The notes beneath the pieces are model-generated. The model was given only the letters and a program-made list of their open reading frames with translations, was not told the DNA's origin and ran no database searches. This document shows, piece after piece, positions 1 to 64,000 of a stretch of 64,000 bases of DNA; positions within the stretch are counted from its first letter, which is position 1, and each line of letters opens with the position of its first letter. The stretch comes from Galerina marginata (lineage: Eukaryota > Basidiomycota > Agaricomycetes > Agaricales > Galerinaceae), in contig JAECYW010000029.1 in NCBI GenBank assembly GCA_023014335.1, forward strand, positions 248,001 to 312,000, written 5' to 3'. A program made the position numbers and the translations under genes.

Positions 1-420
1 TCGACTCAGCGACGTCAACAGTCGAGGCGGAATGACTATCTTGATTTCATTGTTCGTCAGTACGCTGCCGGTAGCCAATGTGACGATTCTGCTCTTTCCA
101 ACGGCCCGTGGAAGTCGCTGATGTTTGAGCTGGGCCGCGTGGACGACCCTGTGAGTCAACCCTTTCTTTTTCGCCTGCGAGAAAAAACTCATTTAACCCT
201 TTTTTGCACCTCTCATCGTCCATTCCCTCTCATCCAGGATAACCTTGGCTGCTCATTTTTCCCCGCGAAACCTTCCCGCCCCTCAGAAACAGTGACCGCG
301 CCCCAAGTTGTTGCAGCGCCGTCCTTGAATACGTTCTCGAACATCGACAACTGGGCCGAGCACGGGCAGCCTGGGCCTCCAGCTCCACGCTCCTCCTTTC
401 CGTCGACATCTTCCCGATGA
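1..420 (+). pseudogene. 3' end fragment of an unidentified gene, inverted copy at 5187-5450
   Basis: An open frame enters from the window edge and reads through a short exon ending near 150 with residues ELGRVDDP, then a GT-AG intron (151-237), then an exon ending in a stop at 418-420. The intron starts GTGAGT and ends CCAG. Bases 1-240 are found again in reverse orientation at about 5187-5450, intron included, with many substitutions, so at least one of the two is a non-functional duplicate. I do not recognise the protein family. The start of the gene lies outside the window. Confidence 0.4.
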
Positions 421-561
421 GCCAATGCGACGAGTAGCAGCAGCGACGAGGAAGATTAAGCGAAGGTCGACCGTGGTATCAACATCCACCGTGCGCCAGA
501 CCAAAAATTATTTACTCCCATTTTTGACGACGGTATTTTGATCGAGAACGGCGAGCTGATA
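421..561 (+). pseudogene. RPB1 fragment (RNA polymerase II largest subunit)
   Basis: From 466 the frame reads residues matching the RPB1 segment around INIHRAPD and FDDGILIENGEL, the conserved pore/funnel stretch after the active-site region. It is joined at about 562 to unrelated sequence. Bases 421-465 match the stretch at about 27,075-27,120, not RPB1. The same RPB1 segment is present in the longer pseudogene at about 29,660-29,760, so this is a second, much shorter broken copy. It cannot encode a polymerase subunit. Confidence 0.75.
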
Positions 562-636
562 GGGTTCAAACGCTGGTTTCCTACATGAAGCCCCTCAGAC
601 CGCAGCAGGAAAGCTAGAGTGCATTTCCAATACCCC

Positions 637-1216
637 TTTCTTCCACCATTGTGGATGGAAGCCGTTAGCACTCATTGTGCGGTCTTTGGGGTGCACTCTC
701 TTGCAGTCGGTTATTCCTGAAGTGATTTCCTTCCGAACAAACCGCTCCTTGTTCTTTCCTAGGGTAACCTGTTTTCGAGACATAAAAACTGCCAGAAACG
801 ATATAATTTCCTCCAACCTTCCAAGAGATTAGGGGAAAGAATTTTTTTGCCCGACCACGAGCTTGCTCCAAATTATTGTCGTTACAATTTCAAAGGAGCG
901 CGTTGTACACTTTGGAGATTGATGCTTAATCGCTAACGCTGAGAGGCTGCTATGGAGCCGGTTGAATCGCCAGCACGGAAACGTTGCTGTGGTCCTTCCT
1001 GGATTTCTGCAATGCCCATTGCTGTTCGAAGCTCCTTACTTTGGCCAGCAACGGGTTGTTCGACTGCACTCGCATTAGCCCAAGAAAACGGTTTCCTCAC
1101 GCTACCAAGGCGCCTTCTACGTCGTCCTTCGAGTTCATTTTGAACCCCCCACACATCGCGTACTGTAGTTGCGGAAGCCACCGACATATGCGACCCCGAC
1201 CCCCGAACGTCACCAG
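637..1216. repeat. Dispersed module pair shared with 31,235-31,700
   Basis: Bases 637-835 are closely similar to 31,235-31,440 (leader module), and 945-1216 to 31,485-31,740 (second module, beginning with an ATG that reads MEPVE followed by ARKR). The second module recurs at 6590-6960 and 26,025-26,395. No copy keeps one uninterrupted frame for the whole module, so I annotate a repeat and not a gene. It lies just downstream of an RPB1 fragment here and at 31.2 kb, so the two loci share a joined ancestor. Confidence 0.7.
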
Positions 1217-1540
1217 TTTTCATGTTGTCGACGACGATGCTTCTCTCAAATTCATCCATGTCAATATTCCCACTGCTCAGCCTGTCAAATCGAGAGCACA
1301 AAGAAAACATACATACATCGCAGACTTGAGGGTTTTGGTATGCTTGAGAGCCGCTGTCTGGGCATCATGACAAGTGCTGTCATTTCGTCAGTACGTGTGC
1401 TATGACCAACCGTTTTGAATGCCCACATTTCACCACTTTCAAGAGCATATACTCGAGTACACGAGGATATCTTCGCCTCTGTTGATGAAGCGAGCAGATC
1501 GGGGAATCGCCTCGTTCAACTCTGCAGTCCACAAATACAA
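1217..1540 (-). pseudogene. Inverted partial copy of the WD40 gene
   Basis: The minus strand matches 10,150-10,470 of the WD40 gene, including parts of at least three exons and the introns between them; the stretch reading GNIDMDEFER is recognisable. Because introns are retained this is a genomic duplication. The copy lacks both ends of the gene and is not expected to be functional. Bases 1541-1734, between it and the next gene, show nothing I can name. Confidence 0.8.
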
Positions 1541-1734
1541 TGTATTGTAGTCATAGGTGGCAAAGTCGTACCTTTTGCGACAAATAGATGAGTTCTATGC
1601 GTGAAATGTCGAAAGTAGACCATGCATCTGCAATAGTTGGGTTCTATTGGTGCTATAGTACAAATTGTAACATAGTAAGTACACTTGACAGCCCAAAGAT
1701 AGGTTTGTTGGGCGTAATAAAGACGTTAAATTTG

Positions 1735-3851
1735 CTAGACTTCCTGGCTAAATAACTCGCTGAGTCCATAATCGGAAATCTCATCCAAGCCATAAGCATC
1801 TGCTTCCCAGCCCTTTGCCTCAAGAGGTTGGAAGCTGCCGGTGAGTAGTTGTTGTCCGGGGTTCATCTCCAAAAATCTGCATTCAGTGAGGTTGTGCACG
1901 TACTGTAGAATGAACGGGTTGGTCATACCTTATTGGGCCGCGAATATACTTTCTCGACTCAGAAGCTACGAGCTCTCTTTCGCTCTCGTTACAAGGAGAG
2001 GGACATGCCTTTATAGATAATAAGAGGAGGCAGCCAGTGCTGAGTAAGGCTTGACTTACTGGACAGAACTCTTCTATGCATGCACGCATAGAACCAGCGT
2101 AAAGCGGATGGCGGTGGAGCCGGCGGCCTGCCTCAGTTAGTGGCCACGATCCTGATGATACTAGTGCATTCATAAAAATGTATTATCCACTCGAGATACA
2201 CCCACCGTTCAAACGATAGTTCTAGAAAAGTTGGTAAGCAGCTCAGAAAAATGAACAACAGATAAGAGGATATTACAATCAATGTGACTGATGTCGCTAT
2301 CTTTTCTGCAGTCCAGGTAGGGCCATACGGGACAACCCATGCGATATCGTAGTCACAGGATTGGAAGTTGATGTCGAGCCGGCGCCCAGGACCTGCGCAT
2401 GCGGCACCTCGGAGAAGGACCTTTTTCCACGGATAATATAGGACATTTCTGCGCTCAGCATTACTAAAGTACAGCTCTTCAAGAACTAATAATCGTGCCA
2501 GGCCGCTCGGACGGTTGGGTGACGGATGGCAAAAAATCTACAACGTCTAAGTTCAATGCATAAACGAGTTAGCTACTCAACATACCGAAGGGTCAATTCT
2601 TGGGCGTGAAAGCGAAGGGAGGTAGACCTCATAACCCCGTTCCGCGTATTTTGCTAAACGTACTTCATATGAGGGAGACCTTCTTGTCAGGTCTACGGTG
2701 TTGGCCTGCCTAATGCAGGATGCCAAAGCTCTTGGATTGGTCCATACACGCTGACCTGAATGCAACACAATAACTTACTTAGAGCTGCATTTGAATTTAA
2801 AGTGGGATTCTCACCGTCATAGGCAAAACAAGCCGAGTCAATATCAAAACCTGCTAATACTTCTGCGGGAGAGAGGTATAGCCTCAAGACAATTTGCACA
2901 GGTCTGGCTGGGAAGAGTGCTGTTGATAAAGTGAGAAATCTGGAAGTAATTTTAATAAAGGGCATACTGTGAATGGAGACTACGTTTGGTTTGCGGACGC
3001 AAATCACTTTGAAAGGAAGTGTGTTGCAGATGGCATGGTATATTTCGACCATTTTTGCCTTTGCCTACGATGAAGAATATTAGCTGGGCATCCTGGAGAA
3101 AAAAACCTACAGATCAATTTACCTGAGTTGCGTTCAACCCGTAAAGGAAAAGATCGATGTCGGAGGCCGCAAAAACAGATTGATATCGGTTGTTTCTTGC
3201 TTTAGTGGTGGAATTGCCGTCGAAAGGTTCGAGACATGCCAGTACAGCGCCTCCAGCAGCGATAACATTGTTCCAGGATATGTTTGAGAGTATTTTGTGG
3301 GTGAAGATGTTCCAGTTCCGTTGAAACTCGCCTAAAGTAGGAACAATAGACAGAGTTCCTGGGGTTTTTCGAAGATGAGATGCCAACGGCATGATGAAAT
3401 GCTCGTCATGATATTCGCCAAATGGCCTTCCGATTACTTTCCAGATGTCTTGATCCTGGGCGAAGACGTCAAAAAGGCCGACAAAAGGATCTACGAGGTC
3501 AGAGCGCCTTTGTTCGCTAGCAAAAATCCTTCTGAGGTTTTCTTCATGGCGAATTGCAGTCTGTAAGAAGGGGTCTAAACGTTGACCGATTGGGAGAGCA
3601 AGAACGGCTTCAAGAAATAGCTGCACATTGCCATCTGGGTTGAGATGGGCTTCTTGTGCCCCGTCGACAACTCTGGAATTCGATATGGGGAAGAGTTGTC
3701 GCAAGCACGCCAAAAATAGTTGAAAGCACATGTTGGTTGAATCAAGTAAGTCGAAGACGCAGAGGACGGCGGAACAGTTGAATGCGTAGCAGCTCTGCAA
3801 ACCCCAGTCATTAAAAGGCTTTTTGTGTTGTCTACTTGTGGTGCAGACCAA
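1735..3851 (-). CDS. Conserved large fungal protein with SDIDLFLYGL motif
   Basis: A multi-exon minus-strand gene. Exons I can join in frame: 3851-3123 (contains AAGGAVLA and SDIDLFLYGL), 3064 down to about 2815 with one internal intron, 2755-2586 (contains NTVDLTRRSPSYEVRLAKYA), about 2513 down to 2210 (contains GLARLLVLEEL), about 2163-2060, 2008-1929 and 1876-1735, ending in a TAG. Splice sites are GT-AG and phases agree. The order of motifs matches a conserved fungal family that databases often label ankyrin-repeat or hypothetical protein, from my memory of the family. I see no ankyrin repeats in the part present. The 5' end is unresolved: there is no ATG at the upstream limit of the first frame, so an upstream exon or a 5' truncation is likely. 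The glycine-pair followed by D-x-D is reminiscent of nucleotidyltransferases, which is inference only. Confidence 0.75.
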
Positions 3852-4430
3852 ATAAAATCATTCCACGGCCAGGGTCGAGGGAGGGATAAGCACAGAACGT
3901 AAGGAGTTCTGGGACAGAACAGTGAGAAAGTGCCTACGACGCCAACAGTTGTGAGTCATGACAAGCGCCGTGAAGGATGAGAAGGTGGTAGAACCGAACA
4001 AAGGGAAGTCACCGAAGGTGGTGAGTCACAAAAAGCGCCGCTTTTAGCGCCTAGAGAAACACAAACAAAATAGTATGAGTCGTTTCGTGGTGGGACTGGT
4101 CAGCGACGACGGGGGACTTTCTCCGCCTAATTTAGGCTAGGTGTATTTGGGCGGTGCCAAACTGCTGCGTACTGCTGCCAGTAAATGAATCGTGCGAGTC
4201 ACCTTTTGACGAGCGCGCGTCGGGTGATAAATATCGATAAATCCCGAGAGTGCGTCGGTCGTTCTCCAACGATGGGCGTGAGAGTCGCCCTTGACAAGGA
4301 GCGTCGGGCGATGACTCCAGCGCTTCTGCAGGAACATGGTCAATTGAATCTCGTGGGAACGAAGCATGATCCCTACGCCCACAAAATGATTACAACCGAG
4401 TTTCTTTCGCTCCTACATATTCCCTTAGGG
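3852..4430. other. Intergenic stretch, short degenerate repeats
   Basis: No gene recognised. The words GTGAGTCA and AAGCGCCG are repeated around 3950-4060. An 88-residue open frame at 4185-4451 has no recognisable domain and I do not call it. Confidence 0.4.
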
Positions 4431-4830
4431 ACAAACTACCGTGACCGGTGACCCCCGATGGCGAATCCGAGTTGACGACTTATCTGAAACTTCTGACTCG
4501 GAACAGCAAGGGTCAGGTAGAAACAGCATCGAGGTCTTGTCGCCGGACTCAGTAAGAAAATGAAAAGTTCACTCCAGCTCACACCGTTTCTTTGGCGGGC
4601 CCTTACAAAGAAGAGCTACAGCAAGACTCTACAAGGGTCAAGAGTCAACAGCATCTGCCAAATGGCGTCTTCCTTCCTGCATTATTTACCAAACCTCTAC
4701 AAAGAGCACTGGCTAGGTCGGGCCATCCTGAAAATTCATTTGAAGGCCGCTTGCGAAAACTTTCGACGAAGAGACAGCAAGGGACGACCAAGAAGAGAGT
4801 GTTGTCAGGAGCGTAGTTGAATCTGACTCG
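4431..4830 (+). pseudogene. Decayed copy of the 7778-8569 gene
   Basis: Residues LSETSDSEQQ at about 4480-4510 and then pieces equivalent to VNSICQM, the EEHW stretch and AASENFRR of the intact gene at 7778-8569 appear in order, but in different frames and without usable splice sites. Similarity continues downstream to about 5000. The orientation is opposite to the intact copy. It is a broken relic. Confidence 0.7.
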
Positions 4831-5890
4831 AGCCGCAAGGGAATAATTGATAGAATGAGCAATATAATCAAGTCATATAGCGTCGACCCGCGCCAAACGG
4901 ATTACATAAATGAGTGCGTCAGATTCAGCGCTCGCAAGCGCGTCAGGCACATTATAAAATGAACCCGTCTCGCTCTGAATCAGGTACGGAATGGACAAAC
5001 CTACCAGCTACACAATGGTGCGTCACCCTAACTCTGATGACAACCCAGGCGATTCCTTGTCCGAAGACATTGAGATGAACCAGGTCAACAACCTCTTGGA
5101 TCCGGTAATTTCACCACCAAAGCTTTCAGTACGCCCTATTCATCGAACCGGCTTTTGCAGGACGAAACTGAAAACCTCGCAACTCATTGAGCCCTCATGG
5201 CTATCCTGGATGCAAGGGAATGGACGATGAGAGGTACGAGAAAGGATTAAATGAGTTGCTTGTTGCAGGCGAAAAGAAAAGGGTCACTCACAGGGTCGTC
5301 CACGCGGCCCAGCTCAAACATCAGCGACTTTCACGGGCCGTTGCAAAGAGCAGAATCGTCACATTGGCTACCGGCAGTATAACGAAGAAACAATAGGCGA
5401 AATAAAGATAGTCATTCCGCCAGGACTGGTGACGTCGCTGACTCGATGTCGACCTTGACAATATAATGAGGATACGGGGAGTGATATGCGACCTTTATGA
5501 CTTGGGAGAAATGTTGCTGGGAGATAAATCAAATACTGCTCCTGAAGGTCTAGACATTGAATCACGTCCCCCGAACTTGGCTCGCAAGCCTGGTCCAGCA
5601 GAAATGAGAGATACAGAGTCGACGACGTAGTAGTACTTGCTGCAAAGCCCTGCGATTTCAGTCCACCAAAGCCACCAGCGCCTTTGGGCTCCGGAATAAC
5701 TAAGTTGGTTCACCAGGCTCGACCGGGGCAGACTTCTCGGCATCCAAATTGACTTCCTCCACTAAGAATTTTGAGAAGCCGAAGCGGGGCTTCACAAGTC
5801 GCTCGAGCATCATTCAAATTGTAAGAAAACTCTAAGAAGTCGGAATCGAGTCTAATGGAGTACAGCAGCGTGTCAGCGATAGCGATTTGG
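4831..5890. other. Mosaic of relics, no intact gene
   Basis: 4831-5000 extends the similarity to the region downstream of the 7778-8569 gene. A 79-residue frame at 4991-5230 is unidentified. 5187-5450 is the inverted copy of bases 1-240. 5460-5880 contains remnants of open frames on the plus strand interrupted by stops; I cannot assign them. Confidence 0.5.
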
Positions 5891-7467
5891 CCCAGTCCGA
5901 TGCAAAACCCAGTGGCGATACCGTGCACAACCTGGATGACAGAGGAATGAGCAGCGGGTGATCGCGCTACTCCTCTGCTAATTCTACGACTCCGATCTGG
6001 TCTTGAGGCAGTGAGGCGAGGTCGAGGGTTGAGCTTGACATGCTTGACATGCAAATCGTGATGTTTAACTCTGTTTGGCTTTCCAAACTCCCGGTTACCC
6101 GTCGGAGCTCTTCTTCTAGATCTGCGCGTCTTGACCACTCCTTTCGCCAGATGGTGCAAGCAAGTGGTTCTGCGTCGTTGTCTATTGGCTCTGAAGGGCC
6201 TGCTCCTTTCACCTTGGTGCGAGCTAGCAAAAAACCCCTCAGACTTCCCGTTACACATCCCATAGGCGAACCCAAATTATTGTCCTTACGCCGTAGGCCG
6301 ATGACGCGGTAAGTGGACTGTGTGCCTCTCAGCGTGCGCTTATTCATCTTCAAACAGGGCCTTACGACCACTTTGAACAAATTGCGCAGCGAGATTTGTC
6401 TGCAAAGCCCAAATTGTTAGTGCTCTCTATTCATTTTTTTCAAAACTCAACTAAGCTTCGAATGTCTCTGAATCAAGTGGTTATATGCGGCGCCTTCGTC
6501 GTTGAACTGCCATTGCGAGCAGTGCAGACTTCATTCTGGAGTTTCCAGAACGACGCTTAGTCCACCAACGCTGAGACGCTGCCGTAGATCTACCTATGGA
6601 GCCGGTTGAATCGCTAGCACGGAAACGTCGCTGTGGTCCTTCCCCCCATCTGGATTGACTACACTTTATGGACTCTCGATTTCTGCAATGCTCATTGCCG
6701 TTTGAACCCCTTCACTCTGGCTAACAACAGAACTTGGACTGCACTCGTATTGCCATTAGCTCAAGCACCCGGTTTCATGTCGTTCATTTCGAACTCCCAA
6801 CATATCGCGTGCCCGCATGTGCTACCCCAACACCCGACGTCATGCTGCTCAAGAGAACGCCTTCGATTAAATCTGGTGGACCTAACCTTGACCTAGCACA
6901 TCCGGAGCCTCATGGTGCTGGTAGCTCAGGAGGGCTGGTTCCGCAGGGTCAGGAACCTCATGCATGCTGAATCTGATTTCGCTGCAAATCGTCTCTTCAA
7001 TGGCTTCCTCTTCCTCAACTACTGTTTACCGCCTGGGTCGGCTATATCATACTAGACCGTCGTCATCGACGACGACCGTGCCATCGTGCCTTCCAGCAGT
7101 GACCGGCGACTCTAATTCATCCTCTGCGAGTGGTCAACAGCAACTTTGATTCTTCGTCTCCCTGTCTGTGGTTACTCAGATCATCGACTCGGAGAGTCAA
7201 ACTGTATCAACGGCAGTTGAGTTTGGAGCAGTCGAATGCAACCTTCTGGGGAGTTATCCAATTCAGAATATTCGCATTTGGTCATCCTTCCCACAGATAC
7301 GTGGCTATAGGCTGAATATCTTCCTTCAGCAATTTGCCGCTTTGTGTGATGCAATTGACGAAGAAACTTACGTGCCGGAAAATTGCATCTCCGTCATATA
7401 ACCTACCCAGACGTTCTAAAGGTCTCACTCCGATCTCCTTGCCCTAGCTTCGAACGACATCCTAACG
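5885..7467. repeat. Long direct repeat, copy 1 (copy 2 at 25,320-26,898)
   Basis: The offset to copy 2 is a constant 19,435 bases from about 5890 to 7225, so there are no indels across that stretch, and all shared open frames translate identically between about 5967 and 7149. Both ends are more divergent: a few substitutions before 5920 and many substitutions and indels after 7225. The repeat includes the MEPVE module (6590-6960). Frames at 6964-7149 and 7168-7401 look protein-like but I do not recognise them. I infer fragments of an unidentified gene inside a mobile or duplicated segment. Confidence 0.9.
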
Positions 7468-7777
7468 GAATATATTCGGCACGTCTGGGTGAAGACGGAA
7501 TCAGAAACCCTCGCAGGCGGTCCAAGCTCTCTCTATTTTGTTGTTTTCCTTCATTTCTCCCTCCCAACTTTGTATGTTTGCTACGGCTAAAGAGGGGGTC
7601 GATACTCTGTGAAGACCTCGCCGCCGAAGTGGAACGAGGCACAGCTTGTGATCAGCGTGTGTAGTGTGTAACCATCGAGTCACCATTTTGCGCTGGACTT
7701 TATTATTATATTGCTCATTCGAATTCTCTTCATCAGATCTACTATCAATCACTCCTCGCTGCTCGAGTCAAAACCCA
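7468..7777. other. Intergenic, downstream of 7778-8569 gene
   Basis: No gene recognised. The part nearest 7777 matches the region after the relic copy at about 4820-4900. Confidence 0.4.
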
Positions 7778-8569
7778 CTACGCTGCTGACAACACTCTCG
7801 TCTTGGTCCCCCCTTGGTGCTTCTCTTCACGTCGAAAATTCTCAGAAGCCGCCTTCAAATGGAGCTTCAGGATGGCCCGAACTGGCCAGTGCTCTTCGTA
7901 CTTGTCAACGATTGGATGGTTTTGGGCAACCTGAGCTTTGGTAAATAACGCAGGAAGAAAGACAACAGCGCAAAAAAAAGGAGACCATTTGGCAGATGCT
8001 GTTGACCTTCGCAGAGTCTTGTTTGCTGTAGCTCTTGGTCCTATCTAACTGCATATCAGCCATCTTCTTTATAAGCGCCTGCCAAGGGAAAGTGTGTGTG
8101 TGAGTCGCAGTTATTGGGTTAGAATGAAGTAGACGCTTACTGTGACTTTTCGTATTTCTTCCTTACCCCAGGCATTAAGGGCTTCGTCGATGCTGTATCC
8201 GCCTGACTTTGGTCGCCCAGGTTCACCGGAAGGCTTAGGAATCTTCTTCATTGAAGCGACCAACACTTGCTGTTCCGAATCGGAAGTTTCAGATAGTTCG
8301 GTTAATTCGGATTCGCCGTCGTCGTGGTCGGTAGGATCGGAAACAGAAACGCCGTCGACTGAAGGAGTAAGTTCCCGGCTCGGTGGCGCTCCTTCACCCT
8401 CTTTCAGTCCTCTGGGTCCGAGGACGAAATGAGTCCTGGGTGTGATTACTGAAGGAGGCGGAATCGCATTAGGGGCGAAAGAGATTCGGCTGGTAATTAG
8501 TGGGCGGTGTCTAGAGATCATTGAAAGGATGCTGGATGTTCTGCCTTTCCGCGAGATTTCATTGACCAT
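7778..8569 (-). CDS. Multicopy Agaricomycete protein with IPKPSGEPGRP motif
   Basis: Three exons on the minus strand: 8569-8141, 8078-7986 and 7930-7778. They give 143, 31 and 50 residues with all junctions in phase 0, and a TAG stop at 7778-7780. The first intron has a strong GTAAGC donor; the second donor (GTCTCC) is weak. The protein has an acidic serine-rich N-terminal half (around residues 75-100, SETSDSEQ), then KIPKPSGEPGRPKSGGYS, then a helical C-terminal half ending in a basic stretch. This layout matches a family present in many copies in mushroom genomes and of unknown function, from my memory. A decayed opposite-strand copy lies at 4431-4830, so the family is part of the local mosaic. 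Confidence 0.7.
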
Positions 8570-9541
8570 TTATGTTCCTGCGGAACCGCTGAGAAACACA
8601 AACTACAGGGTTGCGAAGTCGAGTCATGCATCGCCCGACCCGCTTGTCAAGGGCCACGATTCATCGGGATTGCCTGTTGGAGATGGTTGCAATCTGTTGA
8701 GTAAAGTCCCGCAATTCATAGTCTTGCCCAAGGACGCCGGCCTCCGGGGCCCAAACAGCACGAAACAGACGAGCTGTTTGGTTGGCCCGCTGAGCCCGAA
8801 AACACGGCGAGCCCCAATCAACGCCAACTACATCCTGCCCACGCCTGTGGACAAAGTCTCAAACTACACTTGATTGCTAGCGTGGAGGCACTGCCGCGAA
8901 TCCTGTTAAGTACTCTCAGTGAATTGTTTTGTTAGCTTCGAATTTTCCTTTTCAACTTCCCTGTGGGCGGAGGTCGAGTAGCCGAAGGGGATTGACGGAA
9001 TCTAATGCCGGATTTCCGTGGCTGGTGGTTGTCAAGCGTTAGCGTACATCCTATTCAACACACCCACCACTTTCTGTATCTTATGGAATCGCTGTTACGT
9101 CCCTCGAGACATGCGCTTTCCGATTGTCGAGGACGCTGTTTCGGGTATCGCTTGACGCGTTCTGCGCCCTCGTCAGGGCCGGCTTACGTGTATGACTTAG
9201 GATTCCCATGGTGTCGCGAGTCATAAATGGCCCAACTACCCCCTCGTTAAGTCTTCAAGAGTGGCCCTCACGGTGTTCATTTCAGGTTTCACCGTCGCAG
9301 ATAGCGGACCCAGTGCTGCGCTCGAGGTGACTCGACTTATGGTATAAAATGCAGATTGGTCCAAGACGCAAACTGCGCGGTGCTAATCGCTTGATTAATA
9401 ACCCAACAGAACAGACGATTTTGGAATGGAAATGTTCTTGCAACGATACTGGAATCGCCTTTTTCTTCCTGCCCATGTTCGTTTCGACCTTTGTCACCGT
9501 TTGACTTATTTGACTGACATGACTTCACATCTCCTCGACAG
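8570..9541. other. Intergenic stretch
   Basis: Contains open frames up to 143 residues (8442-8873, plus) that overlap the first exon of the minus-strand gene and look like shadows. I see no recognisable domain. The end of this stretch should hold the promoter and first short exon of the WD40 gene. Confidence 0.4.
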
Positions 9542-11343
9542 AAATACCGCCTCGTTGCGAGAATGGAGAGCCACCACGGCCCAATCAATTGCTTCGCAGT
9601 TGTCGGAGACGCAGAAATGCTCGCTAGTGGCGGTATGCCCTTTGCTGGTTTATAGTGCCGAGCTATGACTTCACGCTGCTTAGGTGACGACGAGACCGTT
9701 CGAATTTGGGACCTCACTTCCTTCGAGTTGAGAGAAACTCTGATTGATAAGGCAGGCCATTGGGGTCAAGTCACTTGTTTGCACTGGATACGTTTAGATG
9801 GTAATATATCCGGCAGTGGTCTGTTGTCCGTCGGGACGGGCAGAGGGCGTGTTGTAATCTACAAGCGGCAAAAAAGAAGGGTGTGTCCTCTCAATAGCCG
9901 GCAATAGTCTTTCGGGCCAACTAATTACTCTCACTTTTTACTAGGACCGTTTTGTGGAAATATCAGATACCCAAGTTTTTAATTCCGGCGACAGTGTTGA
10001 AACCTTAGCCTTCGATCCCATTAATTTCCGTCTCGTCATGACCAGCCACCACGGAAAAATTAAGATGTCTCGACTTGTTGGAGAAGGTAACGAATCTCTA
10101 CATGGCTGGTTCTTCTTACTGATCTCTTCTATATTAAGATATATCGCCTTTGTGGACTGTAGAGTTGAACGAGGCGATTCCCCGATCTGCTGGCTTCATC
10201 AACAAAGGCGAAGATATCCTCGTGTATGCTCTTGAAAGTGGTGAAATGTGAGCGTTCAAAACGGTTGGTCATAGCACACGTACTGACGAAATGACAGCAC
10301 TTGTCGTGATGCCCAGACAGCGGCTCTCAAGCATACCAAAACCCTCAAGTCTGCAATGTATGTATGTTTTCTTCTTTGTGCTCTCTCAATTTGACTGGCT
10401 GAGCAGTGGGAATATCGACATGGATGAATTTGAGAGAAACATCGTCGTCGACAACATGAAAACTGGTTACGACGTATATTCGATCCATCGCTCCACACCT
10501 CTCCATACTTTCGACGTTCCGAATAGCAGAAATTTCGTTAGAATGGTCGTGTTTGGGGAGAAGGGTACCGTGATTGTCGGCGGCAGTGACCATGGCAAAG
10601 TGTATCTCTTCGATCTGAAAGCGTCTCAGCAACCTGTGCAAACCTTTATGCATGGAAAACCAACAACTCTCTTACAGGCGACTATAGTAAGACACTTTTA
10701 GTATTTTTCCGAATCGGTCGATAGATTTTTTTTTCTGTAGACAGCAAGCACGGAGAATCGGCACCTCATTATGACAGGCAGCTCTGACGACAAATCGTCC
10801 ATCTGCGTATGGGAAAAGCCGGCAAGTCAATATCTATGTAGTGTTTATCCGTTCGATTGATCTGTAACGGATAGACGCAGCGTGCGCTACTGCAGAAGAG
10901 GCGCGAGACCGAGAGGCGAGGAGAAGTTGGCCTGGTGGTTGCTCTTCTGCTTTTGCACCTGGTTTTGGTGGTTGTCTCTCCAGCGTGGTTTCAAGCATTG
11001 AAAAGTTTATGCAAGGTACTACCAGATGTCATTCTTTTGGATGGAACTGACACACTTTCTCCAGGATTTGACCCAGATACCCACAAAGGCGCGATCTGTT
11101 GCGGAGAAGGTGGTAGTCGACCCATTCAAGACCGCACTAGGTGAAGAACCAACTCAAGGAGCCGCTGAAGGCTCTTTGGTGATTTCCCGCGAAGTTCTGA
11201 TGCAACTTCCTCATGACGTTTTGATGCAGCTTGGGCAGCAGACTGCAAGCAGTATTCGTACTGCACGACCACTGCCCCTGAATATTTTGCGGGACTCTGA
11301 GGAGGATGCCGTTGAATCTGTCGCCAAACTGGTACCGGAGTAG
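9542..11343 (+). CDS. WD40-repeat protein with C-terminal membrane helix
   Basis: Exons: 9542-9632, 9684-9880, 9945-10086, 10139-10247, 10298-10357, 10407-10686, 10741-10821, 10875-11015 and 11065-11343 (TAG stop). From the ATG at 9563 this gives 452 residues with every phase consistent; the frame is open upstream to a good acceptor at 9541, so a short first exon (possibly ATG-TTC near 9487) may precede it. WD40 signs include DDETVRIWDL, the later GSDHGKVYLFDL and a SSICVWE blade end. After the propeller comes a charged stretch and a hydrophobic helix (residues LVVALLLLHLVLVVV, encoded at about 10,930-10,975), then a polar tail of about 110 residues. The intron after 10,821 is GC-AG (GCAAGT). 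Likely role: a propeller scaffold anchored to a membrane; partner unknown. A partial inverted copy lies at 1217-1540. Confidence 0.85.
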
Positions 11344-12265
11344 CCCGAGTTTTATTTCCTACGCCACGATGCTGCTACATCAGCCTGTAATGTTAGCTAT
11401 CTCTAATATAAATATTGTATTTCTACTTGTCAATACCTGCCAAAACACCTTCAAGAACGTCGAAAACTAAGCATGGCGGCTGCGAGCAGGCAAGCGAGCA
11501 CGGCAGAACTGGTAAGTTAGGGTCCATTTTTGTTCTTTTCTCACAATGTGGCCATTGTGCCAACTTTTTTGCAATTGGCTGTAATGCATAACGTCATAAT
11601 GCATAATTCTCATAATGCATGGGTTTTTGGCGTCACCGACTTTGTTTGCAGGGAAATTGATGCATACTGCATAATGCATAGCCATCTGGTGGGCATATGC
11701 ATTATGGAATTTATGGGATCGAAATTTGGCAAGGAAAGACCTAGATTTTGTTCAACGATCGCAAGGGGGGCCCTAGCATGAGGAGCCCCCCAACGCCGCA
11801 GAATTTCGAATGCGACGGCCAGTGCCTAGTTCAAGTTGCACACTCATTACTCTGCGACCAAAAAAACAAAGACGCGTTTGAACGAGGAGTGAGAAACATA
11901 GTGAAACCACGTACACAATGAAAAACAGGTTCGGGGCAACCTCGGGGCAACGTTGGGTGGTCCAGAAGTCTACATTCAGACAGTCAGGGGCATTGCAGAT
12001 ATCGCATCTTTTTGTGGAAAACATCGAAGGAATTTGCCAGTGACCTGGTAAGTGAGAGGAAATTGGGCAGCGCAATATCGCAGGACATGGGCCATGTAGT
12101 CAGGTAACTGAGAGCGAGAATTCAACCCAGGACGATTCGTTACCAGTAGGTGGCGAAGAAAATAGGAGACTAAGGCGTAGTCCACTAGATTGGAAAGAGC
12201 AGAATCCTAATCAAGGAACCTCCCAGTAGATGGCAGCGAGGGCGATTTCGAAAGCTTGTAATCAA
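11344..12265. other. Intergenic stretch with ATAATGCAT cluster
   Basis: Between 11,580 and 11,705 the palindrome ATGCAT, often as ATAATGCAT, recurs several times within AT-rich sequence. A frame at 11,530-11,781 crosses it and is probably spurious. The rest, to 12,265, has no recognisable gene. Confidence 0.5.
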
Positions 12266-12745
12266 CTATCCCTCATCTAAGAGCATCAAATGCTGCGCTT
12301 TGTCCACTGAGATTGGAATTGTCGTGGAGGACGGGGGTAGGCGGTACGGTGAAGATAAACATTTCTTAGAAAGGCTTTGGGTTCTCAGGGAGATGTTGAC
12401 GGTAGCAAGCACCATGGACGATCCTCCTGAGCCAAGGTATGTTGCATAGTCACTTTGTTGAATGATATCATGGCGCGAAGGGTCGCCTCGTCTATTTCGG
12501 AAAAAATATGCGAACAAATCGTGTAGAAATCGCCGCGAAACGAGTTCGTCGACATAAACCTTGGTGATACGGTCAAATGACTTCGGAAGACCTTCCCTAC
12601 CACCTGCCTGATGGAAAGGATTCTGGGCAGCAAAGATACGGAAAGATGGATAACCTTCAAAGGAGCGATTGAGTTCAGGAATAGAGTACTCCTCGATGAT
12701 CAAGCACAAGATTCCTCTCGTCAAGCAGTTTCCTTGTAATTCCCG
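12266..12745 (-). pseudogene. Midasin (MDN1/REA1) fragment
   Basis: The minus strand reads PSFRIFAAQNPFHQ, then GREGLPKSF, then ITKVYVDEL, which is the signature of the AAA modules of midasin, the giant ribosome-assembly ATPase. The following part (DFYTICSHIFSEIDEATLRA in another frame) fits the next segment of the same module. Frameshifts separate the pieces, the expected LNRF after KSF is broken, and the whole fragment covers only about 120 of the several thousand residues of midasin. It is a dead captured piece. Confidence 0.8.
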
Positions 12746-12854
12746 AGCAAATTCCCTGCTGCTCCCCTACCCCCCTTCGATAGGTAGGTCAGAGCGAGGC
12801 GCAGGTGCTTGCTTGCTTGAGTGACTCGATAATCACAGTTGTCCATCAAACACC

Positions 12855-13150
12855 AGAATATGCGTCAGTTGGCAACTACCTTCGCGGCTTCACCGAACTG
12901 ACCTGATTCGAAGAGTTGCCGATGAAGCTTTGAATGTGAGGTCGGTCTTGTTCAAGGTTGTTAGACATAAGGGGCAATAGCCTGCTCATCAACCTTGATG
13001 CTGAGAACTTGTTGGTTGCCTCACGCTCAGTCATGACAACAAATTCGTCTCGTCAGAAATGTTGTTCATAAACTCGCAGACACCAGATTCGAGGTTGTAA
13101 AGGTGGATGAAATCGAATTTCGTGACGAGGTACGCTCATAGTTCTCGGGC
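12855..13150 (-). pseudogene. Clathrin heavy chain fragment
   Basis: The minus strand gives YLVTKFDFIHLYNLESGVC, then MNNISDET, then (after frameshifts) a TEREATN stretch and finally SGQFGEAAKVVAN followed by a stop. This order is diagnostic of the end of the N-terminal propeller and linker of clathrin heavy chain. Internal residues are lost and the frame changes several times. A neighbouring segment of the same protein, the part that should come just before this one, is present at about 25,235-25,320. Confidence 0.85.
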
Positions 13151-13850
13151 ATATGCCATGCGACAAGCAATGGCCTGCAAAACAAGTTTAAATTCCGAGT
13201 CATAATGTCCTTACTAAGTCATAAAATATATTCTGACGACACAAGGAAACGATAAGAATGCCCGAGACGACTAGTAATAGACTTGTCTTGCGAGCCATTG
13301 CTTTGCATGGCATCACAATTAAGATGTAGACCTGACAAGTAAGTATGTAGTATTAAACGACAGTTACGCGCCATCCAAGCGCCATCAGCCTAAAAACGTC
13401 AATTCTGAGCATCGAATGCACATATGATTCCGTCACGCTTTTGGGCTTTGAAACTCGTTAATTTACCTTTACCTGATCATTGTTCTTCCGCTGAGAATCA
13501 ACCTGGGAGATGGCAGGGTTAGGCTGTTTTTTGGGCACAAAAATCCTGCCAGCACTGTCGAAGGACTCGTTCATGCCATGCGTAAGCACTGGCTCACACC
13601 AACCAAGTGGCGCAGGTGAAAGCCAATAGGCGCCGGTAAAACTACAACAAACCGTAATATGCTTAATGGGAGGTATCAAGCGAGTGATCATCGACGTACA
13701 AAGGGATTCAAACAATCAGGGAGATTCAAATCGGCGTCTACAGCTGCCACAACACTATATTTCTGCCAAAATTTTTGCATATTCTAAATATACTGCATCT
13801 CAGCTCCACGAATATGCAAAAAATATTAAGGAAAAGTTGACTTGAGCCTG
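13151..13850. other. Unidentified relic sequence
   Basis: An 85-residue minus-strand frame at 13,458-13,715 looks protein-like (for example SFTGAYWLSPAPLG) but I cannot name it. It may be another captured fragment. The remainder is AT-rich without recognisable genes. Confidence 0.4.
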
Positions 13851-15284
13851 TTGTAGTCGCTGTTCTCTCGAGGTTGCTATAATTTAACGACGTCCAGAAT
13901 AAATTGCGAAAAATAACTTTGTAAATATCACGTGGTCATGAACAAATCGCGATCAGAGTCAGACTCTGAGGTCTTGAGCGTCAATCTTGATCTCGCTACT
14001 CGTCCTCAAGGCCTCTAGACCTCAATCTTGATCTCGCTACTCGTCCTACCAGGAGCTGACTTTTGTCTCTCCTCAATTGAGCTGATTATATCTCTCAATT
14101 CAACGGCAAAATCCTCAAACACCAACCTGATTGTAACTTAACATACATCTTCGGATCCATCGAACGGCTTCCTATTTATCCAACCTTCGCCTAACTGTTT
14201 TGGACCTGTACACCACTCGAGAGTTGACTCTGCCTCTCTGACATTGGCCATTCAAACCTGATCATGTAACTCAACATACGACTCCGGATCCATTGAACAC
14301 CGGCCTATCTATCCAACCTCTGCCTAACAGTTTTGGACCTGCACACCACTCGAGAGTTGACTGCGTCTCTCTAACATCGGCCTATTTATCCAACCGTCGC
14401 CTAATTGTTTTGAATCTGTACACCACTCGAGAGTTGACCGCGTCTCTCTGACACTGGCCTAAGATCACTCGTCGATGCTTACCAGCTATCTTACATCTAA
14501 TTGCCTCGTCTCATGCTTATAACGCCATCCAATCTATTCCCCCTTCGTATACCTGCTCGCACCAGTTCCTCGTTTCAGAGTTGACTAAGTCTCTTTGAAA
14601 TTGACCTGAGTCAATTCTTTGATTCTAGGAACTGCAAATCCTCCGAGTACTTAATGCCATACTCACATTTCATATTTATGGAACACTGTCCAATCTTCGC
14701 ATTACTTTTCATACTTAGATCCGCTGTAGAGTTGACTGTGTCTCTCAGAACAGTGTCCTAATCTATTAATGCGATAAACTACTGCGTTGTTCCGGACAAT
14801 ATATGAGAAAGATCGCGATAAGTACTAGTATTTCGCCCTTTGTTGCGGTCGGAATTTTTCACCAGTAAGTCTGATGTTATCTTACTTGCATACTAACCAT
14901 TGATTCATGTCTAGGCTTCCTACAGAGTTAACTATGTCTCTTTTAATTTACGACTGCAAGAGATGACTATGTCCTCAGAAGCATCCTTTAATTTATGTCT
15001 GCATGAGCTGACTTGGTGAGTCTGGAAATTATAGCGATTTATGAAGCATGATAACTCATTCAATCGCCTCCGATCTTCTCAGATCGTATCGTCGTTTTCA
15101 TTGCCTTTCACCCGAGTGCAATTAGCCAAGGGTCGGCTATACTGTTCGACGCATAGAAAACTCTGCTTATAACCCATTCAGGTGCCAATCGCCTTGGATC
15201 TGTCTACATGTTCGTGCCGTTTTTCTTGCTTGTATTTCCTCGATCGCACTGCACTCAATGCTGTGCTCAGAAAGTCAGTCAAAC
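13850..15284. repeat. Field of dispersed GAGTTGACTNNGTCTCTC motif and local tandem repeats
   Basis: The motif GAGTTGACTNNGTCTCTC, with one to four mismatches, appears about ten times here, for example near 14,052, 14,220, 14,351, 14,430, 14,577, 14,732 and 14,920. Around 14,160-14,460 it is embedded in three imperfect tandem units that share TATTTATCCAACC and TGTACACCACTC. A separate 28-base direct repeat (CAATCTTGATCTCGCTACTC core) is at about 13,980 and 14,022. The same motif recurs at 18,305-18,475. No gene is present. Confidence 0.8.
15271..15284. repeat. Target-site duplication, left copy
   Basis: AAAGTCAGTCAAAC, repeated exactly at 16,618-16,631 where its AAA merges with the LINE poly-A tail. 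It marks the insertion point, so 15,270 and 16,632 were adjacent before insertion. Confidence 0.88.
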
Positions 15285-16620
15285 CACCTCAGTGTACGAT
15301 ATAAACTCGGCAATGCCACAACCCACACAACATACGACGCTGAACTAGTGGGAACAATCTTGGCCATGTGGCTATTAAAACAAATCAACACACAAAGAGG
15401 CGAAGTGGTCAGCATCTACACAGATAATCAAGCGACAATTTAAGCAGCTAAGTATCCAAATCAAAAATCGGGACAGTCACTATTGATAGAGTCAGAGAAG
15501 CTAGCTAAAGAGACATCAACAAAACCACACATCATCTGGATCTCGAGTCACTCAGACGTAGAAGGTAATGAGGAAGCAGACAGGCAGGCCAAAGACGCAG
15601 CTGCAGGTAACACAAGCCCGCCACAAGATCTACCCCCCATCCTCCGAAAACCACTAGCACGCAGCATCGCGGCAGAAAAACAGGCCTTCCACCAGGAACT
15701 CAAAAAGACATGGCAAGAGCAATGGTCCAACTCACCCAGAAAGAACAGGTTTGATCAGATAGACCCAAAATTTCCATTCACTAAACACAGAAGAATAGCT
15801 GAGAAGCTAAACCGTACTCAATCAAGTCTCATACAGATACGTTCAGGCCACATACCACTCAACAAGCACCTATGCCGAATGGGCAAAACCGCTAGTAAAA
15901 AATGCCCAAACTGCAGAGAAAGGAGAAACGGAAGACGAGCCGACGAAACTGCACAACACTTCCTGTTTGAATGCAGCAATTTGCTACCCCAAGGTCAGAA
16001 ATGTACCGAGAACTAGGGACCAACAGACCACAACTAGCAAAAATCCTATCTGACATAAAAGAGACCAACTCCCTCCTCAAATACATCGCCAGAACGAAGC
16101 GCTTCAAGAATCTCGACCCCGACAAGCTAACACCAAACACCTCTACACCAGATAAATGAAAGGCAACAAATAGCCAACTAACTAACTCAGCAGACAACCC
16201 AACACATACCCCGCATCCGACTTTTTCCCTTTGCATACAACGCTCACAAACAACTGAACACCCCAAACGAACACGAAAACCCCAAGCAAGATCAAGACCA
16301 ACAAGAAGAGCAACGTATACAAATGGCCAATCGCGCAAGCGACTGGGTGCCACACAGTCACACGAAACGCCGAGAAATCACCCACACGAAAAACAAGCTA
16401 CCTGGATGTAAGGAGTCTCAAACGGTTGCAGCGCAGCCGGACCTGGAGATGTGGGGACGTAAGGGCCCTACAGGGAACTGAGGCTCGAGATCGGGGAAAG
16501 GTTTATATGTGGCCAGGTCCACGTTTGGTACACTAGGTAGCTCGACTTATACAAAGCCAAGGAGGGACAGCCGTCCACAGAGGCGTAAAAACAAATCAAA
16601 AAAAAAAAAAAAAAAAAAAA
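15285..16620 (+). mobile_element. 5'-truncated LINE (non-LTR retrotransposon) with RNase H end and poly-A
   Basis: The C-terminal RNase H domain of a LINE ORF2: TYDAELVG (Glu), IYTDNQATI (Asp) and SHSDVEGNEEAD (Asp) are the catalytic blocks, followed by a CPNC ... HFLFEC zinc-type motif. A nonsense codon interrupts the domain at 15,441-15,443 in the same frame, and a frameshift near 16,000 moves the last about 60 residues to another frame. A 3' untranslated region follows and ends in an A-tract (16,597-16,620). The element is flanked by the 14-bp duplication AAAGTCAGTCAAAC (15,271-15,284 and 16,618-16,631). It is dead and lacks the endonuclease and reverse transcriptase. Confidence 0.93.
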
Positions 16621-16631
16621 GTCAGTCAAAC

Positions 16632-16976
16632 ATTATCGGCGCAAGCGAAGGAAAAGAGTTTATTCGTTGGGAATGTTGTACGCGTAGGAAACGCGGTTGT
16701 ATGGTATTCACAGTTTTCGTCGTACCCTTGAAACGCCAATATTTTAATGTCAATGCATTCATCGTTGAGGGGGGATCGAAATGGCGAGCGCGGGCGAGCG
16801 GCGCGATGAGCGCCTAAACCGAATCACTTCCCGATTTGGGTACTGGCGGCGCACTCTCATCTTGACCGCTTAGTCTCTCCTTCACTTCTTTGAATCCACT
16901 CTTCCTGGTAAGTTTCAGTCATCTCAATCGTATCTTACACTCAAAACATCGATTGTAGACTTTATTATGGCCGACT
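16632..16976 (+). promoter_or_regulatory. Upstream region of the 16,977 gene, with likely 5'UTR intron
   Basis: No gene. Just before the ATG a GTAAGT donor at about 16,909 and a TTGTAG acceptor at about 16,957 suggest a 5'UTR intron. The LINE inserted only about 350 bp upstream of the start codon and may have displaced part of the promoter. Confidence 0.4.
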
Positions 16977-17653
16977 TTCAGCCCAAGCTCGAACACGCCG
17001 CGGGTAAGTCGAATCCCTCACTGATCTTATCTATATCGACATTTACAAGCTAAAACGAACAGTAGAACGCATGGGCGACGACCTCAACGGCTCAACCGGT
17101 GCGTATCTAACCCTCTTGACCGTCTCCGATTACTAGACCCGCTCAAGTTGATTGTGTAGTTGGTATGTTTTCTTCGTCTTCTAGCATTTTCCGGAACTGA
17201 TCGTCGTTTTCAGCGTCCCCGATCACTGACAGCGCGCGGAGTGTCGAGATCGAGGGCTGCAGCGACGACCCCAATGCCGGTGCGTAAAGTTGTTCCGTAG
17301 CTTCGATACTGATTGTACTCAAGACCGGGGTTTCACAGCGGCGGCACCTGCGTCGCAAACCGAGAAACGTAAGTGTATCTACAATTATATTTTACTCTTT
17401 TGACTGACGTATTCTAGCGTCCACGACGACTACGGCTGAAGGCAGTCAGAACGCCGGCGGGGGACGAGGAGGAGGTGTGGTGTTCGCAGGTCCAAGACGT
17501 GAGTTTTTCGTATTTTGTCTTCTATATTTCGTTCTTGACTATATTTTAGCTATCTGTATTTACGGCGGGACGTTTATCAACTGCCAATTCCGCTTCCAGG
17601 AGGTGCACATCGACGGAGGGTCCTTTTACCAGGTTGATAACGAATCGGGTTAG
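16977..17653 (+). CDS. Small multi-exon protein with repeated GG-[TS]-F motif
   Basis: Seven or eight short exons join in frame from ATG 16,977 to TAG 17,651-17,653 and give about 130 residues. The N-terminal part is acidic and serine-rich and carries a glycine tract (GGGRGGG). The C-terminal part reads CIYGGTFINCQF and, about 20 residues later, VHIDGGSFYQVDNE. All introns are about 50-65 nt with good donors. Between exons ending at 17,098 and starting at 17,214 there is either one 115-nt intron or two introns of 61 and 51 nt around a 3-nt exon (17,160-17,162); both keep the frame. GG-x-F segments of this type occur near the N-termini of many mushroom NACHT-type proteins, as I remember. No NTPase domain follows here. 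Function unknown. Confidence 0.65.
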
Positions 17654-18665
17654 TTTCTTACCCATATTTTCTTTTTCCTGTGCTAATGATATCATACCTT
17701 TTTTTCTTTCCCTCAATTTACTTCTTGCATTTCAAATAACGCGTGTCTTTCCATCTACTTGGAAATAATCATGGCTTCTGCATGAATTAAAACAATTCTA
17801 TACATGCGAATACCTACACCCTACTTAAAATTATGTAACTACTATGTACTAGATAAAGATAAACGAATCCTAGAGCTTGAAGTATTGTTACTGGCCGAGC
17901 GCCTGGCGAGGATGTCTTTAAATTAGCAGTAGTACTTAGTCCGTAAGGTCCGGATCAAGGCCCGGCTTGATCCTTCGGCCTTCGCCTGAAACGGTTTTGT
18001 TTACACATGTTGTCTGGTGAAGTTGATGAGACTCCGACGCGTCTGCCTGACTCTCGCGACCGTTCTCCAAGTCTCGTTTTCCTGACTCTCGCCATCGTTC
18101 TTTAGGTTTCGTCTTCCAATCGCGTCTTTTTGACTCTCACGACTGTTCTTCGCGTTTCGTTTTCGCTATCAAACCTCAGGCCTCAAGTCTCAAGTTTCAT
18201 TTCGCCATCGTTCTTCAAGTCTCGTCCTCCAATCGCTTTCGTCCTCCAATCGCTTTCGTCCCACATCCAAGGTAAGTAAGGTTCAGTAGGATCAAAACCC
18301 ACCAACGGAGTTGACTGCGTCTCTCCATATGCTGCAAGTTGACTTGGTCTCTTGCGATGCTCCCCGCGCGTTATGGAGTTGACTTCGTCTCTCCTTGCTC
18401 CGAGTTGACTTTGTCTCTCCTGTATTATGACTTGACTTCGTCTGTCCGTGTACTACGACTTGACTGCCGTCTGTCGTCCACGCACTCTGGTCGTCTCGCT
18501 GTGTTCACAGAGAAGGACATTCCCCGAGCTGAACTTCGTTTGCTCGTTGTTCAGGATCCTTCGCCTCTATCCTATATCCACCTGGTTGGCGCGACGACTG
18601 ACGACCCATTTTCACAGTTCCAACATGCCTCCCGTATACCCTCCCCATGGACCGCTTAGCTATCC
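17654..18665. repeat. Repeat-rich intergenic region, second GAGTTGACT motif cluster
   Basis: 18,050-18,260 contains about four copies of a pyrimidine-rich unit resembling CTCTCGCCATCGTTCTTCAA. 18,305-18,475 contains six spaced copies of GAGTTGACTNNGTCTCTC and variants, 22-48 bases apart. They lie directly upstream of the next gene, so a promoter role is possible. Open frames across them are probably not coding. Confidence 0.7.
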
Positions 18666-21145
18666 ATGCGAGTTACTATTCTTTTGGATCCTATCTATCT
18701 AACTTGCGTGTTCTTACAGACGGGAAAAAGGATTGTTACGGAATCCACAGGTTGGAGTCAGGTGCGGCGGATTTCAGGTCGAATTGGGATGAAAATGGTG
18801 CGTTCTTGTTCTTTCATAACTTATATCTTATTGACTTACGCTCTTCAGAGCAATGTTGGTATGCACGCTTTTTGACAGAGGTCAAAGGCTCATCTTTTGT
18901 TTTTCAGTTGAATTGAATGGTACTGATGCTTTGGTGATTGCGGAACTACCGAACCTACGATACCGCGTACTTGGCCTGAAATGCGATCAAGATTGCGGCC
19001 TCCTGGAGACGGGGTACCGATGCCCCACCACATATTTCGTGACCTCCGGGAACATGGACTACATCCCCGATTTGGCCAGCGATCCTACCACAGTCCGTGT
19101 TCGCTTGGATGGTCGATTTGGCACCCACGATTTGATGCTCTGGCCTCAATGGTATTTCGAGGGCACCCGGTACCTTCCCTATGTTTTGAAGAAGCCTCCT
19201 ACGGACAAACTCGCCACCCACGAGTACCGCCTTGCGTGGTACGACCTCACCCCCAACGACTTCGAGCTTGAGCGCGGCTCTATTTCCGACATCGGCATGA
19301 TTTCTTTAGGGCTTAGAAGAGGAGTCCATGATCTGAAGGCAAAGCTCTATGAGAGGATTCGCGAATACTTAAAGGACAAATGCCTTACGGAAAACAATGC
19401 GGAGGTTCGGGACCTCTTGCATTGTAACCTCCAGCAACGATATGCATGCGTCGCCCTTGAATCTTGCCCTCAATCCTACCTCAACACCCTCATCACTTTC
19501 ACATCCTTTCAACGTCATTTTCTTGAAGCTCTTGCCTGCCTAGATTACTTTACAAAATGGCAAGAGATCGAATTGCGGGCTTCCTGTGGAGTAGATTTGC
19601 CCCTAAACACCGATATTATTGGGTGCGTAACTCCGGATATTGTCCTCGCCCAGAAGTTCTTCGATATGGGAGTTCCTTATTGGCTGGTTCGGCCAATTTC
19701 AGCGTATTCTAAATTCCTACACATTGTAAACCCTGTCGAACGAACGAAGCCGAATATGGAACTGGGAATATGTCATGAGATAGATATTGTGTGGGAAGGG
19801 GCTCCTTCTGCCCTTCGCAACCGAGCTTGTCAAACTCTCCGCATTGGCTTCATTAATATCGGACATTCTGCCGTGGACCCTCATCCAGGCGAAATTGTAT
19901 CTCCTTCCGAATCTGGTATGATATTGTTCCACTCGTATCTTATTTATTTCATTGACTTATCTGTTTTTTTTTCTACGTCAGCTGCCTCCTCATCTGAGCC
20001 CATAGGTTCAGGCCCTGGTGGCCGTCTGCCTCCGCCCAACAGCTGTAAGTTATTATTCACCGATGTGGCGCAAAAATTGACCGGCTTGATTAGGGGATTC
20101 GCCGCCACCCCGGCCATTGCTTCCTCTATTGTCGTCGGCGCCTTCTATACCTCTTTTCGGCGCACCCTATGTTCCACGCTATCGAGTCAAGACGGGACGT
20201 CAAATCAATCTTGACAAGTTCAAGGACCCGCCCTCACCAAACTCTCCCGAGGTTTCTTCTTTGTGGTCCTATGCTTTGAAGTCTGTCAGGCCTGATTGGC
20301 GCCTTGTTTGGGACCACCCTAACCAGTCCCTTCTACGTGGCTATCCGGTATTAGATCCTGGTGTGCTGACGTCTTCCAGTACTCGAAGCGAAGTCTACTT
20401 CTTTGCGTGGCTGCTGTTCCGATCGACTTGCTTGTCTCGGACCTTGGATCCTGGCGCTCGATTGCACACCGCTACTACCAGGCGCGGCATGCCCAAACCA
20501 GGACCGCAAGAGTGGCGAGAATTCCTGTGGCAGTTGGGTAGGGCATATTCCTTGAGGTCGGATGATGGTCTTCCGAGGCCATTGAAGAAGGCCAAAATAG
20601 TGGACGACGTCGCAACTACTTTTGATTTCCCGATCCCTGCGAGTTCCGTCGTCACGTCCGTTTACTGGAACGGCGCGTTGATCAAACGCTCGACTGCCAT
20701 TGAAGCAGGCGACCTCACTTTGGATCAACGAACGCGTCGCGAGGTTGTATGGGATCTTCATGAGCACAATTTTCGCCTGGAGCTTTTGGCATTGGACTGC
20801 TGCATTTTCCCCCGTGAGTTGATGGCTGATTCGGTGGTTGGGTTGAGGGATGAGATGGTGCTGGCCGTTTTCCCGGGGCAGAAGATCATTGGCATGTACC
20901 TCCCACTTCAGGATGAGGGACTTGGCGCTAGGAACTGGCATTACAGGATACAGTACGTCGAGGCCTTCCGCCGCCTGCTTTCTTCGTGGCATGGCAAAGA
21001 AGCCGCGGCGCTGAAAATGATGTCGATCGGAAGAACGGAACATCATGTCTTGGAGATTGAGAAGTTGGCCTATCCGTTCTACTGTCGCACTTTCTTCGAG
21101 TACTTTGGCCGGGCCCCTTGCACTCCGCGCCGTCTGCCCAATTAG
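18666..21145 (+). CDS. Uncharacterised 754-residue protein, Agaricomycete-type family
   Basis: Exons: 18,666-18,797, 18,849-18,858 (10 nt), 18,908-19,915, 19,982-20,044 and 20,094-21,145, TAG stop at 21,143-21,145. The sum is 755 codons with every phase consistent. Recognisable stretches include GTDALVIAELPNLRYRVLGL near the N-terminus, a DLMLWPQWYF block, FFDMGVPYWLVRP in the middle, a proline- and serine-rich linker encoded by exon 4, and a C-terminal half with SVYWNGALIKRS. I recall similar multicopy proteins in mushrooms, often near transposons, but no known domain or function. The start is uncertain: an upstream ATG at 18,624 would need a GC-AG intron that does not keep the frame. An opposite-strand frame (20,351-21,277) is a shadow. 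Confidence 0.7.
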
Positions 21146-22850
21146 GTGTACCATATACATTATCATGCTCGTTTTATTCTGTTTTTCGTAAGTCGCGCTA
21201 CTGCTTTCGCCTCGCGATATACTGATTTTCGGTCTCGTTAGTTGATGTGTATATGGTCGGCCCAATGTGTGCAACATGTTCTCAAGCCGTCAGTTAACTT
21301 CGCCCTGAGCACACGACTGACATCTATGAACTAAGCAAATTGGCGATGTCCTGACCGAACCCATTTTTTTGACGGATGTCAAGTCATGACGTAGCATGGA
21401 CCTTTGTGAATGTAGCATTTTTTGAGAACAAACTTGGCATTTAAATAGTCCTAAACTAACCCTGTTATTTCATACACCCAACTTAGCACCGGCATTTGAT
21501 CTCTTAGTCAAGCCCTGAACAACCTTGGAGAAAGCATATTGTATCTCAGAATGAAGCAATAGATTGACTCCCAACCTAGCTAATCTCCCGAGTCCTGACT
21601 AACCCCAGCTTTGAGTACTGATTGAACCAGCACTTCACTGGTCATGAGTCATGACTGTGCAACACTTTTGAGTATCGACTGAGTACTGACTGAACCTGAA
21701 AACCTGATATATTGAAGTCTTGACTAAGCATCCCTTTTGACACAAACTAGCTCTGACCGAGCATGACTTTGGAATGAGAACTTACTACTGACTGAACCCA
21801 ATATATTAATCAACTCACAGTCTTAACCAAGCATCATTTTTGATACAAAATAGCTCTGACCTAGCATGACTTCGGATTCTCGGAAGAATAAATACTTACT
21901 AGGTGGTGAGAGGCGGCAGTGATCAGTGATGGGGGAAAGGGAGACTGACCAAACCAAAAATATCTATCAACTCAAAGTCTTGACCGAGCATTGCTTTTGA
22001 TACAAGCCAGCTCTGACTGAGCATGACTTTGGAACGAGTACTTACTACTGAGGCCTTGACTGGGGGGTTGTTTGAACGAGACGCTGCGATGAGGTGGGGG
22101 TTAGAGGAGGTGATTTCCGTTGTTTACTTTGTGATGAGTGTGGTTGACGCCCCGCCTTTACTTGAACAGCCTACAGGTAGGGATTGTCATGGGTATGGTG
22201 TCCCGTGTGGGTTGGGGTGCGGGTTTCACCAGGGTACGGGTACAGGTAGGCAATTTTGTACCCTACGAAAACCCGTACCCGTGACACGGGTTGGTGGGTC
22301 AGGCGCTGAGTTCGAACTGGGCGCTTAATCGGCTTCTGCACGAAGCTTTTATTACCAGAGGCATTTTTGAAATGCCTCCAGTAAAAATGCCTCCAGTAAA
22401 ACAAGGTCTGCTAAGGCGGCTCTCCGAAATCCCACCAAGCAGACCACATGAACCATTGACCACACCTGCACAATATTTGCGATAGTAAGCTGCAGGTTGA
22501 GAGTGACAATAATGAAGGTTAGATTAGTACTTACCAATGCAAGGCTCAGACTCTGTCAGGAGCTAAGCAATTCAAAAAGAAGGGTCAAGACTCAAATTAG
22601 TACTCACACTGGTCTTGACAAAGTCAGGCTCCGTCATGAGTTGAGAAACATACAAAAGTATGGCGAGGTAAGTACTTGTTGTGGCCGCATAAATGAAGGC
22701 TCCATCACGAGCTAAGCAATTCAAAAAGAAGGATCAGATCAGTACTTACAGTCTTGACAAAGTTAGGCTCCGTCATGAGTTGAGAAACATATAGAATTAT
22801 AGCGAGGTTAGTACTTGTTATGGCCGCAAAAATGAGGGGTGCTCAGGACT
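21146..22850. repeat. Gene-free region with degenerate tandem repeats
   Basis: Three imperfect units sharing AGTCTTGACCGAGCAT and CTCTGACCGAGCATGACTT begin near 21,714, 21,815 and 21,977. 22,185-22,310 has a cluster of GGGTACGGG and its complement, with partial inverted symmetry. 22,350-22,400 has GAGGCATTTTT repeated and inverted. 22,560-22,850 is a tandem duplication of about 148 bp (AGCAATTCAAAAAGAAGG at 22,564 and 22,712). Confidence 0.75.
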
Positions 22851-23894
22851 CATAAGCCAAAACATCAAGGGCTCAGCTTGAACTTCGGACGTCTGTAACA
22901 GTGGTTACATTAGCACTTGAATGTATACAGAAAAAGTGGGCTAGATCAAGACTACACAAAATAGGAATCTGTGCTCCGTCTGTAGGGCCAAAGATGCTTC
23001 GTTTGAAAAAAGTTGGGCTAGGTCAGTACATAAGATGGGGTAGATTTGTGGTTCAGTTTTGTGTGGTTTGTGGTTGAGAATATGCTTGGTCTTTATATTA
23101 AAAAGTCGGGGTAGATAGGTAATAACAAAACTGGTGCCATCTGGATGGATGACAAGGTGCTACGTTCGTACAAGGGCAAGTGCTCGATTCTGACGAGCGA
23201 GGAGGCGAGGAGCGAAGTTGTACTAGGGACTTTGGACGAGAATGGCCGCGACGTAGACCAACGTTTCGTCTGTTCAGTGTTAAAGAGAACTCATCAGGCG
23301 GCGGGGTGGTCTTTTACCACCAAGCGGAACATTACGTAATCGTCCGTTTTTGGGAATCACGGGATCGCGTCTGTGCGCCCTCAGAGTCGCGGAATCCGCG
23401 ATGGAACTCGACGCGTTTTGTTTACTCTCGAGGCCTTTTTGGGTCCTAACCCCTCAAAGGTAGGGTACTAGATTGTCTACCATTGGTTGTAGGTTGTTAG
23501 GCTGATAGGAAGTTGAAATTTATCTTTATTCAATTCATTCTTGGGGTGACTCTGCTGCAGGCAGCTGAAAGGTGATTCAAGTTTAAAAATCACATATCAC
23601 CGGTATCAAATGTGTAGAATGAAGTCAAATAAAAATTTCCCTATCTCAAAAGGGAATGACTGATTTTAAAACCGGATTTTATTTTCAAAAATCGAAATTT
23701 TTACATCTACTCGAAGGATCAGCTGCATACGGTGGTCGCCTCCTCGCGCATCTTTGATGCTCGGTTTGTACTCTGCGAAATGCTTGGTCAGCGGCCAGCA
23801 GGTGGTTTTGCGACTTCAGAGTGTGTTACCCCCGGCCCGGGCATGATGGCAGTTCTGCTGACCTGTCAAACATAACTTGAACCTAACTCATCTG
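22851..23894. other. Intergenic, unresolved
   Basis: A 64-residue frame at 23,145-23,339 ends with residues slightly resembling the C-terminal AARWFFTT stretch of the next gene, so a decayed paralogue is possible. The rest is AT-rich with nothing recognised. Confidence 0.35.
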
Positions 23895-24485
23895 ATGTGC
23901 AAAGACATCGCTTACATCAAAGCCAAAATACCTCGGAAACGATTCCACATTCCAATCGAGTCCAAACCGAAATTCAACATCTACCATTCACTGCATTTGA
24001 GACCAACGCAGATCAAGGACGTCGGAGGAATTGGCGACTTATTCCTTGTTTTTCAAAACGGTCATGACATTATTGTCTTTTGGAAGACAGCCACAAAGGA
24101 TGGGAATGAGGTCTGGCGAGAAGTAGGAGCAAATCGCCAGGAAATTGGACATCCCATCCATAAGAACTTAATACTCCGAGGAGACGGTTGTCACAACTGC
24201 CTCCCTCATTGGTGCCCGGGTGCTTATGCCAGCGATGATTTGTACCAAGCTGCAAGGTGGTTTTTCACCACTTTTCGTCTTTGCTCTCCTTTGCCACTGG
24301 CAATTAGGTAAGTCTTACTGTCTACATCTCGCAAAATACTGAATTCTTATATTAATACTTCCAGCTCTGGAACTTCTTCTGTGCCTGTTGACCTCACCAG
24401 GGAGTCATGTGAGCTAATTGACCTCACAAAAGAGTAAGTCATAACTGCATACCAGTTTTACAGTTTCTTGACCTCATTCAGTTAG
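23895..24485 (+). CDS. Hypothetical 161-residue protein, three exons
   Basis: Exons 23,895-24,307, 24,365-24,433 and 24,482-24,485, joined by two GT-AG introns of 57 and 48 nt, give 162 codons including the TAG stop at 24,483-24,485. The frame is open a little upstream of the ATG, so an earlier exon cannot be excluded. The protein is mixed basic and aromatic, with no signal peptide or membrane helix that I can see, and ends in a polar tail (LTRESCELIDLTKD). No domain recognised. It directly borders the inverted-arm structure with RPB1 fragments. Confidence 0.5.
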
Positions 24486-24515
24486 GCTGGAGGTGATGAG
24501 GCATGTAGCTATACT

Positions 24516-24935
24516 CTCCAAAATCTTCTTTACTTTCATGATGAAACCTTTATAGCACACAATATCGATCAGTGCCCACTTGAGAAGTTATAGTAAGCAA
24601 CACACCTGGATGGAAAATAGGCCTCGCCAACTCGATATTACCAAAAATGACCAGGACATTCCGGACATCCCTTCGCCGCAGGTTTGACACTTGAAATTCC
24701 GGTCGATAGTGCCCAAACCTGGGCCCATCAGACCACTTGAGTAGCTTTGTCCATGACCTCTGGATGTTTGATTTTGGACGGAGATGGCTTTCTATGAGTC
24801 AGAAAAGGCTGTTGGTAAGCATTTCTAGGGCCGTGATGAAATTCATAAAAGAAAACGCACGATCTCCTCCGGTGAAAGAATACCAAACTGAACCTCTGGA
24901 AAGGGGTTAGATCAATGACTAGAACAAAGAACAAA
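24516..24935 (-). pseudogene. RPB1 N-terminal fragment (inverted copy)
   Basis: The minus strand shows the RPB1 start region: QFGILSPEEI equivalent, then SKIKHPEVMDKAT, LGTIDRNFKCQTCGEGM, then GFIMKVKKILESI. Stops and frameshifts separate the pieces. KCQTCGEGM matches the first zinc-binding block better than the corresponding stretch in the plus-strand copy at 27.6 kb, so the two copies decayed independently. Confidence 0.8.
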
Positions 24936-25234
24936 TAGAATAGTACCATAATTTAAGTTCATGGCTATGGTCTTCGGTGAAGCAGCGTCTCAGCGACCAG
25001 CGGCGTCGCGATGGTGGGGGTATCGCAGACTTTAGCTGGGCATCCTGCTGCTTCAACATCGATTCGCTGGCGCAGGGTCAGACCTTGATTTCCGCTAAAA
25101 GTTCGAAAGACCTATTCTCCTCAATTCAATGTCATTGCCCGAGATTCCAATTTTAGTGATTGTCGCGGTGTTGTCATCGACCTTTGTCTAATCTCCCTCG
25201 TCGCTGCTGCTACTGGTCGCATTGGCTTCTCGAA

Positions 25235-25325
25235 TGCCCTTGTGAGGAAGTCAATGACGCCGAGCATTTCCCTCCTGAAGCGACCTATGACTTCCCAGTC
25301 GCGATGCAGATATCGATCGATTTGG
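25235..25325 (+). pseudogene. Clathrin heavy chain fragment
   Basis: The plus strand reads HFPPEATYDFPVAMQIS, matching the clathrin heavy chain segment with FPPE and DFPVAMQ near the end of the N-terminal propeller. Upstream residues are not clearly clathrin and downstream it passes into the long repeat. It lies in the left inverted arm; the mirrored version is in the right arm. Confidence 0.65.
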
Positions 25326-26898
25326 CCCAGGCCGATACGAAACCCAGTGGCGATACCGTGCACAACCTGGATGACAGAGGAATGAGCAGCGGGTGATCGC
25401 GCTACTCCTCTGCTAATTCTACGACTCCGATCTGGTCTTGAGGCAGTGAGGCGAGGTCGAGGGTTGAGCTTGACATGCTTGACATGCAAATCGTGATGTT
25501 TAACTCTGTTTGGCTTTCCAAACTCCCGGTTACCCGTCGGAGCTCTTCTTCTAGATCTGCGCGTCTTGACCACTCCTTTCGCCAGATGGTGCAAGCAAGT
25601 GGTTCTGCGTCGTTGTCTATTGGCTCTGAAGGGCCTGCTCCTTTCACCTTGGTGCGAGCTAGCAAAAAACCCCTCAGACTTCCCGTTACACATCCCATAG
25701 GCGAACCCAAATTATTGTCCTTACGCCGTAGGCCGATGACGCGGTAAGTGGACTGTGTGCCTCTCAGCGTGCGCTTATTCATCTTCAAACAGGGCCTTAC
25801 GACCACTTTGAACAAATTGCGCAGCGAGATTTGTCTGCAAAGCCCAAATTGTTAGTGCTCTCTATTCATTTTTTTCAAAACTCAACTAAGCTTCGAATGT
25901 CTCTGAATCAAGTGGTTATATGCGGCGCCTTCGTCGTTGAACTGCCATTGCGAGCAGTGCAGACTTCATTCTGGAGTTTCCAGAACGACGCTTAGTCCAC
26001 CAACGCTGAGACGCTGCCGTAGATCTACCTATGGAGCCGGTTGAATCGCTAGCACGGAAACGTCGCTGTGGTCCTTCCCCCCATCTGGATTGACTACACT
26101 TTATGGACTCTCGATTTCTGCAATGCTCATTGCCGTTTGAACCCCTTCACTCTGGCTAACAACAGAACTTGGACTGCACTCGTATTGCCATTAGCTCAAG
26201 CACCCGGTTTCATGTCGTTCATTTCGAACTCCCAACATATCGCGTGCCCGCATGTGCTACCCCAACACCCGACGTCATGCTGCTCAAGAGAACGCCTTCG
26301 ATTAAATCTGGTGGACCTAACCTTGACCTAGCACATCCGGAGCCTCATGGTGCTGGTAGCTCAGGAGGGCTGGTTCCGCAGGGTCAGGAACCTCATGCAT
26401 GCTGAATCTGATTTCGCTGCAAATCGTCTCTTCAATGGCTTCCTCTTCCTCAACTACTGTTTACCGCCTGGGTCGGCTATATCATACTAGACCGTCGTCA
26501 TCGACGACGACCGTGCCATCGTGCCTTCCAGCAGTGACCGGCGACTCTAATTCATCCTCTGCGAGTGGTCAACAGCAACTTTGACTCTTCGTCTCCCTGT
26601 CTGTGGTTACTCAGATCATCGACTCGGAGAGTCAAACTGTATCAACGGCAGTTGAGTTTGAAGCAGTCGAATGCAACCTTCTGAGGAGGTTATTCCAATT
26701 CGGAATATTCTTATTCTTAGTTAATCATCCTTCCCACAAATACGTGGTCTGTGGGCTGAATGTCTTCCTTCAGCAATTTGCCGCTTCGTGTGATACAATT
26801 GACGAAGAAACTTACGTGCCGGAAAATTGCCTACCCAGAGGTTGTAAAGGTCTCACTCCGATCTCCTCGCCCTAGCTTGGAACGACAACCTAACGGAA
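25320..26898. repeat. Long direct repeat, copy 2 (copy 1 at 5885-7467)
   Basis: Same orientation as copy 1 at a constant offset of 19,435 bases through about 26,660, then diverging with indels to 26,898. The shared frames (for example 25,402-25,815 minus, 25,475-25,747 plus, 26,399-26,584 plus) have identical translations. Unlike copy 1, this copy is the spacer between two inverted arms. Confidence 0.9.
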
Positions 26899-26943
26899 TC
26901 TGTGATGGCTCTATCTGATCTTCAATGTTACAATGTCGACTGC

Positions 26944-27788
26944 ATCGCCACTGGGTTTCGCATCGGCCTGGGCCAAATCGATCGATATCTGCATCGCGAC
27001 TGGGAAGTCATAGGTCGCTTCAGGAGGGAAATGCTCGGCGTCATTGACTTGCTCACAAGGGCATTCGAGAAGTCAATGCGACCAGTAGCAGCAGCGACGA
27101 GGGAGATTAGGCGAAGGTCGATGACAACACCGCGACAATCACTAAAATTGGAATCTCGGGCAATGACATTGAATTGAGGAGAACAAGACCTTTCGAACTT
27201 TTAGCGGAAATCAAGGTCTGACCCTGCGCCAGCGAATCGATGTTGAAGCAGCAGGATGCCCAGCTAAAGTCTGCGATACCCCCACCATCGCGACGCCGCT
27301 GGTCGCTGAGACGCTGCTTCACCGAAGACCATAGTCATGTACTTATCCTGATTCCTGAGTACTATTCTATTTGTTCTTTGTTCTTTGTTCTAGTCATTGA
27401 TCTAACCCCTTTCCAGAGGTTCAGTTTGGTATTCTTTCACCGGAGGAGATCGTGCGTTTTCTTTTATGAATTTCATCACGGCCCTAGAAATGCTTACAAA
27501 CAGCCTTTTCTGACTCATAGCAAGCCATCTCCGTTGCCAAAATCAAACATCCAGAGGACATGGACGAAGCTACTCAGGTGGACTGATGGACCCAGGTTTG
27601 GGCACTATCGACCGGAATTTCAAGTGAGGGATGTCGGAATATCCTGGTCATGTTGGTTATATCGAGTTGGCGAGGCCTGTGTTCCATCCAGGTGTGTTGC
27701 TTACTGCAATTGCTCAAGTGGGCACTGATCGATATTGTGTGCTATAAAGGTTTCCTCATGCGAGTAAAGAAGATTTTGGAGAGTATAT
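26944..27788 (+). repeat. Right arm of the large inverted repeat
   Basis: Reverse complement of 24,516-25,364. It runs directly into the longer RPB1 pseudogene, so the left arm looks like an inverted duplicate of the start of this locus. Confidence 0.88.
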
Positions 27789-30700
27789 GTGTCAATTGCG
27801 GAAAGCTGAAAGCCGACACCGTGAGTTGCATGTTTACTTTCCTCTACTTGTTTCGCACCCCACCATCTCAATTTTCTGGGGCTCTCTCCACATTTCATCG
27901 GGAACCCCAAACCCCTTGACAATGACAATTGAAGGCATTCTTTCGCCCATGACGGGGGGGTCATGTGGTGCGTGTTTCGGTCGCTTGATCGCTGTGTCGA
28001 CCCATTGCACCCGTCGCGGCGTACGGTTGGCCACGAGGCTGTGTGGTGAAATGGGGGCTGAACGAGTAGTGCGGAAAAAAAAATAAACATACGTGTACTG
28101 TCAAGGGTCATGTGTTGTATAGATGGAATTTGGCCAACCGCTCTCTACTGTGACGCAGTACCGGATGCGTGTGAGAAGGCCCTGCACTGTTGCTCGATGT
28201 CTCTTGCCCCCTGTATTGTTGAATTTGTTGCCTCAGATATCGTATCCCGTAGACACCTCATGCTGATGCTTTTATTTGCATATCCGACTTGAAACCCTCA
28301 TGGACTTCTCTTTCCACTTCATGTTTTCGTGTATTAAGTCGGACCCGAATTTTGCGGAGAAGATTCGTCATATCCGTGATCCCAAGAACCGGATGGCGGC
28401 TGTTTGGGCTCATTATAAGACGAAGACGATTTGCGAGCCTGACGAGCCCAAGGAAGAAGGTGCGGATCCAGAGGTTGAGGAGGCAAAAAAGGGTGACGGC
28501 GGCTGTGGGCACAGTCCACCTCAGGTCAGGAAGGAAGGCCTGAAGCTTTTCGTGCAGTACAAGAAGGCGGAGGATGACGATGACGTTAGTATTGTTTTCG
28601 TTTTACCGTATAGCATTAACTTACCTTCATACAGGAGGTTAAGTCATGGCAGCATGATAAGAGGCTCGTCACCCCTTCTAAGGTTTACACTGTCTTCAAA
28701 AAGATGTCGGACCACGGGTTTCATCTCCTGGGCCTCTCAGACGAGTACGCCAGACCGGAATGGATCTGGACGAAGTTGGTGTACCGGACCCGATAGCCAT
28801 GAACTTAACTTGTCCTGAGAGAGGTACCATTCTATTTACTCTTCGGTCTAGTCTTTGATCTAACCCCTTTCCAGTAACACTGCATATATTCAAGAACTGG
28901 TTGGAAACCGCCCGACGACATACCCTGGCGCAAGATATGTAGTTCGGGACACCAGAAAACGAATCAATCTTCGTTATAACAAGCGTGCTGACGCTTTCCT
29001 TCATTATGGCTGGATCGTCGAACGGCACCTCAAGGACGGAGAGTAAGCACTATCCAGGTTTTTTTTGAGACTACGGATATTAATCTCATTTGTAGTTTTG
29101 TATTATTCAATCGTCAACCCTCTCTGCATAAGATGAGTATGATGGGCTCAGCCATTGCGTCAAGCTTATGCCCTATTCCAGTCAGTGTCCAGGGGTTCGT
29201 GACTTTGTTTCCTTTGCTAATATTGTCACCATAGCCTTCCGCCTGAACCTGTCGGTGTCAGTTGACTGCAACAGCCACTTTGGCATGTTAGTCATGATGT
29301 TTAGAACACCGCCTTACAATGCCGCCTTCGACGGTGATGAAATGACATGCAGTACGTCTTCTTGTAAACATGTTTGTTGTGGAGATCTTCAAAATAATCC
29401 TTAGTGTGCATGTTTAAGTTGGGTCCTGCGTTGCTAACTGCAAAACACATATTATTTCTCCCCAAGCCCACAAACCCGTCATGGTATTGTGCAAGATACT
29501 TTGCAGCATTTGAAAGTTCATGCTTGCGATACCTTCTTGGACTGTAATCACGTGCAAACATCCTCTTGTGGGTCCTTGAATGGCACGGCGCCATTCTGAT
29601 TTCTGCCGTCCTCAAGCCGAAGACTCTGTGGGCAGGAAAGCAAATCCTCAGCTTGACCATTCCCCGTGGCAAGTATCAACATCCACCGTGCGCCAGACCC
29701 AAAATCGTTTACTCTCATTTTTGACGACGGTGTTTTGATCGAGAACGGCGAGCTGATATTTGGAATCGTCGAGAAGAAAAGACCGTTGGAGCGTCGCAGG
29801 GTGGTTTAGTGCCTGTCATGTTCTGTGAGAAGGGACCCGACGCCACTCGCCAATTGTTTACTGGCATCCAGATGGTCGATAATTTCTGGCTCTTCCATAA
29901 CGACTTCAGCATTGACGATACTATTGCCGACTCTGCAACTACGTCATACATCACCCAACACATTGCCGCGTGGAAGGCGAACGTGGCTCAGATGATTAAC
30001 GATGCTATTCATGACTGTATGAAAGCTGTGTCTGGTATGACGATCCGCGAATCCTTTGAGAATTTGGTGGAACGGCAGCTCAACTTGGCCCGTGACATGT
30101 GTGGTCGATATGCTCAAAAGCACTTCAAGGAGGACAGCAATGTAAAGCAGATCGTGGTTGACGGTTCAAAGGGTTCATTCATTAAAATTTCGCAAATGTC
30201 TGTCTGTGTTGGATAGCAGTCTGCCGAAGGTCGTCGTAACCCATTCGGCTTCCGTCATCGCATCCTACCGCACTTCACTAAAGACGACCGCAGTCCAGAG
30301 TCGCGTGGATTTGTCGAGAATTCATATCTTCGCGGCCTGACTCCCAAGGAATTCTTCTTCCATGCTATGGCAGGTTGTGAAGGTCTCATTGATACTGCTG
30401 TCAAGACCGCTGAAACTGGTCTATATCCAACGTCGACTAGTAAAAGCTCTGGAGGACGTCATGGTTTGCTACGACGGCATGGTCCGAAATTCCCTCGGCG
30501 ATCTCATCCAGTTTGTATATGGTGAAGACGGAGTAGACAGTGCCTTCATTGAGAAGCAAACTATCAAGACTTTTCACCTCAACGACAGGGAATTCGAACA
30601 TAATTACCGTCTAGATGTCGCAGACCCAGCCGGCGGCTTCCTCCCCAGTGTCTTGTGGGTTGGCATTGACGACAGTTCCTCAAACTCCTAGTGCAGCTGA

Positions 30701-31236
30701 ATGAGGAATATGCCCGCTTGGTGGAAGATCGCCAACTCCTTTGCGAGTTTGTCTTCCCCCGAGTACCCACTAAACAGCCCACTATCTTCCTGTCAATCTC
30801 CACTGCATTGTCCAGAACGCTATCCAGATCTTCCACGTCAATCCTCGCAAACCAAGTGACCTCAACCTGGCCTACATAGTCGATACTGTGCATGAGCTTG
30901 GCAAACAACTGGTTGTCGTCCGTGGCGATGACCATCTCAGCAAGGAGGCCCAGGATAACTCGACACTAACCTTCAGGATGCTTCCTTTGCGTCCCGCCGC
31001 ATTTTGGAGAAGTTCCATCTAACACGAGAAGCTTTTGATTGGGTGATTGGCGAGGTGAGGTGGGGACAAAGTTTAACCAATCAATTGTACCCCATGTGAG
31101 TTGTGTGGCGCACTGGCTGCCCAGTCAATTGGAGAATCGGCCACCCAAATGACGCCCAACACTTTCCGTTATGCTGGTGTCTCCAGTAAGAACGTCACCC
31201 TTGGTGTACCGCGTTCGAAGGAAGTTATCCATGTTG
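27395..31236 (+). pseudogene. Long RPB1 pseudogene (RNA polymerase II largest subunit)
   Basis: Ordered RPB1 landmarks: QFGILSPEEI (27,424), KIKHPEDMDEAT (27,545), FLMRVKKILESICVNCGKL (27,750), DPNFAEKIRHIRDPKNRMAA (28,345), DEYARPEW (28,740), a large internal deletion, [24 protein letters not shown] and [15 protein letters not shown] (28,935), RQPSLHKMSMM (29,115), YNAAFDGDEM (29,315), [11 protein letters not shown] (29,620), [43 protein letters not shown] (30,520) and [10 protein letters not shown] (31,205). Family introns are retained (for example 28,588-28,635 and 29,044-29,095), so it is a genomic copy. Frameshifts, stops, a roughly 500-bp insertion between 27,830 and 28,338 and the missing block after ARPEW kill it. 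The active-site NADFDGD loop reads N-A-A-F-D-G-D. The C-terminal heptad repeats are absent; similarity stops at 31,236. Confidence 0.93.
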
Positions 31237-31875
31237 CCCCTTTCTTCCACCATTGTGGATGGAAGCTGTTAGCACTCATTGTGCGGTCTTTGGGGTGCAC
31301 TCTCTTGCAGTCGGTTATTCCTGAAGTGATTCCCTTCCAAAAAAACCACTTCTTGTTCTTTCCTAGCAGTTTTGCATATGTGCGGTGACCTGTTTTCAAG
31401 ACATAAAAATTGCCAGAAACGATATAATTTCCTCCGGCCCTCAAAGAGATTAGTGGAAGGGTTGATGCTTAATACGCTAACGCTGAGAGGCTACTATGGA
31501 GCCGGTTGAATTGCTAGCACGGAAACGTTGCTGTGGCCCTTCCTGGATTTCTACATTGCCCGTTGCCGTTCTAAGCTCATTACTTTGGCTGGCAACGGGT
31601 TGTTCGACTGCACTCGCATGGCCATTAGCTCAACGGTTTCCTCACGCTACCAAGGCGCCTTCTACGTCGTCCTTCGAGGTCATATCGCGTACGGTAGTTG
31701 CGGAAGCCACCGACATATGCGACCCCGACCCCCAAACGTCATGCTGCTGAAGGGAACGCTTCCGATCAAGCCTGGTGGACCTAACCTTGAACTAGCATAT
31801 CCGGAGCCTGATGGTGCTGGTAGCTTAGGAGGACTGGTTTCGCAGGGCCATGAAGCAGGAGGAAGCTCATGACCG
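31235..31875. repeat. Leader module plus MEPVE module, fourth locus
   Basis: Joined directly to the broken end of the RPB1 pseudogene. 31,235-31,440 matches 637-835; 31,485-31,875 matches 945-1216 and, in part, 6590-6960 and 26,025-26,395. Frames after the ATG at 31,496 differ among copies. Confidence 0.75.
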
Positions 31876-32290
31876 CCCCAGCTTTAGACAATATCATGGA
31901 CATGGTCAATAGAGAGGACACGCGGTTGGCTCATTTTGCCGTTAGACGGTAAGATCGTTTTCTTCATTTATTCGTTTTCTTATTTGCGTTGTCATGTTTA
32001 GATTTGCTCAAACAACACGACAAGGGAGGCGACTGTTGATCCCAAACAGCTTAATTTATATATCCGAGGAGGCTCTCTGGCTGCAGAGTACCCAAAGCGC
32101 TGCAGTCACAAGCGATTTTCGAATAGCCCGTCCTGCGGTACGGTCCTTACAAGACCTCGGATCATCAAGGATATTGAAATCCAGGTTCCCATCAAACCTG
32201 TCGTCTCTTTCGACTTTGGTTTGCGGCGCTGGTTTCGCGTCCCGGCTACGAAGATCTCATGGATTAAGCGGCGGGAGTGACTGTTAGAAG
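31876..32290 (+). pseudogene. Two-exon fragment of an unidentified gene
   Basis: An ATG near 31,870 opens a short exon ending near 31,951 at a GTAAGA donor; an acceptor TTTAG near 32,001 leads to an exon open to 32,287. A different frame in the second exon reads KPVVSFDFGLRRWF and WIKRRE before a stop, which looks like a genuine C-terminus, so a frameshift is likely. Family unknown. Confidence 0.35.
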
Positions 32291-34582
32291 GACGAATGTA
32301 TCCCAGCCCTGGGTTGCGCATAACTAATGACTTTAGTCATAGTCTTTGGTCTTTGCTGCTTTCGAACCGTATAATTGATATCTTATCATCAACTTGTGTT
32401 TTCGTTATTTTTGCGTAACTCTGGAGTTTACATTTGGTTACTTGCTTTTCTGCGTCGTGCACATTAGGCCCAACCCTCTCCATCCATATATGCCTATCTC
32501 TGGCTGGGAGAGCCCTTGGCAGAGGAGTAGCGCGATCATCCGCTGCTCATTCCTCTGTCATCCAGTTCTTCAGGTTGAATTCGCCAGCGCGGTATACAAT
32601 GCCGCTGCGTCGCCTCTACCTTCAACATTGACGCGCATGACACGGCCCTCGGCTCCATCACCGTGGCTTCCTGCACCCACATCAGTGGAGAATTCGCCCC
32701 ACGCATCCATCTCCAACGCTGCCTGCACCTCGTTGGTATGCAAGAGCCTTGGAGGACAGATGTGAGGCTGACAGCAGTTGTGACTTATCCCTCTGTTTGT
32801 CTGGAGCCTATCTGGAACCGGTAAATTAATGGATTATGATCGTCTTTTATAGCGAGGACACCGGAAAGGAAGAGCGTTCAAGGGGAGGTGTGAAATGAAA
32901 TGATGCGGTTGCGGTCGGTTTCCCATTCTCGCCCTCACACAATATTTTCAACTTCAACCTATGCACACAAGCACAGAAAAATACATGTGAGATTGGTTTT
33001 TTTTTGCACTGCAGGTACTTGAATCTTTTCTTGCTGCTTGTTCGATGACTTGGCCATCACACCTGGAGGCGGGTTCTTAAGTGAGCAGCACGGGAGGAAG
33101 CAGTTTATACCTGCTTGCTTTTTCGCCAAAATTGTCGCTGAAACCCTACTCCAGGTTTATGGATTACTGTTTCTCTTTACTGCCTTAATTAGGTTTTACT
33201 TCGAATGGTCACTCCGAACGGAAGACGCCAAGCGACAGGAACCAGCGTCGACCAGAATCTTTTGCCCTTCAGCATCCTTTAAGCCGCCATCTGGTATCTT
33301 CAAGCAATGCACAGCAAGGTCCCCGCAGATTTGTAGGACTCAGCCTCCCACCCCAGAGGAACTCGAAAGTAGCTGCTCCCACTGGAAATGTAGAGTGAAA
33401 GCTCCGTCATGCCGACGGCCTACATCGAGCAAACCCCTTTTGGTTCAGGATGAATGGCGTCCGATCCCTCAAGACTCGGCCTTGAGCAAGCGAGCATGTG
33501 TACCTACTCTCAAGGCTGGCCTCCCATCCCCGATGAAGCGGGATCTTCCAACCCTGCCATCGATCGCGTTGGGAAGTCCCTCGCATAGACCTGCGCCTCG
33601 AACGTCCAGAGCGATATTTAGGTATGTGGGATTTATTTCTTCGGTTAATAGCGTTATTAGGCCTCGGAATCTGCACTTACTGCACTGAAAGTATTTCTAT
33701 GGTTTGATTGGCATGGCGGTGCAGACGAAAGTAGGCCCAGTCTTCTGGCGGACGTACGTAAGTACTGAAAAAAACGGTATGAGTATTCAAGTTTAATTTA
33801 TTTAAAGCTGAAAGACTTACTTCCTCGCAGGTTCGGGCTTGTTGAACTTTCGATGTTGACGCACTTTGGTCGGGGCGACGAAGCTGGCTGCGGGTGGCAC
33901 TAAAGGAAAGGGTAAGAGTATAATATATTATAAGTTGAGAGATTCACTTACTTGTAGGCGGCAGTGTAGAGTTTTTGATGTATGCGAGTTATAGGGCTTA
34001 ACACACCGTCTTGGTTGTCAAAAGAGGTTCGGTTAAAAGAATGCCCATGCATCCGGGGCGTGGTAGTTGGGATAGTAGCCGGGGATGGAAGCAGGCCCGT
34101 CGTATTTCTGCATACCACAGGAAAAAGGTAAGAATATTCAAGGTTAATGTACTACATGCTGACAGACTTACTCGCAGACGTCGGCGTATTGAATATTGCA
34201 TGCGTCATTCTGCTCGACATTCCTCGCCGTCGCGCTCGATGTTTCGCTCTTTCTCGTCGAGGTCGAGTCTGTTTGCATCCGTAGTCGCGTTTTTCGTCGA
34301 AGTCGGCTTATTGAGGCTGTGCGCTCTACATCGCGCGTTTGTGTTGGTGATAGTGGTAATAACTAGCTGCCAAGGTGGAAGGGAGGTTGGGTACAGTGTG
34401 CGGCATCGTTTGGTTCAGGGGCCATTGCCTGGCCATTGGTGTCATCTCTTTTGAGGGTCGTGGGCACTGTGTCCCACATTGTGACCACATCGTTTGGCAT
34501 CGTTTGGGACAGCCCCCAGCTTCTTTTTTTCTACCTTCTTTCTTCCCCACCTCCTCCACCACTGCTCCTAGCGCCCTCCACC
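32291..34582. other. Gene-poor stretch
   Basis: 32,512-32,570 repeats, in opposite orientation, the stretch at 5925-5975 of the long repeat. A 216-residue frame at 33,038-33,688 has no ATG at its start and no recognisable domain. 33,760-34,190 has three similar units in which the minus strand shows GTAAGT followed by a TCAGC word and AT-rich sequence, as if three introns of a minus-strand gene; a possible last exon near 34,070-34,130 reads YYPNYHAPDAWAF. I cannot assemble a gene. Confidence 0.4.
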
Positions 34583-35176
34583 ATGCCGATGCCGCCCATT
34601 ATCGCCCTCAAGCCGCCAACAGGCATTGCCCACCTAATGATATGTATTTGCTCGCTCCCAACGCCTTCGCCTGATCCCTCTCTCTGCCCTTGTCAACAAC
34701 GGCTGCTACAGCTGCCTACCGCCGCTCCAACCGCCGCCCGACGCCTTCCCGAAGTTGTCGTGACCACAGTTGTTGGCCATACCAGCCTTAATAGCTGGTA
34801 TACGCACGGCCAGTTTGAATCTGCGTATGGGGTACGCAAACTATTCAACCTAACAATCCTTCCGGCCCTCAAGGGCTTCTTGGCTGCCAATGGCACTGAA
34901 AATCAGATACTGAATTACGACTTTGTTCTTCAGTAGGTCTTTTCTCCTTTCCTGTAATTATCCGTCTCATTTTCGTTGTACAGCGGGGATCACCCAGCTT
35001 CGTCCCAGATGCCTCACCCTCACCTCGTCGTCCTCGCTTTTGACCTCTGCGGCTCCTTCAAGTTCGAGGTATGGATCCCGCGTGAATGGAGGTCGAGCGA
35101 AATCCCCCTGCAAGTCTCGAGCGTTATGGGGGCCATCCATTTGTTCTCTGATGTTGACGCCGTCCGGATTGGGTGA
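34583..35176 (+). CDS. Hypothetical 180-residue protein, two exons
   Basis: Exon 34,583-34,932, GT-AG intron 34,933-34,983, exon 34,984-35,176 with TGA stop; 181 codons with consistent phase. The N-terminal half is rich in proline and alanine and may be low-complexity, so the true start could be further downstream. The C-terminal half is more protein-like: SLNSWYTHGQFESAYGVRKL, then FEVWIPREWRSSEIPLQVSS, then a GAIHLFSDVDAVRIG end. I recognise no domain. Sequence around it is repetitive. Confidence 0.45.
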
Positions 35177-35459
35177 GCCTGCCTTTGATTCTCTTTTTTT
35201 TAAAACACCTTAACCCCATAAATGCAGCTCCGTGTTTCTCTAGCCCTGGAGCCTTTGAGATCTTTGCCATCTTTAAGGTCAGTCAGATTCTCTCAAAGAA
35301 CTGTAGGCTCACTTCAGGTTGATAGTACTCTCTAGAGAACTCTCAGACTCTTTCATATTTTACCTTTTATTCTTTAGCTTAGATATACATATTAGAAAAA
35401 GCACATATATATATTATTGACTACAGTAAGGACAAATACAGTATGACGCACTGCTAATG
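35177..35459. other. Intergenic, AT-rich
   Basis: Nothing recognised; likely 3' flank of the preceding gene. Confidence 0.4.
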
Positions 35460-35975
35460 GCCCTCATCTACCACTGTAAACAAGCTTCGCACCTCTGTGG
35501 AGGTTTGATGGATAGGCGGTGGGTCCCCGAATGCAACCACAAGAACATTGGATCCCCGGTGCTGCAAGTGGATGGGAGGCGAGCTTGCGAAAGGTTCTAT
35601 GCACAGGCGTTGGGTGCCAGAATGCGAGTGCGTCAGACTGGCGGTCGCGAATCGGTGCCGCAGGTGCAAAATAACGGGCGTGCGAGGTCGCGGGAGGCTC
35701 GATGCATGGGCGCCGGGTCCCAAATGCGAGTACGTGGGCCTAGCGATCGCAAATCGGCACCACGGGTGCGAAAGAACGAGCGAGGGAGGTCGCAGGAGCT
35801 TGATGCACGGGCATCGGGTCCCAGATGCGAGGGCATGGGCCTAGCAGTCGTGAATGGGTACCGTGCGTACGACGCGATGGGAGGGAGAGGCCACGGGAGG
35901 AATAAAGCTCCGGCGTCGGGTCCGCGAATGGGAGGGTGTGGCCATTGGGTCCCAGTAGTTGTGAGGCGGCGTTGG
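35460..35975. repeat. GC-rich minisatellite, unit about 101 bp
   Basis: About five degenerate units. Landmarks GATGCATGGGCGCCGGGTCC at 35,700, its variant at 35,801 and an earlier variant at 35,599 show the period. Because 101 is not a multiple of three, the same peptide-like pattern appears in successive frames, which produces long overlapping open frames on both strands; I consider none of them real. Confidence 0.8.
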
Positions 35976-37500
35976 GTGAAGCCGCGTGTGCTCGTATAGG
36001 GGAGGAGAACGGCAGCGTGTTGGGGTTTGAGCGAGTCGCTGCAAATCATCGTGGACGTGGCATGAAGGATGGCAGCACCATACATTGGTTGGGCCAGTGG
36101 ATGAGTTAGCGACTCAGTGAGGGGACGATGCAGCAGGGGGGTTTACCTTCTGCCTTTTTCCTCGTCTCCTGCTCCCGTCGTCCTCACCTCCTACGCATTC
36201 CGTGACGTGGGACGTAGTCCGCCGCCGGTTCGTTTTTCTGCCGTTCCCGTTTCGTCGTCGTGCCTCCACCCTGGCCCAACCTGTTCGCCCGTTATCACAC
36301 CCATTGCTGAGGGCATATGACGGGTGCGGTTGCGATCGCGGCATCGCTTGTGATGGCGAGCGAATGAGTTGGGTGGGAGTGGATGCACCACCCCTATGAG
36401 CGATGGTGGACGGGTAGCAGGAGCGGCGGCGGTGGCTCCCCCCGAGCTGCGAGTCGGCCCACATACCTCCATGAGGTGAGGGGCACACAACTCGGGCAGT
36501 GCAGCTCGTCGTCGCTGTCGTTGAGGTGGGCGCCCACGGTGGGCAAGGCGATGGCGTTCGGGGCCGTGGATCCTGCGCAGCGAGGAAGGGAAGTGGGAGT
36601 CTGTTACTTCGATACCCATATTCTCCTGTAGCGGCCCAGAGATCACGTGATGTTCGAATTTGAATTTTCAACAAGTTCGAATCTCACCTTGACCTCCGCC
36701 CACCGCCCACCACCCACCATCGTCCCACAGGCTCAGCACCGCAGCCAACGAAGATTGCCAGCAACGCCGGGAACCGCGACCACACCACAAGCTCACCAGG
36801 TACGTGGCCAGCCCCCATGCAACGTTGGTACTAACCAACGCCCAGCACCGTCCCACTGGCCCAACACCGCAGCCATCGAAGGCCAGCAGCATTACGGACA
36901 GCGACCACACTGCGAGGGAACAAGGGAGCAGGTATGTGGCCAGCCCCCCCGCAGCCTCGGTACTAACCGCTGTTGACGAGGTTCGTCCAACCGCCGTCGA
37001 CTAATGGCGTCGAATATCGAGGACGTCAGCTATTGCCACCTCCGCTCTGCCATAGCAAATAGCATCGAGCGTGGAGGATGCTTCCGCCTCGGCCTCTTCC
37101 CCACCGCGTCAAATGCCGGCTCCCCCACGTCGACCCCATGGCTTCCCGTACACCCCTCCTCCAAGAGATGTGGGCAGTAGTCCAACACCTACCAACCCGA
37201 CATCAATCACCACTGTAGGTCGGCGAGTACGAGGCTGCGAGGGCAGGCGGCGGAATTCCACCGCCTCTCCTCATCATTCAACGAGGCTGCGAAGGGAGCT
37301 GGAGGAAGCCGCCATCCCTCGTCGTCGTTCGACGGGGCTGCGAGGTGGATGGCCGCCTTCCCTCACCCTCTTTCGACAGGGTAGCGAGGTGGTGCTAGTA
37401 TGCCACTATCACTGCTCCTATTTTTCATTCGATAAGGTTTGTCCAAGCCCTCCCCATTCATCTCGTGGGCCCCGTTGATGCATATACGTTGTCGCCCTTC
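35976..37500. other. GC-rich region with spurious frames and tandem duplications
   Basis: Long open frames occur on both strands but are compositionally biased (P, A, S, R) and overlap each other. A two-copy tandem repeat of about 128 bp occupies about 36,716-36,970, each copy containing CAGGTACGTGGCCAGCCCCC or a close variant. 37,225-37,390 repeats TTCGACGGGGCTGCGAGG about three times. No gene is supported. Confidence 0.55.
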
Positions 37501-38779
37501 GACGAGCCGCTCCCGAGGTGTGTTCAACATCAGCCCCCCGTCCAGATGATATGTATCAGTAGTAGAAATCCTGAATATATTCTTTTATTATGAGTTGGAA
37601 ATTGTATAAAGTGAACTTGAATAATATTACTTCAATATCTTAATGAATGCCCTGGAGTCTTGGACTGCTTTAGGACTGCTTTGGATATGCCGACGCGCCG
37701 CGGCCTCTTGACGCATGCTTCAACCAGGCGTGCCCCTACATGCGTAGCTTACGGAGTCGCTGAAGAGACGCTCAGCGCGCGCTGCATACCCGCTCTTCGA
37801 CACAGCGACACGCCAGCATTACGGTACCTCACCTCGTAATAAAAGAACTATTTATTAGGGCTCGTCACTCTTTTGTCGCTCAGCGACGGCCGACACGCGC
37901 AGCGACCGGTCTGGGCCTCGCTCAGCGCGCGATACATTCTGCCATATTATTTCGCCTTTGTCAAAATGTGGACAAAAGCATACATTTTGCCGAGGGCGAT
38001 ATGACTCAGTCAAATGAATCATATTGCTGTTTTCTAAATTTAGAATTTCCGTGCCCATTTTGCAGTTATGCCAAATATGACTAAAATCTCATGTTTTGAA
38101 ATTCCTTTGAATGAGTCAGGATATTTCCTTTTCGATGGATTGCAAAATTCCAGCAAAATTTAGAATTTCAACTAAATTCCGCCAACTCCAAAATAGGAAG
38201 AATTTTATTGATCTTAATAACAGCAAAATCTAAGCTAAATTTATCATTTTGCCTGCATTTTGCCCAGGGCAAAACTCATAATATTGATTGAATTTAGCTA
38301 AATGCAAGACTCGGGGCAAAACTTAAACAATGTGCAATGGATTTTGCAACCCCGTCAAAATAGATGGGTCGCGGGAGTGCCTGTGACCCAGCCGATCCAA
38401 CTTTCTGGACTATGAATGACTCGTGACTCACAGTCACTCGTCCCCAAAGAAACGTGACCTACGCGTCGGGTCGTGTTCAAGACTTCAAGTCGTGTTGTCC
38501 CTTTTACAATGACTTCTTTAATGCTTTGTGTCTCAACTTTCAACATTCAACTGTGGTCAGTTATTACTAAAATAGTTTAATGGAAGAGCTAACAGGTTTT
38601 TAAGAACTCGTTACATAATAGGATTCTGCGGTAAGAATCGTTATGTACCTAAATGAATTTGAAATGAATATTCAATGTCCTTTCTTAGGACACGATGCAC
38701 ATTCTTGTATACGGACCATTCGAAAAAAATTTAACGGTTCCATGTATTTTCTGAAAATACCCAGCGGCACATTCAGTTT
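37501..38779. other. AT-rich intergenic region with TTTTGC motifs
   Basis: 37,860-37,930 has several CTCAGCG words. 37,960-38,350 has many copies of CATTTTGC and GCAAAAT, including near-palindromes around GGGCAAAA. 38,440-38,515 shares AACGTGACCTACGCG and GTTGTCCCTTTTACA with 45,228-45,290. No gene recognised. Confidence 0.5.
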
Positions 38780-41125
38780 TTATCCCAAAACTATTTCCTT
38801 CCAAACCGGTCCCTGTTCTAGTCCCTGGAATAAGTCGTCTTTCTCGATTGACGCCAAAGAGATGCGTTCTGCCCAGCTGCCATGCCAATCTAGGAGCATA
38901 ATGACATACTTCCATCTTAGTTCCTTACCTTCATATATGTATCCAGCTTGGCCCTCGCATAAAAGGATGAATTCGTGAGTGCTTGGGACGTGGATTTCCG
39001 CCCACTTGGGGTCCAAAACTATAACGCCCAGTTCACGCGCATCGCGTCCGTAGATTCCAGCACGTGTGTACCCAGGGCCTGCCCTTGTTTTTCTGTAGTC
39101 GTCTTCATTGCTTGTTGCTTTGTCGAGTTTGAAAACAACGGACACTGTCCAGAACTGAAGGAATCCTGAGCCCGGGGAAGGGTTGTGACTGTCTTCCACA
39201 TATGTTGGCGCATCGACCAATGTGCAAGGCGTAGGAACTGTCTGGGTGCAGTCGAACGGAAAGCGAGCTTCAACGGAACCGCCGTAGAAGTTTGAAGGGG
39301 ACGACGTGCTTGATTCGTTCGATGGAGCCCAAACCAACACGCATTCTTCAGACTCATGAGCCCGGCGCTGGTACCAGATGATCCAAGTACGCCGACGTAT
39401 GTCCTCACGATTTTCTGAAAGTTTGTGATACTGAATTTCCAGGAATATTTGACCCTTCCAACCTGACCATGACCAACTTGGAGCTATAACTCGGCGCGTG
39501 GGAGGCTTAGACCCAGAGGGTGTCCAACGAAGGAACCAGTCAAAGTAAGAGTCGGGGATGCCATGGCATAAATTAGCCTGTAATTCCTCCTTGAAATACC
39601 GATTCATTCCTGCAAATGCATGATATATATCGGTTTCGTCGGTGAGGGAAAGCCGTGCGTAACCTGTGATTGCTTCGATGAAATGCTTTATATCTGGGGA
39701 GTAGTTGAGTTGATGTTTCTTATCTTCGTAGTCGCGGTTATCTTCCGGTGCAATCTCCATTGCGTCTTCGAATACAACATCTTCACGCCATCCACCACGG
39801 TTTAGTTGGCATCGAAAGACAGCCTGGCCATCCTGGAAAACCAGGCGGCGCGAAGCAAGTTTATTTTCTTGAAAACTATGCAGTCGGCTTGCTTAGTAAC
39901 AGGCGTTTCTTATCGCGGATGGAAATACCTACATCCATGCCCTCGTGAAGTAGGCGCTTCTCTCGTTCTTCGTCGTGTTAACTCCTATCGGTGACCCCTT
40001 GTATCCAACTCTCAAACCTGGATAGAGTTGTTCTATTACCTGAGTCGCACCAGGTCCTCGCGTACCTGGCCGCACACCGGGAAGGCCGGCGTTGGCGTCG
40101 GTTCCAGTGGCCGCCGCTATCGTCAAAAGCGCACCCCCATAAATGAGATCCATCTTCGAAATAGCAGACATTTTACTTCCACCTGGCCCACAATCGTCTT
40201 GGATGATACAGAGGCTGTCGACCCACAAATACTGAAAATCCAACCTTCGGACGACTTCCATGGCATCGCGGATTGTCACGGGAATTCTGTCATAATTTTC
40301 AGGAAGCACAAGTGACCCAGGTTTTGTCAATTCCTCGGTATTGGCTTTCATCAACCTGAGAATCGTGGTGGGATCTATGTTTCCCCATACGTAGCTCAAT
40401 GTCACGTATACGGAACCTCTCGGAGGGAGTATGATACAGTTGTTCTTGGTATCTATAAGACGGAAATAGGGAATGTCGGTAGCTGGGTCCTCGAGCTGAG
40501 CGTGAAATGCTGGGCTCTTGTCGCAGGCCCTCCCGTGCCACTTCTTGCAGAGCCTCAACGCATTCTGTACGATACTGAAATCAATCTGGTCGCCAATGAT
40601 GCGCATCAAATATAGCTGGGAAGGTGTAGGCGCGTCATGGGCGAGCATGGCAATGCGAGGGAACGGAGTTTGGCCTACGACTAGTGATTGTTGTTTGCCC
40701 TTGTACGCTCTGGGTTCAAGAAGACGGGTGACAGGAGTAAATCCCTCGACTGGATAAGCCCCAGGCGTTAGGCCGTCTGTGTCCCACCCGACGGAGACTT
40801 TCACAGCCAGTCGGTCTTGAACCTGAGGGAGGCTGGTACCGCCGAGTGAGAAAAGAATCAATCGGCACAGTGGACAGTATGTCTTCTTCCTCATGTCTTT
40901 GACGCGTCCGAGATGAACCACGGGATCTTCGGATCTGTTACTGCGTTCACTTTGAGAGACAACAAATTGCCTTGGAGTGAGTTTAAGAGCTTTGCATACA
41001 TCGCAGAGCCTGTCGTTGGGTCTTGATAGCGTAAGGGGAATAGGTAATAGCGGAGGCGGGGTGATGTTCCCTTGATCTGAATCGTCATGACCTGTATGTT
41101 CTAAACTGTGGTCGAGTTCGAGCAT
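38780..41125 (-). CDS. HET-domain (heterokaryon incompatibility) protein
   Basis: Two exons, 41,125-39,933 and 39,875-38,780, separated by a 57-nt GT-AG intron; 763 codons including stop. The HET core (Pfam PF06985 type) lies at about residues 240-370: YVTLSYVWGN, then TIRDAMEVVRRLDFQYLWVD followed by SLCIIQDD, then KMDLIYGGALLTIAAATG. After the intron comes FQENKLASRRLVFQDGQAVF and WREDVVFEDAMEIAPED, the usual continuation. Cysteine pairs near the N-terminus (CDVCKAL and CPLCRLI) could bind zinc. The C-terminal half (about 360 residues) includes APSWSWSGWKG, a common HET-protein motif. In filamentous fungi such proteins can trigger cell death after non-self recognition; this role is inferred for the present gene. 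No STAND ATPase or membrane domain is seen. Confidence 0.93.
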
Positions 41126-41821
41126 ATCCAGTTGCCCCAGAAATATCTAGAAAGCTTGAGGAGTTTTGAGGGTTAGGCGAATGTCGATAGTGAATCAAAG
41201 TGGATCGGTGGAAACCACACCGAAGAGCTAACATTCGTCGACATGCGGCAGTATCCGAAGATGACCTAACCTTTGCACACTGTGCGTTCTCGGCAAATGG
41301 GCTGACCATTCGGCAGATGTTGGCGCCCAGGCGTCTCCTTTTTCCCACCAAGTGCTTGTGCGTTTCGACGCAATCAGCAGGTACTTTAGTCATTATCTTA
41401 GAGGCCTTAAAAATCGAACCTAGCTATGTTAAGTTTCGATGCCCCCTGCATCGGCGTATCAATTGCTCGCTTATATCCAGAGGGCTCCGTAGATAGCAGA
41501 GCTGTTACTCGAGTGTTCACCGCATTTTCTACTTAAAAAAAGGAAGGAAACTGAAGAGAGAGACGCTCCACATTGCATTAAAGTCAAGAACTCCATCCGA
41601 CACTTAAGTTAATCATCGGACTGAATAAGACTGAAATGCGAGTATACCTACTTACCAGCAGCGAGGTATCACAAAAACATGGACGACAGGTTGAAAGGTA
41701 CATATGTACACGCTGGTTTTATATATTTGCAAAAACTGAACAAACAAATTTCCGGGCATTTGATAACTATGAAAAAGGACGTCAACAAAATCGCTCGTGC
41801 CCGCTGCTTAGTATTTTCACC
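41126..41821. other. Intergenic, upstream of the HET gene
   Basis: Short frames overlap the HET start on the other strand. No gene recognised. Confidence 0.4.
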
Positions 41822-42228
41822 TTAATTAAGTGTAACCGTGGCTTCGTAGCTTTCGTATGTTGAACTATCGTTTATATCGACAGGGTCCGGATCCGCCACG
41901 GTGATCGTAACATCTATAGGGCCGGAACCGTCCATTATCACATTGAAGTGCTCCGTAGGGGGGTCACCGCCATAATCCATTTCAAACTCGATCATTGTTT
42001 CCCCTCCCGCCGTCGCGTAGGTGCCATTTATAACTTGAAAACTTCCACTAGGAGACGTGCCATGGCCCGCTACGCTGCGCTGGCCATTTCCGCGACGCAA
42101 GGTCACTCGGAATTTAGCCGTCTGCGAAGGGTCTGATCTAGTCGTAAAATCGTTGCCAGACCAGGAGCGGAAGACTAATAATAAAATTAAAACAGAAAGG
42201 CGTGGACCAATTTAAACGTACTGGTCAT
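41822..42228 (-). CDS. Small cytosolic-looking protein, divergent paralogue 1
   Basis: Exon 1 is only 7 coding bases (42,228-42,222, ATG-ACC-A); a 47-nt intron with GTACGT donor follows; exon 2 is 42,174-41,822. The product has 119 residues. It starts MTIFRSWSGNDFTT, continues KFRVTLRRGNGQRSVAGHG, TSPSGSFQVINGTY, and ends YESYEATVTLN. The pattern of alternating polar and hydrophobic residues suggests an all-beta fold. There is no signal peptide and no cysteine. I do not recognise the family. A paralogue with the same intron position is at 43,153-43,583 in the opposite orientation, and their upstream regions are also homologous. Confidence 0.85.
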
Positions 42229-43152
42229 GTCTGGGTGTTAACGTTTGGGAAATGTTGGATGGTGGGTGGCGTAATTTCAGCTATCAACTCATCGATAGAA
42301 GTAAAGCTGTTTTATACGTGTTTAGGTGCCATCAGCAATACATAATCTCTTACAGATGTCTTGGTCAAAATTTGGTTAAATGGTCGCAACTGTCGGAATT
42401 GGGGCCATCGGAAGCATCTGGGGTCATTTTACCCCTCCAGCTATGTCTGTCTACGTCCCGGAATAGTTTGAGTGAATTCCGTACTATCACTGCCTCTCTT
42501 CGATGCCGTGCCCCCATCAAGACACCCAATAAAAAAGCCCTGTTGATCTTAAGAACGCCAATTGCTGTGCTTGTGCCGTAAACTCTCGCCATCATGATCA
42601 GCAATATACAATCACTTACAGACGTCTTGGTCAAAATTTGGTCAGATGGGCACAGCTATTGGAATCGCAGTCATTTGACCACCTTGGCTATGGCTGTCTA
42701 CGATTCGGAGTAGTTCGCGGGCCGATAGGGAAAGTCAGAACAGGCAGGTTTTTGTTATTGGCTTATGTTGAGATGTGCGAATATAATCTCTCACAAATGT
42801 CTCGGTCAAATGGCGAGAAAAAGTCACAGCTGTCGGAATCGGAAGTCATCTGGTCGAGCTATATCCGTCTACGTTCTGGAATAATTTAAGTGGAACTGCC
42901 TTTTCTGACTTTCTCTATCGGCACCCAAACTATTCCGAACCATAGACAGACATAGCCAGGTGGTCAAATAAACCCAATTCCGACAGCTGTGACTATTCGA
43001 CCAAACTTTGACCGGGATATCCGTAGGAGATTGTATATTGCTGATGGCGCCTAAACATGTATAAAACAGCTTCGCTTTCATCGTTGAGTTGATAACTGCC
43101 AAAATTACACCACCCACCATCCAAGTCATCGCTCAAACGTTAACACCCAGAC
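42229..43152. promoter_or_regulatory. Shared bidirectional promoter region with four repeat units
   Basis: The two ends are inverted copies: the sequence before gene 1 (to about 42,480) matches the reverse complement of that before gene 2 (from about 42,885), including GTTAACACCCAGACATG at the start codons. Four copies of a roughly 120-bp unit, with ATCTCTTACAGATGTCTTGG and CACAGCTGTCGGAAT landmarks, lie at about 42,343, 42,607, 42,780 (plus) and 43,060 (reverse). Confidence 0.75.
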
Positions 43153-43583
43153 ATGACCAGTACGTTTAAATTCAAGTTGCTCTGCACTTTTCTGTTTAAA
43201 TTTTATTATTAGTCTACCGCGCCTGGGTTGGCAATGATTTTACGTCTAATTGGAATCCTTCGAAGAAGAAGTCATTCCGAGTGACCTTGCGTCGCGGAAG
43301 CAGCAAGGACAGCGTAGCGGGCCATGGCATGTCTCCTAGCGGGAGCTTTCGAATTGCAAATGGCTCCTACTCGTACCTGGCACCGGAAATAACTGTCGAG
43401 TTTGATATGGTTTACAATGATGGCGGCATCCGCCCTACGGAGCACTTCGTTGGGCTAAGTTCTGAATACGGTGGCTCTATGGAAGCCACGATCACAGTGG
43501 CGTTTCCGGACAGTGTTGAGCTAGGCGATGACGCGACAGTTGAGGATTACCGAAACTACGAAGCTACTGTTACACTCGATTAA
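43153..43583 (+). CDS. Small cytosolic-looking protein, divergent paralogue 2
   Basis: Exon 1 is 7 coding bases (43,153-43,159); intron 43,160-43,212; exon 2 43,213-43,583, TAA stop; 125 residues. It aligns along its whole length with paralogue 1: MTIYRAWVGNDFTSNWNPSK, FRVTLRRGSSKDSVAGHG, MSPSGSFRIANGSY, PTEHFVGL, and a NYEATVTLD end. Differences are many, so the duplication is not recent, yet both frames and the intron are preserved, which implies selection. Function unknown; an all-beta fold is inferred. Confidence 0.85.
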
Positions 43584-45506
43584 GGTGAAGATACATAGCA
43601 GCATACAGAAGCGATTATATTGACGTCCCTTTCATAGTAGTTGAATGCGGGAAATTTGTTTGTCTATTATTTCCAGATATATAAAATTGCGATTTGCTTA
43701 GGGCCAGACATCATGAGTGCCAGAGAGAAGGAGCAACGACCCCCAGTCTACAATGCTCTGTTAAATAGTCAGTTAAATAGTCACAACCCCTTCAGACATC
43801 ACCCTTATAATTAGCCACAATCAAAAATCAATCAAAGACCAAGTCCCGATTTTTACGCCTGAACCACCGAAAAAGCCCTCAAATCACTGTGCGGAATCTG
43901 TGACCCATGCTAGGCTGAGTACGACTGAGTACGGCGAAATTCGGAAAGCGGCTTAGTTGTAATGAAAGAAAGTAGCCAGAAACACACTGGCAGGTAGCGA
44001 ACTCTCGACGTTCTAGTATTACTATCTGCGCGGTTCTGATGCCAGAGGAGCAGCAATCTCCCCTTCCCGGGTTCGGCCTCCTGGTCAGTCTGGGTGCCCT
44101 CGTTCCTCTGGGCATGTTTGCTGAATAAAAAAGCAAGGTTAGAGGGTGCCTTAAATGTATTATTAGTACATGGAATGAAGACATGAAGAAGGCTTTACAT
44201 GATAAAATGAAAAAAAGCGAAAACCGAGGGTAGAGAAATGTCGGTGATGCCACTGTACAATTCCAGCAGTAAACAATAGAGTAGTAAGACACAAAGACGA
44301 ACAGAAGAGGAGAAAGACATAATATACACTACTTGACAGACTCGTTGACTGACCATTGAGGCTAGGCAACCTCCACCGCCTGAGAAAGGAGATGTTTGAA
44401 TAAGCAGAGACGAGAATGGAACTGACAAGAAGGCCGAGGGAGAAGAAATCTTCAGAGATGAGAAACAGGAAGCGAGAAGCAAAAAGGAAGAAGCGAAAAG
44501 TGCTGAAGAAAAGGCGAGCAGCGCTATGTGAAGGGAAAAACGAGATAAAAGCGAGGGCATAAGAAAAGAAAGACAAAACGCGCCTTTCGTCAACATCAGT
44601 GGACCTGCAAAGGCCGCCAGGCGCCTCCGAGTCCTGGTTAAACTCCCCAGACCCCAGACCCCAGACCCAACGCCCATCATGATTCATACCAGAATCAGGA
44701 CTCCTTCCTGCGGCCCAGCTCCGCATGGAGTAAACCGAACAGGACAACTCCAACGAATACCCCACACCAAAACCTCTGGTCCCATCCCGGTCCATTTCGA
44801 CAAACACCCGAGCTCTAGCCCTGAGGACGACTCCCGCTTCCCGCAGCTGACGAGGACGGCCGCGACGGCGATGACCTACATCTTCCTCCATACCCAACCG
44901 TAGCGGGAAGGCAAAGGCAGAGTACACACGAGAGACCATCCGACACGGGACGACGTCGTTCTCGCCTACCCTGTTGACGTCGAAGGTCGAGGGCCACGCA
45001 ACGAGCATCAAGCATCGAAAATCGAGCATTGAGCATTGGGTATTGAAGATTGAATATCGAGAAATGGCCTACCGTCAAAGCCGACTAGAAATCAGAATTG
45101 ATTCGTGGTCCGGTGTCGGGTCCCGAGCCAGAACAGGAGAAGCTGGCGCAGGCGCAAGAGCAGAGCCTGTTCTGCTGGCCGGCGCGGTCCCAGGCCCCAC
45201 TCGGGGCGCGAAAGACGAACATGAAATGAGAAACGTGACCTATGCGCGACCTACGCGCAACCTGCGCGTCGCGTGAGTTGTCCCTTTTACAGTGAATTTA
45301 AAATAACTCGGAATACGAAAACTATGCTGATTTGACTTGGATTTGACACCTACAGTGGTGCGGTACATCAACTAATGGACGGTTTCGAGCCGAGTTAGGA
45401 GGGCAAGTAAGGGAGTCCTATTTGATCTGCTTGACCTCGTCGCCAACTGTTTTCAACGCTCCACAATTCCGTTTTTGAGTATTGGCAGATACTCTATAGT
45501 ACGTCA
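43584..45506. other. Intergenic, no supported gene
   Basis: A 288-residue minus frame (44,163-45,029) is rich in F, S and L in its second half and overlaps a 161-residue frame on the same strand; it lacks family signs. 45,001-45,065 is a degenerate array of a seven-base word (GAGCATT or similar). 45,228-45,290 shares a block with 38,440-38,515. From about 45,420 the sequence is the 3' part of a tandem duplication continuing at about 48,040. Confidence 0.45.
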
Positions 45507-47438
45507 CTATTCTTCTTGAGGGTTCGAAGGATTTCCAAATAAAAGTGCACTTGGGACGCGGAGCTCTTCAGAAGCATCCATCTTCCGCTGTAGACGCGAT
45601 TTCGAGTTGAATCTAAGGGCATTGAGCATCTTGTGACGGAGGAATTTGGGAGGATGAGTACTCACAACCCCAGTATGGAATTGGTGTATACTTGCGAAGC
45701 ATTAGTATCGCTGTATAGGCCATCGGCTTATAGAAAAACGCTCACAGCTCGGAATAGAGAATTCAACTGCGAAATAAAGCACGGAAGACGGGTATAATGC
45801 ATACTGCGGTGAATGCAGGTATAATCGACCTCTTTAGCCGGCATAAAGAGGAAATATACGTACCAGTGCAATTATTAGGATTTTAGGTACCCTGGTGTTA
45901 TGAGAGATTTTTAAGTCAGGATGCTTCAGGTAAAATCTTTGGAGATAGCTCACACGGTTAACATCCCCGTTCCAACGAAAAATAGTACAAGGTGATTGAC
46001 GACTTTTCCGCTCCTACTGGATGCACATGTCGTAAAAGCTCGGCGTCGACCTATCCAGGGTACTCACCTATTGCTCACGGTTCTGGAGGCGGTGCTGAAG
46101 AGAACAAAGGATATAATGGCAGAAATGACACAGTCAATGGCTGAAGCTGAAACGAGAGTCACATAGATGACCCGCTGAGAGAGGATAGTGTGAAAGTTCA
46201 AGTTAACCTTCTCATTCCAAGTCTGTGAAGCGTACACACCTCGAACGCCTTGGAGAAATTAAAAATGTTCCTAATTTGTTCTCTGGACAAGCGTCATGTG
46301 AGCATTATAATCTTTTATTTGCAAACGGACTGACAAGTGTGACAAAAATGCTGGAGGTATGTTAGTATAGGTTGCGTGCATCCACCTCTTGTTAAAGAGA
46401 CCAACCAACGCCAACGCCTGGGAAGTTATTGGGGTTAAGTCATTGAGCAATTTTGAAAAGGACTGACCAATCGCGTAAAGAAAGGTGAAGGCAGAAATCG
46501 ACTACATCAAGCAAGTCGATAAGTTTTCACTTTGACGCCTGCGTTTTAGGGCACACCTTGAGGACCCTAGCAAGCCGTCTTTTTAGGGCTATGTTACCAG
46601 CCACTGTAGAGTACAATAGTCGTCAGTTTGAGCCAAGGTAGCAGGTGAAGCCATTTGGCTCACAGATCCAAACAAGGTGGAGATAAAAGCTATACGACGG
46701 TAAGCATTGACAACACAGAAAATGAGGCCATATGCGCTCACCTTTTGACTAGGAGTACAAGTACTATCTTGATTTCATAGATTAGCGCGAACATTTGTTC
46801 AGAAAACTGATTCATACATTAATCGAGGCGAGTACCTATGAAGGGTCAGCGAAACAGTGATAAGATCTTTTTAGGAGTAGTCGGAGCGAATCGAAAACTA
46901 ACCTTCAAGCACCTGCATAGAGGAAGTGAAAGCATCGTCAGTCTTTGATTCCATCCTAAAACAAGCAAGTGGGACGTGCCAGACCATGTCGGTTCGGGTA
47001 TTTTCTGACGAAGGCAATAGAGACGAATACATCATTTTTGCTGAGATTGCAAAATGGATACATTCAAGGGAGCTATCGGCATAATGATCAGTGCATTGAT
47101 TGACGGCAAGTGTAGATGAACAACGGCCTGCTTACCAGACTGCCATGATCTACGACAACAGGCGGCATATGAGCTGTAGGCGGGGACAAAATCGTTGTCG
47201 TGACTCGCCGTTAACTTTCTTGTTCTCGGATCTTTGACGTAGTTCGTAAAGTATTGATATGCCTGGAGAATAACCATGCCAAATAATCTGCGGGTACTGC
47301 GTAGTAAGATACGACAATCAGGTTGAAAATTTGAATGTACACTCACACGGACTTGATAATGAACCCAAAGAGAAGAGCGCGACTGTTTACAGAGCGCATC
47401 AAGTCTCCCCAGGGAGTTGGATCCAGGGACATGGTCAT
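45507..47438 (-). CDS. DUF6534-type multi-pass membrane protein, tandem copy A
   Basis: Minus-strand gene of about ten short exons. Recognised pieces in order: MSLDPTPWGDLMRSVNSRAL, then LFGMVILQAYQYFTNYVKD with RTRKLT, SLECIHFAISAKMM, SEQMFALIYEIKIVLVLLVKR, AFISTLFGSVSQ, QRVIYVTLVSASAIDCVISA, VVNHLVLFFVGTGML, VPKILIIAL, YTNSILG and MLNALRFNSKSR. This order (about seven hydrophobic helices, an AIDCVISA block and a NS-x-L-x-MLN end) matches the basidiomycete DUF6534 membrane family. One intron after KLT appears to be GC-AG (GCGAGT). The exact exon borders of two or three small exons are not settled. The neighbouring copy B has the same structure, and frames are kept in both, so I think it is functional. 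Function unknown; plasma-membrane location is inferred. Confidence 0.7.
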
Positions 47439-48106
47439 TGCGAATTCTAGTAAGAGGGGGACTCGGAGTGCTGGTAAGATAGATGGGACGAGATAACAAA
47501 ACACGATTCAACTGGTGTATGTTCTCTCCTTTTTGTACTGGAATGGCGTCCCATCTGATCATCGAGATAGAACCTCACCAACCTGCAATAGTAAGTAAAC
47601 CTGAAGCCGAGGCACAATCTGCTCGAGACGGTAAGACGTTCAGTGGCTTCTCCGAGTCCGATGTCAGTACCATTTCGATCAATCCGGGCGTGTGGACGGA
47701 TGATTACATAAATTTTCCGTGGAACCAATCGGCTGGGTCGAAGCCGCGCATGCGGATTCGTGGACAATACTCTCATTCGGCCTGGCTGCTCCCAGCTGCC
47801 CCCTGAACTCGTGCAAATGGAAAACCTCAGATTCAAGTTGAACGAGACTTCCTGGGACTTATCTTGGTTCCTTGGTACCGAGAGACTGAATTAACTGACG
47901 CGCGTCGTTGACGCGTCATGGACAAAAGGCCTTCACATTCTACTGGTCGTCACTGAACGCACCCATTTTAAGTAAAATCGTTGATCAAGGTATAATATAC
48001 GTAGCGGAGACACGCCTCAAGTTCGAGCTAGTAACGGAGGTTGTTTATTTCCGCCGCTCGTCGCCAACTGTTTCCTACACTTCACAATCCCTTCATTACA
48101 TGTTCG
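47439..48106. other. Intergenic between tandem copies
   Basis: Frames overlapping on both strands have no domain. It contains the promoter of copy A and the 3' flank of copy B. Confidence 0.4.
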
Positions 48107-50070
48107 CTACTGTTCATCTTGAGGGCTCGAAGGATCTCCAAATAGAAGTGCACTTGGGACACGGAGCTCTACAGAAGCATCCATCTTCTGCTGTAGACGC
48201 GATTTCGAGTTGAATCTAATGGCGTTGAGAATCGTGTGGCGGAGAGATTGAAGAGGATGAGTACTCACAACCCTAGTATGGAGTTGGCGTATACTGTCGA
48301 CGCGTTAGTATCGCGGCGGGATGCATCAACTTATAGAAAAGCGCTCACGGCTCGGTACAGAGAATTCAACAGCGAGATAAAGCACCGAAGACGGGTTTGA
48401 TGCATACTGCAGTGATGCAGATAAATCAGTTTAGCTGTCATAAAGAAGAAACACACGTACCAGTGCAATTATTAGGATTTTAGATATGCTGGCAATATAA
48501 CGGGAACCTTTGAGTCTCGATATTAAGTTAAAATCTTTATGAGCCTGCTTACGCATTTATCATCCCTGTTCCAACGAAAAATAGCACAAGGTCATTGACG
48601 ACATTTCGGCTCCTACTGGATGAGTATTCATACCTTCGAAATCTGGGTGGGATCTAGCCAAGGGACTCACCTCTCGCTCCCGGTCCTGGAGGCGGCGTTG
48701 AAGAGAACGAAGGACATAATGGCAGAAATGACACAGTCAACGGCTGCACCTACACTGGCGGAAATATAAATGATGTGCTGAGAGATGGTAGTAAGGAGGT
48801 TAGCTATCTCATCTCGAGTTTGTGAGGTGCACTTCAAACGTACCTCGAGCACTTTGGAGAACATAAAAATGTTCTCGGTTCTTGCCCTGGAAAACCGTTA
48901 TATGGGATTGGATGGGGCCATGAATTTTTAAACGGACTGACAGGTATGCCAAAAGTGCTTGGAGTTGCGTATGTCAGTATGCATTGCATTCATCAACCTC
49001 AGTGGTTAAAGTGACCAACCGACGCCAACGCCTGAGATTTTATTGGGGTTAAGTCATTGATTATTGCGAAAAGGACTGACCAATGAGATAAAGGAAGGTC
49101 AAGACAGAAATTGACTACATTGAGTAATTTATAAGTCTTTTGCTTTGTCACTCGCCATCAAACTCGAGCTGACCTTGAGCACCCTAACACACTTTCTGTT
49201 TAGGGTTATGTTATTCGCCACTTTTAAGTACGTAGTCGTCAGTTTATGCCAGGCCATTAGTATGTGAAACCTTTTTGCTCACAGATCCAAACGAGGTAGA
49301 GATAGAAGCTATATTATTACGATGGTGAGCATTTAAGAACCGTGAAAAATCAAGGCGTACACGCTAACCTTTTGACAAGACCGAGTATTACTGTCTTTAT
49401 TACAGAGAATTAGCTCAAGTTCTTGTTCAGAGGACTGACTTCAGACCTTAACCGTGGTGAGAACCTGGGAAGAATCAACGAAACGGTGATAAGATCTCTT
49501 TGGAGTGATTAGCAGCGCATCGAAGACTAACCTTCATGCACCTGCATAGAAAGGGGTAAAAGTCATCAGTCCTGGATTCCATCCTAAAATAAGCAGGTGG
49601 GACATGCCAGACAATATTGGCGCTCGCATCGTCTGACGAAGGCAATAGAAACGAATAGATCATTTTTGCCGAGAATGCAAAATGGATACATTCAAGGGAG
49701 CTATCGGAATAATGGAAAATAACGGTTAGTGTATTGATTGACGACAAGTGTCGCTGAATAACGGTCTCCTTACCAGACTACCATAATCTAAGATAACGAG
49801 CCACGTATGAGCTGTAGGCAAGGAAAAATTCACTTCCGTGACTGGCCGTTAACTTCCTCGTTCTCGAATCGTTGACGTAGTTCCTAAAGTATTGATACGC
49901 TTGAAGAATAGTCATGCCAAATAATCTGTAGGTTCTCCGTAAGTAAAACACGACAATCAGGTTAAACTGATCTACGCTCACATAGATTTGATGACGAATC
50001 CGAAGAGGGGCGCACGAATATCCGCAGAGCCGGTCAAGGATTTGAGGGACATATTTGGCGCAAATTCCAT
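48107..50070 (-). CDS. DUF6534-type multi-pass membrane protein, tandem copy B
   Basis: Same exon order as copy A. Pieces: MEFAPNMSLKSLTGSADIRA, then PLFGFVIKSI, LFGMTILQAYQYFRNYVND, RTRKLT, IMVVCSLECIHFAFSAKMIY, ANIVWHVPPAYF, FSKVLEV, QHIIYISASVGAAVDCVISA and FNAASRTGSER, VVNDLVLFFVGTGM, VYANSILG and a tail ending DPSSPQDEQ. Substitutions relative to copy A often keep the residue class, which supports purifying selection. The intron after KLT starts GCCAGT (GC-AG). Small exons in the middle are not fully resolved. Likely plasma-membrane protein of unknown function. Confidence 0.7.
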
Positions 50071-51106
50071 GCTCGAAATCAGCGAAAGTGGAGCAAGAGG
50101 GGGAGAGATAACGAATAGCGATTCATTCGCAATGTCACGGTTTTTTTTTGTTTTTGTACTCGAATGGCGGCCCATCTGAACACACATAACCATTCTGTCA
50201 ACAGCAAAGCTAGTCAACCTTAAGCCGGGCGCAATCCGTTCAAGACGGTAAGGCTGCAGTGGCTATCCGACAGGACTGTACCACTTCGATCAATTCGGCG
50301 AGTTGGATGGATGGATGGAAGAGTTTTAACCGGCTCGGTCTCTATGCGAAAGATTGCTGGCTTGCAATTACATAATCTTTCCAGGAACCAACCCGGGTGC
50401 AGAACTCTGCCTTCCACCCTCTTCCACCTCAATGATCTCGGGTATTACTTCCATTCACGGCGGATCAGGACGAACACGCCTCTCCACTCACTCGAAGATG
50501 CGAACGCAGAGTCGTTGACAATGCTCTCACTCGGCCTGGCTGCTTCCAGCTGCCTGGCGCTCGGATAATGGGAAACCCGGATGCAAAGTCTGCCTGGTGC
50601 GAGTCTGACGAGTTTAAGGCAAACGTAAATAAAGCTGAAGTTCTCTTATGTTCTCCGCACTAGACTATTACCGTGCCGAATGTCTCAAAGACAGGCCGGA
50701 ATGCTGGACAGCATCGTATGGATGGCAAACGAGCAATAGACAACAATCAAGCCAACTCCTGACATTTGACGCACTCGCCATCACAGCTTGGTACAGCTGG
50801 TAACGAAATGCCTGGGAGTGAAATCCACAAATTCAACGACTCCAGCAGTTTCCTTGTGCCTCCGCTCCGAGAATAGGTTCTTCTGGGAACATATCATGGC
50901 GTTGACAATCGTTCGACGAATTTCTTCCTTCTTCATGTGAGTGTATACCCTTGTGACGCTCTCTTCAGCCTACTGACGACAAAAATACTCTAGCAGACTT
51001 CGTCGTCAGGTTTCTATTCTATCGATCCACGCTCTGCTATTTAAGATGGTTCCCGGGGAGTTTGTCCTACGACCGGAAATATTCCCTCTTGTCAGTTCTT
51101 AGACCC
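50071..51106. other. Intergenic, upstream of copy B and of the esterase
   Basis: About 50,071-50,580 corresponds to the flank of copy A (part of the tandem duplication). After that no repeat or gene is recognised; the esterase promoter should lie just before 51,107. Confidence 0.4.
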
Positions 51107-53525
51107 ATGCTTCCAGTTGCTGAATTATTGATCTGGTTTGCAATCTCAACGTCGGTCTCGGTGGCTGCAAGTGCACTAGCAGGAGCCTCCGTGAAACTTG
51201 ATTCCGGCACTTTCACTGGGATTTCCGCCGGAGGAGTGTCACAGTTTTTAGGTATACCTTATGCTCAGCCTCCGTAAGTCAATTGACCTATCTCTTTTTA
51301 CACACCGTCATTCAAGTCTCTTCACAGCGTAGGAGATCTCAGGCTCCGACTTCCCCTACCCAACCTGCCATATAATGGTACCCATTTAGCCACCAGTTTT
51401 GGGCTAGCATGCCCACAACAGAACACTGGCTTGCCCTTACCGCCTAGCCTGGCTGCCGAAACCATTGATATGATTACCAACCTTGGTATCAATGCCATCT
51501 TTCCTTTTTCCGAAGATTGTAAGATTTTCCTGTTCGCAAACTCGTTTTCTTTTTAAATCGTTGATTTTATTGATAGGCTTAAATATCAATGTTATCACCC
51601 CTTCCACTGCGACTTCAAAATCAAAGTTACCCGTAGTTCTGGTGAGTTAGCGTTGAGCGTTAAAGTACAATCGCCCTACGTTGACATTCTGAGCGTTTAG
51701 TGGATATACGGAGGTAATATATTTGCCAATCGGCCTTTGCTATCGATTTATACCTTTCCGTTTTCTCAAAATAGGTGGTTTCGAACGGGGCACGGCGTCC
51801 TTTCCTCTGTGAGCCACAGCTACTCAATTTGGATGAGGTATAATCACTAAATGCAACCCAGTTACGATGGACCCTTGATTGTCGAACGTTCTATCGAGCT
51901 CGGGATGCCCATAATATTCGCAAGCGTCGACTACAGGTACGTTTCTTAACCACAGAAACCACGATATTTATTGAATCGAAGTGGAGACTGACAGGTTGGT
52001 CGTGCATTCTTGAAGAAATTTTCGAATCTGAATAAGCCAGGTTTCGGATTCTTGGCGAGCAAGGAGGTCAAGGCGGCTGGCGTGGGTAACTTGGGTCTAC
52101 AAGATCGTGAAGGGGTACTCTTACGGATTGTTCGACTTGGTCTAACCAGTTATTACAGAACGTCAAGCAATGCGATGGATTCAAAAATACATCAGCGCTT
52201 TTGGCGGAGACCCGACGAAAGTTACTATGTAAGTCAGCCGCTCTCCCTGGTATCTACACGGTTGTTCAGACCTTCATTAGATGGGGCGAATCCGCAGGCG
52301 CTATTTCCGTGTCTCTTCACATGGTTGCAAATGGAGGAAACAACGAAGGTCTTTTCCGTGCAGCTTTCATGCAATCTGGTTCGCCGCTGCCGTTCGGTGA
52401 TATCACGGAAGGGCAGCCCCACTACGACGCTCTCGTTGAAGAGACTGGTTGCACGGGTTCAGCGGATACCTTAGAATGTCTACGCGCGCTGCCTTTTGAC
52501 ACCCTTAAGGCTGCAGTCGACAAATCCCCGGGTATATTCGATTTCCAGGTAAGTGCCCATATCAAACCCTTGCACTTATTTTGACGGGTATTTTTTTTTA
52601 GTCGTTGAACTTAGCATGGCCGCCTCGAGCAGATGGAGTCTTCTTGACCGACCATCCCCAGAAACTCGTTCAACAGGGCATCATCGCGAACGTTCCTTTC
52701 GTCAGCGGTATGATCCAATACTGATCTTTTATACTTATAGAGATATTCAACGATTATACTAGGAGACTGCGATGATGAAGGGACTTTGTTTTCGCTTTCC
52801 ACCTTGAATGTCACGTAAGTACGGATAAAGTCTCCAATGGTTGCAAACTTATCCACCCACACAGGACCGACGCCGAATTTAAAGACTACGTTCAAAATAC
52901 GTTGCTACAAGGAATTGGCATAACCGACGCGGAAGCCAGTCAAATCGCTTCACTCTATCCGTCGGATCTGACCCAAGGTTCCCCTTTTGATACTGGGATA
53001 ACCGATGCTCTTTCCCCTCAGTACAAGCGTCTGGCTGCTTTCCAAGGAGATTTAACGTTCCAAGCTCCACGAAGATTCCTGCTACAAAATCGTGCCGGAA
53101 AACAAACGGCATTTGCTTTCCGTAAGCTCTTTATTTTCGTCTCTATCACTCGAATGGCTAACCGATTGACTACAGTCAGTAAGCGGTTTAAGACACTTCC
53201 TATCCTAGGAGCGGTGAGGCTGCCTATGTTACCTAGTACTAGACGTTTTTATCTCACAAACATTCTTCCTCTCTTTTTGCAGATGCATGTCACCGATCTG
53301 CTTAACGTCTACGGCGGTGAAGAACTTGCAAACTACCTCATCCGTTTTGTTACGACTCTAAATCCCAACGGATTTGGAAACGTTTTGTGGCCACAGTATA
53401 CTCCAAACTCTCCCCAAATGTTAACATTCTTGGACGGATTCATTCCGACGACCCTTACGACGGACAACTTTAGGCAAGCACAGTTGACGTTTTTGAACAA
53501 TTTGACGCTGTTCCACCCTTTGTAA
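51107..53525 (+). CDS. Type-B carboxylesterase/lipase, secreted
   Basis: About a dozen exons with GT-AG introns. The protein begins with a hydrophobic signal-like segment (MLPVAELLIWFAISTSVSVA). Landmarks in order: FLGIPYAQPP, a CPQQNTGLPLP block, CLNINVITP, WIYGGGFERG (oxyanion hole), FGFLASKEVKAAG, GNLGLQD, KVTIWGESAGAISVSLH (nucleophile Ser), CDDEGTLFS (acid Glu), and AMHVTDLLNVYG (His). The catalytic triad is therefore complete. The C-terminal part (PNGFGNVLWPQY) is typical of Candida-rugosa-like fungal lipases. Total length is about 540-550 residues, the usual size. It likely hydrolyses carboxylic or fatty-acid esters outside the cell; the substrate cannot be told. The intron between DYR and FGFLA has a weak donor, so one border is uncertain. 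Confidence 0.93.
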
Positions 53526-55769
53526 TCTAAATAGAAGAAGTAAATGGTACTTGAAACTTTTCCGTGAACTTTCAACCTGTTTGGAAGTATCAAACAATTC
53601 GGACACGGGAATAGAACGAGCTGTCGCGGTCAAGTCACAGTGGCGGTAAAAAATCATATCCGCTGGGGCAGAACGATAGCCTAAGTACCTCAATCCACGA
53701 GAGATCCGACGTTCCTTCCTAATCCTACCAATTCTGTAAAATGTGAAGATGCGATTTTGGATAATGCAGATGAGTACCATACTTTACAGATCTAGATCTT
53801 CTAACAACTTTAGGTCCTGTATTTATTTTGCTTTATACCGTTCCCAAGCCAGCGGTGCCTGGATTAAAGGAATAGGCGTCGACAAGAGCATATTCCAGAA
53901 GTTGTTCAAGATACGCCATTGCCAATCAATACACGTCTATGACGCCGATCACGAACGCTTCTTCCGTGGCCACTTCTCGAGCGCTAAGCATGAAACAACA
54001 GGCAATGACCCTATTATTGTGCATAAATTGATTCTAATGAGAGTAAATTCATTATGCACAATAGCGTCTGAGCCAGAGTTATGCATGACGATGCACAATG
54101 CGAGAGGTAGCGGCTGTGCAATTTATACAGATGAGACTCGCCTCATAAATAATGCATAAATCTACAAGAATGCCTAATAGAGAGGACAGATAAGATCTCG
54201 GGAAGCGTCTAAGCGGTTTACAAGATCCCTGATCTTACCCTGATGGAGATTGACTATAGTTACCAGTGCACAATGCTCCTCACGGCGATCAAATTCCCAA
54301 GACGTCGTGAGGAACGGTGACCAGCAGACCGCATCATTGTTTGAAACGACGCCAGCGATGGGTTCGGTTACCCGGTCCGCACACTGCCTGCCAGTATGCG
54401 ACTCGTATGTGACCGTCGCGATCGCCGTCGGATGCGGTGCGCACAGCACCATCTCACAGGGCGCGCCTGCTTATTTTAAACGCCATACATTGCCTCCTTT
54501 CTCACACTGCATGGGCAATATTAGTATGGATAAGCCGGGTTCCTGTTGGAATTTGGTCCGGATGGTGGAAGGTATACAGACAAGAACGAAAGACAATGTT
54601 TAATAGTCCTACAGTCATGAGATATGATTCCTTGGATAAACTGAAAAGTGGCTTCGAGCTCCATCTTATCAAGTTCTCAGAGTAAGATCATGGCATAGCT
54701 TGAACTTTAGGTAACTGCAAACTATTGTTCATCGCATTAAATGAAACAAACACCTAAATTCTACTCGAGTAATGGCTAAATCGTATACAAAATAACCGTA
54801 TCCAATTTTCCCAACATTTCAGAGCCTGAGGCACGTTCATCGGTCTAATATTATGATAATGGGTTGTATTTACAGACTGAACTTTGTAGAAGAGCCATCT
54901 CTCCGGGTTGGCCAATGATCGTGCTAAAATCCGCCATGCACTGGGCGCATTGTGTAGGTAAAACAATAATTAGACTTTTCCATTCTTGAATGTAGGGTTT
55001 ATATACCTATGTACATGTTTTCTAGAAGGTACTACATGAAAGAAAATTATTCACTAGAAAGTTCCTGTATGTACAAGCGAGTGAGCAAATAATTAATCTA
55101 CAATGTTCGCGAATAAGCGCCGGCCAAATTTGGCGCCGGTACTGATTGGCTCGGAGATTGCCTTGTCCGTCAATCTATGCCCACGCAATGGACCAATAGC
55201 GAGACCTGTGAGGCTCAAATAAGTCTAAGAGACATTGTGATTGACTGGCTTCCTTGAGACACGTGCAAGGCTTCAGATTTCCGGCCTCTCCAGGCCAATT
55301 ATGCAACTATTTCGGGTGCGGGGTTTCCTAAACGATTGTCCCGCTGCGCCGCTTGTTAGCTCAAAGCGTTAACAATGACCGCAGGTCTTCACCTTTTGTT
55401 GATAGAACTGGTAGTATTATTTTCTCAACCTCTACTAGTCCAATCTGCACGAGAATTCTGCGCTACAGTCTCGTAGATTAGACCAGATTGTGCCCCCTCT
55501 CTCGGACCAATTAGGATATGCCGTCGGGAGTCGGGACCAGGCACATTTTAATAATAGCATTGAGCACGCGGTACGGAGGCATTATCAAATTCATGAAGGC
55601 GTTTCCATTTAAAGCAGACCTCTCGTTAGAATAGAATTACCCATGCTAACCGACTCTAATTGAGAGCCCACTGTGCATAATGAATTGATTCTAATTAGAG
55701 TTGAATTATGCACAAGGGGGACAACACTAGGTGGAAACAATTGAGGAATGATTTCCAGTTCAATCAAAT
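53526..55769. other. Intergenic with two related palindromes
   Basis: No gene supported. Imperfect palindromes of about 41-45 bp sharing ATTGATTCTAAT and flanked by GTGCATAA/TTATGCAC lie at 54,018-54,062 and 55,673-55,713. Frames such as 53,743-54,159 and 54,250-54,603 have no recognisable domain. 55,120-55,140 has a palindromic GGCGCC-flanked word. Confidence 0.5.
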
Positions 55770-56048
55770 TCACGTACTTCTTAAATTATTCTTGTATTCC
55801 CTGGCTTTCGTTCTCATCTTCATTCTTTGCTTCCGTCTTGTGGCAGTTCGTACGTTCGTAATAGGCTCCCATATCCGATCTCTGCAATCGCCTTCGGATC
55901 CAAAACGCAACAAATGTTCCTGGAGATAGTCGGCACACTCTTCGGTGTGAAAGTGCACGCGCCGCCGATGCTTAGAGGGCTTTGAATGGATGCTAAATTC
56001 TGAGACAGCCTCTGTAAGGCTTTGGAGATCATCAGTTCTCGCAGGCAT
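55770..56048 (-). CDS. Small basic hypothetical protein
   Basis: An intronless 92-residue frame on the minus strand from the ATG at 56,048 (the frame is open further upstream to 56,144). It is polar and basic, with an HFHTEECADYLQEHLL stretch and a basic K/R-rich end. Upstream is a region free of other genes. No family recognised, and it could be spurious; the frame overlaps a second frame on the same strand. Confidence 0.35.
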   Translation of the reverse strand: MPARTDDLQSLTEAVSEFSIHSKPSKHRRRVHFHTEECADYLQEHLLRFGSEGDCRDRIWEPITNVRTATRRKQRMKMRTKAREYKNNLRST

Positions 56049-56654
56049 GATTGACAGGCTAGTCGTTTTTGACAATGATGGTTTCTGAGGAAAGGCAAGG
56101 TAATGAAAACTGGGACGAATGGGTTGATGTTCAGTGTATAACATGGCTGAGTAGTATGGAGGAAGGAAGAAAAAATGGTTGAGTGGTCCAGGCGTAGGAT
56201 CGATGGGTCTTAAATGAACAAGGGCGACTCATGTCGTAACGCGATGACTCCCCTTGTCATACCCGGCTGGTTGCGTTCGTAACAGCACATAAACCACCTC
56301 GAATCTCGTTATTGTTTGCTTATTGTCTACTCGCCCCAACACTGCCCTTCAAATTACCTCATACCAACGGTATCGTAATTTGGTCGGAAATCCCTTTCAT
56401 AGAATGGATCGATGACCATCCGGACCAGATGGTAGTTATAATTAGACAAGGGCTATGCTATCTGCGGAACGGATTTCCTATCCCGACGCTCATTCGCTAT
56501 GCTTGCCCAGGTTCACGCAACGTTCGAGTTCTCGTACTGTAGCTTTTCGAAAAGGCTTATTGGTCAGGTAAGTACCATGTTTGAAATCAGGTGAAATACA
56601 TACAAAAAAGAGGAGTCAATATACATAAATTACATATTCGAATAAGGGAAGCAG
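56049..56654. other. Intergenic
   Basis: A 76-residue plus frame (56,312-56,542) has a plausible start but no domain. Nothing else seen. Confidence 0.35.
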
Positions 56655-58127
56655 TCATGAAATAATGAGGCTACTACGAAGCTGAGTAGAGTCGCCGTCC
56701 CGATAGAGAAACAAGGGCCTTATCATGAGCATCAAGATCACAAGATTGCAAAACCACGCCACGATGGTTATGAAAGTAATTTGGATCGCCATAAAAAAAA
56801 ATATAAACCTGGCGACCAGAATATCAGCGTGTCGAAAGAAGTCGGGGACAGACACCATGAGGCCAGTAACTATGAAGGTGATTAACAGCCAACCCGTGAG
56901 GAAACACATGTAGAGTGCGATGTGGACACAGAGGAGAACAAATGTTTTGACTAGAACGTAATCGTAAGTCAGCGAGGCGCGGAAGCAAGCGTTAAACAAA
57001 CTCGCCTCGCCCAATAAATCCGTCGGGGGGAAATTCCGGGGAGGGGAACGGGTCATCCCCAGATAATAATGGAAGGAGCGGACGGGAATTCTGGCGACTA
57101 CCCGCGTGAAAAATGCCTGCCTTTGATAAGAGAGAAATGGCGAGTAACCGCAGGAGTGAAAGAACACTGATTACACCGACGGCGATGAAAAGGATCATCA
57201 TTTCCAATAAAAAACATTTCAACACCTTGCTGAACACTTTATCAATGGCTGGATGGTCAAAACCGGGTTCAATGTAGGCAAATTTTGGGTCCCGCCAGGC
57301 ATGCCCGACAAACTTCTTCCAGTAAAGAGTCCACATTACTGAAAGTGCGATGCCTGCGGCAGACAACGTCCCGACGCCAACTGCAGGTATGACTCAGTGA
57401 TCAGATATCTGGAGGCCTGCAGCGATACTTACGGGAATAGATATTTTGCCGTCGATCATAGGAAAAAAAGGACGGCCATATATTCTCCGTGCTTGATTCA
57501 TATAAACCTAGACAATAAAGTCTGTATAACAAATCATTAGCTTGGTCATAATAGTTGTGGAGTACACCAACATTGAAGTCACAACGACTCCAAGCATCCA
57601 ATCTATCCAAGTCACCGCAGTCGAAGAGCCAAGGTAACCAAAGGCGGCTTTCGAAATGCCAAAAGCTGCGACCGACGAGCAGAGGAGAAGGCGATAAATT
57701 GTGATAGGAGGATGATCTGAATCGGGATCTGGGATCCGTTCTTCCGACTCGTAATTCGGACATTGTATGGAAAAGTGGGCAAGTAGGAACCATATTCCAT
57801 CCATGCAATCTGGTTCAAATAACCACGATAGATAGCGGGGTGACGGCGCTCCGGAGTCGTAAGGATTGATCATGAATAAACTGCACATTTTGTTGAGCTT
57901 GGTCAAGTGAGAGAGCTCAGAACTCACATCAAGAAGACAACAGTTCCACCTATCCACTCGAAAGTCGTAGACACATACTGTGCACTACCCTCCAGCGCTG
58001 ATATAGCCTTTGCAGTTCCTAGACCTATTGTCGTCGACAAGACTATCAAACGGTATGGAGTGACCTTGGGATGCCATAGTATTTCGTCGTCCTCAAAGTC
58101 GTCCATGATGTGGGCTGTGTTTGACAC
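56655..58127 (-). CDS. Polytopic membrane protein, 424 residues, unknown family
   Basis: Five exons: 58,127-57,928, 57,880-57,566, 57,521-57,433, 57,380-57,006 and 56,950-56,655, giving 425 codons with all phases consistent. The last intron is GC-AG (GCGAGT donor). The protein starts MSNTAHIMDDFEDDEILWHP, then has helices at VVFLILFMI, YRLLLCSSVAAFGI, WIDWMLGVVVTSML, GTLSAAGIALSVMWTLY, FLLEMMILFIAVGVISVLSL, and in the last exon FVLLCVHIALYMCFL and further segments, so about eight membrane helices. A soluble loop (HAWRDPKFAYIEPGFDHPA) lies in the middle. I do not recognise the family. It sits between an esterase and a DUF6534 pair, all possibly membrane or secreted. Confidence 0.8.
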
Positions 58128-59346
58128 GTAGATGTCGGTGGGGGCTCCATTTTCTCGTCAGGGAACCAGTGAAAAGCGACATCCTGGGTGACTTCCTGTG
58201 GTTACCGCTGAGGACCGTTTTCGGTTTTGTTTGTAACACTTGAAGGTCACGCCACGTGTCGTTATGATGAGAACGTCCAATGGATGTGCAGAATTATTCA
58301 GACTGAGAATTTTGAACTGCTCTGCCACTCGACCGATATCATTTGAAGGGTTGGCTACAGCGGTGGGGTTGTACAAGCTGTCTAGCTTTGAGCTGGTATG
58401 TTTTTCATTCCTCTTACTTTCTCCGTTGTCCAGTTTCTCAGTAAGTATTCGATATTCAATATCGACCGATGTCTCCTGAAGCTTCGAATCTGTTTCTTGT
58501 ATTCAGTGAATAATTCAAGGTTCGCCGAAGACCTGGACCACTATTTCGGATCCCCGCCCACACGGTTTTGGTTCATCTGGCCTTGTTTCTTCGGTTTACA
58601 GGCCACTTAGACCTCCTCAGATTCTGAAATACCCTGTCCCAATTACGCTATGCATGCACCGTGTGCATAGAGTACTCTTAGGATCCGACCATGGATGTGG
58701 CCTGGAATAACATGTCAGTAACTGTCACCTAACTCAGCTCTAGATAAGTAAACCTAAGGCTCTTGTTTCGTCACTTCAGGCCCATCCAAGCGACGGAACC
58801 GCCTTGGTTCACGAGCCGATCTGGCTATTCAATTCAAATTAAGTAGCGCTGTCCGATGACGCGAAAACTCACCCACAAGAGAACTAAAGCGATTTGTAGA
58901 ATATTCTACATTACCCAACGCCCATGCCCACAACTTAATGGAAGATAACACAACCAGTTTATGAATCACCGGCGTCGGTACATCCGTGGGCGACATCCAC
59001 AAGTCTTCCCTGGATCGGCCTCGGCAGTTATCCTTGACGGTAGACCGGAGGTATATCAATTGAATCAATTTGAAGAAAAACAAGACCCTATCCACGACGG
59101 CGAAAAACCGACTGAAATGCTTCAGGATCGAGGCGCTTGCCAACACTTACATCGGATTCTGTTTAATTTGTCTAGGGAGACAATGGCAGCGGCCGCCACG
59201 CGTCCTGAAAAAATGGGTCTGTGGACACCGGTACGGTGCTTATAAGCTAAATTTCGCAGAAGAAGTCTATCATCCTTTCGCCACTTACCTTGTCGTCTAT
59301 ATTTCGTCTCCAGCTTTGACTGGGATCCTCCATTTCTACGTTGTTG
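58128..59346. other. Intergenic
   Basis: Short frames on both strands (58,158-58,376 minus; 58,398-58,610 plus; 58,829-59,146 minus) without domains. Promoters of the two divergent flanking genes must be here. Confidence 0.4.
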
Positions 59347-60796
59347 ATGTCGTCGCTCACTCCTTCTGATCTCGGGCGAATGTGAGTCCCTGATGTTTAC
59401 CTATGTCGGAAAACCTACGTCCTGAAGGCAAAATTTTGCAGTGCAGGTCCACTGGTACGTTCATATGGACACCGTTTCGTGGAGAAACAGTCGATAACTT
59501 ATGCCAAAGCTCATTGGCTATCTCATTAACTGGACTCTGTTCGGCGCGTTGGCCGTTCAGGTGTGTGAGTGAAGCTGTCAAATATTTTCATCGGTCGCGA
59601 CCTGATTTTTCTTTGAAGATCTATACCACATAGCTTTCCCCAATGATCAGGTCAGATATAAGGCACTTGTCTATGGAAGCTTTATGTTGGAAAGCGCCCA
59701 AACGTTGCTCTTTGGGTACAGCGCGTTCAAAACGTTCGTGACGGGCTTCGGGAATCTTGCAGGCTTGGATCAAATCGATATTATCTGGTTCTCTGTCCCT
59801 ATCTTGAGTGGGCTAGGTAAGGGTTACGTTCAAATCACCCTGCTATCATCTAACGTTTAGCGAAGTTGCATTCATCACCCAAGCATTCTACGCATATCGC
59901 GTTACTGTTCTGGCCCAGACCAGATATCTAGGCACGATAATACTACTGGTAAGGAAAGATAAACTATTTAGATCCGTACGCCTGTCATTTACAGACCTCA
60001 CAGCTGGCATTTCTACAACTTTCGGGTGCCATTGCCACTGGAGCGCAAGCAAGGGACGCACTTCTATGGAGTCGGTTCAATACCACGAGCGTCTACGTTA
60101 CTGCCGCAGTGGGTCCACTTTGCGATTTCTTTGATCGATTCTGATTATATTCAGCTTTGGGAAGGAGGAAGTGCTGCTTGCGATATCGTAATCGCAGTTT
60201 CGATGACCTATTACGTTCGTACCTGTTCGCCTTCCGTCATTTATCATTACCTTATGCTCGAAGATAACAGCTGAAACGTCGTGATACCGGAATTAAGCAA
60301 ACCCGAATACTTCTTGCTAGGCTAATTCGCCTGACCATTGAAACGGGGACAATGTCAGGTGAGATTGTAATTTATTAGGTCTCGCCGTTTACCAGGCTTA
60401 CAACCTCGCAAATAGCTGCCGTCGCGGTTATCTCTTTAGTCCTTGCCTTCCTACCGGGCCACCCAACGTACTATCAAGCCAGCTGTAGTGCGCTAGCCAA
60501 GATGTATTCGAATTCTATGATGGTCGCATTCAATAGCCGCATGAATATCTCGCCTTCCAAGGCCAGTGCTACTATTTCGATTCCCCTGTCCCAGCTTTCG
60601 AGGACGCGTAATGCCGAAATGGGAGTGGATTTCGATATTAGCCGCGGCCAGGGAGGAGTATCAATCACTCAAGAACAGATTTCATTCACACCTGAGGCTG
60701 ATTTGTCCCAGGTATGTCGATTTCTATTCTCTGTGACATATCAAAATTTCTGATACGAAGCAGGAGAAGGATATCGATGACAAGCGCCCGCTCTGA
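59347..60796 (+). CDS. DUF6534 family membrane protein, tandem gene 1
   Basis: Ten exons: 59,347-59,381, 59,442-59,454, 59,510-59,564, 59,619-59,816, 59,866-59,948, 59,995-60,108, 60,155-60,214, 60,271-60,358, 60,416-60,711 and 60,761-60,796; 325 residues. Landmarks: MSSLTPSDLGRIAGPLLIGY, NWTLFGALAVQVYLYHIAFP, LVYGSFMLESAQTLLFGYSA, IDIIWFSVPILSGLVAFITQ, AFYAYRV, LAFLQLSGAIATGA, LWEGGSAACDIVIAVSMTYY, LKRRDTGIKQT, RLIRLTIETGTMS, and KMYSNSMMVAFNSRM, followed by a polar cytosolic tail. This is the complete DUF6534 pattern with seven predicted helices. The family is abundant in basidiomycetes and of unknown function. Exon 2 has 13 nt. The neighbour at 62,318 is a close paralogue. Confidence 0.92.
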
Positions 60797-62317
60797 CCAA
60801 GCATGCGCGCACCTTCCTTATCGTCAGGCTTATTCCTCTATGCGTCTTTGACGCTAATTTCCCTTTCTAAGGTCATTGAATTATCTCGCCCAAGAACTCG
60901 CGCTTGAAACCACAGCAGCGTGGCCTCAACCTTTCTTTTTAATTTTATCCAGTGGTTTTCAGGAAGGTCTGTAGAGGAATGCTTTTTTTGATGGATCCCG
61001 GCTTTGGTTTTGTCCACTTGAAACAATCGCATCTCCCTTTTATTGTCAAGTTGCATCTTCGATGAGCACGGGCGCTAGTATTCTATAAAGCCGCCACAAC
61101 GAAATGCATTCTCGAGGTCTCAAATTTCTATTAGCTTACTAACTTTCCGATTCTTGCAGCATTGCTAGCCACTGGGTAAGCTAAGTCTGATCGACCTATT
61201 CCAATTTTCTTCCTTCTTATTTTCAGCCTTGATTTACCTGATTTATGATCAGAACTAACCTCAGTCCTTCTCATCTTACTGAAGTGCAAGAGTCAAAAGG
61301 CACGCACTGAGATCAACGCGGCGATTTCCCGCGTTTTGATCCGTTCTGATTCGTCAATCTGGTCCACGTGGCACATTTCCTGTACGGATGTTCAAATGTT
61401 CGTTCCTTGTTCGTTCCATGCTCTTCTCTCGGAAGCCACTCAATCCGTCCTCTCTCTTCTCGTTGCTTGGTCGTTTTCGACGGTCCCACTCTTTCCTCGC
61501 TCGACGATTCTATGCCACTTTAAATCACCTCTGGCCCATATCCTGGACTCTTGACCTGTTTTATGCCCAAAACCTCGACTTATGGATCCTCATTCACGCC
61601 AGCCGGTCTGAATTGGGTGTGGAAATGGTCCCGAAAGAATTGAGATTGTTTGGGGGTTCCTGTTTTCGCGGCCGCCTGTTCTTTGAACGGACCATGCAAC
61701 TCCGTGTACTAAGAACGCCGATTGATCCTGATTGATCCCTCCATCTATGCGCCGTGCTGCTGCGAACTGAGATGGCTGCGCGGCAAATGATGCGTTGGCG
61801 CCCTGCACATTGCAAGGCGGCGGTTTCACCTTTGAAGAAGAACGATTCTTGATGATCACCACAACTCGCCCTCAAACTTTGATGCACCAATCGAATCCTG
61901 AAGCAGTGGTTGGAGATAACGGCTATGTGTCGATCGCTTGGTTGCAAAGCCTCTTTCGCAAGCTTGAAGCTGATTGTAAGCTACGAGTCGCATGAAAGCT
62001 AGTCTCTGACTGATTATCTGGCCTGAGATGGAGGTGTGTTTGGGTTGGCTCAGACCAAACCAAGCAACGATGCGCGACGACAAGGAAATATTTTATTGAC
62101 GGCAGACTTCCATTGGTTAAAGAAGCATTGTATGTCCCGATCGCCCGAGAATTTTGTGCGAGCATGAAAGATGACTGGTCGGGTTCGGCTAAAACGGACC
62201 TTTTATGCTCATTATTTAAGAAGCGATACTCAGTAACCCCCACTTCACTCAACCCACCTCTGCAAACTTTCCATAAGATCCCCTTTTATTTGTCCCGACA
62301 GTTTATTCTCGCGCGTA
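60797..62317. other. Intergenic between DUF6534 genes
   Basis: Frames of up to 117 residues on both strands overlap and show no family pattern. No repeat seen. Confidence 0.4.
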
Positions 62318-63769
62318 ATGTCAGCGTTGACCCCAGCCGACCTTGGGAGGATGTGAGTTAGACTCAGTGCCCAGATAATATCCTGCTAATTTCATCGACC
62401 TTCAGTGCAGGCCCACTGGTACGTGCAAATGCAGCATCTATTCATACTATGATAACCCAATTTTGTATAGCTCGTCGGGTACATTCTAAACTGGGGGCTT
62501 TTTGGCGTGTTGTCAATGCAAGTTTGTGAGTGTCCGTAGTGGGATCGATATGTTAATAGACTGAGCCCTCAATGCGCCTTCCAAGACCTGTACTATTTGG
62601 CATTCCCACAGGATAGAGTTACGCACAAGCTCCTAGTATATGGATCCTTTATGCTGGAAGCCACTCAGACTTTTCTCTTCACGACGAGCGCGTTCAGGAC
62701 CTTCGCGACGGGATTTGGAAATCCAGCTGTGCTGGACGAGGTCGACATTATCTGGTTCTCCGTTCCGATCATGAGTGGAATAGGTGAGGGCCACCATTAC
62801 TTCTCCAACCTGGAAAGTGCATCTAAAGATCGCGAAAGTCGGATTCATCACACAGGCCTTCTATGCATATCGCGTCAGCGTGCTCGCGCAGTCGAAATAC
62901 GTGGCTGGAATGATCATGGTGGTACGTACAATGTTTATCCCAATTTCTGGTCATTGACGCAGTTACTACCTAGCTCGCATTTCTGCAAGTAGCAGGGTCT
63001 ATTTTGATTGCAGTAGAAGCAAAGAAAGCGGCTCATTGGAGCCTTTTTTTAAAGCGAGATTCCTACATTTCAGCTGGGGTGAGTAACTAATTTATTCCCT
63101 CGTTTCCGTTAATGACAATTTCCAGATATGGGAGGGAGGGAGCGCAGCTTGCGACGTGCTGATCGCAGCTTCTATGACTTACTATGTTCGTTAGCTCTCA
63201 CTCTCGACCATATACTTTGTTAGCTGATCATCGAACTCTGCAGTTGAAGCGTCGTGACACGGGAGTTAAGCAGACTCAGGTGCTCCTGTCTCGGTTAATT
63301 CGCCTGACTGTCGAAACCGGCACACTCACAGGTGAGATCCGATATATTAGCTGTCATGCTCCCTCGGATTTAACCTAGAGTTGCAGCTGCTATGGCAATC
63401 ACGACTCTCATCCTCACCTTCTTGCCTGGCCGTCCGACTTACTATCAAGCTAGTGTTAGTGTGCTAGGGAAAATGTACTCCAACTCCATGATGGTCGCGT
63501 TCAACAGTCGCATGAAGGTCGCAAGCCCGAGTGGGACATCCACGTCTCACGAGGTTTCAATTTCGCTCGGGCAGGTCCACAGGACGCGCCCAGATATGGA
63601 CAGCGATATCACTCGGTCGCATGGAGTCTTAGTAACCAGGGAGCAGGTGTCCAAGATATCATCAGTATGTGCAGCGTTTAACCTTACTATTCTGGAATTA
63701 ATCTCAACTTACCAGCAGGATAAGAAGACCAATGACAATCTCTATAGCGTAGCCCCGTTTTCGGCCTAA
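62318..63769 (+). CDS. DUF6534 family membrane protein, tandem gene 2
   Basis: Ten exons: 62,318-62,352, 62,406-62,418, 62,471-62,525, 62,586-62,783, 62,839-62,921, 62,974-63,078, 63,126-63,185, 63,244-63,331, 63,387-63,664 and 63,716-63,769; 322 residues. Landmarks: MSALTPADLGRIAGPLLVGY, NWGLFGVLSMQVYLYYLAFP, LLVYGSFMLEATQTFLF, VDIIWFSVPIMSGI, IWEGGSAACDVLIAASMTYY, LKRRDTGVKQT, RLIRLTVETGTLT, KMYSNSMMVAFNSRM, and a polar tail ending YSVAPFSA. Eight of the ten exon lengths or phases equal those of gene 1. The last intron (51 nt) is a multiple of three and in frame, so read-through would also give a protein. Confidence 0.92.
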
Positions 63770-64000
63770 ATTCATGGATGGATTTCTACACTGGGTGTCT
63801 GGGTAAATGTATCGAAGTATTTATTTGATTATTTAAAGTGACAGAGTGAAGCAGCGATAGGTGCTAGAACTGTATACATCAGGTGTAAATTGAACGTAGA
63901 TTGAGCAATGTTCGAAAAATATTCCATACAACTAACTAGGCAAACAGGAAGAAAAAGTAGCCATCTTAGGCCTGTCTAATTTAGCGCCGATTACCAGATT
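63770..64000. other. 3' flank to window end
   Basis: AT-rich sequence after the last stop codon; nothing recognised. Confidence 0.4.

Follow-up and report, generated by a model that had tools for sequence, protein, structure and literature searches.

Among described systems, those closest to the locus analysed here are the fungal CACTA/EnSpm transposons, which, in the portions of the literature used for this comparison, share with it 5'-CAC..GTG-3' ends, 3-bp target site duplications (TSDs) and a CACTA-superfamily transposase (PMC12730594). EnSpm elements that have been termed 'giant' measure up to 15.2 kb in Ectocarpus (PMC12477816) and 16–20 kb in a red alga (PMC6431247). Fungal Helitrons are described as capturing gene fragments (PMC4289320), and Starships have been reported in the basidiomycete Tremella (PMC13066641).

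The window, a stretch of 64,000 nucleotides from Galerina marginata (C22:248001–312000, where C22 is contig JAECYW010000029.1), contains a patchwork of broken gene pieces, which forms the right-hand end of an insertion of 264,287 bp, C22:22093–286379. The termini of this giant element are of the form 5'-CACT...AGTG-3' (CACTCCCGCG.../...CGCGGGAGTG): the right terminal inverted repeat (TIR) is paired, in inverted orientation and with 85% identity over 508 bp, with a left partner at C22:22093–22600, outside the window, and the TIR sequence has no further match within C22:1–312000. The range that the first-pass annotation gave for the mosaic (421..31875) is too short, as the array extends well past it to a right border at window position 38379. 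The features of the window are as follows, in window coordinates.

1..38379, no strand: the window's share of the 264,287-bp element
471..561, plus strand: RPB1 fragment, intact-locus positions 3484–3574 (DNA match)
562..1210, plus strand: LEAD module, found after RPB1 in several copies
1701..4660, plus strand: degenerate member of a multi-copy family of host genes, its closest matches being at C21:660 kb and at C43:2.953 Mb (first part, 86%)
5191..7471, plus strand: CORE module, with a second window copy at 25318–26899
9401..11870, plus strand: WD40-gene module, 70–71% identical to loci on C24 and C9
12005..12708, minus strand: midasin (MDN1) fragment from C2:330–332 kb, lacking ~1 kb internally
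24510..24896, minus strand: RPB1 5' fragment, positions 674–1073, in the opposite orientation to the RPB1 piece that follows
27416..31238, plus strand: RPB1 fragment, positions 674–2076, 2504–3155 and 3227–5065, with internal deletions (DNA and PDB match)
32083..32264, plus strand: CACTA-type transposase fragment, 182 bp
37872..38379, minus strand: 508-bp right TIR of the giant CACTA-type element, ending ...CGGGAGTG
38380..38382, no strand: right TSD, CCT, 3 bp, with its left copy at C22:22090–22092
38383..38407, no strand: right end (25 bp) of a small outer insert, the split being read from the sequence
38408..38415, no strand: right copy of the outer insert's 8-bp duplication, GACTATGA, the left copy being at C22:21327–21334

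The giant insertion is confined to one haplotype, the other (C26) having an empty site: C26:17200–20238 aligns with C22:16608–21334 in three pieces, and C26:20231 onward with C22:286408 onward. The small outer insert that houses the giant element, the left part of which is C22:21335–22089 (755 bp), is also absent from C26; it has GACTATGA on both sides, there is a single GAGTATGA at the empty site, and 15 of 21 end bases match between its two ends. As hAT-like elements have 8-bp target duplications and short TIRs, this insert may be hAT-like. The possibility that GACTATGA is the giant element's own TSD was rejected: two normal-sized relatives with related ends, of 12,492 bp on C7 and 9,139 bp on C4, have 3-bp TSDs of their own (TGT and ACT, respectively), and the 8-bp duplication is, therefore, assigned to the outer insert. 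Two observations count against the explanation favoured below: collinearity between the haplotypes is incomplete in the left flank, since C22:19371–20920 is also missing from C26 and C22:1–10 kb finds no match there, and the giant element itself was not encountered a second time.

The first-pass annotation saw no transposase and called the agent unknown, a verdict that stemmed from the limits of the window: there is indeed no intact transposase gene within it, but the 182-bp fragment is present, and a near-complete CACTA-type gene lies elsewhere in the element, at C22:152034–154992. The latter matches PF02992 (E 3.2e-14), it can be aligned along this stretch with homologues measuring 762 and 787 aa, and it additionally has a weak match to PF18759 (E 8.8e-6, just under the cut-off). 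This resident transposase is a candidate mover of the element's ends; counting against it, none of its DNA relatives (40 of 43 candidates scored) lies inside the C7 or C4 elements. Two TIR pairs with at least 12 of 14 matches close around the gene (C22:144–159 kb) were rejected as ends; the better pair, and probably the other as well, derives from a transposase piece that is repeated in inverted orientation. A KDZ identity for the resident transposase was likewise discarded, as PF18758 has 135 matches genome-wide and none in C22:21335–286407 (146 of 146 candidates scored).

Between its TIRs, the element carries fragments of host genes, namely, RPB1, MDN1, acetyl-CoA carboxylase and a WD40 gene, together with others, in many direct and inverted copies. 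RPB1 was correctly recognized at three places in the window: the pieces match the intact gene at C12:3.900–3.905 Mb, and the protein evidence agrees (PDB RPB1, E 3.3e-42; also Pfam). Alignments to the intact locus extend for ~2 kb, implying copying at the DNA level; alongside them, one intron-like stretch is retained, on our reading, and to this extent the claim that introns were kept stands. Shared modules with sharp borders are also confirmed, but the 'same join' suggested at 0.6 and 31.2 kb is the same only in that LEAD follows RPB1 in both: the bases joined are RPB1 3574 to LEAD 1 in one and RPB1 5065 to LEAD 72 in the other (where LEAD is in two pieces within 31237–31739), and in further copies RPB1 5097 to LEAD 1, within 0–10 bp.

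Nine RPB1 copies on C22 were compared, and the longest has 29 synonymous, 72 amino-acid and 2 stop differences that are found only on C22; with a neutral synonymous fraction of 0.28 for this comparison, the pieces are decaying neutrally. As to the age of capture, the C12/C13/C22 comparison shows shared differences of three kinds, 46 synonymous, 5 amino-acid and 1 stop (the latter at the 5097 break), and there is thus no sign of a long common pseudogene phase. Other RPB1 pieces occur on C13. That the 5097 break shared by C13 and C22 marks a single capture was considered and dropped, as two more C13 copies continue beyond it; subtelomeric exchange was also dropped, the intact RPB1 being ~0.5 Mb from the end of C12.

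The midasin fragment is supported by both protein (PDB midasin, E 9e-20) and DNA. The WD40 gene (~9.4–11.9 kb) is likewise upheld by matches to PkwA (PDB chain 5yzv, E 8e-11) and designed propellers, and Pfam WD40 families match it weakly, under their cut-offs. By contrast, clathrin, proposed at two places, is unconfirmed: a search with PF00637, which covers clathrin outside its N-terminal propeller, scored 24 of 24 candidates and yielded 20 matches, on C5 and C21 plus two under the cut-off on C16 and C1, and none on C22. The carboxylase piece has no located donor, which counts against the explanation that we favour below, and two ORFs scanned in the gene-family copy at 1701..4660 gave no Pfam match. 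CORE was considered as a gene, but none of its 10 ORFs has a Pfam family over its cut-off; of its 49 matches in the genome, its own among them (37 of 37 candidates scored), 48 fall on C22, and the remaining one, on C8, measures 131 bp.

Overall, we take C22:22093–286379, with a probability of roughly 0.75, to be a single giant DNA transposon of Pack-CACTA type that is inserted in just one of the haplotypes. The Pack-type DNA transposon offered by the first-pass annotation is thereby supported, on features directly observed: the CACT...AGTG ends, the 508-bp TIRs, the CCT duplication, the C26 empty site, the two relatives, the CACTA-superfamily transposase inside and the DNA-copied host gene pieces. 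Breaks within the element would arise from failed excision or stalled forks, and capture would result from their repair, with microhomology guiding template switches onto host genes as well as onto the element's own copies; repeated rounds would yield inverted and direct duplications, palindromes and deletions, and a transposase, resident or elsewhere, would then have acted on the ends of the unit and moved it in its already enlarged state. The gene pieces would be neutrally decaying passengers, and no function is claimed for them. Template-switching repair had also been put forward earlier, and microhomology is consistent with it, albeit at some internal breaks only: at least 3 bp are seen at 6 of the 16 listed RPB1–RPB1 breaks, against 5.3% of random pairs.

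Whether the unit moved at full size depends on the relative ages of content and insertion. Part of the content is probably older than the insertion, because the TIRs (tv/n 0.079) and the oldest CORE pairs (0.052 and 0.073) diverge more than the insertion-adjacent left flank (0.007 and 0.015, a short yardstick of 2,737 sites that may be partly coding). The rival reading, that a normal-sized CACTA element inserted and then grew in place to 264 kb through repeated repair-coupled duplication and capture, never moving at full size, has to contend with this several-fold excess in transversions, as the left flank bounds the insertion age; it would also need later import of already-diverged material, yet CORE is almost exclusively on C22. 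In its favour, 62% of the duplicate length has tv of at most 1.5% (38% exceeds this) and identity between the 31.7-kb arms of the palindrome is 99.95%, such that growth continued until recently and much of it could postdate insertion. Moreover, haplotype identity is uneven, at 95% beside the right border and 93, 90 and 88–89% further right; divergence of up to 12% there approaches that of some inner copies, which weakens the age argument and would allow an older insertion than the near flank suggests. The 15.8% divergence of the TIRs is, additionally, unusual for a recently moved unit and counts against our explanation. On balance, we regard growth in place as unlikely; full-size transposition is plausible, and we propose tentatively, at somewhat less than even odds, that the palindromic array of captured essential-gene pieces was already in place when all 264 kb moved as one unit.

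A repeat-rich region shaped by ordinary segmental duplication and inversion, in which the transposon pieces are bystanders, would account for the palindromes, inverted repeats and microhomology, and for RPB1 pieces in both orientations on C13, but is very improbable, since C26 lacks the whole segment as one block, the ends of which coincide exactly with TIRs and a target duplication. Slightly more improbable still is a chimeric or fold-back contig: palindromes with near-identical arms are known to mislead assembly, but the CCT and GACTATGA duplications match at the borders, the two halves of the palindrome, centred near C22:201.8 kb, are distinguished by a 1.6-kb block and by 0.05–0.8% divergence, and CORE copies of at least 500 bp are 81–97% identical to the window copy. 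Helitron capture, raised earlier and in keeping with the habit of fungal Helitrons noted above, is scarcely credible, because Helitrons are not known to have TIRs or target duplications whereas the giant unit has TIRs and a 3-bp duplication, and no Helitron-like end was seen at the RPB1 borders inspected by eye.

Compared with the published systems, as far as the parts of those accounts drawn on here extend, Starships (42–606 kb; PMC13066641) and Teratorn (180 kb; PMC5601938) are also giant mobile units, but the former use a tyrosine recombinase and the latter is a piggyBac–herpesvirus fusion, whereas the present element is CACTA-type, with no tyrosine recombinase among the 67 of its ORFs that were included in the 70 scanned with Pfam. 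The Plavaka elements of Agaricomycetes (PMC12730594) resemble it through the weak PF18759 match of the resident transposase, but have TGT..ACA or CATCA..TGATG ends rather than CACT..AGTG. Pack-TIR elements (PMC8277862) and Tgm-Express (PMC1947982) share with it host gene fragments between TIRs and microhomology at breaks; they differ from it in size, and it has tens of copies of the same fragments in palindromic arrays. If the unit did move whole, a TIR element can go on growing by self-templated repair and yet still transpose, and a haplotype-specific 264-kb CACTA insertion with readable TSDs, an empty site and datable inner copies would allow direct tests, in a mushroom, of both the size limit and the way in which gene fragments are captured. 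In the literature compared, cut-and-paste TIR transposons reach at most tens of kb, the virus-fused Teratorn aside; a unit of 264 kb moved en bloc would be >10 times the sizes published for the algal EnSpm elements called giant.

C26, a contig of the other haplotype, carries an empty site for the fragment array. The right flank, from window 38408, matches C26 at 95% over 5.3 kb; leftward, C26 continues not into the array but into the left flank of C22, the contig that holds the window. C26:17200-20238 corresponds to C22:16608-21334 in three pieces (92.7, 94.8 and 97.1%), and C26:20231 onward matches C22:286408 onward. As C26 joins both C22 flanks, C22:21335-286407 is absent from it; C22:19371-20920 is likewise missing. 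Furthermore, GACTATGA is present at both C22 borders and GAGTATGA once in C26, and a total match of at least 8 bp arose in 0.0115% of 200,000 random left-right junction pairs. Within the borders lie inverted repeats, C22:22093-22600 and 285872-286379, that are 85% identical and delimit a giant element of 264,287 bp. This element is nested: the 755 and 25 bp left outside it belong to a small insert that has an 8-bp duplication of its own. The ends of this outer insert, possibly hAT-like, match at 15 of 21 bases in inverted orientation. Just beyond the right border of the giant element, in the flank shared with C26, there is a HET-domain gene (window 39929-41146; PF06985, E 7e-26).

The assembly comprises 43 contigs (69.3 Mb), of which C22 (670,646 bp) has its right end in TTAGGG repeats; the window corresponds to C22:248001-312000. 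Among organism-named hits to the intact RPB1, Tricholomella constricta, a member of Agaricales, ranks first (92%), other hits reaching 93%; the host is thus probably an Agaricales mushroom. RPB1 occurs on C12 and again on C7, the two scoring identically for the family, and C26 runs parallel to C22; the two haplotypes are therefore at least partly assembled. A further haplotype difference is seen at C22:1-10000, for which there was no C26 match among the 9 of 11 candidates scored, though the two contigs correspond from C22 position 16.6 kb onward.

Among the 39 of 133 candidates scored in a search with the terminal inverted repeat, two loci, C7:323.8-336.3 kb and C4:2022.5-2031.7 kb, show inverted pairs (68-71%), and C42 and C4 together have three unpaired matches. 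Read directly, both sides of each pair begin CACTGCTG[T/C]GGCCGGACTA; the C7 element (12,492 bp) is flanked on both sides by TGT, and the C4 element (9,139 bp) by ACT. When aligned to these relatives, the giant element runs from CACTCCCGCGACCCATCTATTTTGACGGGG at 22093 to ...CGGGAGTG at 286379 and is bordered by CCT at either end. A PF02992 transposase is encoded at C22:152-155 kb (E 3.2e-14); full-length homologues align across C22:152034-154992 with two short breaks, which may be introns or frame changes. KDZ genes, though common across the genome, were not found within the giant element. The host gene family represented at window 1.7-4.7 kb looks to be nearer to matches of the C22 transposase than chance would give, 8 of the 11 listed loci outside C22 lying at most 80 kb from one; it is possibly a cargo gene.

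In the region read, C22:1-312000, self-comparison reveals self-similarity from ~27 to 280 kb, with palindrome arms of 31.7 kb (C22:165542-197254 and 206280-237996; 99.95%) and smaller inverted pairs; matches of at least 500 bp number 219 inverted and 198 direct. On a map of nine reference modules (RPB1, the LEAD and CORE modules, transposase, WD40, the host gene-family copy, midasin and others), the modules recur in varying order.

Further coding pieces on C22
36-38, 43, 48-50, 84-85, 132-133, 146, 161, 239 and 280 kb: transposase coding fragments
73-75 kb: acetyl-CoA carboxylase pieces (PF08326, PF01039)
51 kb: NUDIX piece

An open frame of 1129 aa (C22:75333-78719; 1049 aa in its inverted copy, 112268-115414) lies in a block that is 99.4% alike; it contains arginine/serine-rich repeats, and no Pfam family exceeded its cut-off. 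Outside C22, CORE has a single match, near the end of C8 (C8:1810841-1810971; 131 bp, 85%).

The RPB1 copies of C22 all fall within positions 674-5097 of the intact locus and carry many internal deletions. Microhomology of at least 3 bp occurs at 6 of the 16 listed RPB1-RPB1 breaks versus 5.3% of random pairs; the count at the breaks is biased upward, as the best placement per overlap was taken, and some breaks are near-duplicates of one event. The other 10 have 0-2 bp, and at five the BLAST joins include a few additional bases. This pattern fits, but does not prove, template switching as reported for Pack-TIRs (PMC8277862). The longest copy compared, at C22:169 kb, was set against the C12 reference, with the C13 copy used to sort shared differences: 29 synonymous, 72 amino-acid and 2 stop differences are not common to C13, 35, 64 and 2 are C13-only, and 46, 5 and 1 are common to both, the neutral synonymous fraction being 0.28. 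From these counts, the pieces decay without constraint. In the same copy, C-to-T changes affect 40 of 223 CpG sites versus 42 of 742 elsewhere, as would be expected of methylated DNA. A second RPB1 fragment set, in both orientations, occupies C13:759-905 kb (88-90% to intact RPB1, 83-90% to the C22 copies), and two of its copies reach past 5097. Positions 5087-5097, GTTAACTGTATAC, are a common break spot of one C13 and several C22 copies, and two other C13 copies have a small deletion there; this is possibly a break or insertion hotspot. Clathrin heavy-chain repeats at C21:586-651 kb, in two inverted blocks, may be another fragment array; ~9 kb away lies a relative of the module at window 1.7-4.7 kb.

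Barring a clean loss from C26, an insertion can be no older than the haplotype split at its border. In the left flank, transversion divergence amounts to 1.46% over 2334 sites and 0.74% over 403 sites, against 7.9% for the inverted-repeat pair, 5.2 and 7.3% for two old CORE pairs and 0.8-1.9% for four others; among matches of at least 300 bp, 38% of duplicate length exceeds 1.5% and 12% exceeds 3%. Further right, however, haplotype identity (not transversions) falls to 93, 90 and 88-89%, which counts against this age argument and favours the main rival, that the array grew in place. Taken together, these values suggest that the interior probably diversified in part before the present insertion, and may in part be later than it: a large unit would have moved, and then gone on changing.

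Among the titles and abstract openings listed by PMC searches of open-licence papers, we found no CACTA element of comparable size; the largest EnSpm sizes encountered were 15.2 kb and 16-20 kb, and an active KDZ element measures 31.7 kb (PMC12477816, PMC6431247). Fungal EnSpm/CACTA elements are described as having 5'-CAC..GTG-3' ends and 3-bp duplications (PMC12730594), a pattern that the giant element shares.
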